DNA of 64,000 nucleotides, taken from contig FUZR01000001.1 of assembly GCA_900167895.1 (NCBI GenBank), positions 477,144 to 541,143 of the forward strand. Direction: 5' to 3'. The position numbers were made by a program, and so were the translations under genes. The notes below the pieces were generated by a model. The model was not told the origin of the DNA. It did no database searches and saw only the letters and a list, made by a program, of their open reading frames with translations. Origin of the DNA: Bacteroidales bacterium WCE2004 (lineage in GTDB: Bacteria > Bacteroidota > Bacteroidia > Bacteroidales > UBA932). Shown here in pieces: positions 1-64,000 of this stretch (positions are counted from its first letter, which is position 1; each line of letters starts with the position of its first letter).

Positions 1-140
1 TGCACTTCGTAGCGGGCTTCCGTGGGCGAAGAAAGCGTGAATTTCGCTTCCATTTCGAGCACTTCGGCCGCCGGCTGGGCGTGGGCCACGCCCGCCAGCA
101 GCATCGACGCGGCGATGGCCGCGATAGACAGACCTTTCAT
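1..140 (-). CDS. Secreted protein, N-terminal fragment (cut by window edge)
   Basis: The ATG at 140 begins a clear signal peptide (MKGLSIAAIAASMLLAGVAHA, cleavage after AHA) followed by about 25 mature residues before the window ends. The start lies one base past the stop of the DUF3857 gene, so the two are translationally linked in one operon. Tandem DUF3857 genes are common in Bacteroidetes, and the mature start (VLEMEAKFTLSS) would fit another member, but too little is visible to assign a family. The export signal is seen; the family is inferred. Confidence 0.6.
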   Translation of the reverse strand, partial: MKGLSIAAIAASMLLAGVAHAQPAAEVLEMEAKFTLSSPTEARYEV

Positions 141-141
141 C

Positions 142-2106
142 TTAATTCTTCTTGACTACGATCATCTGTTCGCCCAGGCCGAGCAGCGCCGTCCAGTAGG
201 CGCGGGCGTCCTGATAATCCTGCGGCGTGCAGAGGAGGGTGCCCAGATCGAAACGGTAGGACAGCGTGACGGCATTGCCCTGCACCGCGGCCATCAGGAC
301 CGCGGAAGACGGCAGGGAGGATGCGATCCGGCGGCGCTGCGGGAGCTGTTCGACGGTGTATCCCTCCGGCAGGACGAGCCGGAAAGTATAGACGACCTGC
401 TCCTGGTACGGGAAGTCGACGGGAAGTTTGCGCTCCTCCGCCCGGAACAACGTTTCCGAATGGAAGTGCTCCATGAACGGATTCACAAAGACCGTCTCGC
501 CGGTCACGTCGCAGTTGCGCTCGAAGCTGTACTGCATCGAAGAATGGTCGCTGTATTCTTCCAGCCCTTCGCTGACGAAATCCTCGACCTCGGCGGAGGT
601 TTCCTTCTCCAGGAGTTCCAGGACCTTCTCTTCCGAATCGAGCCTGCGCACCGCTTCCTTGAACTCATAGGAAGGGATGCCGCCATAGGCAGCCTTGGCC
701 GTGCCCTTCATCACGCCGTCCGGCGTCAGCTCCGCGGACACCGTGTACTGGGTGATGTTGCGGGAGAGGTTCGACAGGTCCACCCAGTAGCCGGGGCCCT
801 TGATGGGGACGACACGGGCCTGGGTCACCAGGTCGTTGTCGCGCAGCAGGTTGAACCAGCCGTCGGGATCGGCCGCGTCCACATAGAGCGCCGTGCCGTC
901 GGACAACTCGAAGCGGAGGATCATCTTGTCGAATGCGTCCGTATCGGGCAGCATGTTCATCAGGAGGCCGTTGGAACGGCAGCGGAGCAGCACGGGAGCG
1001 ACGTCGAACCCGGCGTAGCGTGCGGCCGAGGCCACCAGCGCGTTGATGTCCGCGCTGTCGCCCGAACGGTCGCGCAGCACCTTGGAGGCTTCGGCCGGGA
1101 CCAGGCGGAAAGAATCGTTCCACTGGACTTTCTCACGCACCAGGGCAATGATGGCCGCCAGCTTGTCCTGCGGCGTTTCCTTTCCCTGAAGGGCCTGGTC
1201 CACCTCTTTCTCGAAGCGGCAGTTCGCCTTGATCTGCCCGATGATCGGAGAATCGAGGACCTGCTTGTCCACGTCGTCCCAGGTCGTGCTGTAGTCGCGG
1301 TACAGCGACGGGAAACGGAGGCCGCTGACGACGACGGACATGGACGAACGGTACTGGCGGGGGCAATACAGTCCCGGCTCACGGTTCAGGGCCCGGAGGT
1401 CCACCGCCGTGTATTCCGTGACGTCCAGCGTGTTGCCCGGGAATAAATCACCGAGCTGGGTACCGCCCTCGCTCGTTTCCTTGATGGAGTAGGACGCTTC
1501 GCCCCGGGTGAGTGTCTTGAACTGAAGCCAACGGGGCAGTTTGAGGGTATAGACACATTTGTTGACCGGGATGTCCCGCTGGAAATAGAAATCGCCTATG
1601 TCGCGGAACCGCGCCGTGCTCCTGTTGAACTGGACTTCGATGACCGAGCCGACCTTGACGTTCGGGGCGGCGAAAGTCACCTTGTCGAGGTGGTCGTTCT
1701 CCCGGGTCCGGAAGATGTTGCTGCGGGGCAGTTTCGAGGCGACCACTTTCCCGTTCTCGAGATTGTAGGTCACGACGGAGATGTTGGTCAGGGACTCCAG
1801 GTCGTCCGGATCCCGGGACACGTAGAATTCGAAATCGCAACGGTCTTTCTCCTCTTCTTTCAGGATCTTGACCCGCTCCCGATGGAAAATGTTCATCAGG
1901 GGGACGCCTTCGGTCACGTCGAAATCGATCTTGAGCGTATGGTCCTCGAACAGGACCAGCGCGGCGGCGGCCGTATCCAGCGGATACGTCGTCAGGGCGC
2001 ATTCCGCTTCGGAGACCTTGCCGGACCGGGAATCGATGGGGATTGTCTGCGCGTGCATCACTCCGGAGAGGAGGAGGAAGATGGAGAAGAATTTCAAATG
2101 CTTCAT
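142..2106 (-). CDS. Secreted DUF3857 / transglutaminase-like protein
   Basis: A 654-residue exported protein. I chose the ATG at 2106 because MKHLKFFSIFLLLSGVMHAQ is a standard signal peptide; an upstream TTG would add 15 residues ahead of it. The DUF3857 β-rich domain covers roughly residues 30-220. It is followed by a transglutaminase-like core around 280-420, ending in a D-rich segment (YVDAADPDG). At the usual catalytic Cys position the core reads RSGDSADINALV, so Cys is replaced by Ser. This occurs in many Bacteroidetes homologues and argues against classical transglutaminase catalysis. It is probably periplasmic or surface-exposed. It follows the MBL gene after about 35 bp and precedes another secreted gene. 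The biological role of the family is unknown. Confidence 0.85.
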   Translation of the reverse strand: MKHLKFFSIFLLLSGVMHAQTIPIDSRSGKVSEAECALTTYPLDTAAAALVLFEDHTLKIDFDVTEGVPLMNIFHRERVKILKEEEKDRCDFEFYVSRDPDDLESLTNISVVTYNLENGKVVASKLPRSNIFRTRENDHLDKVTFAAPNVKVGSVIEVQFNRSTARFRDIGDFYFQRDIPVNKCVYTLKLPRWLQFKTLTRGEASYSIKETSEGGTQLGDLFPGNTLDVTEYTAVDLRALNREPGLYCPRQYRSSMSVVVSGLRFPSLYRDYSTTWDDVDKQVLDSPIIGQIKANCRFEKEVDQALQGKETPQDKLAAIIALVREKVQWNDSFRLVPAEASKVLRDRSGDSADINALVASAARYAGFDVAPVLLRCRSNGLLMNMLPDTDAFDKMILRFELSDGTALYVDAADPDGWFNLLRDNDLVTQARVVPIKGPGYWVDLSNLSRNITQYTVSAELTPDGVMKGTAKAAYGGIPSYEFKEAVRRLDSEEKVLELLEKETSAEVEDFVSEGLEEYSDHSSMQYSFERNCDVTGETVFVNPFMEHFHSETLFRAEERKLPVDFPYQEQVVYTFRLVLPEGYTVEQLPQRRRIASSLPSSAVLMAAVQGNAVTLSYRFDLGTLLCTPQDYQDARAYWTALLGLGEQMIVVKKN

Positions 2107-2140
2107 AGTTTTTTGTGCAATTATGGGTAGTTCAAAACAG

Positions 2141-2965
2141 TCAGAGGACAAAGAACGGCGACGGGGTCATCCGCGGCAGCGGACAGAGCCGCGGGATGCG
2201 GCCCTCCACCTCGGCGTAGCAGGCCTGCAGCACGGCGGCGTTCGTTTCGTAAGCAAGTTCGGGGGTATTGTTGTGCTCGGAGAGGTGGCAGAGGAAGATG
2301 TTGCGTAGGCCCGGGTGCACGAAGTCGCGCAGGGCCTCGGCGCACTCGACGTTGGACAGGTGGCCGTGCCCGCCGCAGATGCGGTCCTGCAGCACCTTGG
2401 GATAAGGGCCGTTCCGCAGCATCTCCAGGTCGTAGTTAGACTCGATCACCACGGTGTCGGCCTGCTTCGCGAAGCTCAGCGCCTGCGGCACCATCCGGCC
2501 GATGTCGGTCATGATCACGAACTTGTAGCCGTCCAGCAGCACGGCGTAGCCGAAGGTGCAGGAGGCGTCGTGCGGCACGGCGAAATACTGGGCCCGGATG
2601 CGTCCGGGCACGATTTCGTTCCAGCCTTCGGCGAGCTCGTGCCGGCAGGCGGGATAGTAGTCGCCCGTGATGAAATGGTGCGTCAGGGCGCGCGCCAGCT
2701 CCGGCGGCGTCCAGATCGGGACGTGCAGGTGTTTGCAATAGGAGCCGAGCGAGCGGATGTGGTCGTTGTGGTCGTGCGTGACGAGCATCGCGGAGAAATC
2801 GTCGAAGGAGAGGCCCTCCCGCGCCAGCTCCTTCTTGAGGCGGCGCGGGCTGAAGCCGGCGTCGATCAGGACACCCGCCTCGCAGGCCTCCTCCTCGAAT
2901 ATGCCCAGGAAATAACAGTTGCCGCAGCTGCCGGAAGTGAAGGACTTGAACCTAATTGTTTTCAT
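2141..2965 (-). CDS. MBL-fold metallo-hydrolase, YycJ/WalJ-like
   Basis: A 274-residue cytoplasmic metallo-β-lactamase-fold hydrolase. The hallmark HxHxDH is seen as THDHNDH at residues 63-69, preceded by the β-strand and Asp of VLIDAGFSP. Further metal-binding positions are suggested by CHLSEHNN near the C terminus. The N-terminal FTSGSCGNCYFL resembles the YycJ/WalJ subgroup, which is linked to DNA metabolism or cell-wall control in other phyla; the substrate here is unknown. Its first 14 bp overlap the end of the upstream TPR gene, so translation is probably coupled. Confidence in the fold is high and in the subgroup moderate. Confidence 0.88.
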   Translation of the reverse strand: MKTIRFKSFTSGSCGNCYFLGIFEEEACEAGVLIDAGFSPRRLKKELAREGLSFDDFSAMLVTHDHNDHIRSLGSYCKHLHVPIWTPPELARALTHHFITGDYYPACRHELAEGWNEIVPGRIRAQYFAVPHDASCTFGYAVLLDGYKFVIMTDIGRMVPQALSFAKQADTVVIESNYDLEMLRNGPYPKVLQDRICGGHGHLSNVECAEALRDFVHPGLRNIFLCHLSEHNNTPELAYETNAAVLQACYAEVEGRIPRLCPLPRMTPSPFFVL

Positions 2966-4934
2966 CCTCCGTGCAATATTTGGAGATCACGCTGTAGGCG
3001 TCCGCCACGCCGAGCTCGCCGGCGCGGGACAGGTCGATGCAGCCTTTCTCCTTGTCTTTGAGATAGATGAGCACGAGGCCCCTGTTGAAGTAGGCGTCCC
3101 CCATGCCGGGGTATAGCTTGATGGCCATGTCGTAGTTCTCGAGCGCTTCGACGAAGCGCGAGGAGAGGCACTCCAGGTTGCCCAGGTCGAAGTACAGGTA
3201 CGGGATGTCCGGCAGGATCGACAGGGCTTCCTTGATGTCGGCGATGGCGTCGGAATAGTCGTATGTACGGGCCACGCGGTCGCTGACGCGGGCGCGCGTG
3301 GAGCCCTCGGTGTCCATCGAGAGCGTCTGCACGCTGCCCTCCAGCGAAGCGATGAAGTCGATCATCTCCGCCTTCAGCACGCCGCGGTTCATCAGGTAGA
3401 AGGCTTTGTAGTAGCGCGCGTAGCGGTCGCGCTCCACGTCGGACTCCGCCGCGGCCACGGCCTTGTCGAACCAGCCCAGCGCCGCGTTGAACTGCTTGCG
3501 CTGCAGCTCCTGAAGGCCCTTGACGAAGCATTCCTCGGCATTGGACGTGAACAGGTAGTTCTCCGTGCCGCGGCTCTCCGTGTTGCCCAGCGTGATCGGG
3601 GTCGGCGCCGCGTCGATGAAACGGTCGATCAGGGCGTTCTCGTAGTGGCGCGAAAGGGCCACGTTGCGGTTCTCCTTCTCAGCCGCGAGGCTGAACTTGT
3701 AGAGCGGCCGCAGGCGGATGTCGATGTCGCGGTGCTGCAGCAGCTCGTTGTCGAAATCCTTCTTGGCGAAGTCGGCATCCAGCGCCAGCAGCGCGTCGTA
3801 GCGGCGCGTGGTGTCGGCGAACGAAGTCTCGCCGCTGCGCGCGCGGTAGTCGCGCACCTTCTGCTGCGCCGTCTGGTAGTCCGCCTTCGATTCGCGCGTG
3901 CGGCCGAGCATGTTCTCCACATAGGAGCGGTTCAGGTACGCTTTCGCGAAATCGGGATAGAGCTCGATGGCCTTGTTGTAGTCCTCGAGGGCGTCCTGCC
4001 AGCGGGCCATCTCCACGAAGATGGCCGCGCGGTTGAAGTGCGCGAGGACGTTGCCCGGGTTGATGTTGATCACCCGGTCCATGTCGGCGAGCGCCTCCTC
4101 GAAGGCCCCCACCTGTGCGTAGATCAGCGAACGGTTGTAGAGGGTCAAGGCGTTGCCGGGTTCGTGTTCCAGCACGGTGTCCAGGTCGGACACGGCGTCG
4201 TTGTAGCGCTTCTGCTCGTAGTAGATCAGCGCGCGGTTGAAGTAGGCGAAGGTATTCTCCTTGTCCAGCGCGATGGCGCGGTCCAGGTCGGCCACGGCGT
4301 CGTCGTATTGCTTCTGCGAAGCATAGACGCGCGCCCGCCGGACGAAGCCCTCCGGCTCGTTGCGGTCCAGGCGGATGGCGGTGTTGTAGTCCGCCAGCGC
4401 GCTGGTCGTGTCGTTCTGGAAGAGGTGGCAGGCGCCGCGGTTCAGGAACGCGGACGGGTCGCGCGGCTCCTTCTTGATGTAATAGTCGAAGTCGGCCACG
4501 GCATCGTCGAACTTGCGCGCGAGGAAGTTGGCCACGCCGCGCGAGAAATAGATACCGACCTGCCCGGGGCGGAGCTCCAGGGCGCGGTCGAAGTCGCGGA
4601 AAGCGGCTTCGTAGTCGCCGAAGCGGCTTTCCGTGATCGCGCGGTAGTGGAAACCGTTGGTGAAAACGGGGTTCAGCCGCACGGAGGTGTCGAAGTCCGT
4701 CTGCGCGCCGCGCAGGTCGCCGAGGTTGTATTTCGCGATGCCGCGGAAGAAGAAACTCCAATAGTCGGTCGTGTCCAGGCGCGCGAGGACGTTGAAGTTC
4801 TCGATGGCCAGGGCATAACGCCCGTCGGAAAGCGCCTGACGCCCACGCCACATGAAGACATCCTTGTCGTACTGGGCGAAGGAGAAAGTCGCTCCGAGGA
4901 GCAAAAGCGCTATGGCGAGGAGAAACTTTTTCAT
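2952..4934 (-). CDS. Secreted tetratricopeptide-repeat protein
   Basis: A 660-residue protein beginning with a signal peptide (MKKFLLAIALLLLGATFSFAQ). The ATG at 4934 is preferred over one 21 bp upstream because it starts the signal peptide directly. About ten consecutive 34-residue TPR units fill roughly residues 25-370, with repeated motifs such as AYFNRALIYYEQKRYNDAV. A non-repeat segment follows, then two or three more TPRs near the C terminus (for example AYFNRGLVLIYLKDKEKGC). TPR superhelices mediate protein contacts, so this is likely a periplasmic scaffold; its partner is not evident. The gene heads the operon with the MBL and DUF3857 genes and starts within a few bases of the divergent promoter at 4935-4950, so its transcript may be nearly leaderless. 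Confidence 0.88.
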   Translation of the reverse strand: MKKFLLAIALLLLGATFSFAQYDKDVFMWRGRQALSDGRYALAIENFNVLARLDTTDYWSFFFRGIAKYNLGDLRGAQTDFDTSVRLNPVFTNGFHYRAITESRFGDYEAAFRDFDRALELRPGQVGIYFSRGVANFLARKFDDAVADFDYYIKKEPRDPSAFLNRGACHLFQNDTTSALADYNTAIRLDRNEPEGFVRRARVYASQKQYDDAVADLDRAIALDKENTFAYFNRALIYYEQKRYNDAVSDLDTVLEHEPGNALTLYNRSLIYAQVGAFEEALADMDRVININPGNVLAHFNRAAIFVEMARWQDALEDYNKAIELYPDFAKAYLNRSYVENMLGRTRESKADYQTAQQKVRDYRARSGETSFADTTRRYDALLALDADFAKKDFDNELLQHRDIDIRLRPLYKFSLAAEKENRNVALSRHYENALIDRFIDAAPTPITLGNTESRGTENYLFTSNAEECFVKGLQELQRKQFNAALGWFDKAVAAAESDVERDRYARYYKAFYLMNRGVLKAEMIDFIASLEGSVQTLSMDTEGSTRARVSDRVARTYDYSDAIADIKEALSILPDIPYLYFDLGNLECLSSRFVEALENYDMAIKLYPGMGDAYFNRGLVLIYLKDKEKGCIDLSRAGELGVADAYSVISKYCTEDENN

Positions 4935-4950
4935 TACCTTTGCAAAGATA
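4935..4950. promoter_or_regulatory. Overlapping divergent -7 elements (palindromic)
   Basis: TACCTTTGCAAAGATA reads as a Bacteroidetes -7 box (TAnnTTTG) on both strands: TACCTTTG at 4935-4942 (+), toward the M28 gene, and TATCTTTG at 4950-4943 (-), toward the TPR gene. The two boxes abut at the central GC, so RNA polymerase could hardly occupy both at once. The (-) box ends 9 bp before the TPR ATG. This is a consensus match only; no transcript was measured. Confidence 0.6.
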
Positions 4951-4969
4951 AACAATTATCGGACCCGAA

Positions 4970-5851
4970 TTGAGACATCTCCCCATTTTTCTTCCGATCC
5001 TGCTGCTGACCCTGTCCGCCGCGCGGCCGCTCGCCGCCTCAGAGCCGGACCGGGAGGCGGTTCTGCGCGCCGAGGTCAGCTTCCTCTGCGACTCGCTGTG
5101 CGCCGGACGGGAGTTCGGTTCGGGCGGTTCCACCTTCGGGACCTTCTATTTGAAGCGCCAGCTGCGTGACGCCGGGCTGCGCACCATGGTCCAGTCCTTC
5201 TCCGCCGCCGGGCGGACCGGCCACAACGTCGTGGCCGTGACCCCCGGCTGGTTCCGCCGCTACATCGTCGTCGGCGCCTATGCCGACGCGCTCGGCACGC
5301 TCGGCGGGCGCATCTACCCGGGCGCGGACGCCAACGCCTCCGGCGTGGCCGCGCTCCTCGCCCTCGCCCGCGAACTCCCCGCCTGCTGCCGCGGCGAGGT
5401 CGGCATCGTCTTCGTCGTCTTCGACGGACACACGGCCGACCTGGCGGGCTCCGGCGCCTTCCTGGAGCGCTTCCGCGAGCAGTACCCGCCCATCCTGATG
5501 GTCAACCTCGACCAGCTCGGATCCTCGCTCGCCCCCGTCCGCAAGGGCCGCCCGGACTACCTCATCGCCCTGGGCGGCGACCGCTACCGCTTCGCGCTCG
5601 AATCGGCCAACCGCGGCCCCCGGCTCGACCTCAGCTACGACTACTACGGCAGCCGCGCCTTCACCGACCTCTTCTACCGGCGGGTCGGCGACCAGCGCTG
5701 CTTCCTCGAGGCCGGCATCCCCGCCGTGATGTTCACCTCCGGCATCACCGAACACACCAACAAGATCTCCGACACCCCCGCCACCCTCGACTACGGCCTC
5801 CTCTCCCGCCGCATCGACCTCATCGCCGCCTGGCTCCGCTCCCAGCTCTAG
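4970..5851 (+). CDS. Exported M28-family peptidase homologue, probably inactive
   Basis: A 293-residue protein with a signal peptide (LPIFLPILLLTLSAARPLAAS) and the overall M28 zinc aminopeptidase layout. The start is a TTG at 4970; no in-frame ATG lies upstream of the signal peptide. Conserved blocks are recognisable but most metal ligands are changed. The usual GAHxD reads GAYADA, the usual ADDNASG reads ADANASGVA, the usual FDGEE reads FDGHTADLAGS, and the terminal His block reads TSGITEHTNKISDT. The Asp of VNLDQLGS is kept. It is therefore likely a non-catalytic homologue with a binding role, or it uses another chemistry. It stands alone, with an AT-poor CT-rich tract downstream. Confidence 0.8.
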   Translation: MRHLPIFLPILLLTLSAARPLAASEPDREAVLRAEVSFLCDSLCAGREFGSGGSTFGTFYLKRQLRDAGLRTMVQSFSAAGRTGHNVVAVTPGWFRRYIVVGAYADALGTLGGRIYPGADANASGVAALLALARELPACCRGEVGIVFVVFDGHTADLAGSGAFLERFREQYPPILMVNLDQLGSSLAPVRKGRPDYLIALGGDRYRFALESANRGPRLDLSYDYYGSRAFTDLFYRRVGDQRCFLEAGIPAVMFTSGITEHTNKISDTPATLDYGLLSRRIDLIAAWLRSQL

Positions 5852-5883
5852 CCCCTCACATCCCTCGACCTCGACCAAGCCCT

Positions 5884-5990
5884 CTCCCTTCCACTCTCCC
5901 TTCCACTCTCCCTTCCACTCTCATCCACTCTCCCATCTCTCCCGTCTCCCCCTTCTCCCCCCTCTCCCCCGTCTCCCTCTCTATCACTTC
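5884..5990. repeat. Pyrimidine tract with 12-bp tandem repeat
   Basis: Three exact copies of CTCCCTTCCACT run from 5884 to 5919 and decay into a strongly C/T-biased stretch up to about 5990. The tract follows the stop of the M28 gene and precedes element A. Copy B of that element has the equivalent tract (purine-rich on this strand) on the same side. It may be part of the element or a slippage-prone flank; no coding potential was seen. Confidence 0.7.
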
Positions 5991-5998
5991 ACCCCCGA

Positions 5999-6525
5999 CA
6001 CCCCGTTTTTGTATCATCCTGATTGTCAGGAAATTCCAATTTTGCTTAGGGGCATTTTCCCCTAAGCAAAATCAGAACAACCTCGCCATCAACCACTTAC
6101 AAAAACGGCCCGTCCCCATTAGGAGGAAAAAAGAGGTGGGGAAAGCGGTTGCTGTCCGGGATGGGTGGAGATTTGGGAAGAAGAGGTGGTTGCCGGGGAA
6201 GGGAGGCGGCTGTTTTTCATAAGTTGCAGATAGCCAGGTAATTAGGCGAATTGACGGGGTGAAAAATGGACCAGTCGATTCACGCAAAGTATTGATGATG
6301 TGACGATTACGAAAAACGGGCAAACCTGGTGAGGCCGGGCAGGACTTGGCACCACCGCCGGACATCGCGTCCGGCGGTTACGAGCAATCTCCGCCCGAGA
6401 GCTATGAGGCTCTCAGACGGAGTGCCCGTTGCCGGCTAGCGAGGTGGCTGCCCGGGTGAGAGAAGATCGGGAACGTCGGTGGCAAGAAGGGTGGCGGGCA
6501 CAAAATGGGGGCCGGACGGGGGCGG
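5999..6525 (-). repeat. Structured dispersed element, copy A (about 527 bp, non-coding)
   Basis: This region matches 41525-42052 in inverted orientation over nearly the same length, with many shared blocks (CACCCCGTTTTT, TTACAAAAACGGCCCGT, GGGGTGAAAAATG, ATTGATGATGTGA, GGTGAGGC). Three stem-loops are seen. The first is ATTTTGCTTAGGGG at 6039-6052 with its complement at 6059-6072, a perfect 14 bp. The second is CCGCCGGAC at 6355-6363 with 6369-6377, a perfect 9 bp. The third is CTCCGCCCGAGAG at 6389-6401 with 6410-6422, with two C-A oppositions that become G-U pairs in RNA from the minus strand. A further inverted pair, CCGTTTTTGTA at 6003-6013 and its complement at 6098-6108, encloses the first hairpin. 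The minus strand here is the folded orientation. No plausible ORF. It may be a REP-like mobile element of the HUH transposase at 46320. Confidence 0.75.
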
Positions 6526-6548
6526 AGCGGATAATCCGGGAATATTGC

Positions 6549-6556
6549 TATCTTTG
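6549..6556 (+). promoter_or_regulatory. -7 promoter element for the ABC exporter
   Basis: TATCTTTG matches the Bacteroidetes TAnnTTTG -7 box and lies 11 bp before the ATG at 6568, so the transcript would have a very short leader. It sits just outside the far end of element A. Confidence 0.6.
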
Positions 6557-6567
6557 CAAGATATATT

Positions 6568-8396
<1,829 letters not shown>

Positions 8397-8397
<1 letters not shown>

Positions 8398-8843
8398 TGA
8401 AACCTAACCGCAAGCGCTCCATCCTCTGCTCCATCACGATGGCCCTCTACATCGGGCTCGTCGCGTATCTCTGTTTCGCCAACTTCCACAGACTTCCCGA
8501 AGTGCCGAAGACCTTCCTCGGCATCCCGGTCGACAAGATCGTCCATTTCTGGATGTTCTTCCCTTTCCCGATCTTAGCCTACCTCGCCTATGACAAGCTC
8601 ACGGACACGCCCCTCAAGGCCTTTGCGGCCCTGATCAGCATCGCTTCCATCGGCTGCGTCTTCGCCGGCATCACGGAAATGATCCAGGGGTCGCTCTCCT
8701 ACCGGAGCCAGGACATCACGGATTTCGGTGCCGATTGCCTCGCCATCGGCATCGCCTCGATATTGACCTTCATCATCGACCTCTCCAAGATGCGGAAACA
8801 GAAATGCCCTGCAAGACCCGCCCATTCCTTACGGCGCTCCTGA
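8397..8843 (+). CDS. VanZ-like membrane protein
   Basis: A 148-residue inner-membrane protein with about four hydrophobic helices. The VanZ-family pattern is visible: DKIVHFWMFFPFPIL (a helix after a DK..H motif) and ITEMIQGSLSYRSQDITDFGADCLA, equivalent to the conserved E-x-Q...R..D..D..AN segment. VanZ itself gives low-level teicoplanin resistance in enterococci, but most family members have no known function. The ATG overlaps the exporter stop by one base, and the 3' end overlaps the next gene by 40 bp, indicating a tight three-gene operon. Confidence 0.8.
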
Positions 8844-11701
8844 CGGTTCTCCTGACCGCCCTGCCCGCCGCCGCGCAGGCCCCGCGCATCCGCGACCTGC
8901 GCACCATCTGCGACACCCTCACGGCGCGGCTGCACCGCCGCACCACCGTGGACTACCGCGTCACGGCGACCCGAACGGTCGTCAACGGCAACAAGATAGA
9001 CATCACCTTCAACAACAACCTCTCCTACTTCCCCTGGCACGCGGCCGACGTATCCTGGTTCCGCGAGCAGCTCGAGAAGGAATGGAGGTGGAAAGATTAC
9101 CGGCCCGGCAAGATCGTCACCAACCGCTACGAGCTGGAGGAGCTCGCCACGCCCGTGCTCGGCTCCAGCGGCAAGCCGTCCGGCTACGCGCACAGCACCG
9201 GAGACCCGCGCCAGGTCCAGGCGCGCTTCATCGAGCGGGTCGGCGCGCGCCGCTTCCTCAAGGGCCTCAACGACCGCTACATCGTCCTCTGGCAGAGCCA
9301 CGGACGCTATTTCAACGAAGCTGACAGCTGCTGGTCCTGGCAGCGCGCCACCATCCACCGCACGGTGGAGGACATGTACACGCAGACCTACGTCCTCCCC
9401 TTCCTGATCCCGATGCTGGAGAATGCCGGCGCCTACGTGATGACGCCGCGCGAACGGGACACGCAGGTGCGTGAAATCATCACGGACAACGACCCGTCGT
9501 TCGGCGGGCCGCGCGAGGGGCTGATGCGCCGCGCGGGCCGCTACCACGAGCAGGGCGGCTGGAGCGACGCCGGCGAGGGCTTCGCCGACACCAAGCCCGC
9601 CTACACCTTCGACGACTTCCCGTTCCGGGCCGGGACGGCGCGGCAGGCGCGCTGCGCCGGCAGCACGGCCACGGCCACGGCCGCCTGGACGCCCGACATC
9701 GAACAGCGCGGCCGCTACGCCGTCTACATCTCCTACAAATCCCTCCCCAACAGCACCCGCGAGGCCCACTACACGGTCTACCACCTCGGCGGCGCGACGG
9801 AATACACCGTCGACCAGCGCCGCGGCGGCGGGACCTGGATCTACCTCGGCACCTTCGAATTCGCCGAAGGCAACAACGGCAAGGTGGTCCTGGACAACCG
9901 CGGCGGCTCCGGCTACGTCGTGACCGCCGACGCCGTCAAGATCGGCGGCGGCATGGGCAAGCTGGAGCGCGGCGGGCAGACCTCCGGAATGCCGGCTTCC
10001 GCCGAAGGCGCCCACTACTGGCTGCAATGGGCGGGCGCCGACACCTCCGTCACGCGCGCCTGGGAGACCGACTACGTCTGCGACTATGCCTCCCGCGGCG
10101 CCTGGACCACGTCGCTGCGCGAACAGAAAGACATCCCCGTCGACCTCGCGCTCGCCTTCCACACCGACGCGGGCGTGACGCCCAACGACAGCACCGTGGG
10201 CACGCTCGCCATCTACACGCTCCGCAACGACGGCGAGCGGAAATTCGCCGACGGGCGCGACCGCGTGATCAGCCGCGTGCTCTGCGACTACGTCCAGAGC
10301 CAGGTCGTCCAGGACCTGCGGCTGGACTTCGACCCGAAATGGTCGCGCCGCGGCCTCTGGGACCGCAGCTACAGCGAGCCCCGCAGCTCGGGCGTCCCCG
10401 CGATGATCCTGGAGCTGCTGAGCCACCAGAACTTCGCCGACATGAAATACGGCCTCGACCCGGCCTTCCGTTTCACGGCCTGCCGGGCCGTCTACAAGGG
10501 CATCCTCAAAACTTTGAGCGAGTTCTACGACACCCCTTACGTGGTGCAGCCGCTCCCGCCGAAGGCCTTCGCGGCCCGCTTCGAGAACAGCGGCCGCGTG
10601 CGGCTCGACTGGGCGCCGACGCCCGACCCGAAGGAGCCCACCGCCGAGCCTGACGGCTACATCGTCTACACCCGCATCGACGACGGCGCATTCGACGAGG
10701 GCGTCGAATGCGGCTCCTCCACCCTCACCCTCGACATCGAGCCGGGCCACATCTACAGCTACAAGGTCGAAGCCTTCAATGCCGGCGGCCGGAGTTTCCC
10801 GTCCGAAATCCTCTCCGTCGGCATCCCGAAAAACACCCAGAAAGCCCCGGTCCTGATCGTCAACAACTTCGACCGGGTCTCCGCCCCGGCCTGGGTCGAG
10901 AGCCCCGGATTCGCCGGCTTCGAGAGCCGCCTGGACACGGGCGTCCCCTACCTCAGCGAGATCGGCTACGTGGGCGAGAACTACGAGTTCCGCCGCTCCG
11001 CCCTCTTCGTCGACAACGACTCCCCGGGCTTCGGCGCGTCCCATGACGACCGCGCCGGCCAGACCGTCGCCGGCAACACCTTCGACTATCCCTATGTCCA
11101 CGGGCAGACCTTCTTCCGGCTCGGATATCCCTTCTATTCGATGTCCCGCGACGCATTCGTGGAGAACGACACCCCCGCCTTCGTGGTCGACCTGGTCTGC
11201 GGCAAGCAGGCGCGCACGCCCGTGGGCCGCGGCGCCTTCCCCGAGCGCTTCACCGTGTTCCCGAAAGCCCTCACGGACGCCCTCCGGACGGCCGTGGAGC
11301 AAGGCAGCAACCTGCTGGTGAGCGGCGCCAACATCGCCTCCGACAATGACGCCGACGCGGCCGCCTTCGCCGAGGAAATCCTCGGCTACCGACTCGCCAG
11401 CGCCTTCGGCACCAACACCGGCACCCTGGCCGGCATGCCCTTCAGCGCCCACCCCAACGAGACGGTCTACTGCGTCGAGCGCCCCGACGGGCTCCGGCCT
11501 GCCGGCGAAGGCGCCCGGGCCTGGCTGCGCTACCCCGGCGCCCCCTACGCCGGCGCCGTGACCAGGCAGGCGGAGACCTACAGGGCCGTCAGCCTCGGCG
11601 TCCCGGTCGAGACGTTCCTGCGGGCCACCGACCGGGAGTGGATCCTCCGGCAGGCGCTTGAATTCCTGTACAACGGCAAAAAGCCCGCAAACCGCCGCTA
11701 G
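8804..11701 (+). CDS. Large secreted amidase-like protein with golvesin-type and FnIII domains
   Basis: A 965-residue exported protein. The ATG at 8804 is chosen because MPCKTRPFLTALLTVLLTALP... is a signal peptide; an upstream ATG at 8735 lies inside the VanZ gene. An Amidase_3-like fold appears split in two: SHGRYF plus a following helix and VMTPRERD (about residues 155-230), then AFHTDAG and AMILELLSHQNFAD (about 455-560). Between them sits a golvesin/xanthan-lyase CBD-like domain (about 290-395, SGYVVTADAVKIGGG). A fibronectin III-like module (about 590-680) and an unassigned C-terminal region of some 270 residues follow. Such proteins are often labelled xanthan lyase, but a peptidoglycan amidase role fits the motifs better. 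No experiment supports either. Confidence 0.7.
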   Translation: MPCKTRPFLTALLTVLLTALPAAAQAPRIRDLRTICDTLTARLHRRTTVDYRVTATRTVVNGNKIDITFNNNLSYFPWHAADVSWFREQLEKEWRWKDYRPGKIVTNRYELEELATPVLGSSGKPSGYAHSTGDPRQVQARFIERVGARRFLKGLNDRYIVLWQSHGRYFNEADSCWSWQRATIHRTVEDMYTQTYVLPFLIPMLENAGAYVMTPRERDTQVREIITDNDPSFGGPREGLMRRAGRYHEQGGWSDAGEGFADTKPAYTFDDFPFRAGTARQARCAGSTATATAAWTPDIEQRGRYAVYISYKSLPNSTREAHYTVYHLGGATEYTVDQRRGGGTWIYLGTFEFAEGNNGKVVLDNRGGSGYVVTADAVKIGGGMGKLERGGQTSGMPASAEGAHYWLQWAGADTSVTRAWETDYVCDYASRGAWTTSLREQKDIPVDLALAFHTDAGVTPNDSTVGTLAIYTLRNDGERKFADGRDRVISRVLCDYVQSQVVQDLRLDFDPKWSRRGLWDRSYSEPRSSGVPAMILELLSHQNFADMKYGLDPAFRFTACRAVYKGILKTLSEFYDTPYVVQPLPPKAFAARFENSGRVRLDWAPTPDPKEPTAEPDGYIVYTRIDDGAFDEGVECGSSTLTLDIEPGHIYSYKVEAFNAGGRSFPSEILSVGIPKNTQKAPVLIVNNFDRVSAPAWVESPGFAGFESRLDTGVPYLSEIGYVGENYEFRRSALFVDNDSPGFGASHDDRAGQTVAGNTFDYPYVHGQTFFRLGYPFYSMSRDAFVENDTPAFVVDLVCGKQARTPVGRGAFPERFTVFPKALTDALRTAVEQGSNLLVSGANIASDNDADAAAFAEEILGYRLASAFGTNTGTLAGMPFSAHPNETVYCVERPDGLRPAGEGARAWLRYPGAPYAGAVTRQAETYRAVSLGVPVETFLRATDREWILRQALEFLYNGKKPANRR

Positions 11702-12657
11702 CGGAGCGGATTCTGGTCAGAAAGATACCAGGCCACGAACCTGTCGACCCCCTCGCGGAGCATCACGCCGGGCTTGTAGCCCAGCTCCCGCTCCAACTTG
11801 GTGGTGTCGGCATAAGTCTGATAAACGTCTCCCGGCTGCATCGGGAGCATGATTTTCTCCGCCTCGCGGCCCAGGGCGCGCTCGAGCTCGGAGATGAAAT
11901 CCATCAGCCGCACCGGGTTGCTGCAGCCGATATTGTACACTTCGTGCTTCTGCGGCACGCGGTCCAGCACGCGCACCATCCCCTCGACGATGTCGTCGAC
12001 GTAGGTGAAGTCGCGCAGCATGTCGCCGTGGTTGAAGACCTTGACCGGCCGGCCGGCGAGGATCGCGGAAGCGAAAAGCATCGGCGACATGTCCGGGCGG
12101 CCCCAGGGGCCGTAAACGGTAAAGAGCCGCAGCCCCGTCACCTTCAGGCCATACAGATGGGCGTAGCAGCCCGCCATCAGCTCGTCGGACTTCTTGGTGG
12201 CCGCATACAGGCTCACCGGATCGTCCACCCGGTCCTCCTCGCTGAAAGGCGTCTTCTCATTGCCGCCATACACGCTGCTGGAGCTCGCATAGACGAGATG
12301 CCGTACCGGATAGTGGCGGCAGCACTCCAGGACGTTCAGGAAGCCCACCACGTTGCTGTCCACGTAGGCCCAGGGGTTCTCGACCGAATAGCGCACGCCG
12401 GCCTGGGCGGCCAGGTTGACCACGGCGTCGAAACGCTCGGCCGCGAAGAGCGCGGGAAGCGCCTCGCGGTCGGCCAGGTCCATCCGCACGAAGCGGAAGC
12501 GGTCGCTGCGCACCTGCGCCAGGCGCGCCTCCTTCAGGGCGACGGAATAATAGTCGCTGAGATTGTCCAGTCCCACGACCTCATCTCCGCGCCCAAGCAG
12601 GCGCTGTACGAGATGAAAACCGATGAAGCCGGCGGCTCCGGTGACCAGGACCTTCAT
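11698..12657 (-). CDS. NAD-dependent sugar epimerase, UDP-glucuronate 4-epimerase type
   Basis: A 319-residue extended short-chain dehydrogenase. The Rossmann motif GAAGFIGFH (residues 7-15), catalytic SSSSVYG and YAATK (YxxxK), and nucleotide-sugar binding segments (LFTVYGPWGRPDM, FTYVDDIVEG) match UDP-glucuronate 4-epimerases (GalAE/LspL type). These make UDP-galacturonate for capsule or lipopolysaccharide. The gene overlaps the end of the convergent amidase-like gene by 4 bp and lies 15 bp downstream of the CapD-like gene, so it is probably the last gene of that operon. Exact substrate specificity cannot be read by eye. Confidence 0.85.
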   Translation of the reverse strand: MKVLVTGAAGFIGFHLVQRLLGRGDEVVGLDNLSDYYSVALKEARLAQVRSDRFRFVRMDLADREALPALFAAERFDAVVNLAAQAGVRYSVENPWAYVDSNVVGFLNVLECCRHYPVRHLVYASSSSVYGGNEKTPFSEEDRVDDPVSLYAATKKSDELMAGCYAHLYGLKVTGLRLFTVYGPWGRPDMSPMLFASAILAGRPVKVFNHGDMLRDFTYVDDIVEGMVRVLDRVPQKHEVYNIGCSNPVRLMDFISELERALGREAEKIMLPMQPGDVYQTYADTTKLERELGYKPGVMLREGVDRFVAWYLSDQNPLR

Positions 12658-12672
12658 ATAGCGGCAGAAAGA

Positions 12673-14595
12673 TTATTTCTTGTCGAAAGCCTCGAACTGC
12701 GAGTTGTTGGAGATGAACTCGGGAACGATCTCCTTCATCAGCCTGACCGTCTCGGGGATGCGCACCTCGTGGCTCAGCTCGGTCAGCTTGTCCGCGGCCT
12801 TGACGGCGTCGGCATAGTCGTATTCGCGCACGCGGGCGATGCGGATGCGGTCGTGCGAAGTCTCGTCGGTATTCTCCTTCTTGGAGAGGACCTCCTCGTA
12901 GAGCTTCTCGCCCGGGCGCAGGCCGGTGTAGACAATCTCGATATCCTGGTCCGGCACGAGACCGGCCAGCTCGATCATCCGGCGGGCCAGGGTGTCGATC
13001 TTGACGGGCTGGCCCATGTCGAAGACGCAGATGCGGTTCTCCGTCGGGAGCGTGGCCGCCTCCATCACGAGCCGGCAGGCCTCGGGGATGGTCATGAAGT
13101 AGCGCGTAATGTTCTTGTCCGTGACCGTGATCGGGCCGCCGCGCTCGATCTGCTCGCGGAAGCGCGGAATCACGGAACCGTTGGATCCGAGGACGTTGCC
13201 GAAACGCGTGGTCACGAACTTCGTGTGGCCTTCCACCTTGCCGGACTCGATGGCGCGGCCCAGGCTCTGGACATAAATCTCGGCCAGGCGCTTGGAGCAG
13301 CCCATCACGTTGGTCGGATTGACGGCTTTGTCGGTGGAGATCATCACCATCTTCTCGACGCCGTACTGGATGCACTTGTCGGCTACGTTGCGCGTACCGT
13401 CCACGTTGACGAGGATCGCCTCGCAGGGATTCTCCTCCATCAGGGGGACATGCTTATAGGCCGCGGCGTGGAAGACGACATGCGGCCGGTGCGTACGGAA
13501 CGCGAAGTCCAGACGCGCGGCCTGGCGGACGTCGCCGATGACGGGGACGAACGACAGCTTGGGGAAACGCTCCTCCAGCTCGAGGCGGAGGTTGTGCATC
13601 GGGGTCTCGGCATTGTCGAACAGGACCAGTTTCCGGATGCCGAAACCGGCCAGCTGACGGCACAGCTCGGAGCCGATCGAACCGGCGGCGCCGGTCACCA
13701 TCACGACCTTGTCCTTGAAGTTGGCGCGGATGGCGTCCATCGAAATCTTGATCTCCTCGCGGCCCAGCAGGTCCTCGATCCGGATCTTACGGACCTGCAG
13801 GTGCTCGTTGGGCGCGCCCGTCAGTTCGTCGACGGCCGGCGCGATGAGCACCTTGACGCCCTGCTCGGAGCAGTAACGCACGAGGTTGTTCTGCTCGGCG
13901 GCGACGTCCCGCTCTTCGGTGAAGATGACGCCCCGCAGCGACAGGTTGCGCACGGTCAACGCAAACTCATCCTCGTCCTCGAAGTGATAGACCATCTGGT
14001 CGGCGATCAGCGTGTGGACGATCTGCTGGTTCTTGGAGATGAGGCCCACGACCTCATAGCGGCGCGAGCCGCGCAGGCGCGTGACCGTGGCCACGGCCTT
14101 GTCGTTGGTGCCGTAGACCAGCACGCGGGAGCGCTTCTGGAGGTCGCGCACCTTGGCCTTGTAGGCATCGTATACGTACACCATCGCCAGACGGATGGCG
14201 CAGAGAATCAATACGGTAAAGGCGCCGTCCGTGAGCAGCATCGTGAGGACGCCGTCATAGAAGAAATAGCCGAACGCCGACATCGTGAGCCCCATCACGG
14301 CCACCTTGCCGATCGAAGCCACGAAGAAAAGCATCGTATCCTTGAAGGAGAAATGCCGGATGATGATCACATAGGTCTTGAGCAGCCAGAACATCAGCAG
14401 GGAACCGCCGACGGAGCTGAGGCCCCAGATCAGATTGAACCGGCGTTCCATCACTACATCTACCTGAAGGAAAAAAGCGAACACGGCCACTGCCACGGAA
14501 ACAAGCAGCGAAAGTGTCAAATCCATCCCCAAAACCCGTCCTTTGCCAAGGAACCTGGAACTGTACTTATCGAGATTCTTACCTATGCCCAGCAT
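12673..14595 (-). CDS. Membrane nucleotide-sugar 4,6-dehydratase, CapD/WbpM/PglF type
   Basis: A 640-residue protein with four N-terminal transmembrane helices (about residues 20-150; for example LTLSLLVSVAVAVFAFFLQV), a CoA-binding-like Rossmann domain (VLVYGTNDKAVATVTRL) and a C-terminal dehydratase domain. The latter has VTGAAGSIGSELC (about 297-309) and STDKAVNPTNVMG. The family converts UDP-GlcNAc to a 4-keto-6-deoxy sugar, the first step toward bacillosamine-like or QuiNAc sugars. A DegT aminotransferase and a PglC-like transferase at 59-62 kb could act in the same pathway. Its promoter is probably the box at 14629-14636. Confidence 0.9.
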   Translation of the reverse strand: MLGIGKNLDKYSSRFLGKGRVLGMDLTLSLLVSVAVAVFAFFLQVDVVMERRFNLIWGLSSVGGSLLMFWLLKTYVIIIRHFSFKDTMLFFVASIGKVAVMGLTMSAFGYFFYDGVLTMLLTDGAFTVLILCAIRLAMVYVYDAYKAKVRDLQKRSRVLVYGTNDKAVATVTRLRGSRRYEVVGLISKNQQIVHTLIADQMVYHFEDEDEFALTVRNLSLRGVIFTEERDVAAEQNNLVRYCSEQGVKVLIAPAVDELTGAPNEHLQVRKIRIEDLLGREEIKISMDAIRANFKDKVVMVTGAAGSIGSELCRQLAGFGIRKLVLFDNAETPMHNLRLELEERFPKLSFVPVIGDVRQAARLDFAFRTHRPHVVFHAAAYKHVPLMEENPCEAILVNVDGTRNVADKCIQYGVEKMVMISTDKAVNPTNVMGCSKRLAEIYVQSLGRAIESGKVEGHTKFVTTRFGNVLGSNGSVIPRFREQIERGGPITVTDKNITRYFMTIPEACRLVMEAATLPTENRICVFDMGQPVKIDTLARRMIELAGLVPDQDIEIVYTGLRPGEKLYEEVLSKKENTDETSHDRIRIARVREYDYADAVKAADKLTELSHEVRIPETVRLMKEIVPEFISNNSQFEAFDKK

Positions 14596-14621
14596 AAATG
14601 AGATGCGAATAGTTTACCTTA

Positions 14622-14661
14622 TAATTAGCAAATATAACTAAAAAAAGGCTAAATATGCAAC
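14622..14661 (-). promoter_or_regulatory. Promoter for the CapD-like operon
   Basis: On the minus strand, TATATTTG (14636-14629) matches TAnnTTTG, and a GTTGC sequence about 20 bp upstream (near 14660) fits the -33 element. The start codon of the dehydratase lies 34 bp downstream. A T-rich run just upstream may also end transcription from the PAP2 gene. Confidence 0.55.
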
Positions 14662-14676
14662 CCCGGCTCCTGGGGA

Positions 14677-15459
14677 CTAGAAATTAAACGCCAATCCGGC
14701 GCAAAAAGTGCCGCTGACGGGGTCCACGCGGGGAGCGAACGACGCCTGGACGGCGGTGCGGCGGCCGGAGCCCCAGTCGGTCGTGCGGATGTGCAGCCAG
14801 CGTTTGGTCGGCTCCAGCAGCCACCCGCCGATCCGGGCCGTGAGGATCCCGAGACCCGCACCGAAGAGGCAGTCGCTCAGCCAGTGCCAGTTGTTGTAGT
14901 TACGCATCACGGCCACGGTCGTGGCGATCAGATACGCGGGCAGGCCCCAGTCCCAGCCGTATTCCATCCGCACCAGTTCGGCGCCGATGAACACCCAGTC
15001 AGTATGTCCGGACGGGAAAGAGCGGTTGTCCACGCCGTTCGGGCGCGGAGAATCGATGATCTCCTTGAACCCCCAGGAGAGGATGCCCAGGGAAAGGCAG
15101 CCCAGGGAGCCCTCGATCAGACGGTCCACGAAGCCATGCTCCGCACGCGCGCCGACCAGGCCCAGGCCCAGGTCCATCACGATGGGGATATACTGGATAT
15201 AATTGTCGAAATTGCGTTCGGGCCCGCCCGCGCGCCACTTCTGCTGGAACCAGTCGTTGACGGGCACGTCGATGGCCTGATGGGCGAAGCAGTGGATGCC
15301 GACGCCCGTGGCGACCAGCACGCCGGGCGTGATCAGTTCCTTTGCGTCGAACGCCGGCGCGCGCAACGCGGCCGTGTCCACGCGGACGGCCATCTGGGCC
15401 CGGGCCTGCGGCACGAAAAGGGACAGGGCCGCCAGAAACGTCAGGACAAAACGCTTCAT
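14677..15459 (-). CDS. PAP2-family membrane phosphatase
   Basis: A 260-residue protein with a signal sequence (MKRFVLTFLAALSLFVPQARA) and the PAP2 lipid-phosphatase signature in order: KEIIDSPRP (KxxxxxxRP), SFPSGHTDW (PSGH) and AVMRNYNNWHWLSD (R...H...D). The family dephosphorylates undecaprenyl pyrophosphate or lipid A. Beside sugar-nucleotide genes, lipid-carrier recycling is a reasonable inference. The C-terminal 60 residues are β-rich and lack the motif. The ATG at 15459 overlaps the stop of rmlB (ATGA), so the gene is co-translated with it; a longer upstream reading frame is only a shadow of rmlB. Confidence 0.88.
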   Translation of the reverse strand: MKRFVLTFLAALSLFVPQARAQMAVRVDTAALRAPAFDAKELITPGVLVATGVGIHCFAHQAIDVPVNDWFQQKWRAGGPERNFDNYIQYIPIVMDLGLGLVGARAEHGFVDRLIEGSLGCLSLGILSWGFKEIIDSPRPNGVDNRSFPSGHTDWVFIGAELVRMEYGWDWGLPAYLIATTVAVMRNYNNWHWLSDCLFGAGLGILTARIGGWLLEPTKRWLHIRTTDWGSGRRTAVQASFAPRVDPVSGTFCAGLAFNF

Positions 15460-16520
15460 CGGTCCGAATACATCTGTTCGTAATACTTCTGGTAATCGCC
15501 GCTGGTGACGTTGTCCAGCCAGGCCTGGTTGTCGAGATACCAGCGGACCGTCTTCTCGATCCCCTCCTCGAACTGCAGGCTCGGCTCCCAGCCCAGCTCG
15601 CGCTGCAGCTTGCGGGAGTCGATGGCATAGCGCAGGTCGTGTCCGGCACGGTCGGTCACATACGTGATCAGGTCCAGGTCGGCGCCCTCCGGGCGGCCCA
15701 GCAGGCGGTCGGTGATCCGGATGAGCACCTTGACGATGTCGATGTTCTTCCACTCGTTGAAGCCGCCGATGTTGTAGGTGTCGCCGACCGCGCCCCGGTG
15801 GAAGATCAGGTCGATGGCGCGCGCGTGGTCCTCCACGTACAGCCAGTCGCGGACGTTCTCGCCCCGGCCGTAGACCGGCAGCGGCTTGCGGTGGCGGATA
15901 TTGTTGATGAACAGCGGGATGAGCTTCTCCGGGAACTGGTAGGGGCCATAATTGTTGGAACAATTGGTCACGACCGTCGGCATCCCGTAGGTGTCGTGGA
16001 AGGCGCGCACGAAATGGTCGGAGCTGGCCTTGGAAGCGCTGTAGGGGCTGTGCGGCTGATACTTCGTCTGTTCCGTGAACAGCGTCCCGTCCATCTCCAG
16101 CGCCCCGTACACCTCGTCCGTGCTGATATGGTAGAACTTTTTCCCTTCAAAATGCCCTTCCCAACAGGCCTTGGCGGCCTGCAGCAGGCTCAGCGTGCCC
16201 ATCACGTTGGTCTGCGCGAACGTGAACGGGTCCTTGATCGAGCGGTCCACGTGCGACTCCGCCGCCAGGTGGATGACGCCGTCCACGCGTTCGTCCCGCA
16301 TCAGCTTCAACACGCCCTCGAAATCACAGATGTCCATCCGGACGAAGCGATAATTGGGCCGGTCCTCGATGTCCTTCAGGTTCGCCAGGTTGCCGGCGTA
16401 CGTCAGCTTGTCGAGGTTGATGATCTTGTAGGAGGGATATTTGTTGACGAACAGACGCACCACATGGCTGCCGATGAATCCGGCGCCTCCGGTGATGAGC
16501 AATGTCCTTTCGAAATTCAT
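15456..16520 (-). CDS. rmlB: dTDP-glucose 4,6-dehydratase
   Basis: A 354-residue extended SDR enzyme making dTDP-4-keto-6-deoxyglucose, the second step of dTDP-rhamnose synthesis and a branch point for other deoxy sugars. Seen motifs: TGGAGFIGSHVV (NAD binding), AAESHVDRSI, STDEVYG with the catalytic Asp-Glu pair, YSASKASSDH (YxxxK), CSNNYGPYQFPEKLIP and GRGENVRDWLYVEDHA. All are diagnostic of RmlB. rmlA, rmlC and rmlD are not in the window, so the pathway must be completed elsewhere. The gene is divergent from rnhA and shares a compact promoter region. Confidence 0.95.
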   Translation of the reverse strand: MNFERTLLITGGAGFIGSHVVRLFVNKYPSYKIINLDKLTYAGNLANLKDIEDRPNYRFVRMDICDFEGVLKLMRDERVDGVIHLAAESHVDRSIKDPFTFAQTNVMGTLSLLQAAKACWEGHFEGKKFYHISTDEVYGALEMDGTLFTEQTKYQPHSPYSASKASSDHFVRAFHDTYGMPTVVTNCSNNYGPYQFPEKLIPLFINNIRHRKPLPVYGRGENVRDWLYVEDHARAIDLIFHRGAVGDTYNIGGFNEWKNIDIVKVLIRITDRLLGRPEGADLDLITYVTDRAGHDLRYAIDSRKLQRELGWEPSLQFEEGIEKTVRWYLDNQAWLDNVTSGDYQKYYEQMYSDR

Positions 16521-16543
16521 ACGCAGGGTATTCTTCTAGTCCG

Positions 16544-16561
16544 CAAAAATAGTTAATTTTG
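16544..16561. promoter_or_regulatory. Back-to-back -7 boxes for rmlB and rnhA
   Basis: TATTTTTG on the minus strand (16551-16544) points to rmlB, 23 bp before its ATG. TAATTTTG on the plus strand (16554-16561) points to rnhA, 28 bp before its ATG. Only two bases separate them, so the two promoters cannot be bound at the same time and probably compete. Confidence 0.6.
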
Positions 16562-16589
16562 CACTCACCTGCAAGGAAGCGAGTATTTG

Positions 16590-17042
16590 ATGGCGACGAA
16601 CCGACCTCCCATATTCCTCTACACCGATGGCGCCGCCAGCGGGAATCCCGGTCCCGGCGGCTACGGCATCGTGCTCCGCTGCGGCGAAGCGAGCAAGGAG
16701 ATGTCCGGGGGCTTCCGCCGCACCACCAACAACCGCATGGAGCTCCTGGCCGTCATCCGCGGCCTCGAAGCCATCCGCTGGCAGGGCGCCGAGGTGCACG
16801 TCTACAGCGACTCGACCTATGTCGTCAAGACCGTGACCGAAGGCTGGAAGCGCAAGAAGAACCAGGACCTGTGGGCGCAGTTCGACGCCCTCGCTCCGCG
16901 GTTCCGGCTGCAATTCCACTGGGTCAAGGGCCACGCCGGCCACCCGGAGAACGAGCGCTGCGACCGTCTCGCCGTCGCCGCCTACTCCCTCCCCGGCCTC
17001 CCGCCCGACGAGCAATACGAACTCAACGAAGCAACACAATAA
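16590..17042 (+). CDS. rnhA: Ribonuclease HI
   Basis: A 150-residue enzyme that cuts the RNA strand of RNA-DNA hybrids. The acidic active site is complete: [14 protein letters not shown] (Asp), NNRMELLAV (Glu), YSDSTYV (Asp) and, near the C terminus, NERCDRLA (Asp), with the flexible VKGHAGH loop. Length matches bacterial RNase HI without an N-terminal hybrid-binding domain. I chose the ATG at 16590 over a TTG three bases upstream. It is followed after 4 bp by pdxA, so the two form an operon. Confidence 0.95.
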
Positions 17043-17046
17043 AGAC

Positions 17047-18135
17047 ATGCAGAACGGCAAAATCATCGTGGGTATCACCCAGGGCGACTCCAACGGCATC
17101 GGCTACGAGGTCATCATCAAGGCCCTCGCCGACCCGCGGATCCTCGAACAGTTCACCCCCGTCATCTACGGCTCATCCAAGCTTTTCAGCTTCTACCGCA
17201 AGACCATTCCCGAGGTGGAGCAGATGGATACCAACGCCATCAGCAGCGCCTCCGAGGCGCATGCCAAGCGCATCAACATCGTCAACTGCCTGCCGGAGAG
17301 CGCCTACGCCGAGCCCGGCCAGGCCACGGCCGAGTCGGCCAGCGGCGCCATCGCTTCGCTGGAGAAGGCTGTCGCCGAGCTCAAGGCCGGCCTGATCGAC
17401 GTCCTCGTCACGGGCCCGATCAACAAGAAGGCCATGTCGCTCGAGGGCTTCGGCTTCCCGGGCCACACCGAATACATCCAGAACGCCTTCGGCGCCCAGG
17501 ATTCGCTGATGTTCATGGTCAGCCACCGCCTGCGCCTGGCTGTCGTCACAGGGCACATTCCCCTCAAGGACGTGGCGAAGCAGATCACGGAGGAGCGCAT
17601 CCTCAGCAAGCTCCGCCTGATCAACGATTCGCTCAAGCGCGACTTCGTCGTGGACCAGCCGCGCATCGCCGTGCTCAGCCTCAACCCGCACAGCGGCGAC
17701 GGCGGCCTGCTCGGCACCGAGGAGCAGGACATCATCATCCCCGCCATCAAGAAGGCCACCGACGAGGGCATCCTAGCCTTCGGTCCCTTCTCCCCCGACG
17801 GCTTCTTCGGCCTCAACCATTTCGAGGACTTCGACGCCACGCTCGCGATGTACCACGACCAGGGACTCGCGCCCTTCAAGGCCCTCTCCTTCGAGGACGG
17901 CGTCAACTTCACCGCCGGCCTGCCGATGGTGCGCACCTCGCCCGACCACGGCACGGCCTTCGAGATGGCCGGCCGCGACGAGGCGGACCCCCGCTCGATG
18001 CGCGCCGCCATCTTCACGGCCATCGACATCTTCCGCAACCGCCAGCAATGGGAGGAGCTTCAGGAGGGCAAGATGCCCGAGCGCTTCCTCAACAAGGAGA
18101 AGAAGAAAGACGGCGGCAAGCCGCAGATCGCATAA
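17047..18135 (+). CDS. pdxA: 4-hydroxythreonine-4-phosphate dehydrogenase
   Basis: A 362-residue NAD-dependent, metal-binding oxidative decarboxylase of the DXP-dependent pyridoxal-phosphate pathway. Seen: ITQGDSNGIGYEV at the N terminus, VTGPINKKAM, FPGHTEYIQNAFG (metal-binding His), VTGHIPLKDV, LNPHSGDGGLLGTEE and MYHDQGLAPFKAL (metal-binding His), then DHGTAFEMAG. Length is slightly greater than the E. coli enzyme (329) because of an insertion near residues 70-110. A strong terminator follows directly. Confidence 0.95.
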   Translation: MQNGKIIVGITQGDSNGIGYEVIIKALADPRILEQFTPVIYGSSKLFSFYRKTIPEVEQMDTNAISSASEAHAKRINIVNCLPESAYAEPGQATAESASGAIASLEKAVAELKAGLIDVLVTGPINKKAMSLEGFGFPGHTEYIQNAFGAQDSLMFMVSHRLRLAVVTGHIPLKDVAKQITEERILSKLRLINDSLKRDFVVDQPRIAVLSLNPHSGDGGLLGTEEQDIIIPAIKKATDEGILAFGPFSPDGFFGLNHFEDFDATLAMYHDQGLAPFKALSFEDGVNFTAGLPMVRTSPDHGTAFEMAGRDEADPRSMRAAIFTAIDIFRNRQQWEELQEGKMPERFLNKEKKKDGGKPQIA

Positions 18136-18136
18136 G

Positions 18137-18167
18137 AAAAAGGCCTGCAGCAACGCAGGCCTTTTTC
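18137..18167. terminator. Intrinsic terminator after pdxA
   Basis: AGGCCTGC (18141-18148) pairs with GCAGGCCT (18155-18162) around a short loop, with A5 before and T5 after the stem. The symmetry lets it stop transcription from pdxA (+) and from the convergent nuclease locus (-). Confidence 0.85.
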
Positions 18168-18168
18168 T

Positions 18169-18194
18169 GTCATTCTGAGCGCAGCGAAGAATCT
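18169..18194 (+). repeat. Dispersed 26-bp repeat (TCATTCTGAGCGCAGCGAAG type), copy 1
   Basis: GTCATTCTGAGCGCAGCGAA continuing with GAATCT at 18169-18194. Similar copies lie at 50838-50862, 54259-54284 (inverted) and 55140-55167 (inverted). This repeat type is scattered in intergenic DNA of many bacteria. Here it overlaps the stop codon of the nuclease gene ending at 18193, so its arrival may have set the C terminus. Confidence 0.75.
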
Positions 18195-20814
18195 ACCAGA
18201 GCGAAGCGCTCTGCCGTTCGGCGGCATCCTGCAGGTCAGGCGGCACGTTGACGAAGAAGTTGAATCCCGTCCGCTCCTCGATCGCGTCGATGGTGGTGCG
18301 GAACTTACTGTCGTTGTACTGCTCGCCCTTGTGGGCCTCGTTGGTGAAGACGTAGGCGACGCCCCGGGCGGCCGTCATCCCGCCGGCCGTGTCGAACGAA
18401 CACTTCATCAGGAGCTTGTAGAAATGGCTCGGGATGGGCACGCCGCTCACCTTGTCCGAATCCTCATACAGCACGCCGACCACGACGTAGAGCGTGTCAC
18501 GGCCCGAAGGGGCGTTGCTCTTGACCGACTGCTCCAGGCTGTTCCAGACGCCGTCGTTGAACGAAGTCTGGTACTGGGGCGCCTGGTTGGTGTGGTAGAA
18601 GGTCGCCTTGTTGGCTTCTTTGGTGGCCTGGCGGTAGTTGGACGCCACGAAATGCCCGCGGCTGTAGCCCGACACGCCGCTCTGCTGCCAGGACGAAGGG
18701 ATGGCCGGGTCGTTCTTCCAGCCGTCGTTGCGGCCCACGCCGGTGTCGGGGTAGGCGTCCTTGTGCATCACGAAGGCACTCCAGAGCGGGGCCATCTTGT
18801 TGCCGTCCACCAGGCAGGTGTAGTTGCGGACCGTCTTGCCGCCGGACTGGTAGGTATGCGTGACCACCTTCTGCATCGCGTTGGCCGTCTCGTGGTTGAA
18901 CCACTTGTAGCCGTAGCCGCTGAGTTCGTCGCCCGAGCCGTAGGTGGTGCCGGCCTTCAGGGAGATGGCCGGGATCTCGTAGCCGGACAGATAGGGCCGG
19001 TAGCCGCCCTGACCCGCCGACGAGGCGGTCGTGAAGGACTTGACGGCGCCCTTGTATTCCTTGAGCTCGCCGCCGTCCAGCACCTCTACATAAGCCTGGT
19101 AGAAGTAAGTCGTGGACGCCTCCAGGCTCGACAGGGTCGAGCTGAAGCTCTCCGCGCCGCTGGCGGAGCTGTTCAGGTGCGTCTGCTCCGTGAGCGCGGT
19201 GGACGACGTGCCCCAATAGAAGCCGTAGTCCCGCACGTCCTTCATGTTGGCGAAGCTGCCGGAAAGGACGGCGCCGGCCGTGGTCACGGAGCTGGCCGCG
19301 CCCGTCGTGACCGCAGGCTCGCCGCCCCCGCCCCCGGATGTCCCGCAGAAGACTTCAATGTGGTCGATATAGGTCGCGCCGCCCTCGACGATCAGCATGA
19401 ACTGCCGGACGTCGCCGCCTTCGGGGAAGTCGATCTTCACCGTGGCGCCCTTCTCCGTGCCGGTGCGGACGCAGCCATACTCGGCGGCCCATTCCGTCTC
19501 GGAATACAGGATATCCTTGCCGTTCGCCTGCCCCGTCGGGAGGACGGTCGCGGCCGGCACGGCGTGCAGCGTCCGGTCGGACAGGTTCACGGATTCATCG
19601 CCGGTCAGGGTCACCTCCACCCGGCTGATGCCGGCGGAGAACACCGGAGAAATGACGCAGGCGCCTTTCTTGTTGCGGAGCTGCAGGTACGGGAGGCCGT
19701 TCTTGTTGCGGGCGAAGTTGCCGTTCCAGACACCGGAGGCGCTGGTGATCGAGGCTTCGCCGTAATGCGTGCTCTCGTCCGTCATCGACGCATCCAGGGT
19801 GGCCGCGCAGATCTCGGCGTTGGTCAGCACCGCCTTGTCCGCGTCGCCGCCACCGCCGCCACCGGTGCCGCCACCGCCGCCCAGGCCGTGCTCATCTTCG
19901 CTGCCGAATCCGGGATCGACCAGGACGCTGAAATGGAAGTCGCTGAGGTTATAGACGTTGCCGACCAGGTTGGTGCGGCCGTTGGCCTTGACGGGCACCT
20001 GGCCGACCCTGACGGCGGAGGCCATGCCCGACTCCCGGAAGGAAGTCACGGTCACGGCGCCGGAAGCCGGCACGAGGACGTAGTTCATCCCGATCCACAC
20101 GTGCGAATCCTTGTACTGGCCCACCGCATCGGCCTGGATGGCGTTTTCCGCAAAAGCGATCTCCTCCAGTCCGCTGCCGGCGGCGCCGGCAAACAGGTCG
20201 AAGCTGACCGGCGCCAGCACGCTCATCGCGGAGCTGAAGGAGTCCTGGCCCGCCGGCACGTTATCCGACCGGACGAGCACGTTGAGCTGCGCGAAGGGAC
20301 GCTTCATCGTCACGTCATAGTTCGTCGAGGAAGATTTCACCTCCACGGAGGCGTAGAACGCATCCAGCGACGCGTCGTTGGCCTTGAGGTTGCGCTTGAA
20401 GGCGAAAGACGCCACGTTGCCGTCCGCGAACCGGACGTCATAGGCGCCTTCGCGCATCGCGAAAAAGACCACCCGGCAGTCCTGGTTCCCGGACAGGGTC
20501 AGGGTCACGCTGGCGTTCCTGCCGGAAATCGTCTCCACAGGCTGGAAGCCCGTCCCGCCGATCCGCGAGCACGGCATCAGGGAGCCGTCGCTCCCGGAGA
20601 ATGCAGCCGCATACAACCGGAACTCGCCGGAGGCGTCGTCGAATACCGATGACTCCGGCGCGGCTTTCGTCAGCGCGCTGCCCAGGTCGAGGGAGAAAGT
20701 CACCGGGACCGGCTTGCCGCCCCGTGCGGGATCCTTCAACCCCGGCTCCTTGGCGCAGGACGCCAATGCAAGCGCCGCGAAGGCGGCAAGCAGGGAATAT
20801 ATTATCTTTTTCAT
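18193..20814 (-). CDS. Fimbrillin-like lipoprotein fused to DNA/RNA non-specific nuclease
   Basis: An 873-residue surface lipoprotein. The ATG at 20814 gives a lipoprotein signal (MKKIIYSLLAAFAALALASC). Residues about 30-300 resemble fimbrillin-like Bacteroidetes proteins, with MNYVLVPASG and NGRTNLVGNVYN blocks. A poly-Gly linker leads to a β-rich module (about 320-480), then a FnIII-like module and, in the last 270 residues, a ββα-metal nuclease with SRGH (about 718-721) and TNQAP (about 740). This is the DRGH...N signature of EndA/NucA enzymes. It should cut DNA and RNA outside the cell. It is the last gene of the locus, and its nuclease domain is nearly identical in DNA to 24469-25223. 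Fimbrial assembly is inferred from the N-terminal domain only. Confidence 0.85.
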   Translation of the reverse strand: MKKIIYSLLAAFAALALASCAKEPGLKDPARGGKPVPVTFSLDLGSALTKAAPESSVFDDASGEFRLYAAAFSGSDGSLMPCSRIGGTGFQPVETISGRNASVTLTLSGNQDCRVVFFAMREGAYDVRFADGNVASFAFKRNLKANDASLDAFYASVEVKSSSTNYDVTMKRPFAQLNVLVRSDNVPAGQDSFSSAMSVLAPVSFDLFAGAAGSGLEEIAFAENAIQADAVGQYKDSHVWIGMNYVLVPASGAVTVTSFRESGMASAVRVGQVPVKANGRTNLVGNVYNLSDFHFSVLVDPGFGSEDEHGLGGGGGTGGGGGGDADKAVLTNAEICAATLDASMTDESTHYGEASITSASGVWNGNFARNKNGLPYLQLRNKKGACVISPVFSAGISRVEVTLTGDESVNLSDRTLHAVPAATVLPTGQANGKDILYSETEWAAEYGCVRTGTEKGATVKIDFPEGGDVRQFMLIVEGGATYIDHIEVFCGTSGGGGGEPAVTTGAASSVTTAGAVLSGSFANMKDVRDYGFYWGTSSTALTEQTHLNSSASGAESFSSTLSSLEASTTYFYQAYVEVLDGGELKEYKGAVKSFTTASSAGQGGYRPYLSGYEIPAISLKAGTTYGSGDELSGYGYKWFNHETANAMQKVVTHTYQSGGKTVRNYTCLVDGNKMAPLWSAFVMHKDAYPDTGVGRNDGWKNDPAIPSSWQQSGVSGYSRGHFVASNYRQATKEANKATFYHTNQAPQYQTSFNDGVWNSLEQSVKSNAPSGRDTLYVVVGVLYEDSDKVSGVPIPSHFYKLLMKCSFDTAGGMTAARGVAYVFTNEAHKGEQYNDSKFRTTIDAIEERTGFNFFVNVPPDLQDAAERQSASLW
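18284..19038 (-). repeat. 755-bp direct repeat, unit 1 (nuclease domain)
   Basis: This segment aligns without gaps to 24469-25223, with few substitutions by eye. It covers the nuclease domain and the preceding linker (TASSAGQGGYRPYLSGYEIP). Flanking domains are much less alike, which suggests recent duplication or gene conversion limited to the catalytic part. Confidence 0.8.
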
Positions 20815-20829
20815 CAATACCGTCTAAAA

Positions 20830-22641
20830 TTATTCCGCAGACAATTCCAACGTCACGACCTGCCGCTTCCCGTTCTGCAGGGAAACGACCGCCTCGACCG
20901 TATGCGCACCGGCCGTGAGCGTCACCGACGGGCCGGACACGGCGGAGCCGTCCAGGCGCCATTCGACGCTCGTGTAGGGCAGGTCGGCCACCTCGTTCAG
21001 CGCCAGCGCGAACGGAGAGCCGGCCTTGTAGCTGCCCTTGCCGGGGTTGCTGATGCTATAGTAGGACAGGCCCGCGGACGGCATCGTGACGTGGAACGTC
21101 ACCTGGCCGTCGGCATAGGCGATGCCGCTCAGGGAGACCGACGATTCTACACCGTTCCAGCTCCTGGCGGTATAGGCGGTCACCTTCTTCGCTCCCGGGA
21201 AGGGAATGTTGACCGCAAGCCCTTCGTAGTAAGGATCGAAATAGGACGCCCCGTAGTCAGGCAGGTACTGGTAGCCGTATTTGAGGTTGTCCGGCTCGAT
21301 GGCGGCAACCACATAGTAGCAGGGATGCGCGCCGTTCTCGTTGATGGAATTGGTCTGCTCCCATTTCGACCAGAGGTCGGCGGCAGAGACCTGGCCAAAA
21401 TCCTCGATCCGGACCTTGCGGGAGGATTTATCCACGTGGTAGACCAGCATGCCGTGCGCGGGCAGGCCGGCATCCCAGCCCGAAGCGCCGCGGCACTCGT
21501 AGATGAAGTACTCCCCTTCCTGGTCGGTCAGGGTCTTGTAGGCCTTGTTTTCCTGCACGGGAGGCAGGACATAATCGCCGGACTTGGGGAATTCGGCCAG
21601 GACGCTCCTGTCGAGCCAGCCCAGCAGGATCCGCTCCTCGATGCCGAGGTACGGCGGGATGCGGCCTTCGCCGTTGTAGCTGCCGCCGGACATCAGCGAG
21701 AATTCGAACGGGCCGGCGGCGATCTCGTTCGTGTCGTAATCGGTGTCGTAGAAGTCCGGCAGGCCCATGGCGTGGCCGAACTCGTGGCAGGCCGTGCCGA
21801 TGCCGCACATCTGTCCCTTATAGGTTCCCATTCCTTCCAGCTCGTTGGAACAGGCGTAGCTGTCGACCTTGCAGCCGTCCAGCGTCAGGCTGATGTCGGC
21901 GTTCGAGAGCGACCACTGGTGCGGCCAGATGGAGTCTTCGTCGTCGGAATCCGCCTCGCCGTGACCGGCGTAATACATGAACACCAGGTCCACCTGGCCG
22001 TCCCCGTCGTTGTCGTAGCGGGAGAAGTCGACCTGGCCGTCCAGCGCCTCGCAGGCCTCGGCGACGGCCTGCTCGGGACGCAGGTCGTTGTCGTCGCTGT
22101 CGTTGCCGCCGTAGTAGGCCTTGTCGTGCGAAAGCTTCACGGGGCCGTAGACGTCGAAGACGGGTTCGAACTTGCCCTGGGAATTCTCATAATAGAAGTC
22201 CCGGGCGGAGCCCTTGCCGCCGTTCGCGCTGTAGCCCTGCTGGTTCAGCAGATTGCCGAAGGCCGTATTGGCGTCGGGCGTCTTGAAGTCCAGGTCGCTG
22301 AACGCGACCAGGATCACCAGGAAGTGTTTCTTGTCCAGGGCGATGCCGGAAGCGCGGGGGACGCGGCGCCGGCGCGCCTCGGCGCGGCGCGTCGCGGCCT
22401 GCCGCCGGATCGATTCGGCCTTGGATGCCGGGACGGGCCGGTAGAAGCCGTCGGCGTCTTTGCGGACCACGTTGCCTGCCCCGTCGGTAAGCCAGTGTCC
22501 CCATTCGTCGCCGTGGCGGACCAGGGTAATGGTCGAACCGTCCGGCTGGACATGGCGGAACTTGCCCGGGCGGGCCGGGACGGCATACAGGCTCAGGGCC
22601 GTCAGCAGGAACAACAGGGAAAGGAGAATCTTGCTCTTCAT
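20830..22641 (-). CDS. Secreted M6-family metalloprotease
   Basis: A 603-residue exported protease. Signal peptide MKSKILLSLLFLLTALSLYA is followed by a propeptide-like basic region (about 75-95) and the catalytic domain. The zinc site HEFGHAMGLPDFYD (about 286-299) is typical of the M6 (immune inhibitor A) family, with LMSGGSYNGEG as the Met-turn region. The final 100 residues form a β-sandwich-like tail (VEWRLDGSAVSGPSVTLTAG). It lies inside the nuclease/fimbrillin gene row with 6-16 bp spacings, so it is probably co-transcribed. It might process precursor fimbrillins or strip proteins from nucleic acid; both are inference. Confidence 0.88.
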   Translation of the reverse strand: MKSKILLSLLFLLTALSLYAVPARPGKFRHVQPDGSTITLVRHGDEWGHWLTDGAGNVVRKDADGFYRPVPASKAESIRRQAATRRAEARRRRVPRASGIALDKKHFLVILVAFSDLDFKTPDANTAFGNLLNQQGYSANGGKGSARDFYYENSQGKFEPVFDVYGPVKLSHDKAYYGGNDSDDNDLRPEQAVAEACEALDGQVDFSRYDNDGDGQVDLVFMYYAGHGEADSDDEDSIWPHQWSLSNADISLTLDGCKVDSYACSNELEGMGTYKGQMCGIGTACHEFGHAMGLPDFYDTDYDTNEIAAGPFEFSLMSGGSYNGEGRIPPYLGIEERILLGWLDRSVLAEFPKSGDYVLPPVQENKAYKTLTDQEGEYFIYECRGASGWDAGLPAHGMLVYHVDKSSRKVRIEDFGQVSAADLWSKWEQTNSINENGAHPCYYVVAAIEPDNLKYGYQYLPDYGASYFDPYYEGLAVNIPFPGAKKVTAYTARSWNGVESSVSLSGIAYADGQVTFHVTMPSAGLSYYSISNPGKGSYKAGSPFALALNEVADLPYTSVEWRLDGSAVSGPSVTLTAGAHTVEAVVSLQNGKRQVVTLELSAE

Positions 22642-22647
22642 GGCGCA

Positions 22648-24336
22648 CTACTTTTTGATGACGAAACCGTTGCCGCCCCGGTCGGCGATCCAGACCAGGC
22701 CGCCCTCATCCCGGACCACGGTCATCTGCGCGGTACGGTTCAGCACGGCGGTGGTGCCTTTCTTCCAGAAAACGTCCATGCTGGCCGCATCCCCGGCCCG
22801 CATCGTGTCGGAATAGCCGGAAACGGCCAGCTGCTCATCCTGGTCCGGGTTGAGCAGGACGAAGGTCAGCGCATGGCCGTCGTACTCGCGGACATACTGG
22901 TCCGCACCGGCCACGTAGGCGCGCTCGTTCCCGGGCAGATAGCATCCGGGGACCTTGTGCGAGAGGATGGCTTCGGAATTGTCCGCGCCGTAATGGACGG
23001 TCACCTTGTTCAGGCGCCAATGCCCGGAACCGGTGCTGCGGGTCAGCGTGACCGAATTGGCGGAGCCGGTCCAGACGTGGGTCTCCAGGTCATACGCACC
23101 CGTGTCCACGCCGCCGAAATCGGCCGTGACCGGGCACTTGCCGTCAGAATAGAAATACTCGATCTTCACGATCTCCAGCGCGGAGCTGACCGTGACCGAG
23201 CCGTCGCCATAGATCCGGATGGCGGAACCGGTATTGTAATACTTGCCGTCATTCCCCCCGCCGGCGAAGATGACGGACATGTCGCCTTGCACGAACGGGT
23301 CCGCATACTGCGTGGCGTCCTGCAGGCCCAGCTCGGAGAAAATGATGGTGTCTGAGCCGCCGCCGACAGGCGGGACGGGCGGCGTGTCGCCCAGCTCCTC
23401 TTCCGACCCGAATTCGGAATCCACCTGGACGGAGAAGGAGAAACTGAGCTCTTCGTCATAGATGTTGCCGACCAGGTTGGTCCGCCCGTTGGTGCGCACC
23501 GGCACACTGCCGGGCGCGATCGCCCGGGCCATGCCGGACTCCCGGAAGGAAGTGACCTCCACCTGGCCCGAAGCGGGTACGAGGACATAGTTCATCCCCA
23601 CCCAGCGGTAGGGCTTGGACGCGTCGGCGTATTTGCCGAACGGCGCCGCGGAGATGGCGCTCTCCGCAAAGGCGATCTCGACCGCTTCGCCGGTCGGCGC
23701 CCCCGTCAGGAAGTCGAAGGCCGCCGGCGCCTTCACGGTCATGGACGAGCGGAACGCCGTCTGTCCCGGCGGCACGTTGGCGGCCGGGACGAGGACGTTC
23801 AGCTGGGAGAACGGACGGCGGAGCGTGACTTCGTAGCTGCGGCTCGCAGCGCTCACGTCCACCGACGTCCAGAAGGCGTCCAGCGAGGCGTCGTTGGCCT
23901 GCAGGGCGCTCTTGAAAGAGAACGAGGCGGCGCCGTCCGCAAAACGGACATCATAGGCGCCGGCCCGCTGCGCGAAGAAGACGACCTTGTATTCCCGGCC
24001 TGACGGCAGGGAGAGGGAGACCTCGCCGCCCTGGCCGCCGGCCAGCTCCGCCACGGGGGCGAAGCCCTCGCCGCCGACGCGCGAGGCGGCGGCCAGGGCG
24101 CCGTCAGCCTTGTCGAACGCGGCCACATAGAGCTGGAAGGTGCCGGAGGCGTCGTCCAGCTCCGTGGACGTGGGCCCGCCGGCCTTGGTCAGGACATGCT
24201 TCAGCCCGACCGTGAAGGTCACGGTCCGGGGCTTGCCGCCGCGCGCCGCGTCCGGCCGGAGCGCCTCAGGGGCGCAGCCGGCCAGCAGGGCCGCCGCGGC
24301 AAGTGTCAAGAAGATTCTGTACAAGATCCTGTTCAT
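22648..24336 (-). CDS. Fimbrillin-like lipoprotein
   Basis: A 562-residue lipoprotein. The ATG at 24336 yields MNRILYRIFLTLAAAALLAGC with the lipobox Cys. Residues about 25-300 are closely related to the N-terminal part of the 18193-20814 protein (shared FVGL/FSLDL start, MNYVLVPASGQVEVTSFRES, NGRTNLVGNIY). The C-terminal part is different: a β-sandwich-like module (IYGDGSVTVSSALEIVKIEY) and a last segment without clear relatives. No nuclease motif is present. It may be a structural or binding subunit of the same surface assembly. It precedes the M6 protease by 6 bp. Confidence 0.75.
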   Translation of the reverse strand: MNRILYRIFLTLAAAALLAGCAPEALRPDAARGGKPRTVTFTVGLKHVLTKAGGPTSTELDDASGTFQLYVAAFDKADGALAAASRVGGEGFAPVAELAGGQGGEVSLSLPSGREYKVVFFAQRAGAYDVRFADGAASFSFKSALQANDASLDAFWTSVDVSAASRSYEVTLRRPFSQLNVLVPAANVPPGQTAFRSSMTVKAPAAFDFLTGAPTGEAVEIAFAESAISAAPFGKYADASKPYRWVGMNYVLVPASGQVEVTSFRESGMARAIAPGSVPVRTNGRTNLVGNIYDEELSFSFSVQVDSEFGSEEELGDTPPVPPVGGGSDTIIFSELGLQDATQYADPFVQGDMSVIFAGGGNDGKYYNTGSAIRIYGDGSVTVSSALEIVKIEYFYSDGKCPVTADFGGVDTGAYDLETHVWTGSANSVTLTRSTGSGHWRLNKVTVHYGADNSEAILSHKVPGCYLPGNERAYVAGADQYVREYDGHALTFVLLNPDQDEQLAVSGYSDTMRAGDAASMDVFWKKGTTAVLNRTAQMTVVRDEGGLVWIADRGGNGFVIKK

Positions 24337-24377
24337 ATCACATAAGGTCATATTCATCGCTTTGACATGTCATCCGG

Positions 24378-25505
24378 CTACCATAGCTCGGAGGTGCTGC
24401 TTTCGGCCGCTGCCTGGAGAGAAGCGGGAACCGCAGCGAAAAAGTCGAACCCGGAACGCGCCTCGATGGCGTCGATGGTGGTGCGGAACTTACTGTCGTT
24501 GTACTGCTCGTCCTTGTGGGCCTCGTTGGTGTAGATGTAGGCGACGCCCCGGGCGGCCGTCATCGCACCGTCCGCACCGAACGAGCACTTCATCAGGAGC
24601 TTGTAGAAATGGCTCGGGATGGGCACGCCGCTCACCGTTTTTGAATTCTCATACAGCACGCCGACCACGACGTAGAGCGTGTCGCGGCCCGAAGGGGCGT
24701 TGCTCTTGACCGACTGCTCCAGGCTGTTCCAGACGCCGTCGTTGAACGAGCTCTGGTACTGGGGCGCCTGGTTGGTGTGGTAGAAGGTCGCCTTGTTGGC
24801 GTCCACGCTGGCCTGGCGGTAGTTGGACGCCACGAAATGCCCGCGGCTGTAGCCCGACACGCCGCTCTGCTGCCAGGACGAGGGGATGGCCGGGTCGTTC
24901 TTCCAGCCGTCGTTGCGGCCGACGCCGTTGTCCGGGTAGGCATCCTTGTGCATCACGAAGGCACTCCAGAGCGGGGCCATCTTGTTGCCGTCCACCAGGC
25001 AGGTGTAGTTGCGGACCGTCTTGCCGCCTGACTTGTAGGTGTGCGTGACGACCTTCTGCATCGCGTTGTCCGTCTCGTGGTTGAACCACTTGTAGCCGTA
25101 GCCGCTGGTCTCGTCGCCTGAGCTGTAGGTAGTGCCGGCCTTCAGGGCGATGGCCGGGATCTCGTAGCCGGACAGATAGGGCCGGTAGCCGCCCTGACCC
25201 GCCGACGAGGCGGTCGTGAAGGAACGGACCTCGCCATAAATCGGATTCCCGATGCGGCCCTGACTGTCCTGCAGGCGGACATAGGCGCGATAGTAATACG
25301 TCTCGCCCGCGTCCAGGCTGCCCAGAGACACGCTGAACGAGCCGGAGGTGCCGGTAGCACTTCCGAGATACTCGCTCCGGGTGAGCGAACTGGACGAGGT
25401 GCCCCATTCGAAGCCCCTGTCGTATATGGTTCCGGTCGCTCCTGAAAAGGAGCCCAGCAGGGTGGCCCCTGCTGAACTCAGGTTTTCAGTACCCCCGGTA
25501 ATCAC
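24378..25505 (-). CDS. DNA/RNA non-specific nuclease domain, cut off by in-frame stop
   Basis: A 375-codon frame carrying a FnIII-like module (about 1-95) and a ββα-metal nuclease with SRGH (about 220) and TNQAP. It has no signal peptide. The first possible start is a GTG at 25505, eleven codons after a TGA at 25538-25536 that ends the upstream gene in the same frame. Aligned with the intact paralogue at 18193-20814, this frame is the C-terminal half of one fimbrillin-nuclease protein. It could be a broken gene, be made by readthrough or re-initiation, or reflect a base error in the assembly. As a free protein it would stay in the cytoplasm. Confidence 0.75.
   Translation of the reverse strand: MITGGTENLSSAGATLLGSFSGATGTIYDRGFEWGTSSSSLTRSEYLGSATGTSGSFSVSLGSLDAGETYYYRAYVRLQDSQGRIGNPIYGEVRSFTTASSAGQGGYRPYLSGYEIPAIALKAGTTYSSGDETSGYGYKWFNHETDNAMQKVVTHTYKSGGKTVRNYTCLVDGNKMAPLWSAFVMHKDAYPDNGVGRNDGWKNDPAIPSSWQQSGVSGYSRGHFVASNYRQASVDANKATFYHTNQAPQYQSSFNDGVWNSLEQSVKSNAPSGRDTLYVVVGVLYENSKTVSGVPIPSHFYKLLMKCSFGADGAMTAARGVAYIYTNEAHKDEQYNDSKFRTTIDAIEARSGFDFFAAVPASLQAAAESSTSELW
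24469..25223 (-). repeat. 755-bp direct repeat, unit 2 (nuclease domain)
   Basis: Ungapped partner of 18284-19038 in the same orientation, 6.2 kb apart. Recombination between the two would delete the M6 protease and one fimbrillin lipoprotein and fuse the remaining frames. Confidence 0.8.
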
Positions 25506-25535
25506 GTTGGCCGTGACCTGCGGGGGGATTGCACT

Positions 25536-28325
25536 TCATTCCCAGACGATTTCGACCGAAGTCACGTAGATGGCGCCGTTGTTGGAGCGGATGCCGACAT
25601 AGGCATAATCATCCGTGAACGTGATCGTACCGGTCGCGGTCAGCGAACCGATCTTGGTGCCCTGGTTGGCGCCTTCACCCGTCGCGTAGAGGTCGCCAGC
25701 GCCGGTGTAGGCCGTGTTGCTGCCGTAGACGTCGATGGTGTTGGATCCGGACTCGACCGTGATCGTCACGGACTTGACCCGGCCGCCGGAGACCGTAGAC
25801 ACGATACCGGAGTTGCTGTTCTTGGAACGCATCTGGATGCCGCCGGAGCTGCTCTTCGCGCTATTGCCGGCATACCGGGCGCTGGACGTCGCGGCGACGT
25901 TCGAGAAGTCGGTATAGGTCGTGCTCGTAGCGGTGAGCAGGGCGGAAGTGATCGTATCGGTGATGTCCGAAGAGCTGCCGGCGGCGCTCTGCGTGATGGT
26001 GATGGTCACGTCGTCGCAGCCCGTGGCGCTGACCGTGGCCGTGTAGGTCACGGCCGCTTCACCCGTGTTGGCGGCGAAGGAGAGGGTGACGTCGGCGTTG
26101 CCGTTGCCGGAAGTCGCGGACGCGGTGATGCCCGCGCCCGGGGTGATCGTCCAGTCCGTGTTGGAGGTGATGGTCCAGGTGACGGAAGTCGCCGTGGCGG
26201 CGACGGTCGTCGCGGCCGGCGTAGCGGAAAGGACCGGAGCAGCAGCCGTGACGGTCAGGTCAGCGGCCTTCCAGACCTTGAGTTCCTCAGTGGTGTTGTA
26301 TTTCGTCACGGTGCCTTCGGCCGTGAAGACGTCGCCGGTGTTGACCGGGATGGCCACGTTCGTGTAGACGATATAGTTCGTACCGTCCTGGGTGGCCTCG
26401 ATGTTGCCCTTCTTCGTCGTGGTGGTATTGGAGGTGACACCGACCACCTTGACATAGGCGCTCTCATACGTGGCATAGTCGGCGGCGAGCTGGGCGAAGG
26501 TGACGACCTCAGGCTCGACGGCGCTCTCCTCGCCCTCGACGGTGGCGGCGAGATCCGTGATCTCATTGATACCGTTGTAGATCACACCTTCGGCGATGAC
26601 GTCGCCGGAGATGGTCTGGCCCTGCAGCAGGCCGTGGCCACTCTCCTTGTGGTAGAGGATGGAGCCCGTGGCGTCCTTGATCACAGCGTCGCTCGTGCCG
26701 GCGATGAAGGTGACGACCGCATCGGTCAGCGTGCCGGTGAAGGTGGCCGACTCAGCGCCCAGGAGGGCCTTGAGCCCGGCGACGGTCGTGAAGTCCGGCT
26801 CCGCAGGGATGTTGATGGTGTAGGCGGCGGAAGCGATCTCGCTGTCGGTCATGCCTTCCTTGACAGCGATGGCCTTGATGGTCATGCTCTCGCCGACGGC
26901 GATGGCCTCGGTATAGGCCGTGCTCGCGGCGGTCGGGTCGGTGCCGTCGGTCGTGTAGTAGATCGAGGCGCCGTCGGTCGCGCAGGCGATCTCCACGCTC
27001 TGGGCGGCGGTGTACTCACCGGCGGCCGGCGTGAAGGTCGGGGTAGCGACCTGTTCCAGCTCTTCGTTCTGGCCGTTGCCGACCTTGACATAGACCTGCA
27101 CGGTGGCGGCGGAATATTCGGTCTTGGTGACGGCCGGGAACACGAGAGTAATGACGGCGGAGCCGTTGGCCACCAGCGGGGTGACGTCCAGCTTGCCGGT
27201 GGTGAGGTTCCATTCGGCGGAAGCCACGTTCGCCGGTTCGACGGTGATCTGCGGCTTGTCAGCCTCAACCTCAACGGGGTGGCTGACGGCGACCTCGATC
27301 GAGGTGGCGGCAGGACTGGCCGGGTTGTAGGCCAGCTCGACAGCCTCGGCAGCGGTCTGGCCGACGGCCACGGTGACCGTGGTCAGGACCTGGTCGGAGC
27401 CGTGCTCCGGATCGATGATGATCGGAATGGTGATATTGAAGTCCTCGGCGAAGACGTTGCCGACGATGTTGGTGCGGCCGTTGACCTTGAGCGGAGCGTT
27501 CTTCACCTGCTTGTCGGCGGCGACCTGCGTGCCGGCGGTCACGGAGAACGTGACGTCATACTGCGCGCCGGCGGCGCTCTGGTCCACCAGGACGTAGTTC
27601 ATCGCGACATACTTGTGCGTGCTGGAATAGGAACCGAAGGCACCCTCGGCGATGGCGGCCGGGCTGAAGGTCCAGTCCGCAGGGTCGGAAGTCGCCTTGG
27701 TGGCGAGGTTGAGCACGGTCGGGGCCTGGGCGACGGTCATCGAAGAGGTGACCGCGGCCGTGGCGTCGGCGAAGTTGGCCGTCGGGACGAGCACGTTGAC
27801 CTGCGCGAAGGGGCGCTTGAGCGTGACGGGCGAGCCGGTCAGGTCGATGCTGCCGGTGACGGTTCCCGTCTCATACGCGCCGAAGAACGCGTCGCGGGCC
27901 TCATCGTTGGCGGCACCGGTGGCCGTAGCCGTAATGGCCGGGCCGGAGGTAGCGCTCTTCGCCCAGTCGATGGCGTACGGAGCGCCTTCCTTCTGGGCCC
28001 AGAAGACTACCTTGTAGGACTTACCGAGGGCGATCTTGCCGTTGAAGGTCACGGTCGCGCCGCCCGCGCTGATCGCAACCGGCGCGTCGGAATTGTCTGC
28101 TACCCAGGTATATGCATCATTCGCCCCAATCTCATAGATACCAGCGTAGAGCTGGTCGACAGAAGTACCGTCGGCAAAGGCCTTGGTGGCCGCGCCGAGG
28201 TTGATGGAGAAAGAAGCATTGACCGTGGAACCGTCCGTGACGGGACCCTGCTCAATCTCTTTCTGGCAAGACGCAACGGCCATCACGGCCGCTATCGTCA
28301 GCAAGGAATAAAATAACTTTTTCAT
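25536..28325 (-). CDS. Multidomain fimbrillin-like lipoprotein (chitobiase-C, OB-like, BACON)
   Basis: A 929-residue lipoprotein (MKKLFYSLLTIAAVMAVASC). Domains in order: fimbrillin-like (about 25-300, with YVAMNYVLVDQS and NGRTNIVGNVFAE); a linker β-module (to about 420); a chitobiase/hexosaminidase C-terminal-like module (about 425-510, IYYTTDGTDPT); an OB-fold/DUF5689-like part (about 515-690, QGQTISGDVIAEG); a BACON-like domain (about 695-775, TWTITSNTDWTITPG); and a C-terminal β-sandwich ending VEIVWE. The TGA after that Glu is in frame with the nuclease gene downstream, so the ancestral product was probably one protein of over 1300 residues. The modules suggest surface binding. Confidence 0.82.
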   Translation of the reverse strand: MKKLFYSLLTIAAVMAVASCQKEIEQGPVTDGSTVNASFSINLGAATKAFADGTSVDQLYAGIYEIGANDAYTWVADNSDAPVAISAGGATVTFNGKIALGKSYKVVFWAQKEGAPYAIDWAKSATSGPAITATATGAANDEARDAFFGAYETGTVTGSIDLTGSPVTLKRPFAQVNVLVPTANFADATAAVTSSMTVAQAPTVLNLATKATSDPADWTFSPAAIAEGAFGSYSSTHKYVAMNYVLVDQSAAGAQYDVTFSVTAGTQVAADKQVKNAPLKVNGRTNIVGNVFAEDFNITIPIIIDPEHGSDQVLTTVTVAVGQTAAEAVELAYNPASPAATSIEVAVSHPVEVEADKPQITVEPANVASAEWNLTTGKLDVTPLVANGSAVITLVFPAVTKTEYSAATVQVYVKVGNGQNEELEQVATPTFTPAAGEYTAAQSVEIACATDGASIYYTTDGTDPTAASTAYTEAIAVGESMTIKAIAVKEGMTDSEIASAAYTINIPAEPDFTTVAGLKALLGAESATFTGTLTDAVVTFIAGTSDAVIKDATGSILYHKESGHGLLQGQTISGDVIAEGVIYNGINEITDLAATVEGEESAVEPEVVTFAQLAADYATYESAYVKVVGVTSNTTTTKKGNIEATQDGTNYIVYTNVAIPVNTGDVFTAEGTVTKYNTTEELKVWKAADLTVTAAAPVLSATPAATTVAATATSVTWTITSNTDWTITPGAGITASATSGNGNADVTLSFAANTGEAAVTYTATVSATGCDDVTITITQSAAGSSSDITDTITSALLTATSTTYTDFSNVAATSSARYAGNSAKSSSGGIQMRSKNSNSGIVSTVSGGRVKSVTITVESGSNTIDVYGSNTAYTGAGDLYATGEGANQGTKIGSLTATGTITFTDDYAYVGIRSNNGAIYVTSVEIVWE

Positions 28326-28338
28326 ATAAGGATGGTAG

Positions 28339-29322
28339 TTATATTATTATCTCAATTTCATCGTCAAAACCCGGGCTGATGCCGATGCCGCCCGTCTTGT
28401 TGCCGCCGCCGAGGTCCGGGATCCCGAACGTGACGGTGGTGGCCCAGCCCCGGCGGACCGGCAGCTCGCCGGTGAAGGAGTTGATCGGATTGCCGTCGAG
28501 GTCCGTGAGCCGGAACTCGACGCTGACCGAGCCGTCCCTGCCCGCAGGGGCGAAGACGAAGTCGGAGCAGAACACCAGTTCGCCGGAAGGATCCAGCGCA
28601 GGCTGCATCTCGACCGTAGGGCCCTCCAAGGTCGAAACGGTCGCGTCGTGCAGCAGGTCATAGCCGTCCGCGAGCGGCGCCGTGTAGCGCAGCGTCGCGC
28701 GCATCCGGCTGATGCCGATGCCGCCGGTATAGCTCAGGTAGGTGAGCGCCTCCGGCGCCACGAAGCGCAGCTGGGCGACGGGGCGCGACAGGCGCAGCGT
28801 CCGCTGCACCCGCTCGCCGGCCACGAAGCGGCCCGACAGGTCGAGGTCCGTCTGGCCGACGAAGGCGTCGCGGGCCGTCGCGCCCGCGGAATAGTCGGAG
28901 CCGATCCGGATGTTCTCGAAGGCGGAAGCGTCGTAGCAGCGCTCCCCCGCCTCATCCAGCCGGTCCACCCATGCATACACCTGGTAGCGGGCCGGGACGA
29001 TGGGCAGGAAGACCGTCGTGTCCAGCGCCACCACATTCGACGTCCGGGTAAACTCATACGTGTAGGCGGGCGAAAGGCCGAACTGGGCGTCGCCCTGGTA
29101 GCGGAACAACTGGACCGCATAGCGGTAGCCCCGCGGCGTATTGCCCGCCTTGGTCGGCTGTCCGTTGACAGTCAGGGACTCCATGTCCTCCTCGAACACC
29201 AGGCGCACGGAGAAATCCTGCGCGGGATCTCCGTACTCGCTGCTCGGGAATTCGTGCGGATTGCAGGCCGCGAAAGCCGCGCCCGCAATCAGCAGGAGCC
29301 ATATCCGTGCTGAATACCTCAT
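28339..29322 (-). CDS. Fimbrial-subunit-like lipoprotein
   Basis: A 327-residue lipoprotein (MRYSARIWLLLIAGAAFAAC). Its β-rich sequence with LPIVPARYQVYAWVDRLDEAG, DAFVGQTDLDLSG and RTLRLSRPVAQLRFV fits the DUF6562/FimB-Mfa2-like group of Bacteroidetes fimbrial accessory proteins. It overlaps the DUF3575 gene by 4 bp (ATGA), a pairing typical of fimbrial loci. It ends with a hydrophobic acidic tail (DDEIEIII). It may anchor or cap the structure built by the larger fimbrillin-like proteins, but that is inferred from context. Confidence 0.7.
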   Translation of the reverse strand: MRYSARIWLLLIAGAAFAACNPHEFPSSEYGDPAQDFSVRLVFEEDMESLTVNGQPTKAGNTPRGYRYAVQLFRYQGDAQFGLSPAYTYEFTRTSNVVALDTTVFLPIVPARYQVYAWVDRLDEAGERCYDASAFENIRIGSDYSAGATARDAFVGQTDLDLSGRFVAGERVQRTLRLSRPVAQLRFVAPEALTYLSYTGGIGISRMRATLRYTAPLADGYDLLHDATVSTLEGPTVEMQPALDPSGELVFCSDFVFAPAGRDGSVSVEFRLTDLDGNPINSFTGELPVRRGWATTVTFGIPDLGGGNKTGGIGISPGFDDEIEIII

Positions 29323-30557
29323 CTTTTCTTGCCTAGGCGATATGTCAGGGAAATGGACGCGTGGTCCACGCCGAAGTAGTCGCGCACCTCGGAGGAGGAG
29401 TAGCGGCCGTTCTCGACATTGTAGAACATGTCATAGTCGAGATGCAGGTAGCCGCCGCCCACGCAGAGCTCAAGGCCCCAGCGGTCGGAACCGTTCGGGT
29501 CGAGGCGGAATTTCCAGCCGAAGTTGAAACCGCCGCCGTAGGCCGGCGTCTTGCCGCCGCGGTCCTGGATGCGGAAGGTCTCGTTCTTGAGGGCGATGTT
29601 GTAGTATCCGAAGGTCCCGTGCGCGCCCAGGAACGGGCCGCTGAAATTGTCGCGGAACCAGAAACGGAGCTCGGGCTGGGTGCCGAACACGCGGAACTTG
29701 TTCTGCACGCTGAACCAGTCGGCCGCGGAATAATAGACCGGCAGGCTGAAGGACAGGTGGCGTCCCATCTCGACCTCGAACGCCAGGTTCGCGTCCAGCA
29801 GGCCCCAGGCCGGCAGGTTCGTCTTGAGATAGCAGCTCCAGGGCCACTTCTCGGAGAAATCATAGTCCGCGTCAAGCTCGTCGTCGTCCGGCAGGGGCGG
29901 CGGGAGCCGGTTGTAGGCGGGCTCCTCCTGCACCGGCGGGACCACGACCACGGGCGCCTGCGGCGTCACGGTCGCGGGACCCGGCGCGATGGCGGGCGCC
30001 TGCGGGACGATCTCATATTCGAAGACCACCACGGTCGAGCGCATCTCCGGGAAGACGTTCTCCAGCAGGTAATCCCACGTGCGCTGGAAACGCTCCACCT
30101 TGATCCGCCGCAGGTCGCGGTCCTCGATCAGGGGCAGAAGCTGCCGGCGCATCGGGACGTACGGGTCCTCGCGGACCAGCTGCTCGAACAGGGGCCAGTC
30201 GATGTCCTTGTAGTTGACCTCGAAGCTGTTGGGGTCGAAACGCAGCGACAGGGAGAGGTACTCGGCGATGTTCTGCGCACGGCTGTAGGCGATCCGCTCG
30301 TTGACCTCGGCGGAGCCTTCCGGCGAAGCGGTGGCGTTCACGACCACGCGGAGGATGTTGGCGGTCGTGTCGCGCTGCAGGGAGCGCACCTTGTTGGAGA
30401 ATGCCGTGAAACGGCGGCCGTTGCCCTCGAAATGGGGGTCGAACTCCGTCTTGCCCTGGCGGAAATAAACCTTGACCGAATCGCTCTGTATCTGGGCAAA
30501 GGCCAGCGCAGGGGCGAGCAGTGCTATCGTGATCAGGATAAGTCGAATTCTTCGCAT
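29319..30557 (-). CDS. DUF3575 outer-membrane protein with OmpA-like region
   Basis: A 412-residue exported protein (signal peptide MRRIRLILITIALLAPALAFA). Residues about 25-130 resemble an OmpA C-terminal fold (VKVYFRQGKTEFDP and ATASPEGSAEVNERIAYSRA), although the peptidoglycan-binding residues are not all evident. A Pro-rich linker (about 185-225) leads to the DUF3575 β-barrel-like domain (about 230-412, ending ISLTYRLGKKR). DUF3575 proteins occur with fimbrillin genes in Bacteroidetes and are thought to sit in the outer membrane. It is coupled to the lipoprotein gene downstream. Confidence 0.82.
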   Translation of the reverse strand: MRRIRLILITIALLAPALAFAQIQSDSVKVYFRQGKTEFDPHFEGNGRRFTAFSNKVRSLQRDTTANILRVVVNATASPEGSAEVNERIAYSRAQNIAEYLSLSLRFDPNSFEVNYKDIDWPLFEQLVREDPYVPMRRQLLPLIEDRDLRRIKVERFQRTWDYLLENVFPEMRSTVVVFEYEIVPQAPAIAPGPATVTPQAPVVVVPPVQEEPAYNRLPPPLPDDDELDADYDFSEKWPWSCYLKTNLPAWGLLDANLAFEVEMGRHLSFSLPVYYSAADWFSVQNKFRVFGTQPELRFWFRDNFSGPFLGAHGTFGYYNIALKNETFRIQDRGGKTPAYGGGFNFGWKFRLDPNGSDRWGLELCVGGGYLHLDYDMFYNVENGRYSSSEVRDYFGVDHASISLTYRLGKKR

Positions 30558-30589
30558 AGGTTCACAAATAAAAGTGGGACTACTGTTTC

Positions 30590-31651
30590 TTACTGTACAA
30601 TCCGTACGTCGTCCAGGTCGATCAGGGTGAACTGGGCGGCACCGTCATATATCGTGAGGATGCCCGTCACCTCGATCGCCGCCCCGTCCGCCGCAGAGGC
30701 GGAAGGGTCGCCGATCACGGCGGCGGGAATCTCGGCGTCGGCAAACTTGGAATAGCCGCTGGTGCGGATCTGGACCGGGACGTCGCCGAGCGAGAAGTAC
30801 TGGCTCATCGTCACCGGCGAAGCGCCGGCAATCAGGACGTCGAGCACATCGCCCTCGACCCGGCTGCCGCCCTGCGTGGACACGCCGTCGAAATTGCCCG
30901 CGGCGATATACTCCAGCAGCTTGGCCTTGGACATCGCCCAGGTGGTGACGCCATAGGTGCGGTCGCTCAGGAACACGCGGTTCTCCTGGCCATCCCCGGC
31001 ATAGAGGATGGCGAAGATACGCTTGTAGCTGTCGGTGTTGCGGCTCGGCTTGGCGCCGTAGGTCAAGCCCCTGAGGGTCACATAGCTGCCCCAGAGGTCG
31101 CTCTTGAAGCCGCCGTCGGCGAGGGCCTGCTGCAACTCCGCCGCCGTGACGGCGCGGGGCGCGGGCCCTTCGGCCTCACGGCCGCGGAAGATATGCGTGT
31201 CGATCAGGTATTGCGCGTCGATGTAGGCGGTGTCATACTCACCGCTCTCGTCTTCGACACCGAGCTGCGGCATGCCCCTGTAGGAACCCAGCGTGAGGCC
31301 CTTGCAGTCCACATAGACCCACTGGCCCACGTGATAGTCGCTGTAGAGCGAAGACTTGCCCACCTTGATGGCGAGGCCGCCGGTCTGGTCCTGGATATAG
31401 AGTTCGCGGTAGACGTTGCCGCTGCGGTCGCTCGAGACGACCTGGCCGCCGATCACCACGTTGCCCGTGATCTCGACCGCCTTGCCGTTGTCGATGTAGA
31501 GCTGCTTGAGCTCCGCGATGGTCGTGTTGACCACGGCCATCACCGGCTCGCGCACGGGCGGCTCGCCGTATCGGCCCGTGAACACGGGATCCCACTCCTG
31601 GCAGGAAGCCAGCAGCGCGAGGAAAAGGAAGGATGCAATAAGCTTTCTCAT
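30590..31651 (-). CDS. DUF5689-type lipoprotein (OB-fold-like)
   Basis: A 353-residue lipoprotein (MRKLIASFLFLALLASC). A conserved opening, AVVNTTIAELKQLYIDNGKAVEITGNVVIGG, and the β-strand pattern (QDQTGGLAIKVG, YHVGQWVYVDCKGL) fit DUF5689, an OB-fold-like domain found beside TonB receptors and secreted nucleases. A second OB-like segment near the C terminus (AAIEVTGILTIYDGAAQFTLIDLDDV) supports nucleic-acid or ligand binding. It starts 6 bp after the TonB receptor stop, so it is probably the receptor's surface partner in place of SusD. Ligand is inferred. Confidence 0.78.
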   Translation of the reverse strand: MRKLIASFLFLALLASCQEWDPVFTGRYGEPPVREPVMAVVNTTIAELKQLYIDNGKAVEITGNVVIGGQVVSSDRSGNVYRELYIQDQTGGLAIKVGKSSLYSDYHVGQWVYVDCKGLTLGSYRGMPQLGVEDESGEYDTAYIDAQYLIDTHIFRGREAEGPAPRAVTAAELQQALADGGFKSDLWGSYVTLRGLTYGAKPSRNTDSYKRIFAILYAGDGQENRVFLSDRTYGVTTWAMSKAKLLEYIAAGNFDGVSTQGGSRVEGDVLDVLIAGASPVTMSQYFSLGDVPVQIRTSGYSKFADAEIPAAVIGDPSASAADGAAIEVTGILTIYDGAAQFTLIDLDDVRIVQ

Positions 31652-31657
31652 ACGGCG

Positions 31658-34594
31658 TCAGAATCTGAAGTAAACGTTCAACATATAATTGAAACCGCTC
31701 ATATAGAAATACTTGGCATCAAAGCGATAGTAGCGCTCCTTGCCCACGGTGTTGTCCACGAGACGGGTCTGCTCGTAACCGCCGGTCTTGACGTCGCGCC
31801 GGTTGAGCAGGTTCTTGGCGTTGAAGGAGAAACCGAGCTGGTATTTGCGGCCGAGCGACCAGCTCTTGCCGATGCTCAGGTTGAGCAGGCATACCGGCGG
31901 GAACTTCTCCTGCGCCGTCATGTACTCCACCTCGGTCGGGGTCACGATGTTGTCGGGACCGGCCGTGGCGAAGTCGGTGCGGTAGAGCGGGTTCATGCTC
32001 AGGTAGGAGTTCGCGAAATACTCGAAGTCCGCGTCGATGAACCAGTAGTCGTAGTTGTAGGCGAGACCGATGCTGGCGGCCAGCTGCGGCGAACCCGGCA
32101 CGAAGTGCTGCTGGAAATGGTCGATCTCGTCGGTGATCACGCCGCCCTCGTCGCGTTTGAAGACGGGATGGCTCTTCCAGTACGGGATCAGGACCTTGGT
32201 GCGGCCCTCATACTGCACCGGCGCGGCGTTGTTGTCCACCGTCTGCACCATCGTCGGATTGGAGGTGTATTCGTAGCGGCCGGCGCTCAGCACACCCTGC
32301 AGCGCGATGTTCGGGAGCGGGAGCGGGACCTTGAAGCCCACCTCGACGCCGTAGTGCTGCTCGTCGATGCCGCTCAGCGCGAAGTTGGAGAAGGCGTTCT
32401 GCAGGTCGTCGTAGGCGCTCATCACGTCCGTCTGGTCCACCACCTTGGTGTAGTAGCCGGTCACGCGGGCGTTGAAGCCGCCGCCGGAATACTGCCAGTT
32501 GATGTCGCCGGCATAGGTCCGCACGGGCTTGAGGTCGTCGACCACCGAGTCGCGCGTACGCGGCGACAGGTAGGCCGTCGAGAAGTTCGGAGCGTCCTGG
32601 AGCGCGGAAGCGTTGGCGTAGATGCGCATGTGGCCGCCGATCACCCAGCCCATCGAGTACTTGCCCGACCAGGTCAGGAAACGCTGCGCCTCGGACTTGC
32701 CGAACGAAGCAGGCAGCAGTTCGCCGTCCGGGCCGCGGCTGATGTTGACGCCGCCGATGACGAAGTCGCTGCCGTCCGGGCGGAGGCCCGGGAACAGGCC
32801 CTTGCGCACGAGGCCCTCGCGCCAGAAGGTCGTGTAGCCGACGGAGCAGCCCACGTTGGCGCTGAAGTTGCCCAGGGTGAACAGGCCGTTGACCCAGCCG
32901 CCCACCTTGCGCACCTGCGCGTAGTAGTCATAGCCGAACTTGTCGCCCACCCGCAGCGCGCGCGCCGACCCCTGGGCGAGCCAGTAGTCGAGGTCGTTCT
33001 GCGTCTTGGCCTCCACGGATGCATATTCGCGCTCCGCGAAGGAGTCGATGTCCACGTAGTAGTCGCCGCCGAGCAGGTCGGCGACCTTCTTGTAGTATTC
33101 GGTCCGGTTGATCCGGCCGTCCAGGCCGCCGGTGAAGGTGATCTGGTCGTCCACGCGCCACTTGAAGTTGAACGCGAAATTGAGGTCGCGCTGGTCCGTG
33201 AAGCGCTCCTCCTGGATGTACTTCGAACGGGCCAGGCCGCCGCTCTCGATGTTGTTGCGGTTGACGTCGTAGAGACGGTCCCAGTTGAGGTGCGTGATGT
33301 TGGAGAAATGCTCCGGATACATCCAGGCCTCGCGCGCCGCGGCGTATTTGTAAAGGCTGTTGCGTCCGTAGTCGGGATTCTCCATATAGAAGTAGCTCGG
33401 CAGGTTGCGGTAGTAGTCAGGACGCGGGTCTTGCGCGTCGTACCAGTCGAGCGCCGTGTAGCCGTTGTTCCCGAAGCGGTAGAGCACCGTCAGCGAGCCC
33501 TTGAAGGCGTCGGACGGGAAGAAGTCGTATTTCAGGAATGTAATAGGTTCGTGCGTGTTGCGCACGCGCGAATTGCGCAGCTTGCCGTCCTGGTAGCCCC
33601 AGTTGGAGTTGTACATGTTGTCCCCCACCAGGTCGTAGACCTCCTGCGTGGAGGCGTTCTGGGCGCCGCGGCTGCCCGGCGTGCCGAAGGCCGTCAGGGC
33701 GAGCCGGCCCGTGCGCCACTCCTTGGCCACGGAGGCGAAATACGCGAACGAACGGTAGTACTGTCCCGTCACCCAGTCGTTGCCGCCCAGGCGGGCGGAA
33801 GCGGAGAAGGCGTAGGACCAGCCGCTGTCCAGCACGCCGGAGCCGTAGGTGAGCATCAGGCGGAGGCGGTAGCTGGTGCTGTTGGTCATCACGCTCCCGC
33901 GCAGGCCGGTGCGCACGTTGGGCGCGTCGGCGAAGATGTTGGTCACGCCGTTGATGCCGCCCAGGCCGTAGTCGGACACGTCGGCGCCGGTCACGGAGTC
34001 CTTGGTGCGCGTGGCCTCGTTGAGGCCGCTCCACAGGGAGAAAGGCGCGCTGCCCGTCACGGCGTCGTTCATCAGGACGCCGGCGAGGTAGACCCGCTGC
34101 GTCTCGGAGGTATAGCCGCGCACGTTGAAGCGCACGGCGCTGAAATTGTAGCCGGCGAGGCTGTTGAATACGTCGTTCTGGTCGAAGAGCACCGTCGGGT
34201 TGTCGTTGTAGCCCGAATCGCCCATGTCGAACTCCTCGATCATCTCCTCGTTGAAGATCTCGGGACGCGCCTGGCTCAGCGAGATGTTGAACAGGTTGCG
34301 GATGTGGCCGTCCGTGACCGTCACGTTGACCCGCGTCTCCATATAGCCGGTCGCGGAGACCACCAGGTCGTACGAGCCGTCCGCCAGGCCGTTGATGCGG
34401 ATGCGGCCCTCGGCGTCGGCCGTGGCCGCGGCCACCTGCTGGGCGCCGCGGTACAGGACCGCGGAAGCTCCCGGGATGGGCGCGCGGTCGGCGCGGCTGA
34501 AGACCACGCCGGTCACGCCGCCGACCGTCTGCGCGAGCAGGGCGAGCGGGAGCAGCAAGGCAAAGAGTGCCGTTATCAATCTCTTGTGACTCAT
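31658..34594 (-). CDS. TonB-dependent outer-membrane receptor
   Basis: A 978-residue receptor. After the signal peptide (MSHKRLITALFALLLPLALLAQ) comes a carboxypeptidase-regulatory-like β-domain (about 25-105, VVFSRADRAPIPGASAVLY), a plug (about 120-240, FDQNDVFNSLAGYNFSAVRF and VRGYTSETQRVYLAGVLMND) and a long β-barrel ending in YMLNVYFRF, with the terminal aromatic expected for BAM-dependent insertion. It imports a ligand using TonB energy. It is not adjacent to a SusD homologue. The ATG overlaps the stop of the EEP nuclease gene (ATGA). Context points to uptake of nucleic-acid fragments, nucleosides or phosphate. Confidence 0.92.
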   Translation of the reverse strand: MSHKRLITALFALLLPLALLAQTVGGVTGVVFSRADRAPIPGASAVLYRGAQQVAAATADAEGRIRINGLADGSYDLVVSATGYMETRVNVTVTDGHIRNLFNISLSQARPEIFNEEMIEEFDMGDSGYNDNPTVLFDQNDVFNSLAGYNFSAVRFNVRGYTSETQRVYLAGVLMNDAVTGSAPFSLWSGLNEATRTKDSVTGADVSDYGLGGINGVTNIFADAPNVRTGLRGSVMTNSTSYRLRLMLTYGSGVLDSGWSYAFSASARLGGNDWVTGQYYRSFAYFASVAKEWRTGRLALTAFGTPGSRGAQNASTQEVYDLVGDNMYNSNWGYQDGKLRNSRVRNTHEPITFLKYDFFPSDAFKGSLTVLYRFGNNGYTALDWYDAQDPRPDYYRNLPSYFYMENPDYGRNSLYKYAAAREAWMYPEHFSNITHLNWDRLYDVNRNNIESGGLARSKYIQEERFTDQRDLNFAFNFKWRVDDQITFTGGLDGRINRTEYYKKVADLLGGDYYVDIDSFAEREYASVEAKTQNDLDYWLAQGSARALRVGDKFGYDYYAQVRKVGGWVNGLFTLGNFSANVGCSVGYTTFWREGLVRKGLFPGLRPDGSDFVIGGVNISRGPDGELLPASFGKSEAQRFLTWSGKYSMGWVIGGHMRIYANASALQDAPNFSTAYLSPRTRDSVVDDLKPVRTYAGDINWQYSGGGFNARVTGYYTKVVDQTDVMSAYDDLQNAFSNFALSGIDEQHYGVEVGFKVPLPLPNIALQGVLSAGRYEYTSNPTMVQTVDNNAAPVQYEGRTKVLIPYWKSHPVFKRDEGGVITDEIDHFQQHFVPGSPQLAASIGLAYNYDYWFIDADFEYFANSYLSMNPLYRTDFATAGPDNIVTPTEVEYMTAQEKFPPVCLLNLSIGKSWSLGRKYQLGFSFNAKNLLNRRDVKTGGYEQTRLVDNTVGKERYYRFDAKYFYMSGFNYMLNVYFRF

Positions 34595-35691
34595 TTCTTT
34601 GCGGGTTTAGTGCTGACGACGATATACGTAGGATAGTGGTCGCTGTAGCCGTTGATGAAAGCGCCGCCCGACGACGTGCGGAAAGGCGTACCCTTGTACT
34701 GGCCCTCCTGCTGCGTCATGAACGGCTTGTGGAAGATGCGGCCGTAGAACCGGTCCTTGACGATCGGGATGATCCCGAGCGTGCCCTTGCGGGGACGGAC
34801 CAGGTTGGAGTTGACCACGATGATGTCGTAGATGTTCCACTCGCCCTGGTAGGCGAGCGAGCCGTAGCCGGCCTTGAGCATCGACAGGAACGGGGAGAAG
34901 AAGTCGTCGTCCCGCACTTCGGAAATGCGCTCCTTCGCCCGCATATATTTGAGCATGCTCTCGTCGGACGGGTTGTCGTTCATATCGCCCATCGCAACGA
35001 TCTTGATGTCAGGATATTGCTCCATCAGCGCCATCGACTCGCGGTACATGATCTCGCCGCCGCGGGAACGCAGGTCGCCGCCCTTGCCGCCGATACGCGA
35101 CGGGAGGTGCGCCACGAAGAAGGCGAACATCTCGCCGCCCAGCAGGCCGCGCACCATCAGGATGTCGCGCGTGCGGAAGTCCGCCTGCTCCTCGGGGGTC
35201 ATGTCGAAGGTGATGTCGCTGCCCGCGAACGTGAACGGGATCGAGCGGCTCTCCAGCACCTTGAACACGCTGGGCCGGTAGAGCAGCGCCACGTCCACGC
35301 CACGACGGTCGGGACCGTCGAAATGGACGATCTGGAAATCGGCCTCCGCGATCTCGGGCTGGATCACCAGGTCCTCGAGGACATGGCGGTTTTCGATCTC
35401 GCTGACGCCCAACACGGCGTGCCAGACCTTGTTGTCCTCCTTCATCGCCCGGATCACCGAGGCCATGTTGTGGAGTTTCTTGGCATATTTGACTTCGGTC
35501 CACTGGTTCGCGCCGTCGGGCAGATACTCATAGTCGTTCTTGCCCTCGTCGTGGTAGGTGTCGAAGAGGTTCTCGAGGTTGTAGAAGCCGACCACGTAGT
35601 TGCGGCCGCCGCGCTGCGCCTGGGCGGGCGCGGCCAGCGCCGCCCACAGGACGACGGCGGTCAGAAGGCCGTATAGAACTGTCTTTCTCAT
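34591..35691 (-). CDS. Secreted endonuclease/exonuclease/phosphatase-family protein
   Basis: A 366-residue exported enzyme; the ATG at 35691 starts the signal peptide MRKTVLYGLLTAVVLWAALA. The EEP (DNase I-like) active site is visible: FYNLENLFD (Asn), GVSEIENR (metal-binding Glu), HLPSR, MGDMNDNPSDES (Asp/Asn) and GYSDHYP (catalytic His). Relatives cut DNA, RNA or phosphoesters. Gene order (10 bp after a NUC1-type nuclease, 4-bp overlap with the TonB receptor) suggests that it trims material for uptake. Substrate is not determined. Confidence 0.88.
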   Translation of the reverse strand: MRKTVLYGLLTAVVLWAALAAPAQAQRGGRNYVVGFYNLENLFDTYHDEGKNDYEYLPDGANQWTEVKYAKKLHNMASVIRAMKEDNKVWHAVLGVSEIENRHVLEDLVIQPEIAEADFQIVHFDGPDRRGVDVALLYRPSVFKVLESRSIPFTFAGSDITFDMTPEEQADFRTRDILMVRGLLGGEMFAFFVAHLPSRIGGKGGDLRSRGGEIMYRESMALMEQYPDIKIVAMGDMNDNPSDESMLKYMRAKERISEVRDDDFFSPFLSMLKAGYGSLAYQGEWNIYDIIVVNSNLVRPRKGTLGIIPIVKDRFYGRIFHKPFMTQQEGQYKGTPFRTSSGGAFINGYSDHYPTYIVVSTKPAKK

Positions 35692-35701
35692 AGCTTCACG
35701 A

Positions 35702-36877
35702 TCATTGCCACCACCAGTTGACGGTGGAAGGTTTCTCAGACTTGATGTTCGTCGCGGCGACTTCGCCCACCGCGTCGGACAGGTTGACAAAAAGCTTGTA
35801 CCCGAGCCGCTCCTCCAGGGCCGCTACGGAGAGCGACTCGTTCTTGGAGAAGTTCCGGGGGAAGCCATCGTGGTTATACCAGAACGCCGCCGCCATATAG
35901 CCTGCATGGCCGATGGTGGCGTCCTTGCGGTAGCGGAGCACCGCCTTGTAATAAGCGGTCGGGACGGTGACCTTGTTGTTGCTGCGGTCGTACACATAGT
36001 GCACCGCGCCGTCGGTCACGCAGCCCGTGACGACGTAGAGCGTGTCGGAACTGTTGGCCCAGCTGCGGACCCGGCCCTCGAGGGTCGCCCACACGCCGGC
36101 GTTGAAGTCGTTGTTCTGCGGGGTGATGTTGGTGCCGTAGAAGGTCGTCGCGTTGAGCGTTTCGTTGGCCGTGCGGTCGGCGGACGGGAGCTGGTGCCCG
36201 CGGGCGTACCAGCCATTGTCGCCCTCCTTGTAGCCGCCGGACACGTTCGACTGCTTCGAGGCGGGCAGGAGCGGGTCGTACCCCCAGGCCTCGCTGCGCC
36301 CCGAGGAGCCCAGGTAGACCCGGCAGAGCGGGTAGGCCACCCAGTGCGAGACGCGGTTCGTATAATCCCAGTAGTAGGCGTAGTTGCGGAGCGCCTTGCC
36401 GCCGATCGAGCAGGAGCGGGAGAAGAAGTCCATTCCGTCGTAGGCGGACGTGGCCGGGAGCTCCAGCCAGTGCGGCAGGGCCGTCTGGTTGCCCGGGCCG
36501 ACGACGCCCGGGGCGGCGCCCGGCTCCTGCGTCAGCTCGACCGAGGCCGTGGCCAGGCCGGTGTCGAGCACCAGGCGGAGCTTGCGCGGCGCCACGCCGG
36601 TGTTGGATTCATAGGACAGGACGACGTTGTTCTTCGGGCCCATGCCGGTTGCCGGCGAGACGGAGGCCCAGCCGGCGCCGTCCGCGATCTCCAGCACCCA
36701 CGGGCCGTCGGTCCGGACGCTCACGAACGCGTTCCCCGCCTCGGCGGGAAGCGTCGTCGAAGCGACCTCCAGCGACGCCGCGTCGCTGAGCATCGGCGGC
36801 TTCAGCCCCTTCGTACAGGAGCTCAGCAGCGCCGCTGCAGCCAGCAGGAACAGCAGGATATGCGTTTGATGTCGCAT
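35702..36877 (-). CDS. BACON-domain DNA/RNA non-specific nuclease lipoprotein
   Basis: A 391-residue lipoprotein (MRHQTHILLFLLAAAALLSSC). A BACON-like domain (about 30-115, VSVRTDGPWVLEIADGAGW) precedes a ββα-metal nuclease domain with YARGH (about 224) and GTNITPQ (about 250), the RGH...N catalytic pattern. It differs clearly from the two nearly identical nuclease domains at 18 and 24 kb and lacks a fimbrillin part. BACON domains usually bind carbohydrate or mucin; here one might fix the enzyme near the cell surface. It sits between the OB-repeat protein (11 bp) and the EEP gene (10 bp). Confidence 0.88.
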   Translation of the reverse strand: MRHQTHILLFLLAAAALLSSCTKGLKPPMLSDAASLEVASTTLPAEAGNAFVSVRTDGPWVLEIADGAGWASVSPATGMGPKNNVVLSYESNTGVAPRKLRLVLDTGLATASVELTQEPGAAPGVVGPGNQTALPHWLELPATSAYDGMDFFSRSCSIGGKALRNYAYYWDYTNRVSHWVAYPLCRVYLGSSGRSEAWGYDPLLPASKQSNVSGGYKEGDNGWYARGHQLPSADRTANETLNATTFYGTNITPQNNDFNAGVWATLEGRVRSWANSSDTLYVVTGCVTDGAVHYVYDRSNNKVTVPTAYYKAVLRYRKDATIGHAGYMAAAFWYNHDGFPRNFSKNESLSVAALEERLGYKLFVNLSDAVGEVAATNIKSEKPSTVNWWWQ

Positions 36878-36888
36878 AGGTCAGGCTA

Positions 36889-38985
36889 TTAATTGTCTTT
36901 CAAATAAAGCTGAAGCAGAGTGCCGTCAGCAGGGACCGACGAGGCGCAGCTGAAATTCGTATAAGTGCCACCGCCATGATAAATCGTCTTGCCGGTGGAC
37001 TTGTGGGAAATCTTGAACAGGTCGCCCGACAATTCAGCAGTAAACGTGTGGTCGAAGCTGTCTCCGATCTGGAAAGTCCCGTCATGCTCCGTATCCACGG
37101 CCAGCTTGCGGCCGTCAGGCATGGCGATCTCGTAACCACCGTTGACGGCAGTGATCGTAAACTCGTTCGCAGCCAGGTCGGCGGTGATCTTGTCGCCGCT
37201 GACCGAGATTTCCTTGCCGTTCAGACGGCCATAGGTCTTGTCCGAAGCGATCGGCGTCGCAGCATAGTACTTGCCTTCCTTGACACCGACAAGGATGTAC
37301 TTCCCGCCAGCAGTGATCGAGCTGACCTTGGAATAGGAGATCTGCGTCTGGCCGCCACCGCCGCCGCTGCCGCCCCCGCCCTCGGTGACGCCGTTGAGCG
37401 AGTAGATGTAAGCTTCTTTCGAGGCTGTTTCCGGCGTACCCTGATAATTCGTCAGTTTGCCGCAGACGATGACCTCATCTCCGACCTGAACCTGCTTGTT
37501 TCCCTCTGCCCAGTCGGTATTACCAAGATACTTCACACTGTAGCACTGGAACTGGTCGCCAGAAGCGTTCCCGTCATCCGAGATGAAGAACGTCGCCGTC
37601 TTGTGCGTAGCATCAAACGGATATTTCACCAGGCAGATCTTTCCCTTCACATACACATCCGTGGCCGTTTTCCCACCTTCCGCCAGCGCGGAAGCGACAG
37701 CAATCGCCCCGGCAGCATTGTACGGATCGGTCAGAGTTCCGGTACCATTGGCTGTACCGCCGCCACCGCCACCGCCGTTGCCGCCACCGCCTTCGGTGGT
37801 GCCGTTGAGCGAGTAGATGTAAGATTCATTGGCCACCGTTTCCGGAGTTTTCCCATTGAAATTCATCAGCTTGCCGCAGATAATCACTTCGTCTCCGACT
37901 TTAATCTGCGTATTGCCCTCCTGCCACTTCGCATTCCCGAGGAAAAGGGCTCTATAGACATAGAACTCGTTGCTTGCACTTCCGTCATCGGAGATATAAA
38001 ATGAAGCATTGCCGAACTGCGCAGTGAAGACCTGCTCGACATTATTCTTGTCGACGGCAATACGGGAAATCTTGCCCTTTATATATACGTTGTCAGATTT
38101 CTGATAATTATCCTTATCCGTATATGTCAGCGTAGACGCGGCGGCGTTGGCCGCGGCGGCGTTGTACGGGTCGGCCTGGGTGCCGGTGCCCTGCGGCGTG
38201 CCGGTATTGCCGCCGCCACCGCCGCCGCCCTCTGTCTCGCCGTTGAGCGAGTAGAGGTAGGCCTCGTTGGCCACGGTCTCAGGCGTGTTGCCGCGGTAGT
38301 TCATCAGCTTGCCACAGATGATTACCTCGTCGCCCACCTTGATGTCCGTGCCGGAAGTATACTTCTTGTTGCCCAGGTACAGGACGCGGTAGCAATAGAA
38401 TTCCTTGTCGCCCGTGGCGCCGTCGTCGCTGATATAGAAGTTGCCATTGCCGAAAGTGCCGGTCTGGGCGAAACTGCCGTTTTCGGCAATCCTGCTGATG
38501 ATACCCTTGACATATACGACTTCCGTCGCCTGGTACTCCGTGCTACTCGTCCACGTCAGGTTGGCCACCGCCGCAAGCGCGCCTTCGACCGTGTACGGGT
38601 CATCCAGCTTGCCTGTGCCGTTGGACTTCGCGCCCTTGGCGCCCTTCTGGTTGACGGTCACGGCGGCCTTGGACAGGCCGATCGAGAAGACGACGTCGCC
38701 CGAACGGTCGTAGCCGGCGTTGTCCAGCACCGTGAGCGTCACGCGCTGAGGTGCGGACGAAGCCGGACCGTGGTCCGGATCGATCGCGACCCAGTCCGGT
38801 TTGCTGCGGACAAGCCACTCGCGGGAGGCCGTGACGTCCACGGTCTGCTCATTCGACTGCTGCCCGAATTCAAGGGACTCCGTCCCGACACGCAGGTCAG
38901 GCAACACATAGTCCTCATCCTGCCGACATCCGGAGAATAGGAGTCCGGCAGCCAGGATGGCTGCAAACAAGGTCTTGATTTTCAT
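36889..38985 (-). CDS. BACON plus triple OB-fold-like repeat lipoprotein
   Basis: A 698-residue lipoprotein (MKIKTLFAAILAAGLLFSGC). A BACON-like domain (about 35-120) is followed by three tandem repeats of about 130 residues (roughly 125-255, 265-400, 410-540). Each contains a VYVKGKIS...FYISDDG...YLGN...VGDEVIICGKLMNY...YSLNG framework like an OB fold. Runs of up to nine glycines separate them. A C-terminal β-domain (about 545-698, ITAGGKYILVGVKEGKYYAA) completes the chain. OB folds commonly bind single-stranded nucleic acid, which fits the neighbouring nucleases. It is the first gene of the locus, downstream of a strong hairpin. Confidence 0.85.
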   Translation of the reverse strand: MKIKTLFAAILAAGLLFSGCRQDEDYVLPDLRVGTESLEFGQQSNEQTVDVTASREWLVRSKPDWVAIDPDHGPASSAPQRVTLTVLDNAGYDRSGDVVFSIGLSKAAVTVNQKGAKGAKSNGTGKLDDPYTVEGALAAVANLTWTSSTEYQATEVVYVKGIISRIAENGSFAQTGTFGNGNFYISDDGATGDKEFYCYRVLYLGNKKYTSGTDIKVGDEVIICGKLMNYRGNTPETVANEAYLYSLNGETEGGGGGGGNTGTPQGTGTQADPYNAAAANAAASTLTYTDKDNYQKSDNVYIKGKISRIAVDKNNVEQVFTAQFGNASFYISDDGSASNEFYVYRALFLGNAKWQEGNTQIKVGDEVIICGKLMNFNGKTPETVANESYIYSLNGTTEGGGGNGGGGGGGTANGTGTLTDPYNAAGAIAVASALAEGGKTATDVYVKGKICLVKYPFDATHKTATFFISDDGNASGDQFQCYSVKYLGNTDWAEGNKQVQVGDEVIVCGKLTNYQGTPETASKEAYIYSLNGVTEGGGGSGGGGGQTQISYSKVSSITAGGKYILVGVKEGKYYAATPIASDKTYGRLNGKEISVSGDKITADLAANEFTITAVNGGYEIAMPDGRKLAVDTEHDGTFQIGDSFDHTFTAELSGDLFKISHKSTGKTIYHGGGTYTNFSCASSVPADGTLLQLYLKDN

Positions 38986-39002
38986 CAGTATATTAGTTTT
39001 AT

Positions 39003-39038
39003 CGTTCCCGTGCCGGAACGGCGTCCGGCACGGGAACG
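39003..39038. terminator. 15-bp perfect stem between trpS and the nuclease locus
   Basis: CGTTCCCGTGCCGGA (39003-39017) pairs perfectly with 39024-39038 around a 6-base loop. It lies in the 67-bp gap after trpS. No clear T-run follows on the minus strand, so it may be a Rho-independent terminator of weak type, a processing site or an mRNA stabiliser for the downstream locus. Confidence 0.6.
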
Positions 39039-39052
39039 CGTGTTATTCCTTA

Positions 39053-40207
39053 TTATTTAAACAGTTCGGATTGCTCCTGGATCAGCTGCTCCAGCACACC
39101 CGGGTCGAAGTAGTTGATCCGCATGGCGGCCTTGACGGCCGAAAGCGTCTCCGCGGCCTTGGCGCGCGCGGCTTCCGTGCCCTTGCGCAGGACCTCGTAG
39201 ACATACGGCAGGTCCTGCTCCAGGGCCTTGCGCCGCTGGCGCATCGGCTCCAGGGTATCGTTCAGCACTTCCGTCAGGAAGTTCTTGATCATCACGTCGC
39301 CCAGGCCGCCGGCGCGGTATTGCGCCTTGACCTCGTCGAGCGAGTGGAAGTCGAAGCTCACCTTCTTGCCGTGGAAGCATTCGCCGAAACGGTCGAAATG
39401 CTCCGGGCGGCAGAAGGCGTCGAGGTAGGTGAAGACGGTGTTGCCTTCGACCTTGCCCGGGTCGCTCACCTGCAGGTGTCCGGGGTCCGTGAACATGCCG
39501 CGGACCTTGGCCTTGACCTCCTCCGCGCTGTCGGAGAGGTAGATGCAGTTGCCCAGGGACTTGCTCATCTTGGCCTTGCCGTCCGTGCCGGGCAGGCGCA
39601 GGCAGGCTGCATTGTCCGGCAGGAGGATCTCCGGCTCCACGAGGGCCGGGCCGTAGGTGCTGTTGAACTTGCGCACGATCTCGCGCGTCTGCTCGATCAT
39701 CGGCTCCTGGTCCTCGCCCACCGGCACCGTCGTGGCGCGGAAGGCCGTGATGTCGGCCGCCTGGCTGATCGGGTAGCAGAAGAAGCCGACCGGCGTGCCC
39801 GCCTTGTTGTCGGCGCCCTCGGCGTCGTTGAAGCCGCGCATCTGGATCTCCTGCTTCACGGTCGGGTTGCGCTGCAGGCGCTGGACCGTGACGAGGTTCA
39901 TGTAGTAGAACGTGAGCTCGGTGAGCTCCGCCACCTGCGACTGGATCAGGATGTGGCTCTTGGCCGGGTCGATGCCGGCTGAAAGGTAGTCCAGGGCCAC
40001 CTGGATGATGTTCTGGCGGACCTTCTCGGGGTTGTCGGCGTTGTCGGTCAGCGCCTGCGCGTCGGCGATCATGATGTAGATCTCGTCGAACGCGCCGCTC
40101 TCCTGCAGCTCCACGCGGCGCCGCAGGGACCCTACATAGTGTCCGATATGGAGGCGACCGGTGGGCCGGTCGCCTGTCAGGATAATCTTTTTCTTGTTGT
40201 CTTCCAT
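39053..40207 (-). CDS. trpS: Tryptophanyl-tRNA synthetase
   Basis: A 384-residue class I synthetase charging tRNA-Trp. The HIGH motif ([12 protein letters not shown], about 17-28) and KMSKS ([12 protein letters not shown], about 211) are intact, as is the tryptophan-binding region ([11 protein letters not shown]). The length is somewhat above the 330 residues common in Gram-negatives, in line with Bacteroidetes-type enzymes. Its start shares one base with the recA stop (TGATG), so the two are translated together. No T-box or trp leader is evident. Confidence 0.95.
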
Positions 40208-41235
40208 CAGTCTTTTACTGCTTTGAGGGCCTCCCGCACCTGGTTCTCGATCTCGTCACAAAGCTCGACGTTGTCCTTGAGAAGCTGCTTCACGGACGCA
40301 AGGCCCTGGGCGAGCTTCTCACCCTGGTAGCTGAACCAGCTGCCGCTCTTGTGGATGATGTCGAATTCGATGGCCAGGTCGGCGATCTCCGCGACGTGGG
40401 AGATGCCTTCGCCGAAGACGATGTCGAACTCGGCCTTCTTGAAGGGCGGGGCCATCTTGTTCTTGACGACCTTGACGCGGGTGCGGTTGCCGAGGGCTTC
40501 CTCGCCGTCCTTGATCTGGCTGGTGCGGCGCACGTCCAGGCGGACGGAGGCGTAGAATTTGAGGGCGTTGCCGCCCGTAGTGGTCTCAGGATTGCCGAAC
40601 ATGATGCCGATCTTCTCGCGCAGCTGGTTGATGAAGATGCAGCAGGTGTTGGTCTTGGAAATGTTGGCCGTGAGCTTGCGGAGGGCCTGGGACATCAGGC
40701 GGGCCTGGAGGCCGACCTTGTTGTCGCCCATCTCGCCTTCGATCTCGGCCTTCGGCGTCAGCGCCGCGACGGAGTCGACGACGACGATGTCGATGGCGCC
40801 GCTGCGGATCAGGTTGTCCGCGATCTCGAGGGCCTGTTCGCCGTTGTCCGGCTGGGAAATGAGGAGCGTGTCGAGGTTGACGCCCAGCGCCTTGGCATAG
40901 GTTCGGTCGAAGGCGTGCTCGGCGTCGATCATCGCGGCGATGCCGCCGGCCTTCTGGGCCTCGGCGATCGCGTGGATCGCGAGCGTGGTCTTGCCGCTGG
41001 ACTCAGGTCCGTAAATCTCAATGATGCGGCCCCGGGGGTATCCGCCGATGCCGAGGGCGTGGTCGAGGGCCACGGAACCGCTCGGGATCACCTGGACATC
41101 CCAGTCGGGCTGCTCGCCCAACTTCATGATGGTGCCCTTGCCGTAATCTTTCTCAATCTTGTCGATCGTCGCCTGGAGGGCTTTGAGTTTCGCCGCATTC
41201 ACATCCACGGTCTTGTCTTCTGCTTCTTTCGCCAT
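40207..41235 (-). CDS. recA: Recombinase RecA
   Basis: A 342-residue DNA recombinase that forms filaments on single-stranded DNA for repair and SOS signalling. Walker [10 protein letters not shown] (about 75-83), catalytic Glu in IDAEHAFD, Walker [12 protein letters not shown], loop L2 with [18 protein letters not shown] and the C-terminal region are all standard. The protein lacks the long acidic tail of E. coli RecA. The 5' leader is about 80 bp. recX is not adjacent here; it lies 4.4 kb away beside the patatin gene. Confidence 0.97.
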
Positions 41236-41524
41236 AGTGGTTTTTTGGTTTAAACGTTAAACAAAGTTTTGATAGTTTACGTTCGGTTTCGCTCCTGCTT
41301 CGAATTTCCCGAAGGGAAACAAATATAAGCATATTTTCTCTCATTGTACTCCAACTCACCCCATTTTCCGGCAAACAGCCCCCCGCGGACGCACTTATGC
41401 GCCCCGCCGGGGCCCCGGCGTGGCCCTGGCGTGGCCCTGGCCACACCCCCGCCACATCCCCGTCACATCACTTTCGCCCCTCATCCACACCTCATCCCCG
41501 CCGCATCCCCGCCCCCCCACTCTA
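41236..41524. other. Intergenic: recA leader and promoter, then C-rich DNA
   Basis: The first 90 bp hold the recA leader, including palindromic GTTTAACGTTTAAAC near 41250 and CCCTTCGGG near 41310. On the minus strand TATATTTG (41327-41320) matches the -7 box. Beyond that lies C-rich sequence with a tandem pair of CGTGGCCCTGG (41419-41440). No credible gene was found; several open frames here are composition artefacts. Confidence 0.55.
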
Positions 41525-42052
41525 CCGGGCACGTTTAGGCCCCATTTTGTGCCCGACAACCCAAAATTCTCCTCCCCGGGCACGTTTGAGCCCCTTTTTG
41601 TGCCCGGCAACCCCGGCTTTTTCTCTCCCTGGCAGCCACCTTGCTTGTCGGCAACGGGCACTCCGTCCGAGAGCTCCAACTCTCGGACGGAGATCGCTCG
41701 TAACCGTCGGACGCAACGTCCGGCGGTGGTGCCAAATCCTGCCCAGCCTCACCAGGCTCGTTCGTTTTTCATAAACATCACATCATCAATACCTTGCGCG
41801 AACTAACTGGTTCATTTTTCACCCCATCACTTTCCTTAAGCACCTATCCACAAACAACTTACGAAAAACACCCACCAACCCTTTCCGGGCAGCTGCTGCT
41901 TTTCCCAGCCTCTTTCTTCTACATAATGGGAACGGGCCGTTTTTGTAAGTGTTTGTTAGTGTGAATGTTGTGATTTTGCTCCGGGGAATTTTCCCCTGAG
42001 CAAAATTGGAAGTTATTGAGAATCATGGATATGTAAAAACGGGGTGCAGTGA
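41525..42052 (+). repeat. Structured dispersed element, copy B (about 528 bp, non-coding)
   Basis: Inverted counterpart of 5999-6525. Two 38-bp units at its left end (41525-41562 and 41576-41613) each form a CGGGCAC/GTGCCCG stem; copy A has one degenerate unit. Then come a perfect 13-bp stem CTCCGTCCGAGAG (41661-41673 with 41680-41692), a CCGTCGGAC stem (41704-41712 with 41718-41726) with one G-U pair, and ATTTTGCTCCGGGG (41973-41986 with 41993-42006, one mismatch). CCGTTTTTGTA at 41937-41947 is shared with copy A. The plus strand here is the orientation in which all pairings and wobbles fit. No ORF is credible. Confidence 0.75.
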
Positions 42053-42120
42053 GGATGGTGAGGACGGTGGGGACGGTAGGGACGGTGGGGACAGCGGGGC
42101 CGGGCGGGCGGACGGACGGA
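42053..42120. repeat. Purine-rich imperfect tandem repeat
   Basis: Imperfect 9-10 bp units of GGTGGGGACG type run from about 42053 to 42110. On the minus strand this is a pyrimidine tract and lies on the same side of the element as the tract at 5884-5990 does for copy A. Confidence 0.6.
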
Positions 42121-42144
42121 GGAGGATATGTGCGGAGATTTTTG

Positions 42145-42152
42145 TAATTTTG
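42145..42152 (+). promoter_or_regulatory. -7 promoter element of rlmN
   Basis: TAATTTTG matches TAnnTTTG and ends only 5 bp before the ATG at 42158, so the rlmN message is likely leaderless or nearly so. If that start is wrong, the next ATG at 42182 would give a 30-base leader. Confidence 0.6.
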
Positions 42153-42157
42153 CAGAG

Positions 42158-43231
42158 ATGAATGAGAAGTTGCGAGAGACGATGAAAGAGAAGTTGCTCG
42201 GAATGACGCTGCAGGAGTTGAAGGAAGCGGCGGTGAAGTGCGGGCTGAAGCCCTTCGTGGGGACGCAGCTCGCGGACTGGCTGTATGCCAAGCGCGCCGG
42301 GTCCTGGGACCGGATGGTCAATATCTCCAAGGCGGGGCGGGAGGCGCTGGCGGAGCGCTACGACCTGGGCGTGAGCGCCCCGGTCGGCAGCGCGGTGTCC
42401 AGCGACGGCACTAAGAAGTACCTCTTCGAGGTGACGCCGACGGGACCGGGCGCTCCGAAGGAGCAGCAGGCCTACGTCGAGGCGGTGATGATCCCGGAAG
42501 AAGACCGCAAGACACTCTGTGTCAGCTCGCAGGCGGGGTGCCGGATGGGCTGCAAGTTCTGCATGACCGGCCGGAACGGCTACCACGGGCAGCTCGACGC
42601 CGCCGACATTCTCAACCAGTTCCTCAGCATCGACGAGGCCGACCAGCTCACCAACACCGTGTTCATGGGCATGGGCGAACCGCTCGACAACTACGACGCC
42701 GTGTCGCGCGCCCTGGAGGTGCTGACGGCGCCGTGGGGCTTCGCCTGGAGCCCCAAGCGCATCACCGTCAGCACGATCGGCGTGCTGCCCGCGCTGAAGC
42801 GCTACCTCGACGAGCAGCGTTGCCATTTGGCGGTCAGCCTCCACAACCCCTTCCCGGACGAGCGCCTCTCCATCATGCCCGTCCAGAAAGCTTTCGACAT
42901 CCGCGAGGTCCTCGACCTCATCCGGCAATATGATTTCAGCGGCCAGCGCCGTGTCAGTTTCGAGTACACGATGTTCGCCGGCTTCAACGACGACAAGCGC
43001 CACGCCGACGCGCTCATCCGCCTGCTCCGCGGCCTGGAATGCCGCGTCAACCTCATCCGCTTCCACCGGATCCCGGATTTCCCCTACGACTGCGCGTCCG
43101 ACGCCGCCATGGAGGCCTTCCGCGACCGGCTCAACAATCATCAGGTCCTATGCACGATCCGTTCTTCGCGCGGCGAAGACATCCTGGCAGCCTGCGGGAT
43201 GCTCGCCGGACAGCGCTCTGCTGCGCAATAG
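42158..43231 (+). CDS. rlmN: 23S rRNA / tRNA adenine-C2 methyltransferase RlmN
   Basis: A 357-residue radical-SAM enzyme methylating A2503 of 23S rRNA and A37 of some tRNAs. The 4Fe-4S motif CRMGCKFC (about 127-134) is intact, followed by NTVFMGMGEPLDNY and SLHNPFPDERLSIMP, both diagnostic. The C-terminal CTIRSSRGEDILAACG carries the second conserved cysteine region. The start could also be the ATG at 42182 (MKEKLLGMTLQEL), which fits most homologues. The 3' end overlaps the patatin gene. Confidence 0.95.
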   Translation: MNEKLRETMKEKLLGMTLQELKEAAVKCGLKPFVGTQLADWLYAKRAGSWDRMVNISKAGREALAERYDLGVSAPVGSAVSSDGTKKYLFEVTPTGPGAPKEQQAYVEAVMIPEEDRKTLCVSSQAGCRMGCKFCMTGRNGYHGQLDAADILNQFLSIDEADQLTNTVFMGMGEPLDNYDAVSRALEVLTAPWGFAWSPKRITVSTIGVLPALKRYLDEQRCHLAVSLHNPFPDERLSIMPVQKAFDIREVLDLIRQYDFSGQRRVSFEYTMFAGFNDDKRHADALIRLLRGLECRVNLIRFHRIPDFPYDCASDAAMEAFRDRLNNHQVLCTIRSSRGEDILAACGMLAGQRSAAQ

Positions 43232-45606
43232 CCCTTCTGTTCAACGTCTTCACGTCCATCGCCCAGACCTACCCCAACGGGCTCGCGACGGACAGCGTCG
43301 ACCCGCGTGCGGACGCGACCGTCCTCCGCGAGATCCGCCGGCGCCTCAACGACGTGCGGGAGAAAGAGAAGCGCCCCATCGTGGCGCTCGTGCTCTCCGG
43401 CGGCGGCGCGAAAGGAGCCGCCCAGGTGGGCGCATTGAAGTATATTGAAGAACTGGGCATCCCCGTCGACTTCGTCTGCGGCACGAGCATCGGCGGCCTG
43501 GTCGGCGGCTTCTACGCCATGGGCTACCGCGCCGCCGACCTCGAAGAGCTCTTCCGCTCGCAGGACTGGAGCGTGATGCTGACCGACCGCATCCCGTCGG
43601 AATACATCCCCTACACCACCAAGATGGACCAGGCCACGTACCTGCTGACGTTCCCGTTCCACTACCCCTGCTCGAGCGACGGCTCGGAGGTCAGCTACAC
43701 CCTGCACGACAACCGCGGGCGTGACCTGCGCAGCGTGTCCGCGGAGCGGGGCGGCGCAGGGAGCCTGGCGGCGTCGCTGCCGGCGGGCTACGCCTACGGC
43801 TACAACGTCAACAACCTGCTTTCCAGTATGTCCGTGGGCTATCAGGACAGCATCTCGTTCGCGAAGCTGCCGCTTCCGTTCATGTGCGTGGCGGGCGACG
43901 TAGTCAGCGCCCGCGCCAAGTACTGGGGCAACGGCAGCATCACCACGGCGATGCGTTCGACGATGTCCATCCCGGGCCTCTTCAACCCGGTCCGCACGCA
44001 TGGGATGGTGCTCGTGGACGGCGGCGTGCGCAACAATTTCCCGACCGACATCGCCAAGGCGGTCGGGGCCGACTACCTGATCGGCATCGAGCTCTCCGAC
44101 GCTTCGCCGGAATTCTCCGACATCAACAACATCGGCGACATCCTCGGGCAGTTCATCACGATGCTCGGCACGGACTCCTTTGCCAAGAACGTGGGCAAGA
44201 GCGACGTCTTCATCAAGCCCAGCATCGGCGAATACAATATGCTCAGCTTCAACGCAGAAGCTGTCGACTCGATGCTCGTCCGCGGGTACCGGGCGGCGGA
44301 GGCGCAGCGCGCCGGGCTGCTCGCGATCCGCGAGCGCACCGGGCGCGCCAGGCCCGCCGCCGGACCCCGGGCCACGGATATCTCCAAGACCCCGGTCCGC
44401 ATCACCGGCATCGAGTTCAGCGGCGTGAGCGCGAAGGAGGCAGTCCGCCTCGCGCGCATCGCGGCGCTGGACATCACGGCGCCGCTCGACAAGGCCACCA
44501 TCGACGCCGCGATGAACCGCCTCCAGGCGACCGGCGCCCTGGAGTCGGTCACCTATTCCCTCTACGGCAACCACGAGCCCTATCACCTGGTCTTCCACTG
44601 CAGCCCGGCTCCGGTCCACGACTTCTCGCTGGGCCTGCGCGCCGACACGGAAGAAGGCGCCGCGGTGCTGATCGGCGTCGGCCTCGGCACCCGACGGCTG
44701 TCGGGCTCCAAGGTCGACCTCCGCGCCCGCATCGCGCAGAACCTCAAGTTCTCCGCCCATTACTCCCTCGACATGGCCAACCTGCCGACCCTCAATGTCA
44801 CGGCCGCCATGGAGCGCTACCGCGGCCATCTCGCGGACAACGGCGTCCGCTACGACATGGCCTACCGCGCCCACCACGAGGACTTCTACCTCTCCGGCCT
44901 GGACTGGACCCGGCTCGACATCCGCGCCGGCGTCACCAACCACGGCTACATCATCTCGCCGGACACCTACTTCGGCAAACTGCTGGACTCGGAGCACATC
45001 CCCCTAGTCGCGGACTATCTCGGGACTTACCTGCGGGGCAATCTCTATACCCTCGACAACTACTACTTCCCCACCCGGGGCATCTCCCTCTCCTGGCGCG
45101 CGCTCTACGACTTCCTGAGCCCGACGACGCGCGAATTCAGTCCGATCCTCACCGGCTGCCTGGACTTCCGCGCCGCCATCCCGGCGGGCAAGAACCTGAC
45201 CTTCATCCCTGACCTGCGCCTGCGCACGATCTCGCACTTCGGCGAGGAAGTGATCGACGGCGTCTCGCACACCAACTTCGTCGGCGGTATGCTGCCTGCC
45301 CGCTGCGCCGAGGACCAGCTCCCGTTCTTCGGGCTCAACGACATCGTCGCCACGGGTGACTACCTGATCGACGCCGTCGCCACGCTCCGCTGGAATCCCC
45401 TCAGCAGCCTCTATGTCAGCGCGATGGGCGGCTTCCTGATCCACGACAATTCCATCGGGGCGCTGTTCAGCCACCCGATTTTCGACACCTGGGCCCTCGG
45501 CGCCGAAGCGGCCTACAACACCATCGCGGGCCCCGTCCGCGCCAGCTTCCACTGGTCCAACACGCAGGGCTGGGGCGCCCACCTCTCCTTCGGATTCGAC
45601 TTCTAG
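43150..45606 (+). CDS. Patatin-like phospholipase with surface-antigen β-barrel
   Basis: An exported protein of about 818 residues. The best start is the ATG at 43150, giving a basic N region and a hydrophobic stretch (TALCCAIALLFNVFTSIAQ); this overlaps rlmN by about 80 bp. The patatin domain (about 65-300) has the oxyanion motif SGGGAKGAAQVG, the nucleophile GTSIGG and the catalytic Asp in VLVDGGVRNNFP. A POTRA-like segment (about 400-490) and a C-terminal Bac_surface_Ag barrel ending SFGFDF follow. This is the PlpD-type autotransported phospholipase layout: the barrel sits in the outer membrane and the lipase is passed outward or held in the periplasm. Confidence 0.88.
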   Translation: MHDPFFARRRHPGSLRDARRTALCCAIALLFNVFTSIAQTYPNGLATDSVDPRADATVLREIRRRLNDVREKEKRPIVALVLSGGGAKGAAQVGALKYIEELGIPVDFVCGTSIGGLVGGFYAMGYRAADLEELFRSQDWSVMLTDRIPSEYIPYTTKMDQATYLLTFPFHYPCSSDGSEVSYTLHDNRGRDLRSVSAERGGAGSLAASLPAGYAYGYNVNNLLSSMSVGYQDSISFAKLPLPFMCVAGDVVSARAKYWGNGSITTAMRSTMSIPGLFNPVRTHGMVLVDGGVRNNFPTDIAKAVGADYLIGIELSDASPEFSDINNIGDILGQFITMLGTDSFAKNVGKSDVFIKPSIGEYNMLSFNAEAVDSMLVRGYRAAEAQRAGLLAIRERTGRARPAAGPRATDISKTPVRITGIEFSGVSAKEAVRLARIAALDITAPLDKATIDAAMNRLQATGALESVTYSLYGNHEPYHLVFHCSPAPVHDFSLGLRADTEEGAAVLIGVGLGTRRLSGSKVDLRARIAQNLKFSAHYSLDMANLPTLNVTAAMERYRGHLADNGVRYDMAYRAHHEDFYLSGLDWTRLDIRAGVTNHGYIISPDTYFGKLLDSEHIPLVADYLGTYLRGNLYTLDNYYFPTRGISLSWRALYDFLSPTTREFSPILTGCLDFRAAIPAGKNLTFIPDLRLRTISHFGEEVIDGVSHTNFVGGMLPARCAEDQLPFFGLNDIVATGDYLIDAVATLRWNPLSSLYVSAMGGFLIHDNSIGALFSHPIFDTWALGAEAAYNTIAGPVRASFHWSNTQGWGAHLSFGFDF

Positions 45607-45612
45607 GCGGCT

Positions 45613-46122
45613 ATGGACGAACGGGAGAAGAAAGTCTTCGACGCGCTTTCCGCGCAATGCGCGAAACGGGAATATTGCACCGCCGACATCCGGCGGAAAG
45701 CCCTCGAGCGGCTCGAGTGGGATGCGGCGGCGGCCGAGGCGGTCGTCGCGGCCCTCGCGAGCGAGGGCTACGTCGACGACGCCCGCTACGCCGCCGCCTT
45801 CGCCCGCGAAAAGTCCGCCCTCTCGGGCTGGGGCCCCGTCAAGATCCGCACGGCGCTCCTCGCCCGCGGCATCTCGCGCGAGGTCGCGCTCGACGCCCTC
45901 GGCGAGATCGACCCCGAGCGCGCCGCCGCCAAGCTCGAGAAAGTCCTCGATGCCAAGTGGCGCACCCTCCGCGACGACCCCCAGGGCCGCCTCAAGCTCA
46001 TCCGCTTCGCCCTCTCCCGCGGCTACGACTACGAACCCCTCCGTCCCCTCCTCTCCCGCCTCACCGCCCCCTCCGACTCCCCCGACGATCCCAACCCCGA
46101 CGATTCCACTTTCGACAACTAG
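45613..46122 (+). CDS. recX: RecX-family regulatory protein
   Basis: A 169-residue protein made of helical three-helix repeats. EGYVDDARYAAAFAREKSALSGWGPVKIRTALLARG is the typical RecX core (no more than key residues are meaningful: D-D-R-Y-A, G...KI...L...G). RecX binds RecA filaments and limits their activity. Here it follows the patatin gene by 6 bp and not recA, which lies on the other strand at 40207-41235. The C-terminal 25 residues are Pro/Asp-rich and not conserved. Size fits the family. Confidence 0.85.
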   Translation: MDEREKKVFDALSAQCAKREYCTADIRRKALERLEWDAAAAEAVVAALASEGYVDDARYAAAFAREKSALSGWGPVKIRTALLARGISREVALDALGEIDPERAAAKLEKVLDAKWRTLRDDPQGRLKLIRFALSRGYDYEPLRPLLSRLTAPSDSPDDPNPDDSTFDN

Positions 46123-46319
46123 CCCCGTCTCCCCCCTTCCCCGACGAGTAATCCATCCCCCCGACACCTTCCACAACACCCCATCCCCCCGACACGCCCG
46201 ACACCTCCGACCTCTCTGCTGGCTGTTTTTTATAACTGATTGATAGCCAAGTCTGTACGCAGAGCGACTGGCCAAAAATTTTGCCCGTCAAATCACCTTT
46301 AAAGCTGACAATCAACTAC
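46123..46319. other. Intergenic: C-rich tract and degenerate element-like sequence
   Basis: 46123-46205 is very C-rich with CCCCGACAC units. From 46206 the sequence resembles parts of elements A and B: GGCTGTTTTTTATAA, GATAGCCA, GCGACTGG, CTGACAATCA and, at 46310-46330, AACTACTTAACGAAAACGG, which runs into the 3' end of the transposase gene. An inverted version of that last motif lies 5' of the same gene (AACTATTTAACAAAAACGG, minus strand, near 47255-47275). It looks like the end of a REP-like transposable unit. Confidence 0.45.
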
Positions 46320-47249
46320 TTAACGAAAACGGCTTTCCTCCCGATGCAGGAACCGCGCGACTTGCCAGGGCGTCGCGCCCGTATGTTGCATCAGGAATGA
46401 CGCCAACTTCATCTGCCGCTCTTCCGGCAGGTGTAGAAACGGCATTCCTGCTCCCATCAGGCCGTGCTTCTCAACAATGGCGCACATCTCCCTGTAAGGG
46501 ACATCCGAGTATGGATCAAACTCCTCCCCGACATCAAACTCCTTTCCCGTCGTCAGTTCCGTCGCTTTGATCATTTGGGGAATGCTGCCGAACAAATCCT
46601 CACATGCCCGGCGGTCGAAAAAGAAGTATAGCTGAATGATAAAATCCGTCAACTGCTCCCGCTCGACAGCATTCAGTTCTGCAAATACGCGATGCAACAT
46701 CTTGTATCCCAGATAGCGTCCAGCCCGGAATTCATGCTCAACAAGATGTATCGCATCTACCAGTTGTTTCCGACTGTATCGGATAAACGGTCGCTTTGAG
46801 AAAGGATAATCATTCTCATAATAGGCCAGGAAATTCCACCGGTCCTCCTGCGCCCGTTGAACCAGTTTCTTCTCAACGGGATTATTGAAAATGTATACCA
46901 TACAGGACCTTCTCTCTTTGTCGCTCCGCTTGGGTGCACTCCCATAAGGTCTTTCAAACAGAGAACCTGAACGGCCGACCTCACGATTATACTCTTTTGC
47001 AAAGATTGACGAGAGGTCATGCTCATATTCAGACAGTTGCACGATATCTTCCGGGAAAGCCCCTTCGTGAACATGCGTATACATATGGCTTGTTCCGAGA
47101 ACCCGCAATCTATATCTTCTGGATAAGACTGATTGCATTGTAAAGTAGACAATATGGTCTTCCTTACGATAGAACAATACGCCCCTGTCGCGGGTAATCT
47201 TGTATACATGTTGAAGTGCATCTTGAGCAGTTTTTCTTTTCCCTTTCAT
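46320..47249 (-). CDS. HUH transposase of the Y1 / REP-associated (RAYT-like) type
   Basis: A 309-residue protein. The HUH metal motif is HVH at residues 59-61 (SHMYTHVHEGA). The likely catalytic tyrosine is Tyr119 in VYIFNNPVEKKLV, equivalent to the YI..NPV block of REP-associated tyrosine transposases. EYNREVGRSGSLFERPYGS also fits the family. A C-terminal extension (about 180-309) is longer than in E. coli RAYT and is unassigned; Bacteroidetes relatives often carry it. Codon use is less GC-biased than neighbours. Inverted AACTAYTTAACRAAAACGG motifs flank the gene, and related sequence recurs in elements A and B, so it may mobilise them. Confidence 0.75.
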   Translation of the reverse strand: MKGKRKTAQDALQHVYKITRDRGVLFYRKEDHIVYFTMQSVLSRRYRLRVLGTSHMYTHVHEGAFPEDIVQLSEYEHDLSSIFAKEYNREVGRSGSLFERPYGSAPKRSDKERRSCMVYIFNNPVEKKLVQRAQEDRWNFLAYYENDYPFSKRPFIRYSRKQLVDAIHLVEHEFRAGRYLGYKMLHRVFAELNAVEREQLTDFIIQLYFFFDRRACEDLFGSIPQMIKATELTTGKEFDVGEEFDPYSDVPYREMCAIVEKHGLMGAGMPFLHLPEERQMKLASFLMQHTGATPWQVARFLHREESRFR

Positions 47250-47407
47250 ATGTTTTCCGTTTTTGTTAAATAGTTATCGTTTAGCGACTTATCATTTTAC
47301 ACGTAACGGTTTTCCGGTACGTGTATTCTCGTATCCATTTATCGATGAGCAAGTTGCAAAAAACAGCAAATCGAGTAAGGAGCTTTTGCATCTGGAGAGG
47401 GCCAGGA
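47250..47407. other. Short intergenic region 5' of the transposase
   Basis: Contains, on the minus strand just before the transposase ATG, AACTATTTAACAAAAACGG, the inverted partner of the 46310-46330 motif, and a palindromic TACGTGT/ACACGTA pair near 47300-47325. No gene was seen. The helix-hairpin-helix gene ends at 47408. Confidence 0.45.
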
Positions 47408-48451
47408 TCAGGGCGGGGAGAGGCGGCAGCGGGCGAGGCGGGAGGCATCTTCCGGAGGAAGGATGCCCGCCTCGCCGAGCGCCGCCACGGTCCAGCCCTC
47501 GCGCGGCGTGTGGTCGCGGAAGAGGACGATGGAGCGGGCGGCCTGCGCCGAACGGATGTAGGGGTGCAGGCGGAGCGAATCGGCGGGCAGCGACCACAGC
47601 GCGAAGGGCGCGGGCGGCGAGCAGAAGACCAGGTCGCTGAGCGCGTCGTATTTCTCCCGGTCGAAACGGTAGATGTCCATCAGCTGCTCCGGGTAGGAAT
47701 AGCCGCCCAGCTCGGCGCGGTAGCTGACGATGCGCGCGGCGAACCACGGCCCGATGCCCGGCAGGGCGTCGAGGGCCGCGGAGTCAGCGCGGTTCAGGTC
47801 CACTTTCGGAATGTCGATGAAGCGTTCGAGCCGCCGGAAGACGGAGTCGGCGACGACGAACGATCTGGCGAAGTCCGCCTTGCGGCGAAAACGCCCGCCC
47901 TTCGCGCGGTAATTGTCGATCGCGCGCGCCTGCTTCTCGCTGAAACCCAGGCGGATGAGGTCTTCAACCGAAACGGTGTTGGGGTTGAAGCGGAAGCTCT
48001 CCACGCGCCGCGTCGCCCGGCGGTACGCCTCCGCCCGCGGCGAGTGGGGCGCGTTCCGCCGCTCGATCCTGACCGGTTCGGGAGTCGACTCGCCAGCCCG
48101 TAGCCAGCGAGCTGGCTTGCCCTCTAACCCCGGTGCTCCCCTGTCAGGGGACATTTTCTCTTCGAGGCGGCTTCGTAAGAGGGAGGGGCCCGCTTCCGCA
48201 GGAAGTGGGAGGGGTCCGGCGGAATCGCCGGACGGCTGGCGAGTCGAGCTCCCGACCGGAGAGTAATCTGCTGGAAGATAGACATACACCGTGTCGGGGC
48301 GGTCGCGGTTTGCGGCCAGCTTCAGGCCGGCGGCGCGCGTTACGAAAAGGGCCGTCTGGTAGCCCAGAATGAGGAAAGCCAGCGCGATGGCGCCGACCTT
48401 GAACGAAGCCGCCGTCGGGCGGACGCGTCTGTTTTGGGTATCGTCCTTCAT
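47408..48451 (-). CDS. Helix-hairpin-helix membrane-anchored protein, ComEA-like
   Basis: A 347-residue protein with one N-terminal transmembrane segment (about 18-40, FKVGAIALAFLILGYQTALF) and three HhH-type regions: about 155-200 (VEDLIRLGFSEKQARAI), about 217-262 (DLNRADSAALDALPGIGPWF) and about 290-340. HhH pairs bind the DNA backbone without sequence preference, and ComEA uses them to hold incoming DNA in the periplasm. A role in DNA uptake is possible but no other competence genes are nearby. Residues about 67-124 are Pro/Arg-rich and come from an inserted palindromic element (48080-48253). The ATG at 48451 is chosen just after the rsmI terminator. Confidence 0.75.
   Translation of the reverse strand: MKDDTQNRRVRPTAASFKVGAIALAFLILGYQTALFVTRAAGLKLAANRDRPDTVYVYLPADYSPVGSSTRQPSGDSAGPLPLPAEAGPSLLRSRLEEKMSPDRGAPGLEGKPARWLRAGESTPEPVRIERRNAPHSPRAEAYRRATRRVESFRFNPNTVSVEDLIRLGFSEKQARAIDNYRAKGGRFRRKADFARSFVVADSVFRRLERFIDIPKVDLNRADSAALDALPGIGPWFAARIVSYRAELGGYSYPEQLMDIYRFDREKYDALSDLVFCSPPAPFALWSLPADSLRLHPYIRSAQAARSIVLFRDHTPREGWTVAALGEAGILPPEDASRLARCRLSPP
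48080..48253. mobile_element. MITE-like insertion inside the HhH gene (174 bp, in frame)
   Basis: The ends are inverted repeats: GGGAGTCGACTCGCCAGCC (48080-48098) and, inverted, GGGAGCTCGACTCGCCAGCC (48253-48234), differing by one base. Inside are smaller palindromes, such as AGCCAG/CTGGCT near 48102-48117 and TCCGGCG/CGCCGGA near 48215-48232. GACCGG occurs at both flanks, possibly a target duplication. The length is 58 codons exactly and the frame stays open, so it adds 58 residues to the protein. No transposase is encoded. Confidence 0.7.
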
Positions 48452-48473
48452 AGTCACCCGTGAAGATGGCGAC

Positions 48474-48503
48474 AAAAAAACGTCCCGCCAAGAAAGTGGG
48501 ACG
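48474..48503 (-). terminator. Intrinsic terminator after rsmI
   Basis: On the minus strand the stem CGTCCCAC...GCGGGACG (48503-48481) is followed by seven T (48480-48474), a typical Rho-independent terminator between rsmI and the HhH gene. Confidence 0.8.
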
Positions 48504-48548
48504 AATGACGGAAATTAAAAATACGATTCTTACAGGCGGCGGCCGGCG

Positions 48549-49283
48549 CTAGTCCGCATCCTTGTATTTGTTGCGGTGCTCGCGGGGCGCGTCGTCGCGC
48601 CGGCCGCCCACGACCACCACGATTTCGCCCTTGGGCTCCACCTCCTGGAAATGCGCCAGCACCTCCGCGAGGCTGCCCCGGACGTGCTCCTCGTGCAGCT
48701 TGGAGATCTCGCGCGCGACGGAGCACGGCCGCTCCGGGCCGAAGGCCTCCGCGAGCTGCTCCAGCGTTTTCACGAGTCGCCGCGGCGACTCGTAGAAAAC
48801 CATCGTGCGCGGCTCCGCCGCCAGCGCCGTCAGCAGCGTCGCGCGCCCCTTCTTCTGCGGCAGGAAGCCCTCGAAGCAGAAGCGGTCGCACGGCAGCCCG
48901 GACGACACGATCGCCGGGATGCAGGCCGTGGCGCCCGGCAACGTCTGGACGGGGATCCCCTCCTCCGCGCAGGTCCGCGCCAGCAGGAAGCCCGGATCAG
49001 AGATCCCGGGCGTCCCTGCGTCGCTCACCAGCGCGACGCTGGCCCCCGCCAGGATCCGGTCGCGGATCATCGCGACGGTCTGGTGTTCGTTGAACTTGTG
49101 ATGCGAGAGGAGCTGCTTGCCGCGGATGTCGAAGTGCTGCAGCAGGACGGACGTCGTGCGGGTGTCTTCGGCCAGGATCAGGTCGGCCTCCTTCAGCACC
49201 TGGACGGCCCTGAAGGTCATGTCTTCGAGGTTGCCGACAGGCGTCGGCACGATGTATAAAATTCCTGCGGGGCTCATCTCCAT
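48549..49283 (-). CDS. rsmI: 16S rRNA (cytidine-1402-2'-O)-methyltransferase RsmI
   Basis: A protein of about 244 residues of the tetrapyrrole-methylase fold that 2'-O-methylates C1402 in the ribosomal decoding centre. Seen: LYIVPTPVGNLEDMTFRA, AEDTRTT, LVSDAGTPGISDPG, LPGATACIPAIVSSGLP, FEGFLPQKKG and FYESPRRL, all typical. The start is the ATG at 49283 or the one at 49277 (MSPAGILYIVP); a longer frame to 49334 is unlikely because it enters the tdk promoter region. The gene is divergent from tdk. Confidence 0.93.
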   Translation of the reverse strand: MEMSPAGILYIVPTPVGNLEDMTFRAVQVLKEADLILAEDTRTTSVLLQHFDIRGKQLLSHHKFNEHQTVAMIRDRILAGASVALVSDAGTPGISDPGFLLARTCAEEGIPVQTLPGATACIPAIVSSGLPCDRFCFEGFLPQKKGRATLLTALAAEPRTMVFYESPRRLVKTLEQLAEAFGPERPCSVAREISKLHEEHVRGSLAEVLAHFQEVEPKGEIVVVVGGRRDDAPREHRNKYKDAD

Positions 49284-49298
49284 CCGGCAATTAATTGC

Positions 49299-49306
49299 TA
49301 TCTTTG
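49299..49306 (+). promoter_or_regulatory. -7 promoter element of tdk
   Basis: TATCTTTG matches TAnnTTTG, 27 bp before the tdk ATG at 49334. It lies in the short divergent gap with rsmI. Confidence 0.6.
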
Positions 49307-49333
49307 TAGGACTAGCAACCACAAATTTAAGCA

Positions 49334-49909
49334 ATGTTTTCCGAGAATCATAGAAAATCCGGCTGCATCGAGGTCGTCTGCGGCTCCATGTTCTCCGGCA
49401 AGACCGAAGAACTCATCCGCCGGCTCCGCCGCGCCCAGTTCGCCAACCAGAAGATCGCCCTCTTCAAGCCGACCGTCGACAACAGGTATTCCGACGTGGA
49501 AGTAGTCTCCCACGATTTCCATAAACTCACCTCCACCCCCATCAAGGACCCCGCCGACATGCTCAAGGTCGGTCCCGAGGTCAAGGTCGTGGGCGTGGAC
49601 GAGGCCCAGTTTTTCGACGACTCGCTCGTCGATGTCTGCCAGGCCCTCGCCAACCGCGGCGTGCGCGTCATCGTGGCAGGCCTCGATATGGACTATCTCG
49701 GCCAGCCCTTCGGCCCGATGCCGCGCCTGATGGCCGTGGCGGAGGACGTCCAGAAGGTCCACGCCATCTGCGTCAAGTGCGGCGCGCTCGCCACCTTCTC
49801 CCACCGCCTCAGCAAGAGCCAGGACCTCGTCCTGCTCGGCGAGAAAGACATCTACGAGCCCCTCTGCCGCGACTGCTTCAACACAGCCCGCGCCGCGGAG
49901 GAGAAATGA
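49334..49909 (+). CDS. tdk: Thymidine kinase (type II)
   Basis: A 191-residue salvage enzyme phosphorylating thymidine. P-loop [15 protein letters not shown] (about 17-31), Walker-B-like [12 protein letters not shown] with catalytic Glu, the nucleoside-binding [13 protein letters not shown] and the structural zinc site CVKC...CRDC (about 148-182) are all present. The stop overlaps the start of the recombinase gene (ATGA). Salvage of deoxynucleosides would fit a cell that degrades external DNA, but tdk is widespread. Confidence 0.95.
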
Positions 49910-50778
49910 CCCGCATCCTCCAGGACTACCGCTACTACCTGCGGATGGAGCGCAAGCTGTCGCCCAACACGGTGGCGGCCTACGGGCGCGACGTCGCAGA
50001 GTTCCTGCAGGCGGTGGAACTGGAGCCCCGCGCCGTCCGCTCCGAGGACATCGAACGCTACCTGAAGCAGCGGAAAGAATTAAGCAAACGCTCCCAGGCG
50101 CGCCTCCTGAGCGCCCTGCGCTCCTTCTTCGACTGGCTCGTGCTCGAAGGCGAACGCAAGGACAACCCCTGCGACCGCATCGACGCGCCCAAGCTCGGGC
50201 GCTACCTGCCGGAGGTCCTCTCCGTCGAGGAAGTCTGCGCCATCCTCGACTCCGTGGACGTCTCCTCCGGCGACTGGCGCGCCCTCCGCGACCGCGCCAT
50301 CCTCGAGATCCTCTACGGCTGCGGCCTGCGGGTCTCCGAGGCCTGCGGCCTGCTCATCTCGCACGTCTACCTCAAGGAAGGCTTCGTGCGCGTGGTCGGC
50401 AAGGGCGACAAAGAGCGCCTCGTGCCCCTCGGCGAGGTCGCGGCCGACGCCTTCGCGGCCTACCTCGCCGCCCGCCCCGCGCCCGCCGAGCCCGCCTTCG
50501 ACGACGTCGCCTTCCTCAACAAAAACGGCCGCCCGCTCAGCCGGGTGGCCATCTTCAACCTCGTCAAGCAGCAAGCGCTCATCGCAGGCGTCAACAAGGA
50601 AATCTCCCCCCACACCTTCCGCCACTCCTTCGCCACGCACCTCATCGAGCGCGGCGCCGACCTCCGCGTCGTCCAGGAAATGCTCGGCCACGAATCCATC
50701 CTCACCACCGAGATCTACACCCACATCGACACCGCCACCTGGCAGGCCGCCATCCTCGCGCACCATCCCCGGAAATAG
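49906..50778 (+). CDS. Tyrosine recombinase, XerD-type
   Basis: A 290-residue integrase-family protein. The N-terminal SAM-like domain (about 1-85, [20 protein letters not shown]) precedes the catalytic domain with the full RKHRH-Y set: Arg in [12 protein letters not shown], Lys in [23 protein letters not shown] (His and Arg), [15 protein letters not shown] (His and nucleophilic Tyr). Length and spacing match chromosomal XerC/XerD, which resolve dimers at dif, not mobile-element integrases. No dif-like site was looked for beyond the window. The ATG overlaps the tdk stop. Confidence 0.9.
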
Positions 50779-50804
50779 GCCCGCTCCTTCCGTCGCCGGG
50801 CCCA

Positions 50805-50862
50805 GCCCGTCATGCCCGACCTGATCGGGCATCTCCTTCATTCCGAGCGCAGCGAAGAATCT
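50805..50862 (+). repeat. Dispersed repeat copy 2 with palindromic head
   Basis: ATGCCCGACCTGATCGGGCAT forms a hairpin (about 50812-50832) and is followed by TCATTCCGAGCGCAGCGAAG and AATCT at 50838-50862, the same repeat as at 18169. It lies between the recombinase gene and the AT-rich island and may mark the island's edge or act as a terminator. The rest of 50863-51001 holds no gene. Confidence 0.7.
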
Positions 50863-51001
50863 ATTCCCAAAAGAGAAGTCACCCAAAACCCCACCAAACA
50901 GAGATCTTTGGATTTTTGCGATATACCAACATAAAATGGCATAACATTCATTTGCTTAAAGCCCGGCTAGCCCTGAGTTAATAAATTCACGGCTATTCTC
51001 T

Positions 51002-53932
51002 TTAATAAACCAGTTCGAAAGAACCAAGATTTGTCTTCTTGCGAGGCTTATTGCTCTTATTTATCCTCTCAATTATCGGGTCCCACTCTTTTCTGAAGAG
51101 ATTATACGCTTGCTCTATTTGTTTTTTTGTTACAGCCTTATCTATTCGATTATCATACACTGTCTTAATAACTTTCGAATCACAATTATATTCTAGTCTA
51201 ATCGCTTCATCGGATCGATCCAAATCATATACTCGAACATATGGGCAAATCATGCATGGATAGTTATTTAAATCAAATTCATCTATCGCCTTTGTATACT
51301 TTGAGAATTCCTGCCTATTAATACGAAGAGCGGCATACTTTTCACTACAAGGGAAGAGCCCCCTCGCCCAACGATCCCTATCCAAATACTTTCTAATCAA
51401 TGTCTCTCGAGTCTCATCAGAATCCTCAATAACATCGCAAGGTTTCTTGCTCAACAAATAGCCGTTATGCTTTATCATATAATAATATCCTTCATCGCGC
51501 GCTATTGTTTTTATGAGTCTACTTCGCAAATAGTCATACGACTCTTCAAGTCTATACTCTGCATCCGCTATTATAAACTTAAAATACGACTTCTGATAAT
51601 CCGGATCAATATACTCGATAGAGTCCGCACTCAATAACTCACCCAACGAACAACGCTCGCTTTTCTCTTGCCCGCGTTTTTTTACGGGTATTATATATGA
51701 CCTCCAGCTGTCTTTACCTTGGAGATCAGATATATTATTTTCAATAATATACTGCCTAAACATAAAGAGGAACATCGAAGCTAACTGCTTATCTTTTACA
51801 TCTAACGAATCATACTTCTTTATCACGTACTTTATAACAGTTAGCTTAATATCTTTATAGAGACTAGGCCAATACTCCGCTCTTATTGAATCTCGATTCA
51901 ATGTCAAGGCCTCTTTAGCCGTGCCTTTCAGAATATTTATATTAAACGAGACAAACGGAAAAGCCAAAAAGCACTGGCGGACCTTTTGGTTTCGAAAGAA
52001 AACCATAGATCGATTCTCATATCGAGGCTGAAAACTCAATTTGTCGATACAAACTTGTAGACCAGTCTCCTCATTGAGGTCATCAAAAGGAATCTTATTC
52101 TGCGAGAGAATCTTCTTTTTCCCACCAGAAAAGATGATCTCAATTGGAACAAAAGAACCATTTGAAAAACGGATTAACTCGTCTATAACTTTCACGCCCA
52201 TTATGCTTAAGCTCTTACTTTTGGCAAAGTCAAACGAAATAAAAGCAGATACTGAATTATAATCCGTGTTATCTACACGTTCATAATGAAGCCTTTCATC
52301 TATCCTTTCATTGAATTCAAAGCTAATAGTTGTTCCATAGCCAACGTCCTCCTTGCGAATAGATTGGATCAAAATCGCGCCTTTTTCTTTCCCGGATGGG
52401 TTATGAAGTTCGGCCTTAACATATTCATCTTTATTAATCTTTCTGGTGACAACGCATACCTTATCAGTGAGTAGGAAAACACTTTGAAAGCCTATCCCGA
52501 ACGTACCAGAAGGCCACAATGAGCAAGGGACAGATTGAATAAGTCTTTTCTTTTCTTTGTTCTCTCCCGAACTGCCAGTCTTCGACAAATAAGCCAAGTC
52601 ATCTTTGGTCATTCCAATCCCCTTATCTGATATCTCTATCTTCCAAATAATCTCATTCTCCTTTGCATTAGTATTTTTGATTTTATCGAGTTTTACGCAA
52701 ATCGCGTATTTATTACATTCCGATTTGAACTTCTTCAAGTCACTAATCCCCGGATTCTCCTTATATACTCTCAGATAAGTAGCATCCACTGCATTTTGAA
52801 GCAGTTCTCTTATACATTCACATGAATCCAAATATAATCCCGCGCCTTGCAGAAGCTCGACGGCCTTATTGGAATCAATCTCAAAACTCGGGCGCTTCTT
52901 CCCATCAAACGTATCATAATTGACCAAATTAACCTTCAACTCTCCGACAGTTGGCAAATAACCAAACCCCTCAAACGGGATGATTTTATGCCATCTTTTC
53001 ATATAAAAGACAAGTTCATCATTAAGCCACTGGAACCATCGATTAACTAAATCCGCGACATGATAATCATTACACTCTGCTGTTATCTCAATAATAGACT
53101 GATCAACACGAATGTGTGTAATAGCTCTATTTGTCTCATTATAGAACTTCGAGTCCGACGGAATACAACCAAGCGTAGAGAGCAGCACTTCCGAGACACG
53201 ATTACTGTCAATATCTAGCAGGTCACCTAGCCTTAACATGGCCGCCACGAATCGCGGATGACAATCTTCTACCCCACATCCTGAGGATTCTACAGGCTGC
53301 AGTTTCATAACTTCTTCCACATCTTTTGCATGGCAATCACAAATAGATCTCAATATCCGAATTATTCTCTCCGGTATCGGATTACCTGGGAAATGCAGAG
53401 AATCTTCCTTCTCGATTCTTTTCCCAGAGCGTTCAGAATGCTTATCGCGAATAAAAGCCGCCAATAAAAAACGCGCGCACTCATAACTCTCAGAAGTCAA
53501 TTGCTCATTCTTATAAAAGAGCTTTTCCGCTCTAACTTCAAATAAATTCGCATACTGATGTAAAGGGGAAAACTTGTCCTGTTGTATGTCTTTTACAAAT
53601 TTGATGAACTTGCTCCCATCTTCAAACAATTTGTGTTTATCTTCTCCCGTCACCACCATGCCACAGTCATGATAATATGCCGCAGCCAATAAAAGCCACA
53701 AATCAACAACCGAAAGCTTCTTTACGCTATCCGGACCTATAATCCTTACGATATTATTGAGAATAGCATCAGAATGTGTCGAATTATGGAGGCTATAGTG
53801 TGGGAATATATGAGAAATCGTATCTAACATCTGTGGCAAATAAGATTTCGCAAATTTCCATTGCTCAGAATAGATTTGACCTTCTTGAAAATTTTCCGTC
53901 TTTTTAAACAATGCCTCTTCAATAATATTCAT
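51002..53932 (-). CDS. HD-domain plus GHKL (Hsp90-like) ATPase protein, putative defence protein
   Basis: A 976-residue cytoplasmic protein, strongly AT-rich against its neighbours. The ATG at 53932 is used; a TTG lies ten codons upstream. The N-terminal part (about 20-310) has HD phosphohydrolase features: YSLHNSTHSDAILNNI, AAAYYHDCGMVV (HD at about 83-84) and LGDLLDIDSNRV. The middle (about 365-560) is a GHKL ATPase: N-box CIRELLQNAVDA, G1 SDKGIGM (about 433), G2 GTFGIGFQSVF (about 476), and GYGTTISFEF. The last 400 residues are unassigned. HD coupled to Hsp90-like ATPases is known from predicted bacterial conflict systems. Acquired by transfer, judging from composition. Function is inferred only. 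Confidence 0.72.
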   Translation of the reverse strand: MNIIEEALFKKTENFQEGQIYSEQWKFAKSYLPQMLDTISHIFPHYSLHNSTHSDAILNNIVRIIGPDSVKKLSVVDLWLLLAAAYYHDCGMVVTGEDKHKLFEDGSKFIKFVKDIQQDKFSPLHQYANLFEVRAEKLFYKNEQLTSESYECARFLLAAFIRDKHSERSGKRIEKEDSLHFPGNPIPERIIRILRSICDCHAKDVEEVMKLQPVESSGCGVEDCHPRFVAAMLRLGDLLDIDSNRVSEVLLSTLGCIPSDSKFYNETNRAITHIRVDQSIIEITAECNDYHVADLVNRWFQWLNDELVFYMKRWHKIIPFEGFGYLPTVGELKVNLVNYDTFDGKKRPSFEIDSNKAVELLQGAGLYLDSCECIRELLQNAVDATYLRVYKENPGISDLKKFKSECNKYAICVKLDKIKNTNAKENEIIWKIEISDKGIGMTKDDLAYLSKTGSSGENKEKKRLIQSVPCSLWPSGTFGIGFQSVFLLTDKVCVVTRKINKDEYVKAELHNPSGKEKGAILIQSIRKEDVGYGTTISFEFNERIDERLHYERVDNTDYNSVSAFISFDFAKSKSLSIMGVKVIDELIRFSNGSFVPIEIIFSGGKKKILSQNKIPFDDLNEETGLQVCIDKLSFQPRYENRSMVFFRNQKVRQCFLAFPFVSFNINILKGTAKEALTLNRDSIRAEYWPSLYKDIKLTVIKYVIKKYDSLDVKDKQLASMFLFMFRQYIIENNISDLQGKDSWRSYIIPVKKRGQEKSERCSLGELLSADSIEYIDPDYQKSYFKFIIADAEYRLEESYDYLRSRLIKTIARDEGYYYMIKHNGYLLSKKPCDVIEDSDETRETLIRKYLDRDRWARGLFPCSEKYAALRINRQEFSKYTKAIDEFDLNNYPCMICPYVRVYDLDRSDEAIRLEYNCDSKVIKTVYDNRIDKAVTKKQIEQAYNLFRKEWDPIIERINKSNKPRKKTNLGSFELVY

Positions 53933-54164
53933 ATTCGTCTTATCTAAATTGTTATCAATCAATTCAAAGTACAGCCAACACCCCCCCTGTCCCTTTTAAA
54001 ACACCTCGCAAAAACACAACCAATAGCACATGGGAAATAACCTGGCATTTATTCTATACGCGATAGCAATTGATCACGATCCGAAGACTAGGCAAATCAA
54101 CATGTGTTAAACTGGCGCACACTCTGTTCTTGTCGTGAATTTACCGAAAATTATTTCTAAAACA

Positions 54165-54204
54165 AATAATCGCAAGGCCACAAGTGGGTGGATTTGCGAT
54201 TATT
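54165..54204. other. 11-bp perfect inverted repeat (hairpin)
   Basis: AATAATCGCAA (54165-54175) pairs with TTGCGATTATT (54194-54204). The 18-base loop contains CCAC/GTGG that can pair in turn. It lies about 230 bp 5' of the HD-ATPase gene at a composition boundary; it could be a terminator, operator or recombination end. Confidence 0.55.
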
Positions 54205-54258
54205 AGGTCGAATTTGAAAGAATTTGTATCTCGGACGACAGGGATGGGGGCGGAGAGG

Positions 54259-54284
54259 AGATTCTTCGCGATGCTCAGAATGAC
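54259..54284 (-). repeat. Dispersed 26-bp repeat, copy 3 (inverted)
   Basis: AGATTCTTCGCGATGCTCAG and AATGAC, the reverse complement of the 18169 repeat with two changes. It is just downstream of the SLATT gene. Confidence 0.7.
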
Positions 54285-54372
54285 AGAGGATATGCCCGGT
54301 GAAGCCGGACACGACGCAACAAGGGCCGGACAGGACACGGGCAACGGCCGCGCAGGGACGGCAGGCGCCGGG

Positions 54373-55068
54373 CTACCGGAACCAGGCGGTCCAGACGGGC
54401 CAGTTGACGATGGCGGAGATGGTCAGGGCCACCGCGGCGAGGATCAGGAGGATCCGGAGGTTGGCGGGGACTTTGTCGCGCCAGAAGCGGAAGTGGAGCT
54501 GTTCGTCGATCCAGTCGTAGTCTTTCTCTGCGAAGAATTTGAAGTTGGCGTACCAGGTTGCGAAGAGGATCTGGCGGGGGTTGGTGGAGGCGATAAACTC
54601 GATGGTGAGGGTCGAGAGTTCGTCCTCCTCTTCCCGGAAGGTCGCGTTCGGGTCGGCGTTGTTCTTCACCTTGCAGTAGAGCGTCTCGAGGTCGTGCAGC
54701 ATGTCCATCGTGCGCTTGCCGCGCTCGCCGTATTCGTGCGCGGGGTATTTCTCGATGTACAGGGTCAGGATGCCGAGCAGCGTCAGGCAGACGGCCACGC
54801 CGGTGAGCTGGAAGACCGGCGCCACGAGCGCCAGGATGCCGACGGCCATCGACACGAACGAAATCACGACCGGCACCTTGTCGGCGATGTCGTGGGTCGC
54901 GAAATTGAGGTTGGCGGCATAGCCGACCTCGAAGCCCCGCTGGGCGATCCTCTTGAGGAGGTCTTCGCGGGTCTTGGGAATCGGCAGGGAACTCAGTTCC
55001 TGCTTCGAAGGCGCCGTCGGCTGCAGCTTCTCGCTCTTGGGCGTTTTAGGTTTCACATGTTCTTCCAT
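54373..55068 (-). CDS. SLATT-like two-TM protein, putative membrane effector
   Basis: A 231-residue protein without a signal peptide. A polar N-terminal tail (about 1-35) precedes a helix, then two adjacent transmembrane segments (about 68-110: VVISFVSMAVGILALVAPVF and LTGVAVCLTLLGILTLYIE), a long helical region with EYGERGKRTMDMLHDLETLY, and a further hydrophobic C-terminal helix pair (about 205-228). The layout fits SLATT domains, two-TM effectors predicted to damage membranes in nucleotide-signalled bacterial immune systems. No SMODS/CD-NTase or SLOG partner is beside it. It is GC-rich like the host genome, unlike the HD-ATPase gene 440 bp downstream on the same strand. Confidence 0.55.
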   Translation of the reverse strand: MEEHVKPKTPKSEKLQPTAPSKQELSSLPIPKTREDLLKRIAQRGFEVGYAANLNFATHDIADKVPVVISFVSMAVGILALVAPVFQLTGVAVCLTLLGILTLYIEKYPAHEYGERGKRTMDMLHDLETLYCKVKNNADPNATFREEEDELSTLTIEFIASTNPRQILFATWYANFKFFAEKDYDWIDEQLHFRFWRDKVPANLRILLILAAVALTISAIVNWPVWTAWFR

Positions 55069-55139
55069 AACTGGCAGAATTTCAGGTTTCTACGAAGTTA
55101 TGAAGAAATCGCGCATTTGCAAGGGCGCCCGCCAGCGTC

Positions 55140-55167
55140 GAGATCCTTCGCTGCGCTCAGGATGACA
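55140..55167 (-). repeat. Dispersed repeat, copy 4 (inverted)
   Basis: GAGATCCTTCGCTGCGCTCA followed by GGATGACA, a diverged reverse complement of the 18169 repeat, between the SLATT gene and the deacetylase promoter. The SLATT gene therefore has an inverted copy on each side. Confidence 0.65.
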
Positions 55168-55236
55168 GGTGTGTGGGGAGGAGCGGCGCGAAAGGCACGC
55201 ACCAACGTCTTTCCATCCTATCACAATAAAATGATA

Positions 55237-55265
55237 TTGATAATAGAAATAAAGGTTTATCTTTG
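55237..55265 (+). promoter_or_regulatory. Promoter of the deacetylase lipoprotein gene
   Basis: TATCTTTG (55258-55265) matches the -7 box, with TTGAT about 20 bp upstream as a possible -33 element. The ATG at 55319 follows after a 45-60 base AT-rich leader. Confidence 0.6.
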
Positions 55266-55318
55266 CAAAAACTGTAGCTATTTATCTCACTAAAGATTCA
55301 GAAGAAGTATTTAATCAC

Positions 55319-56752
55319 ATGAAAATAAGAGAATTATCAGGAACTGCTGTTTTAGCGATATTTTGTATATCACTATACTCCTGCTGTGAAAAAGGATTGA
55401 TATACGATGATGCCGATATTAACAATTATCGGATAGCTTTTAAAGAAGTAGAATCATCGCAAGAAGATGAACTTCAGATTATTACAGATGAGTATTCAAA
55501 GTCCCTTACAGGGGATTTTGGCCTTTTTACGAGAAAAGGTTTAGCCTCAGACTGTGACAAAGAGGTTATATTGGCCTGCAAAGATGCTGAGAACAAACTA
55601 AACGATGTTAGTTTTAGTGGGCACTATACTATCGAAGCTGTAAGAATAGCTGAAAGCGACGAAAAGTTGTTATATTCAAAGACTTATTCACCCACTAATA
55701 CAACGAAATTGTTGCAACAATTATCTTGGGAACAAGGTCGCTTTACTACTACAGGAGCGAAAGCTCCTAACGATAACGTTATTAGAACAGCCATCCCCAT
55801 AATAGTGAGTCAGGGAGAGAAGTATACTATTGAAGCAGCAAGTGGCACTGTAATTTTAGGCTTCTATTATAACAGCAATGGACAATTAGCATCTCCTTAT
55901 TTCTCAATTAAAAGTGGGAGCACAATCACCATTCCTCGTGGTGTGTATTACATGCATATTTCTTATCGTAGTAAAGAGAATATTGACGTTTCATATGCTG
56001 CGACATTCAATATGTACCAGATAATGGAAAGCAACATTCAATTTCCTCTTGAAGAAAAGTTGTTGACTATTATTGATGACGATGGTAACGTTGGGTATTA
56101 TAATGATATTTATCCTGTCGCTAAAGCCAAGAAAGTATCGATATCCTCTGCTATTATCGCTGGGAGAGTCGGAAATAAGTATTATATGACTTGGGATAAC
56201 ATTGAAGACGCATATCGTAATGGCATGGAAATATTATGTCATACTTATAGCCATGTATTAACTACAGATGATGGTTGGCCGTATGATTTAGAGTTTTTTG
56301 AAGAAGACTATAGAAAAGCGAAAAACATTTTAGAAGATCATGGCATAACTCCTTCTCTATTGGTTTTTAGTGGTTCATCAGGCCTATATGACATATGTCA
56401 AGAAGCATGTAAAAGGGTTTCGTTCGAAGGCGCTTTTCTCGCAGGAGACAATCATATTACCTTTGGAGACACAGACAGGTACAAAATTCCTCGTTTTAGA
56501 ATAGGAAACAATTCAAATTATCATTGGGAATTGCCATTGCTGAAGGGCATGATTAACAAGCTATCATCATCTGGAGGATGGATGATATGGATGATGCATA
56601 CTTCAAGCTCTAAAGGATGGGTCAGGGGCAAGGGAGAAGGCACTTCTGCTTATATGCTTGGTGAAATAATAGATTATGCCAGAGAGCACAACATTAGAAT
56701 TGTAACAGCAGAATATGGATTCGAGAAGACCTATATAAATGGTTTACAATAG
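55319..56752 (+). CDS. Polysaccharide-deacetylase-like lipoprotein
   Basis: A 477-residue AT-rich gene product with a lipoprotein-type N terminus (AVLAIFCISLYSCC). Residues about 30-240 are unassigned; they include a β-rich section (GVYYMHISYRSKENI) like a small jelly-roll. The C-terminal NodB-like domain has LLTIIDDDGNVGYY (motif 1, about 246-259), LCHTYSH (motif 2, about 306-312, zinc histidines) and WMMHTSSS (late His motif). The family removes acetyl groups from glycans or cuts related bonds. Base composition differs sharply from the chromosome, which suggests transfer. It has its own promoter and no operon partner. Confidence 0.75.
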   Translation: MKIRELSGTAVLAIFCISLYSCCEKGLIYDDADINNYRIAFKEVESSQEDELQIITDEYSKSLTGDFGLFTRKGLASDCDKEVILACKDAENKLNDVSFSGHYTIEAVRIAESDEKLLYSKTYSPTNTTKLLQQLSWEQGRFTTTGAKAPNDNVIRTAIPIIVSQGEKYTIEAASGTVILGFYYNSNGQLASPYFSIKSGSTITIPRGVYYMHISYRSKENIDVSYAATFNMYQIMESNIQFPLEEKLLTIIDDDGNVGYYNDIYPVAKAKKVSISSAIIAGRVGNKYYMTWDNIEDAYRNGMEILCHTYSHVLTTDDGWPYDLEFFEEDYRKAKNILEDHGITPSLLVFSGSSGLYDICQEACKRVSFEGAFLAGDNHITFGDTDRYKIPRFRIGNNSNYHWELPLLKGMINKLSSSGGWMIWMMHTSSSKGWVRGKGEGTSAYMLGEIIDYAREHNIRIVTAEYGFEKTYINGLQ

Positions 56753-56761
56753 GAATTATAT

Positions 56762-56887
56762 CTATAGCACGTTACTTCTATAAAACTTAGCCACCGCACG
56801 AACGCCGTGGAATAAAAGTTCCATATAATCAGTATCGTTTAATAGTAAGTCCGGCTGTTTCGTGGACATCGCTATTAATCGATCCAT
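56762..56887 (-). pseudogene. Short ORF, possible 3' remnant of a lost gene
   Basis: Translation on the minus strand from an ATG at 56887 gives 41 residues (MDRLIAMSTKQPDLLLNDTDY, continuing MELLFHGVRAVAKFYRS). The frame stays open with protein-like composition for 20 more codons upstream, to a TAG near 56950. It lacks a recognisable promoter and relatives were not recognised. It may be the C-terminal tail of an eroded gene or a small protein. The rest of 56753-57090 holds only the purT terminator. Confidence 0.3.
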
Positions 56888-57003
56888 TGCAGCATTGCGC
56901 AGCAGGGTTTTGGTTGAATCGACCAAAAGATTGAGTCTATACTCCCGGACATACGCCTAGGCGACGTTGACGGAAAATCAGGAATTGCTGGGGAAAACGG
57001 AAA

Positions 57004-57027
57004 GGTCCCCGGTTGTGAACGGGGACC
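57004..57027 (-). terminator. Hairpin terminator after purT
   Basis: GGTCCCC (57004-57010) pairs with GGGGACC (57021-57027). On the minus strand it is followed by TTTCCGTTTT, a weak T-tract, about 65 bp after the purT stop. Confidence 0.6.
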
Positions 57028-57090
57028 CTCCAGGATTTCCCGGGGTTTTCTGTCCAGGAATGGGAATTTCTATTATTTGGCGGCCCGGGG

Positions 57091-58275
57091 CTAGAGCACC
57101 CGGACGCGGAGCTTGGCGTAGGCGCGCTCGACCTTGGCGAGCGCGGCCTCCACGCTCTCGGCGCGGGCCAGCAGGACGCCCATGCGGCGGTGGCCCTTGA
57201 TGAAGGGCTTGCCGAAGAGGCGGATCTGCACGTCGGGCTCGGCGAGGACTTCCTCCAGGTTCTCGAACTCGACCATCGTCGTGTCGCCCTCGACCACGAT
57301 GGCCTTGGAGGCGCTGGGGCCGAAGAAATTGACCTTCGGAATCGGCAACCCGAGGACGGCGCGCGCATGCAGCGCGAACTCGGAGAGATCCTGGGAAATC
57401 ATCGTGACCATGCCGGTGTCGTGCGGGCGCGGCGATACCTCGCTGAACAGCACCTCGTCGCCGCAGACGAACATCTCCACGCCGAAGATGCCGTAGCCGC
57501 CGAGGGCGTCCGTCACCTTCTTGGCGATGTCCTGCGCCTGGGCGAGCGCCGTGGCGCTCATCGGCTGCGCCTGCCAGGACTCGCGGTAGTCGCCGTCCAC
57601 CTGGTGGTGGCCAATGGGGTTCAGGAAAGTGGTGCCGCCGCTGTGGCGGACGGTCAGGAGCGTGATCTCGTAGTCAAACTTGACGAATCCCTCCACAATC
57701 ACCTCGCCGCCGCCGGCGCGGCCGCCCTCCTGCGCGATGCGCCAGGAGGCGTCCGCGTCGCCCGGCGTCTTGCACACGCTCTGCCCGTGGCCCGACGAGC
57801 TCATGATCGGCTTCACCACGCAGGGCGTTCCGACCGCCGCGATGGCCGCGTCGAACTCTTCGCGCGTAGCCGCGAAACGGTAGGGCGACGTGGGCAGCCC
57901 CAGCGTCTCGTGCGCCAGTTGGCGGATGCCCTTGCGGTTCATCGTCAGGAACGCCGCGTTGGCCGTCGGGATCACGTTATACCCCTCCTTCTCCAGCTCC
58001 ACGAGCGTAGGCGTGGCGATGGCCTCCACCTCCGGAATGATGATGTCCGGCTTCTCCTGCTCGATGATCTCGCGCAGCCGCGCGCCGTCCAGCATCGACA
58101 GCACATAGCTGCGGTGCGCCACCTGCATCGCAGGCGCGTTCTCATACCGGTCGAGCGCAATCACCTCGACGCCAAAACGCTGTAACTCAATGGCAACTTC
58201 CTTGCCCAATTCTCCCGAACCGCACAGCAGCGCCTTCTTGGCGACAGCAGTGAGCGGAGTTCCGATTTTTGTCAT
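57091..58275 (-). CDS. purT: Formate-dependent GAR transformylase
   Basis: A 394-residue ATP-grasp enzyme that formylates glycinamide ribonucleotide with formate and ATP in purine synthesis. Seen: [20 protein letters not shown] (N-terminal fold), [33 protein letters not shown] (ATP lid), [26 protein letters not shown] (metal site and active-site loop) and [14 protein letters not shown]. Length matches E. coli PurT (392). It is independently transcribed, with its own promoter and terminator. Confidence 0.95.
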
Positions 58276-58300
58276 ATGGATTTAATTGAAATTAGGGCAC

Positions 58301-58308
58301 AAAAATAC
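58301..58308 (-). promoter_or_regulatory. -7 promoter element of purT
   Basis: On the minus strand TATTTTTG (58308-58301) matches TAnnTTTG, 25 bp before the ATG at 58275. No purine riboswitch-like structure is evident in so short a leader. Confidence 0.55.
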
Positions 58309-58349
58309 GGAAAAATCGCCAATCTTCGAACGCCGGAGGCAAAACAAAA

Positions 58350-58376
58350 GCACCCTGGCCGAAGGGGTCAGGGTGC
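58350..58376. terminator. Intrinsic terminator of the glycan operon
   Basis: GCACCCTG (58350-58357) pairs with CAGGGTGC (58369-58376). Reading on the minus strand, TTTTGTTTTG follows the stem, so it ends the transcript containing the MBL and aminotransferase genes. Confidence 0.8.
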
Positions 58377-58407
58377 TTTATTTATGCGGCCGCGGAGGGC
58401 CGGGAGA

Positions 58408-59034
58408 TCAGCGGGCGGAGCCGGGGAGGACGATGCCCTCGGGGAGGCCGGCGACCTCGTGCCCGGGGCAGAGGGCGCGGCCGGCGGCGAGGGCGAGGAT
58501 GCGCTCGCGGGAGGCCGCGGCGAGCGCCTTGTCCCCACCCGGGAGGGTGGTGACCACGGCGATGCCGGGGATGTAGGCGTCACCCGTGAAGAGGTAGCCG
58601 TCCACCTCGAAGGTCAGGCAGGAAGGATGGTGCCCCGGCGTCTCGTAGACCGCCGCGGCGACGCCGTCGAAGAGCTCGACCCGGTCGCCTTCGCCGCAGA
58701 CCGCCACGCGGTCCGGCCCGAACACGATCGGGGCATCATGGTACTTCGACATGTTGAGCCGCGGGTCAAGCAGCGCCTTCAGCCCGGCCTCACACGTATA
58801 GACCCGGACCTCCGGGAACAGCTCCGCCAGGCGCGGCAGCCCGTAGATATGGTCGAAATGCGCGTGCGTCAGCAGCACCCCCTTCACGGGAATGCCGCCC
58901 AGCGCCGCCAGCCGCTCCAGCAGCGGCTCCACGTCGCCGCAGTCCACGATCCAGCACGCATTCTCCCCCTCCTTCGAGAGGATATACGTCCGCGACGTGA
59001 ACACGGAATTGACGATGTGCGATACCCGGAGCAT
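58408..59034 (-). CDS. MBL-fold hydrolase, glyoxalase II-like
   Basis: A 208-residue metallo-β-lactamase-fold hydrolase. THAHFDHIYGLP is the HxHxDH site (about 57-68), with ETPGHHPSCLTF (His), FTGDAYIPG (Asp bridging the metals) and CPGHEV (final His) all in order, so the metal centre is complete. The ATG at 59034 is preferred; upstream codons belong to the aminotransferase frame. It follows the DegT gene by 7 bp, but MBL hydrolases of this type are not specific to sugar pathways, so its role in the locus is unclear. Confidence 0.85.
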   Translation of the reverse strand: MLRVSHIVNSVFTSRTYILSKEGENACWIVDCGDVEPLLERLAALGGIPVKGVLLTHAHFDHIYGLPRLAELFPEVRVYTCEAGLKALLDPRLNMSKYHDAPIVFGPDRVAVCGEGDRVELFDGVAAAVYETPGHHPSCLTFEVDGYLFTGDAYIPGIAVVTTLPGGDKALAAASRERILALAAGRALCPGHEVAGLPEGIVLPGSAR

Positions 59035-59041
59035 GCGGGCC

Positions 59042-60292
59042 TTATTCGATGCCGTTCTTGATCGTCTCGACGATGTAGCGGACGTCCTCGTCGGACACAT
59101 ACGGCCCGGCAGGCAGGCACATGCCCACCTTGAAGATGGCCTCCGAGACGCCGTTCACATACGCGGGGCAATCCCGGTACACCGGCTGCCTGTGCATCGG
59201 CTTCCAGACGGGGCGCGCCTCGACGCCTGCGGCGTCCAGCCAGACGCGCATCGCCTCCACGTTGTCGTTGGGCTGGCAGTCCGTGACGGCCGACGACGCC
59301 GCGTGGATCACGCCGGCGGCGCCGCCCACGGCGCCCTGCACGATGGTCTTGTAGGCATTCTCCTGCCCCTTCACCCGCAGCGCGGGATCCAGCGTGAGGG
59401 TGCAGAGCCAGAAGTTCGAGTCAAACTCGCCGGACGAAGGCTGCGCGTGCACCTGCACGCCCGGCACGCCCGCCAGCAGCTCCTCATAGAGCTTCTGGAC
59501 GTGCCTGTGGTGCGCCAGATGGTCGCCCAGGACCGTCATCTGCCCGCGGCCGATGCCGGCGCAGATGTTGGACATGCGGTAGTTGTAGCCGATCTTCTCG
59601 TGCTGGTAGTACGGATAGCTCTCGCGGTACTGCGTCGCGTACATCATGATTTCCCGCCAGGACTCCTCGTCCGGCGTGATGAGCGCGCCGCCGCCGGAAG
59701 TCGTGATCATCTTGTTGCCGTTGAACGACAGCACGCCATAGCGGCCGAAAGTGCCGAGCACCTGCCCCTTGTAGCGCGAGCCGAAGCCCTCGGCGGCGTC
59801 CTCGACGACCGGGATGCCGTACCTGTCGGCAATCTCCATGATCCTGTCGATCCGATACGGCATGCCGTACAGCGCCACGGGCACGATCGCCTTCGGCGTC
59901 TTGCCCGTCTTGGCGATCCGGTCCTTGATGGCCTCTTCCAGCAGCGCCGGATCCATGTTCCAGGTGTCCGGCTCGGAGTCCACGAACACGGGGGTGGCGC
60001 CCAGATACGTGACCGGATGCGAGCTTGCGCAGAATGTGAACGACTGCACCAGCACCTCGTCGCCCGGGCCCACGCCGCAGCCGATCAGGCCCAGGTGAAC
60101 CGCGGCCGTGCCGGCCGACAGCGCCACCACGCGCTTGTTCTCTCCCACAAACTCCTCCAGATCCTTCTCAAACCCGTTCACATTCGGTCCCAGGGGCACG
60201 ACCCAGTTCGTGTCAAACGCCTCCTGGATGTATTTCTGCTCAAGTCCCGCCTCGCTCATGTGTGCGAGGCATAAATATATACGCTTGTTCAT
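59042..60292 (-). CDS. DegT/DnrJ/EryC1/StrS sugar aminotransferase
   Basis: A 416-residue PLP enzyme that aminates 4-keto or 3-keto nucleotide sugars. Seen: ALSAGTAAVHLGL (PLP phosphate site), VVEDAAEGFGSRYKG (PLP-ring Asp), SFNGNKMITTSGGG (PLP lysine) and YNYRMSNICAGIGRGQ. The PglE/WbpE group (UDP-4-amino sugar formation) is the best fit, and would use the product of the CapD-like dehydratase at 12673-14595 and feed the PglC-like transferase at 61896. Subgroup is inferred from context. Confidence 0.92.
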   Translation of the reverse strand: MNKRIYLCLAHMSEAGLEQKYIQEAFDTNWVVPLGPNVNGFEKDLEEFVGENKRVVALSAGTAAVHLGLIGCGVGPGDEVLVQSFTFCASSHPVTYLGATPVFVDSEPDTWNMDPALLEEAIKDRIAKTGKTPKAIVPVALYGMPYRIDRIMEIADRYGIPVVEDAAEGFGSRYKGQVLGTFGRYGVLSFNGNKMITTSGGGALITPDEESWREIMMYATQYRESYPYYQHEKIGYNYRMSNICAGIGRGQMTVLGDHLAHHRHVQKLYEELLAGVPGVQVHAQPSSGEFDSNFWLCTLTLDPALRVKGQENAYKTIVQGAVGGAAGVIHAASSAVTDCQPNDNVEAMRVWLDAAGVEARPVWKPMHRQPVYRDCPAYVNGVSEAIFKVGMCLPAGPYVSDEDVRYIVETIKNGIE

Positions 60293-60416
60293 CTTTTTAG
60301 TAATTACTACTCAAAATAGTCATACATCAGTATAAACCGCTCGCTCACTCGTTCCACGATTAAAGGATCCTTCTCGGCGACGGTTGCGCGAAGCATAATA
60401 TATACCCTACCTGACG

Positions 60417-60443
60417 GGAGAGATAGTGTTTAAACATCTCTCC
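60417..60443. other. Hairpin between small gene and aminotransferase
   Basis: GGAGAGAT (60417-60424) pairs with ATCTCTCC (60436-60443), loop of 11. It follows the small gene on the minus strand and has no T-run, so it may be a weak terminator or processing site. The rest of 60293-60495 shows no gene. Confidence 0.45.
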
Positions 60444-60495
60444 GCCATAATAAGCATTAATCAGAATTGGAATGAAGAAAACGAGAAATCTTCCA

Positions 60496-60747
60496 TCATC
60501 GGATCAGATAAGAATAAGCATCAATCCGCTGACGGGCACGCTCCTCATCCGGGACCGGGACAAAGCCCGTCCCCCGGCGTATAGCGCGTTTGTCGGACGC
60601 GGACAGCTTGTCATACCCGGCGAGCCGGATCACTGTCTTAGACTGCTTATTCCCATTCTGCACGGAGGAGACACAAGCAGTAGAGATCCGGATCTCTTTA
60701 ACCTGGTCCGAATCCATCTTTGTCTTGTTCTTTTTAATGAAGATCAT
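60496..60747 (-). CDS. Small hypothetical protein
   Basis: An 83-residue basic protein starting at the ATG at 60747 (MIFIKKNKTKMDSDQVKEIR). It has no signal peptide or transmembrane segment. I do not recognise a family. Support for it being real: a strong consensus promoter (TTTGC, 19 bp, TATATTTG) lies 42 bp upstream in the same direction, and codon use is plausible. An overlapping frame on the plus strand (60472-60762) lacks such a promoter. It lies inside the glycan locus between the nucleotidyltransferase and aminotransferase genes. Confidence 0.5.
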   Translation of the reverse strand: MIFIKKNKTKMDSDQVKEIRISTACVSSVQNGNKQSKTVIRLAGYDKLSASDKRAIRRGTGFVPVPDEERARQRIDAYSYLIR

Positions 60748-60788
60748 AGTCGACAATTTTAATTAACCATGTCTCACTCCTGTATCCG

Positions 60789-60820
60789 CAAATATACTTT
60801 ATCGGAACTGAAAAAGCAAA
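60789..60820 (-). promoter_or_regulatory. Consensus Bacteroidetes promoter for the small gene
   Basis: On the minus strand TTTGC (60820-60816), 19 bp, then TATATTTG (60796-60789). Both elements and the spacing match the Bacteroides σ-ABfr consensus. It is the best promoter match in the window and could also drive the aminotransferase and MBL genes beyond the small gene. Confidence 0.75.
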
Positions 60821-60826
60821 CGCACG

Positions 60827-61909
60827 TTATTTCAATACAAATTTCGTGATAAAAGCTCTGCTCTTGTGGCAGAAATGGAAGAAGGCTTCGCCGGGGACGA
60901 GGGTGGACAGGCGCAGCAGGTGCCAGGTGCCGTCCGCGACCTTCGCGGCGCGGCCGTGGCGGCGGAACCGCTGCCGGCTGCTGTGCCGGCCGAAATTCCC
61001 CCCGTCCAGGATGTCGTGCGCCAACAGGCGCCCCGCCCCGGCGGACGGCGGGACCGGCAGGAACTCGTCCTCGAGCCCGAGGATCTCCCGTTCGACCCAC
61101 ATCAGCGCGCGGGCCAGGCGCAGCAGGCCGAGCCGGCGCCAAGTGCGCCGCACGGCCGCCTGCTGCGCCGCGCCCGCGCCCCCCAGCTCCCGCAGCACGT
61201 AGAAATAATCCACAATCTGCCGCAGGCCGATCCCCTCGTCGATGAGGTGGATCAGGATATGTCCCAGCTGATAGACCGCATTGAACGCGGCCGTCGGCAC
61301 CGCCACATCCGCGTCCGTGCCCGGCAGCCGCACCTTGTGCGCCATCTGCGCAGCCTTATTCTCCTCCAGCCACCGCCGGAGGCGTCTGTTCCGCCACGGG
61401 CAGTACAGCTTCAGCGGCGTGTCGTGCACGTCCACCTCCACGTCCTCGAAGACCGGGAACTTGATGTGCTTGATCCCCTCCTTCGCGTCCGGGAACTGCT
61501 TCTTCACATATTCCCGCAGGGCCGCCCCGTCCGCGTCCACCCACACGTCGATGTCGCCGGACATCCGCAGCGCCGGGTCGGGATACAGCCGCGCATTCCC
61601 CTGTCCTTTCAGGATACAGCACGCCATCCCGTCCGCCCGCAGCCGCTCCGTCAGCTCCACGGCGCGCCGGTTCAGCACGGCATTCCGCGCGCGGATCGCC
61701 GACTCCGTGGCATACCACTCCAGCAGCAGCTCCTTCGGCGGAAGCTCCCCCTCAAACCGCGTGGGGCTGCAGAGCCCCACGAGCGCCTGTTTCCGGGCAA
61801 ATTTATAAAGCCCCACCCAGTCCCGGACCTCCGGCCTGGGCGAAGTCGGATGCAGCACGAACCGCAGCCACCGCAGCCGCCCGTCCTGCAGATAATCAGT
61901 TCGTCCCAT
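60827..61909 (-). CDS. Uncharacterised nucleotidyltransferase-family protein (NTP_transf_5)
   Basis: A 360-residue protein. The nucleotidyltransferase signature is CCILKGQGNARLYPDPALRM followed by SGDIDVWVD (LKG...YPDP..R..GDID), then VEVDVHDTP with a third acidic residue; such proteins occur in Bacteroidetes capsule loci with unknown substrate. The C-terminal half is helical and basic. The start is uncertain: the ATG at 61909 overlaps the upstream gene by 14 bp, and one at 61954 would overlap it by 59 bp. Probably part of the glycan pathway, by location. Confidence 0.78.
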   Translation of the reverse strand: MGRTDYLQDGRLRWLRFVLHPTSPRPEVRDWVGLYKFARKQALVGLCSPTRFEGELPPKELLLEWYATESAIRARNAVLNRRAVELTERLRADGMACCILKGQGNARLYPDPALRMSGDIDVWVDADGAALREYVKKQFPDAKEGIKHIKFPVFEDVEVDVHDTPLKLYCPWRNRRLRRWLEENKAAQMAHKVRLPGTDADVAVPTAAFNAVYQLGHILIHLIDEGIGLRQIVDYFYVLRELGGAGAAQQAAVRRTWRRLGLLRLARALMWVEREILGLEDEFLPVPPSAGAGRLLAHDILDGGNFGRHSSRQRFRRHGRAAKVADGTWHLLRLSTLVPGEAFFHFCHKSRAFITKFVLK

Positions 61910-62504
61910 CGAAATAATCCCGAGTCGGACGGCCCTCAGCACTGATTCCTTCACGCCTAAACACCTTGAGGATCGTCATGAAGAAGATCTTCACGTCCAG
62001 CCAGAACGTCAGGTGGTCGACGTAGTACACGTCATACTCGAACTGCTTCGTGAACGTGATCGCATTCCGTCCGTTCACCTGCGCCCACCCGCTGATGCCG
62101 GGCCGCACTTCGTGCCGCCGCATCTGCTCGGGCGAATACAGCGGCAGATACATCGGCAGCAGCGGCCGCGGCCCGATGAACGACATGTCCCCCTTGAGGA
62201 TATTGATCAGCTGCGGCAGCTCGTCGATCGACAGGCTCCGGACAATCTTGCCCACCGGCGTGATCCGGAACTCGTCCAGGAGCAGATTCCCATCCGCATC
62301 CTTCTCATCCGTCATCGTCTTGAACTTGATCACCTTGTATATCTTGCCACCCTTCCCGGGCCGCTCCTGCGTGAAGAACGCCCCCGCGCCCTTGTTGGCA
62401 AAGTGCAGGAAGATGGCCACAATCACGATCAACCACCCCACCAGCACCAGCCCGATCACCGCGCCGATAATACTTAAAACTCTCTTGAAAAAATGTTTAT
62501 ACAT
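61896..62504 (-). CDS. Sugar-phosphate transferase, PglC-like monotopic PGT
   Basis: A 202-residue membrane enzyme that moves a sugar phosphate from a UDP sugar to undecaprenyl phosphate, the first membrane step of glycan assembly. N-terminal reentrant/TM helix (about 8-35), FFTQERPGKGGKIYKVIKFK, SLSIDELPQLINILKGDMSF (catalytic Asp-Glu), GPRPLLPMYLPLYS and RHEVRPGISGWAQVNGRN are diagnostic of the bacterial sugar transferase family. Size matches the minimal PglC type, without the WbaP extension. It overlaps the next gene by 14 bp. Confidence 0.95.
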   Translation of the reverse strand: MYKHFFKRVLSIIGAVIGLVLVGWLIVIVAIFLHFANKGAGAFFTQERPGKGGKIYKVIKFKTMTDEKDADGNLLLDEFRITPVGKIVRSLSIDELPQLINILKGDMSFIGPRPLLPMYLPLYSPEQMRRHEVRPGISGWAQVNGRNAITFTKQFEYDVYYVDHLTFWLDVKIFFMTILKVFRREGISAEGRPTRDYFDGTN

Positions 62505-62542
62505 ACGATTCTACGCATTACTACTTATTTCGTAATGAACTA

Positions 62543-63955
62543 CTACTTCTTCTTTAAATTAAACTTGCAATTAGTGAATACATTCGTAGCCTTGCTAAAA
62601 TGGCCGATGGCACTGTCTTCATCTTCACCAAACTCACAATTCACGAACTCCATGTGTTTGGAATAATACTGTGCCTCTCCATTTTTTTTGTACAGAAATG
62701 GGATATAACAATTCTCAAACCGCATCCAATAGGTAGCGCGAATCTTCACCTGAGAAGTAAAACGGCAATTCTTAATAGTCGTCGCCAACTTTCCATATCC
62801 AGGAACAGTATTCATTGAAGAGGCCAAATCAAAGAAGTTGTTTTCAAAGACACAATTCTCCATCACCACATCACGATTACCGATCACCGGGAAAGACGCC
62901 ACCTCGTCCGCTTCAAAATCAATAGCACTTTTGGGAGCAGTTCCTTTAACCTCATCCGTACCACAGCCTTCAAAATAGCACCCAGTAATCCTCACATTTC
63001 TAGCGCCAATAACGACTCCGTTTCTTCTGGCCCTTAAAATTCTTACATTTTGAATTGTGAGATTAGACGCCCAGCGGGAATTCTTTTCATGTGGATAATA
63101 CGACCCGGAATAATAAATACAATCCCCAAATGCATCGGATACCGTTATATCCTTAAAGGAGAAATCATTACAGCGAAGGCAACAGAAAACATGTCCCCAC
63201 TCTCCGAAATAATTCTTACCAAGAAATGGAGAATCATACCGATGCCAATCATTATCACCCGCAATAGTTCCAACACCATCGACTATCACTTTCTCCTTGC
63301 CATACTCCCAAAAAACAAAATATGCTCCCTGATTAGTCGGAAGCATTTTCAACGTGTTATTGACAGTCAGATGAGTATTAGATGGTATGGTAAAGATTCT
63401 AAGATAAGCGTACTCGTCATTATTGAGCTCAGAGTAATTGCGTTTTTTCTTGCCATCAACCATCTTGAATGATAGAAGATTTGCCAAATCCGTTCGCCCT
63501 TTATATGGCAATTCAAAATAATAGGTCCGTTTTTCTTCAAAGAAGATATGACACGGAATCTCATCATTCGAGAACGCCAAGATATTATGGATGATTTGGT
63601 TAGAGGCAAAATCTTCCGCATCATTAAAGGCAAACCAACCATCGTGAACTTCGGGAACGTCCCAAGTTCCGGAGATCTTGATATCAAGGCCGAAAACGGG
63701 TTGACTTCCTTTAACAGAAACTTTCGAATTCGACCCGCGCAGTTCTCCGTGATCAACACTCCCACCAGAGAAAACCAGTGTGAGACCGTCCGGAACCACG
63801 ACAGTATTCCCAAGCAAAGTATAATCACTGTTTATGACAAATGAATTCCGGGCAGAATTCAACATTTCCTGCGTCAAGACGCCATCAATACGCCCCAGAG
63901 CAAATAAAAAAGCAGGGGCCAGCATTAATGCACAAGCAATGATTAACTTTTTCAT
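62543..63955 (-). CDS. Exported right-handed β-helix protein
   Basis: A 470-residue exported protein (signal peptide MKKLIIACALMLAPAFLFA). Repeated short units with N/V/I spacing (LTIQNVRILRARRNGVVIGA, VRITGCYFEGCG, VVMENCVFENNFF) indicate a parallel β-helix, as in pectate lyases, polysaccharide epimerases and phage tailspikes. No catalytic site could be assigned. The N-terminal part (LTLVFSGGSVDHGELRGSNS) is a β-helix cap typical of Bacteroidetes relatives. The gene is more AT-rich than its neighbours. Beside a PglC-like transferase it may modify or degrade the glycan made by this locus. Confidence 0.78.
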   Translation of the reverse strand: MKKLIIACALMLAPAFLFALGRIDGVLTQEMLNSARNSFVINSDYTLLGNTVVVPDGLTLVFSGGSVDHGELRGSNSKVSVKGSQPVFGLDIKISGTWDVPEVHDGWFAFNDAEDFASNQIIHNILAFSNDEIPCHIFFEEKRTYYFELPYKGRTDLANLLSFKMVDGKKKRNYSELNNDEYAYLRIFTIPSNTHLTVNNTLKMLPTNQGAYFVFWEYGKEKVIVDGVGTIAGDNDWHRYDSPFLGKNYFGEWGHVFCCLRCNDFSFKDITVSDAFGDCIYYSGSYYPHEKNSRWASNLTIQNVRILRARRNGVVIGARNVRITGCYFEGCGTDEVKGTAPKSAIDFEADEVASFPVIGNRDVVMENCVFENNFFDLASSMNTVPGYGKLATTIKNCRFTSQVKIRATYWMRFENCYIPFLYKKNGEAQYYSKHMEFVNCEFGEDEDSAIGHFSKATNVFTNCKFNLKKK

Positions 63956-63965
63956 ATTCTGCGAA

Positions 63966-64000
63966 TTAAACCTTCTTAAAATGATTCACCGGCTCCACCT
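63966..64000 (-). CDS. C-terminal fragment of a gene cut by the window edge
   Basis: The last codons read VEPVNHFKKV then TAA (63968-63966), 10 bp before the β-helix gene start. The protein-like sequence and tight spacing suggest an operon partner. Too short to identify. Confidence 0.4.
   Translation of the reverse strand, partial: VEPVNHFKKV

What the first reader, a model, noticed from the sequence alone, without database searches (positions are those of the whole stretch)
18193..38985. Candidate surface system for capturing and importing extracellular nucleic acid
Seen: about 21 kb of same-strand, closely spaced frames (most gaps under 35 bp or overlapping) encoding three NUC1-type nuclease domains (RGH...N motifs), one EEP nuclease, a TonB receptor, DUF5689 and triple OB-fold-like lipoproteins, fimbrillin-like lipoproteins, a DUF3575 protein and an M6 protease. 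Known: each family is exported; OB folds often bind nucleic acid; TonB receptors import. Inference: together they bind, cut and import external DNA or RNA as a nucleic-acid counterpart of a polysaccharide utilisation locus. There is no SusD.
Basis: partly seen in the sequence, partly recalled or inferred. Interest (0 to 1): 0.82.

Follow-up and report, generated by a model that had tools for sequence, protein, structure and literature searches.

The report
Likely DNA-uptake machine of gut Bacteroidales

Summary
The genes are real, but the 21 kb is two modules. Module A (30590-38985) is conserved: OB/BACON lipoprotein, NUC1 nuclease, EEP nuclease, plug-barrel receptor, DUF5689 lipoprotein. Across 58 loci (one per genome, window excluded) DUF5689 directly follows the barrel in 54 and EEP directly precedes it in 44; none of 14 paralogous receptor loci shows either. 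Module B (18193-30557; pilin-like and nuclease-fused lipoproteins, M6 protease) is lineage-specific. The decisive link: barrel and DUF5689 are homologues of Riemerella anatipestifer RA0C_RS04915 and RA0C_RS04920, whose markerless deletions abolish natural transformation (PMC8459023). EEP matches untested RA0C_RS04910 beside them. DUF5689 models as tandem OB folds resembling DNA-binding proteins; the barrel as a TonB-dependent transporter. Best reading: an outer-membrane DNA importer, most likely for transformation; nutrition is the main rival. New beyond the paper: the conserved nuclease partners, the OB fold, and full-length barrels in Bacteroidales. Against: this genome's ComEC is minimal, all five order genomes without a ComEC match carry the barrel, recA linkage is not conserved, and Porphyromonas gingivalis could not be tested.

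The parts
36889..38985 (-). OB698: lipoprotein, BACON domain plus three OB-like repeats; first gene of module A
   Evidence: PF01336 1.8e-11, PF19190 1.4e-5; repeats and lipobox FSGC-RQDED read from the sequence; homologue at the same place in L038, L039 and L092-L095, L100, L101
35702..36877 (-). NUC391: lipoprotein DNA/RNA non-specific endonuclease (NUC1) with BACON-like domain (below Pfam cut-off)
   Evidence: PF01223 1.2e-34; closest solved relative is the nuclease of 2o3b/1zm8, 1.6e-16, with ARGH, TN and LE aligned; same position in 12 of 14 family loci
34591..35691 (-). EEP nuclease/phosphatase with signal peptide (366 aa from the ATG at 35691; signal read from the sequence)
   Evidence: PF19580 5e-90; NLEN, EIEN, GDMND, SDH motifs; 29% identical to the Riemerella neighbour gene counted as RA0C_RS04910, 7e-54
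31658..34594 (-). 978-aa TonB-dependent transporter-like barrel with plug and CarboxypepD_reg domain; homologue of RA0C_RS04915
   Evidence: 27.8% identity over 1014 aligned positions, 1e-90; tree; model and fold search
30590..31651 (-). DUF5689 lipoprotein, predicted tandem OB folds; homologue of RA0C_RS04920; proposed surface DNA receptor
   Evidence: PF18942 5.5e-43; AF2 pLDDT 89.8; Foldseek top hits RPA-DNA, HIN-200, CST; 35% over 131 aligned positions to the Riemerella protein, 1.5e-13
29319..30557 (-). DUF3575 protein (weak OmpA-like N-terminal match, below cut-off); first gene of module B
   Evidence: PF12099 3.2e-33; no homologue in 58 loci
28339..29322 (-). DUF6562 lipoprotein (pilin/anchor-like, inferred)
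   Evidence: PF20200 1.5e-31; no homologue in 58 loci
25536..28325 (-). 929-aa lipoprotein: pilin-like N-terminus, Fn3_assoc/CHB_HEX, OB-like and BACON-like regions; ends at an in-frame TGA
   Evidence: PF13290 7.9e-25; other regions read from the sequence
24378..25505 (-). NUC1 part continuing the frame of the 929-aa gene after the TGA at 25536-25538; no signal of its own
   Evidence: PF01223 1e-35; same frame; one-frame relatives of 1249-1347 aa
22648..24357 (-). 569-aa pilin-like lipoprotein
   Evidence: sequence; no Pfam family at cut-off
20830..22641 (-). M6 family metalloprotease
   Evidence: PF05547 6.5e-19; TIGR03296 2.3e-59; homologue in 1 of 58 loci, L047
18193..20817 (-). 874-aa pilin-like lipoprotein with C-terminal NUC1 domain
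   Evidence: PF01223 6.3e-36, PF20200 0.001 below cut-off; N-terminal third shared with proteins that have other C-terminal domains
40207..41235 (-). recA, upstream on the same strand
   Evidence: PF00154 1.2e-141; linkage not conserved
39053..40207 (-). tryptophanyl/tyrosyl-tRNA synthetase gene between recA and module A (67-bp gap)
   Evidence: PF00579 2.7e-53; gaps
47408..48475 (-). helix-hairpin-helix (ComEA-like) protein with an N-terminal hydrophobic segment; homologue of the Riemerella three-HHH protein taken as RA0C_RS02645
   Evidence: PF12836 3.7e-23; TIGR01259 3e-10, below cut-off; phmmer 108 bits

Best explanation
Module A (30590-38985) encodes an outer-membrane DNA importer that works in natural transformation. 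Proposed steps: the DUF5689 tandem-OB lipoprotein, with the OB/BACON lipoprotein, captures extracellular DNA at the surface (fold predicted; binding and surface place inferred). The NUC1 lipoprotein nicks or cuts long DNA to give ends (domain and motifs shown; role inferred, as for the EndA/NucA nucleases of other competence systems, recalled). The plug-containing barrel carries DNA across the outer membrane, powered by TonB (fold predicted; homologue essential for transformation in Riemerella; TonB dependence suggested by tonB mutants there). The exported EEP enzyme trims or processes DNA on the periplasmic side (inferred). The HHH protein, ComEC, DprA and RecA then take over; genes for all four are in this genome, ComEC in a minimal form. 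Module B (18193-30557) is a lineage-specific set of pilin-like surface proteins, two reading frames of it with nuclease domains, whose role with module A is unknown.
For: Genetics: markerless deletion of RA0C_RS04915 or RA0C_RS04920 drops transformation from 5.4e-5 to below the detection limit (average 4.2e-10; PMC8459023, section read). Identity of the Riemerella genes: both published comEC primers match exactly in G296, and recA, comEC, barrel and DUF5689 lie at the spacing of their RA0C_RS tags. Homology: full-length barrel, 1e-90; window and Riemerella barrels fall on one side of a branch from 14 paralogues, SH-aLRT 100; motif G[FY]EQxR in 54 of 59 orthologues, 0 of 14 paralogues. Conserved pairing: DUF5689 directly downstream in 41 of 44 and 13 of 14 loci; EEP directly upstream in 31 of 44 and 13 of 14; 0 of 14 at paralogue loci (one of these, L083, is cut off just upstream of the receptor). 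Folds. tonBA and tonBB mutants transform less (PMC8383284, passages). Later steps: ComEC, DprA, HHH, RecA.
Confidence: 0.58

Rival explanations
1. Nutritional DNA scavenging: the same machine imports DNA fragments cut by the surface nucleases, mainly for phosphate, carbon or nucleosides, and not for recombination.
For: Three NUC1 domains and one EEP in one cluster; minimal ComEC in this genome; all five order genomes without a ComEC match carry the barrel; Riemerella transformation falls without phosphate (PMC8383284, passages), which fits a link to phosphorus metabolism only loosely.
Against: No SusD, nucleotidase, nucleoside transporter or phosphate uptake family in the twelve ORFs; homologues are essential for transformation in Riemerella; RecA, DprA and an HHH protein are present.
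Confidence: 0.25
2. Surface nuclease cluster against extracellular DNA (biofilm or neutrophil-trap DNA); the receptor carries an unrelated ligand.
For: Nuclease-fused pilin-like lipoproteins and an M6 protease in module B.
Against: Module B is not conserved with module A, and the barrel-DUF5689 pair occurs without any NUC1 gene in most loci outside the window's family (NUC1 in 6 of 44).
Confidence: 0.08
3. Chance neighbours: unrelated outer-membrane genes that happen to be adjacent.
For: Module B genes and recA are adjacent here but almost nowhere else in the loci held.
Against: For module A: DUF5689 next to the barrel in 54 of 58 genomes and EEP in 44 of 58, 0 of 14 at paralogue loci; 31 of 34 EEP hits among 631 ORFs sit at the one position.
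Confidence: 0.03

Closest known systems
Natural transformation genes RA0C_RS04915/RA0C_RS04920 of Riemerella anatipestifer (PMC8459023)
   Same: Homologous plug-barrel with CarboxypepD_reg domain, DUF5689 lipoprotein directly downstream, EEP gene next door, HHH protein, ComEC, DprA, RecA in the genome.
   Different: Here EEP is co-directional and not divergent; a NUC1 nuclease and an OB/BACON lipoprotein are added; no choice-of-anchor J domain was found in the DUF5689 protein; ComEC is smaller. The paper says that homologues of its new genes are widespread in Bacteroidetes, especially Flavobacteriaceae, but also that RS04915 homologues were only found in Flavobacteriaceae.
TonB-dependent transporters with lipoprotein lids (BtuB-BtuG, SusCD)
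   Different: Lipoprotein is an OB-fold protein, no SusD; nucleases as partners; proposed cargo is DNA.
Competence nucleases EndA/NucA (recalled)
   Same: Non-specific endonuclease proposed to prepare transforming DNA.
   Different: PF01223 lipoprotein in an outer-membrane operon; role untested.
Type IV pilus/PilQ DNA uptake (recalled)
   Same: Serves the outer-membrane step of transformation.
   Different: No type IV pilus family among the Pfam hits of the cluster; a TonB-type transporter takes that place. The rest of the genome was not searched for type IV pili.

Membership tests
Riemerella-type transformation outer-membrane module | Full-length homologue of RA0C_RS04915 barrel, closer than to paralogous receptors | tested here: met
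Riemerella-type transformation outer-membrane module | DUF5689 lipoprotein directly downstream on the same strand | tested here: met
   alignment to the Riemerella protein confined to the N-terminal OB region
M949_1556 lipoprotein subfamily (NCBIfam NF052645), to which RA0C_RS04920's counterpart belongs | Score over the curated cut-off | tested here: not met
   window 67 bits, Riemerella 599, cut-off 475; not filed in that subfamily
Riemerella-type transformation outer-membrane module | HHH protein, ComEC, DprA, RecA in the same genome | tested here: met
   ComEC minimal
Riemerella-type transformation outer-membrane module | ComF and DUF1343 protein in the same genome | not tested
   no search made
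Riemerella-type transformation outer-membrane module | Required for transformation in this organism | not testable with these tools
   needs mutants
TonB-dependent transporter | Large beta-barrel with N-terminal plug | tested here: met
TonB-dependent transporter | TonB box | not tested
   not examined
SusCD/PUL | SusD partner | tested here: not met
   no SusD family among hits of the twelve ORFs
Nucleic-acid nutrition locus | nucleotidase or nucleoside/phosphate transporter in the operon | tested here: not met
   Pfam of all twelve ORFs
DNA/RNA non-specific endonuclease (PF01223) | RGH and metal-binding N motifs | tested here: met
   all three domains; activity not testable

The most novel reading that the evidence does not exclude
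A TonB-energised transporter with an OB-fold DNA receptor and its own nucleases is the general outer-membrane DNA importer of class Bacteroidia, standing in for the type IV pilus and secretin used by other Gram-negative bacteria; Bacteroidales such as this one have extended it with an operonic NUC1 nuclease.
Probability: 0.43. Interest if true: 0.87.

Novelty: new variant of a known kind. Interest (0 to 1): 0.7.

Why it matters
How Bacteroidota move DNA across the outer membrane is open: a 2024 P. gingivalis paper says the step 'remains unclear' and that the T4P-like conjugation pilus is not involved (PMC11532111, passages). This work ties the one genetically proven pair (Riemerella) to a conserved gene set in other families of the class, gives DUF5689 a DNA-binding type of fold, and names two nuclease partners for which no test was found. 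It makes a concrete prediction for how Bacteroidales acquire genes, including resistance genes.

Tried and rejected
ComEC length against barrel presence: among the 150 listed ComEC frames, barrel-positive genomes had none under 600 aa (75 of 75 long, against 62 of 75; p 1.4e-4). The list left out weak scorers. Of 13 barrel-positive genomes searched again, eight had a ComEC match, six of these in frames of 371-566 aa, and five had no match. The association is dropped, and the result counts against the transformation reading; I lowered its odds (0.64 to 0.58) and raised the nutritional rival's when I recounted this.

recA linkage: present in the window and in two Riemerella genomes, but absent from the other 42 of 44 loci and from all 14 family loci, within the 20 kb or less held. 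Treated as not conserved.

Finding Porphyromonas gingivalis, the proven competent relative: a genome-contig scan with a published 16S primer found only an Erythrobacter contig; a genus guess gave 0 of 23; a 16S fragment over 198 order genomes matched 51, at best with 87% identity over most of its length. The organism was not reached, so presence or absence there is unknown.

ComEC presence as a discriminator: 193 of 198, not informative. Conserved arginines in the barrel: 8 of 70 conserved columns against 6 of 135 in paralogues, too weak to use. Minus-strand ORFs at 42023-47249 gave no Pfam hits while plus-strand RlmN-like, patatin/Omp85 and RecX genes cover 42128-46122; those minus frames are dropped (46320-47249 was not checked on the other strand). 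PDB by sequence: no full-length relative of the barrel, none for DUF5689 (E<=1) or the window's EEP (E<=0.01).

Selection: of 38 genomes (own included) with barrel E<1e-60 among 247 phylum genomes I fetched 20; of 100 order orthologues 20; of 23 family hits, own and two already fetched included, 14; plus 4 Riemerella/kin loci. L001-L010 are fragments of some of the same loci and were not counted; the window is not in the 58. Adjacency in the 44 was counted by script, in the 14 by reading the printed gene order. Paralogue controls: 14 of the loci listed.

Full report

Two modules. Fourteen further loci from the window's family (L092-L105) show NUC1-EEP-barrel-DUF5689 in order in 12 of 14, EEP-barrel-DUF5689 in 13 of 14, and a recognisable OB698 homologue before NUC1 in 6 of 14. 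In these and the 44 other loci no ORF matches the DUF3575, DUF6562, 929-aa or 569-aa proteins at 1e-5, and an M6 homologue appears once (L047); hits to the 874-aa protein are to NUC1 genes. The loci hold 20 kb or less, so more distant copies would be missed. So 30590-38985 is the conserved system and 18193-30557 a lineage-specific addition. In that addition the 929-aa gene and the NUC1 frame after it are one reading frame broken by an in-frame TGA at 25536-25538; three relatives of 1249-1347 aa align to both parts in one frame. Of 49 relatives of the 874-aa protein checked (P0255-P0303), 43 share only its N-terminal part, at 53-73% identity; many of these list Big_2 or OB domains and none of the 43 rests on NUC1: a pilin-like carrier with exchangeable ends.

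The link to transformation. The only paper in the held library that names DUF5689 is a transposon screen for natural transformation in Riemerella anatipestifer (PMC8459023; outline, passages and sections 18-21 read). Markerless deletion of RA0C_RS04915 (CarboxypepD_reg barrel) or RA0C_RS04920 (DUF5689) took transformation from 5.4e-5 to below detection (about 4e-10). The authors proposed that RS04920 binds DNA and RS04915 carries it. On spread the paper says two things: homologues of the new genes are widespread in Bacteroidetes, especially Flavobacteriaceae, and RS04915 homologues were only found in Flavobacteriaceae. There recA, comEC, EEP, barrel and DUF5689 stand at exactly the spacing of tags 04870, 04895, 04910, 04915 and 04920 (my count of ORFs). 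The Riemerella proteins bear DUF5689 (4.6e-56), Exo_endo_phos_3 (2e-99) and Competence domains. G296 is therefore R. anatipestifer or its nearest kin.

Homology. Window against Riemerella: barrel 27.8% over 1014 aligned positions (1e-90), EEP 29% (7e-54), DUF5689 35% over 131 positions (1.5e-13), confined to the N-terminal OB region. A tree of 59 barrels puts the window, two Riemerella and 42 others on one side of a branch against 14 paralogous receptors, SH-aLRT 100 (quick method, no bootstrap). A motif G[FY]EQxR is in 54 of 59 orthologues (the 45 of the tree plus the 14 family loci) and 0 of 14 paralogues.

Conservation. Over 247 phylum genomes, 38 (own included) have the barrel at E<1e-60, all in the window's class. 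In one related family 144 of 148 have it at E<=1e-60; in the window's order 100 of 198 at E<=1.3e-125; in its own family 23 of 59 at E<=1e-100, so it is patchy. In 44 loci from 44 genomes, DUF5689 is directly downstream in 41 and EEP directly upstream in 31 (27 divergent, 4 co-directional); 31 of 34 EEP hits among 631 ORFs are at that one place. In the 14 family loci the figures are 13 and 13. At 14 paralogue loci there is no DUF5689, EEP or NUC1 hit in the stretches held, one of them (L083) cut off just upstream. The EEP gene is thus a conserved partner of a transformation-essential pair; the paper mentions RS04910 only as an upstream gene whose transcription was unaffected, and no other held paper names it.

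Against. The genome's ComEC keeps only a recognisable channel domain, and in two family relatives the match runs over a stop; Riemerella's lacks Lactamase_B too but has DUF4131. Of 198 order genomes 193 have a ComEC match, and the five without all carry the barrel, so the barrel is kept where ComEC is not seen. Competence of this lineage is unknown. recA lies 1.2 kb upstream on the same strand, but this linkage is seen elsewhere only in Riemerella. The window DUF5689 falls far below the cut-off of the NCBIfam subfamily that the Riemerella protein belongs to (67 and 599 against 475 bits). P. gingivalis could not be reached.

Prior knowledge and novelty. Known: the Riemerella pair, its spread in Flavobacteriaceae and a speculative model. 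Not found in the held open-access library (searches; only confirmed a primer): the conserved EEP and NUC1 partners, the OB fold of DUF5689, or an account of the operon in Bacteroidales. Listings of these searches were seen, and four papers opened (PMC8459023, PMC8383284, PMC11532111 by passages or sections; no supplement). Wait-listed sources such as subscription papers and preprints are not held, so this is no proof of absence. PMC11532111 (passages) states that the outer-membrane step in P. gingivalis remains unclear. I rate this a new variant of a known kind.

Noticed in passing
window 25536-25538: In-frame TGA splits a pilin-like/OB/NUC1 gene into 929-aa and NUC1 parts; three relatives of 1249-1347 aa align to both parts in one frame.
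   Followed up: partly
window 18193-20817 and relatives P0255-P0303: The N-terminal third of the 874-aa nuclease lipoprotein is shared at 53-73% identity with 43 of 49 relatives checked, many with Big_2 or OB domains listed: a carrier with exchangeable C-terminal cargo.
   Followed up: partly
G000 C1:647336-648043 (L072): ComEC reduced to roughly the channel domain; in two relatives of the family the match runs over a stop, frames 397 and 371 aa.
   Followed up: partly
G393, G421, G436, G503, G523: The only five of 198 order genomes without a ComEC match all carry the barrel; two are of one genus.
   Followed up: partly
window 47408-48475: ComEA-like HHH protein in the same window; its likely counterpart in relative G399 lies on another contig than the barrel.
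   Followed up: partly
window 39053-41235: recA and a trpS/tyrS-like gene run into module A on the same strand with a 67-bp gap, so the uptake genes might share recA transcription in this genome.
   Followed up: partly
window 43039-46122: Patatin-Omp85 fusion gene and recX on the plus strand, opposite minus-strand ORFs without families.
   Followed up: no
window 49777-50778 and 51002-53962: Tyrosine recombinase gene and a 986-aa HD-CE protein with a weak HATPase match.
   Followed up: no
L078-L091: A second, paralogous TonB-receptor family in the order, without DUF5689 or EEP neighbours; ligand unknown.
   Followed up: partly
L047 1529-5511: An M6 protease homologue (4e-74) and an EEP gene lie a few genes downstream of barrel-DUF5689, the one locus of 58 with M6.
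   Followed up: no
L033 15731-17134: The Riemerella DUF5689 protein is the M949_1556 family lipoprotein of NCBIfam (599 bits); I recall, unverified, that this gene was studied for virulence.
   Followed up: no
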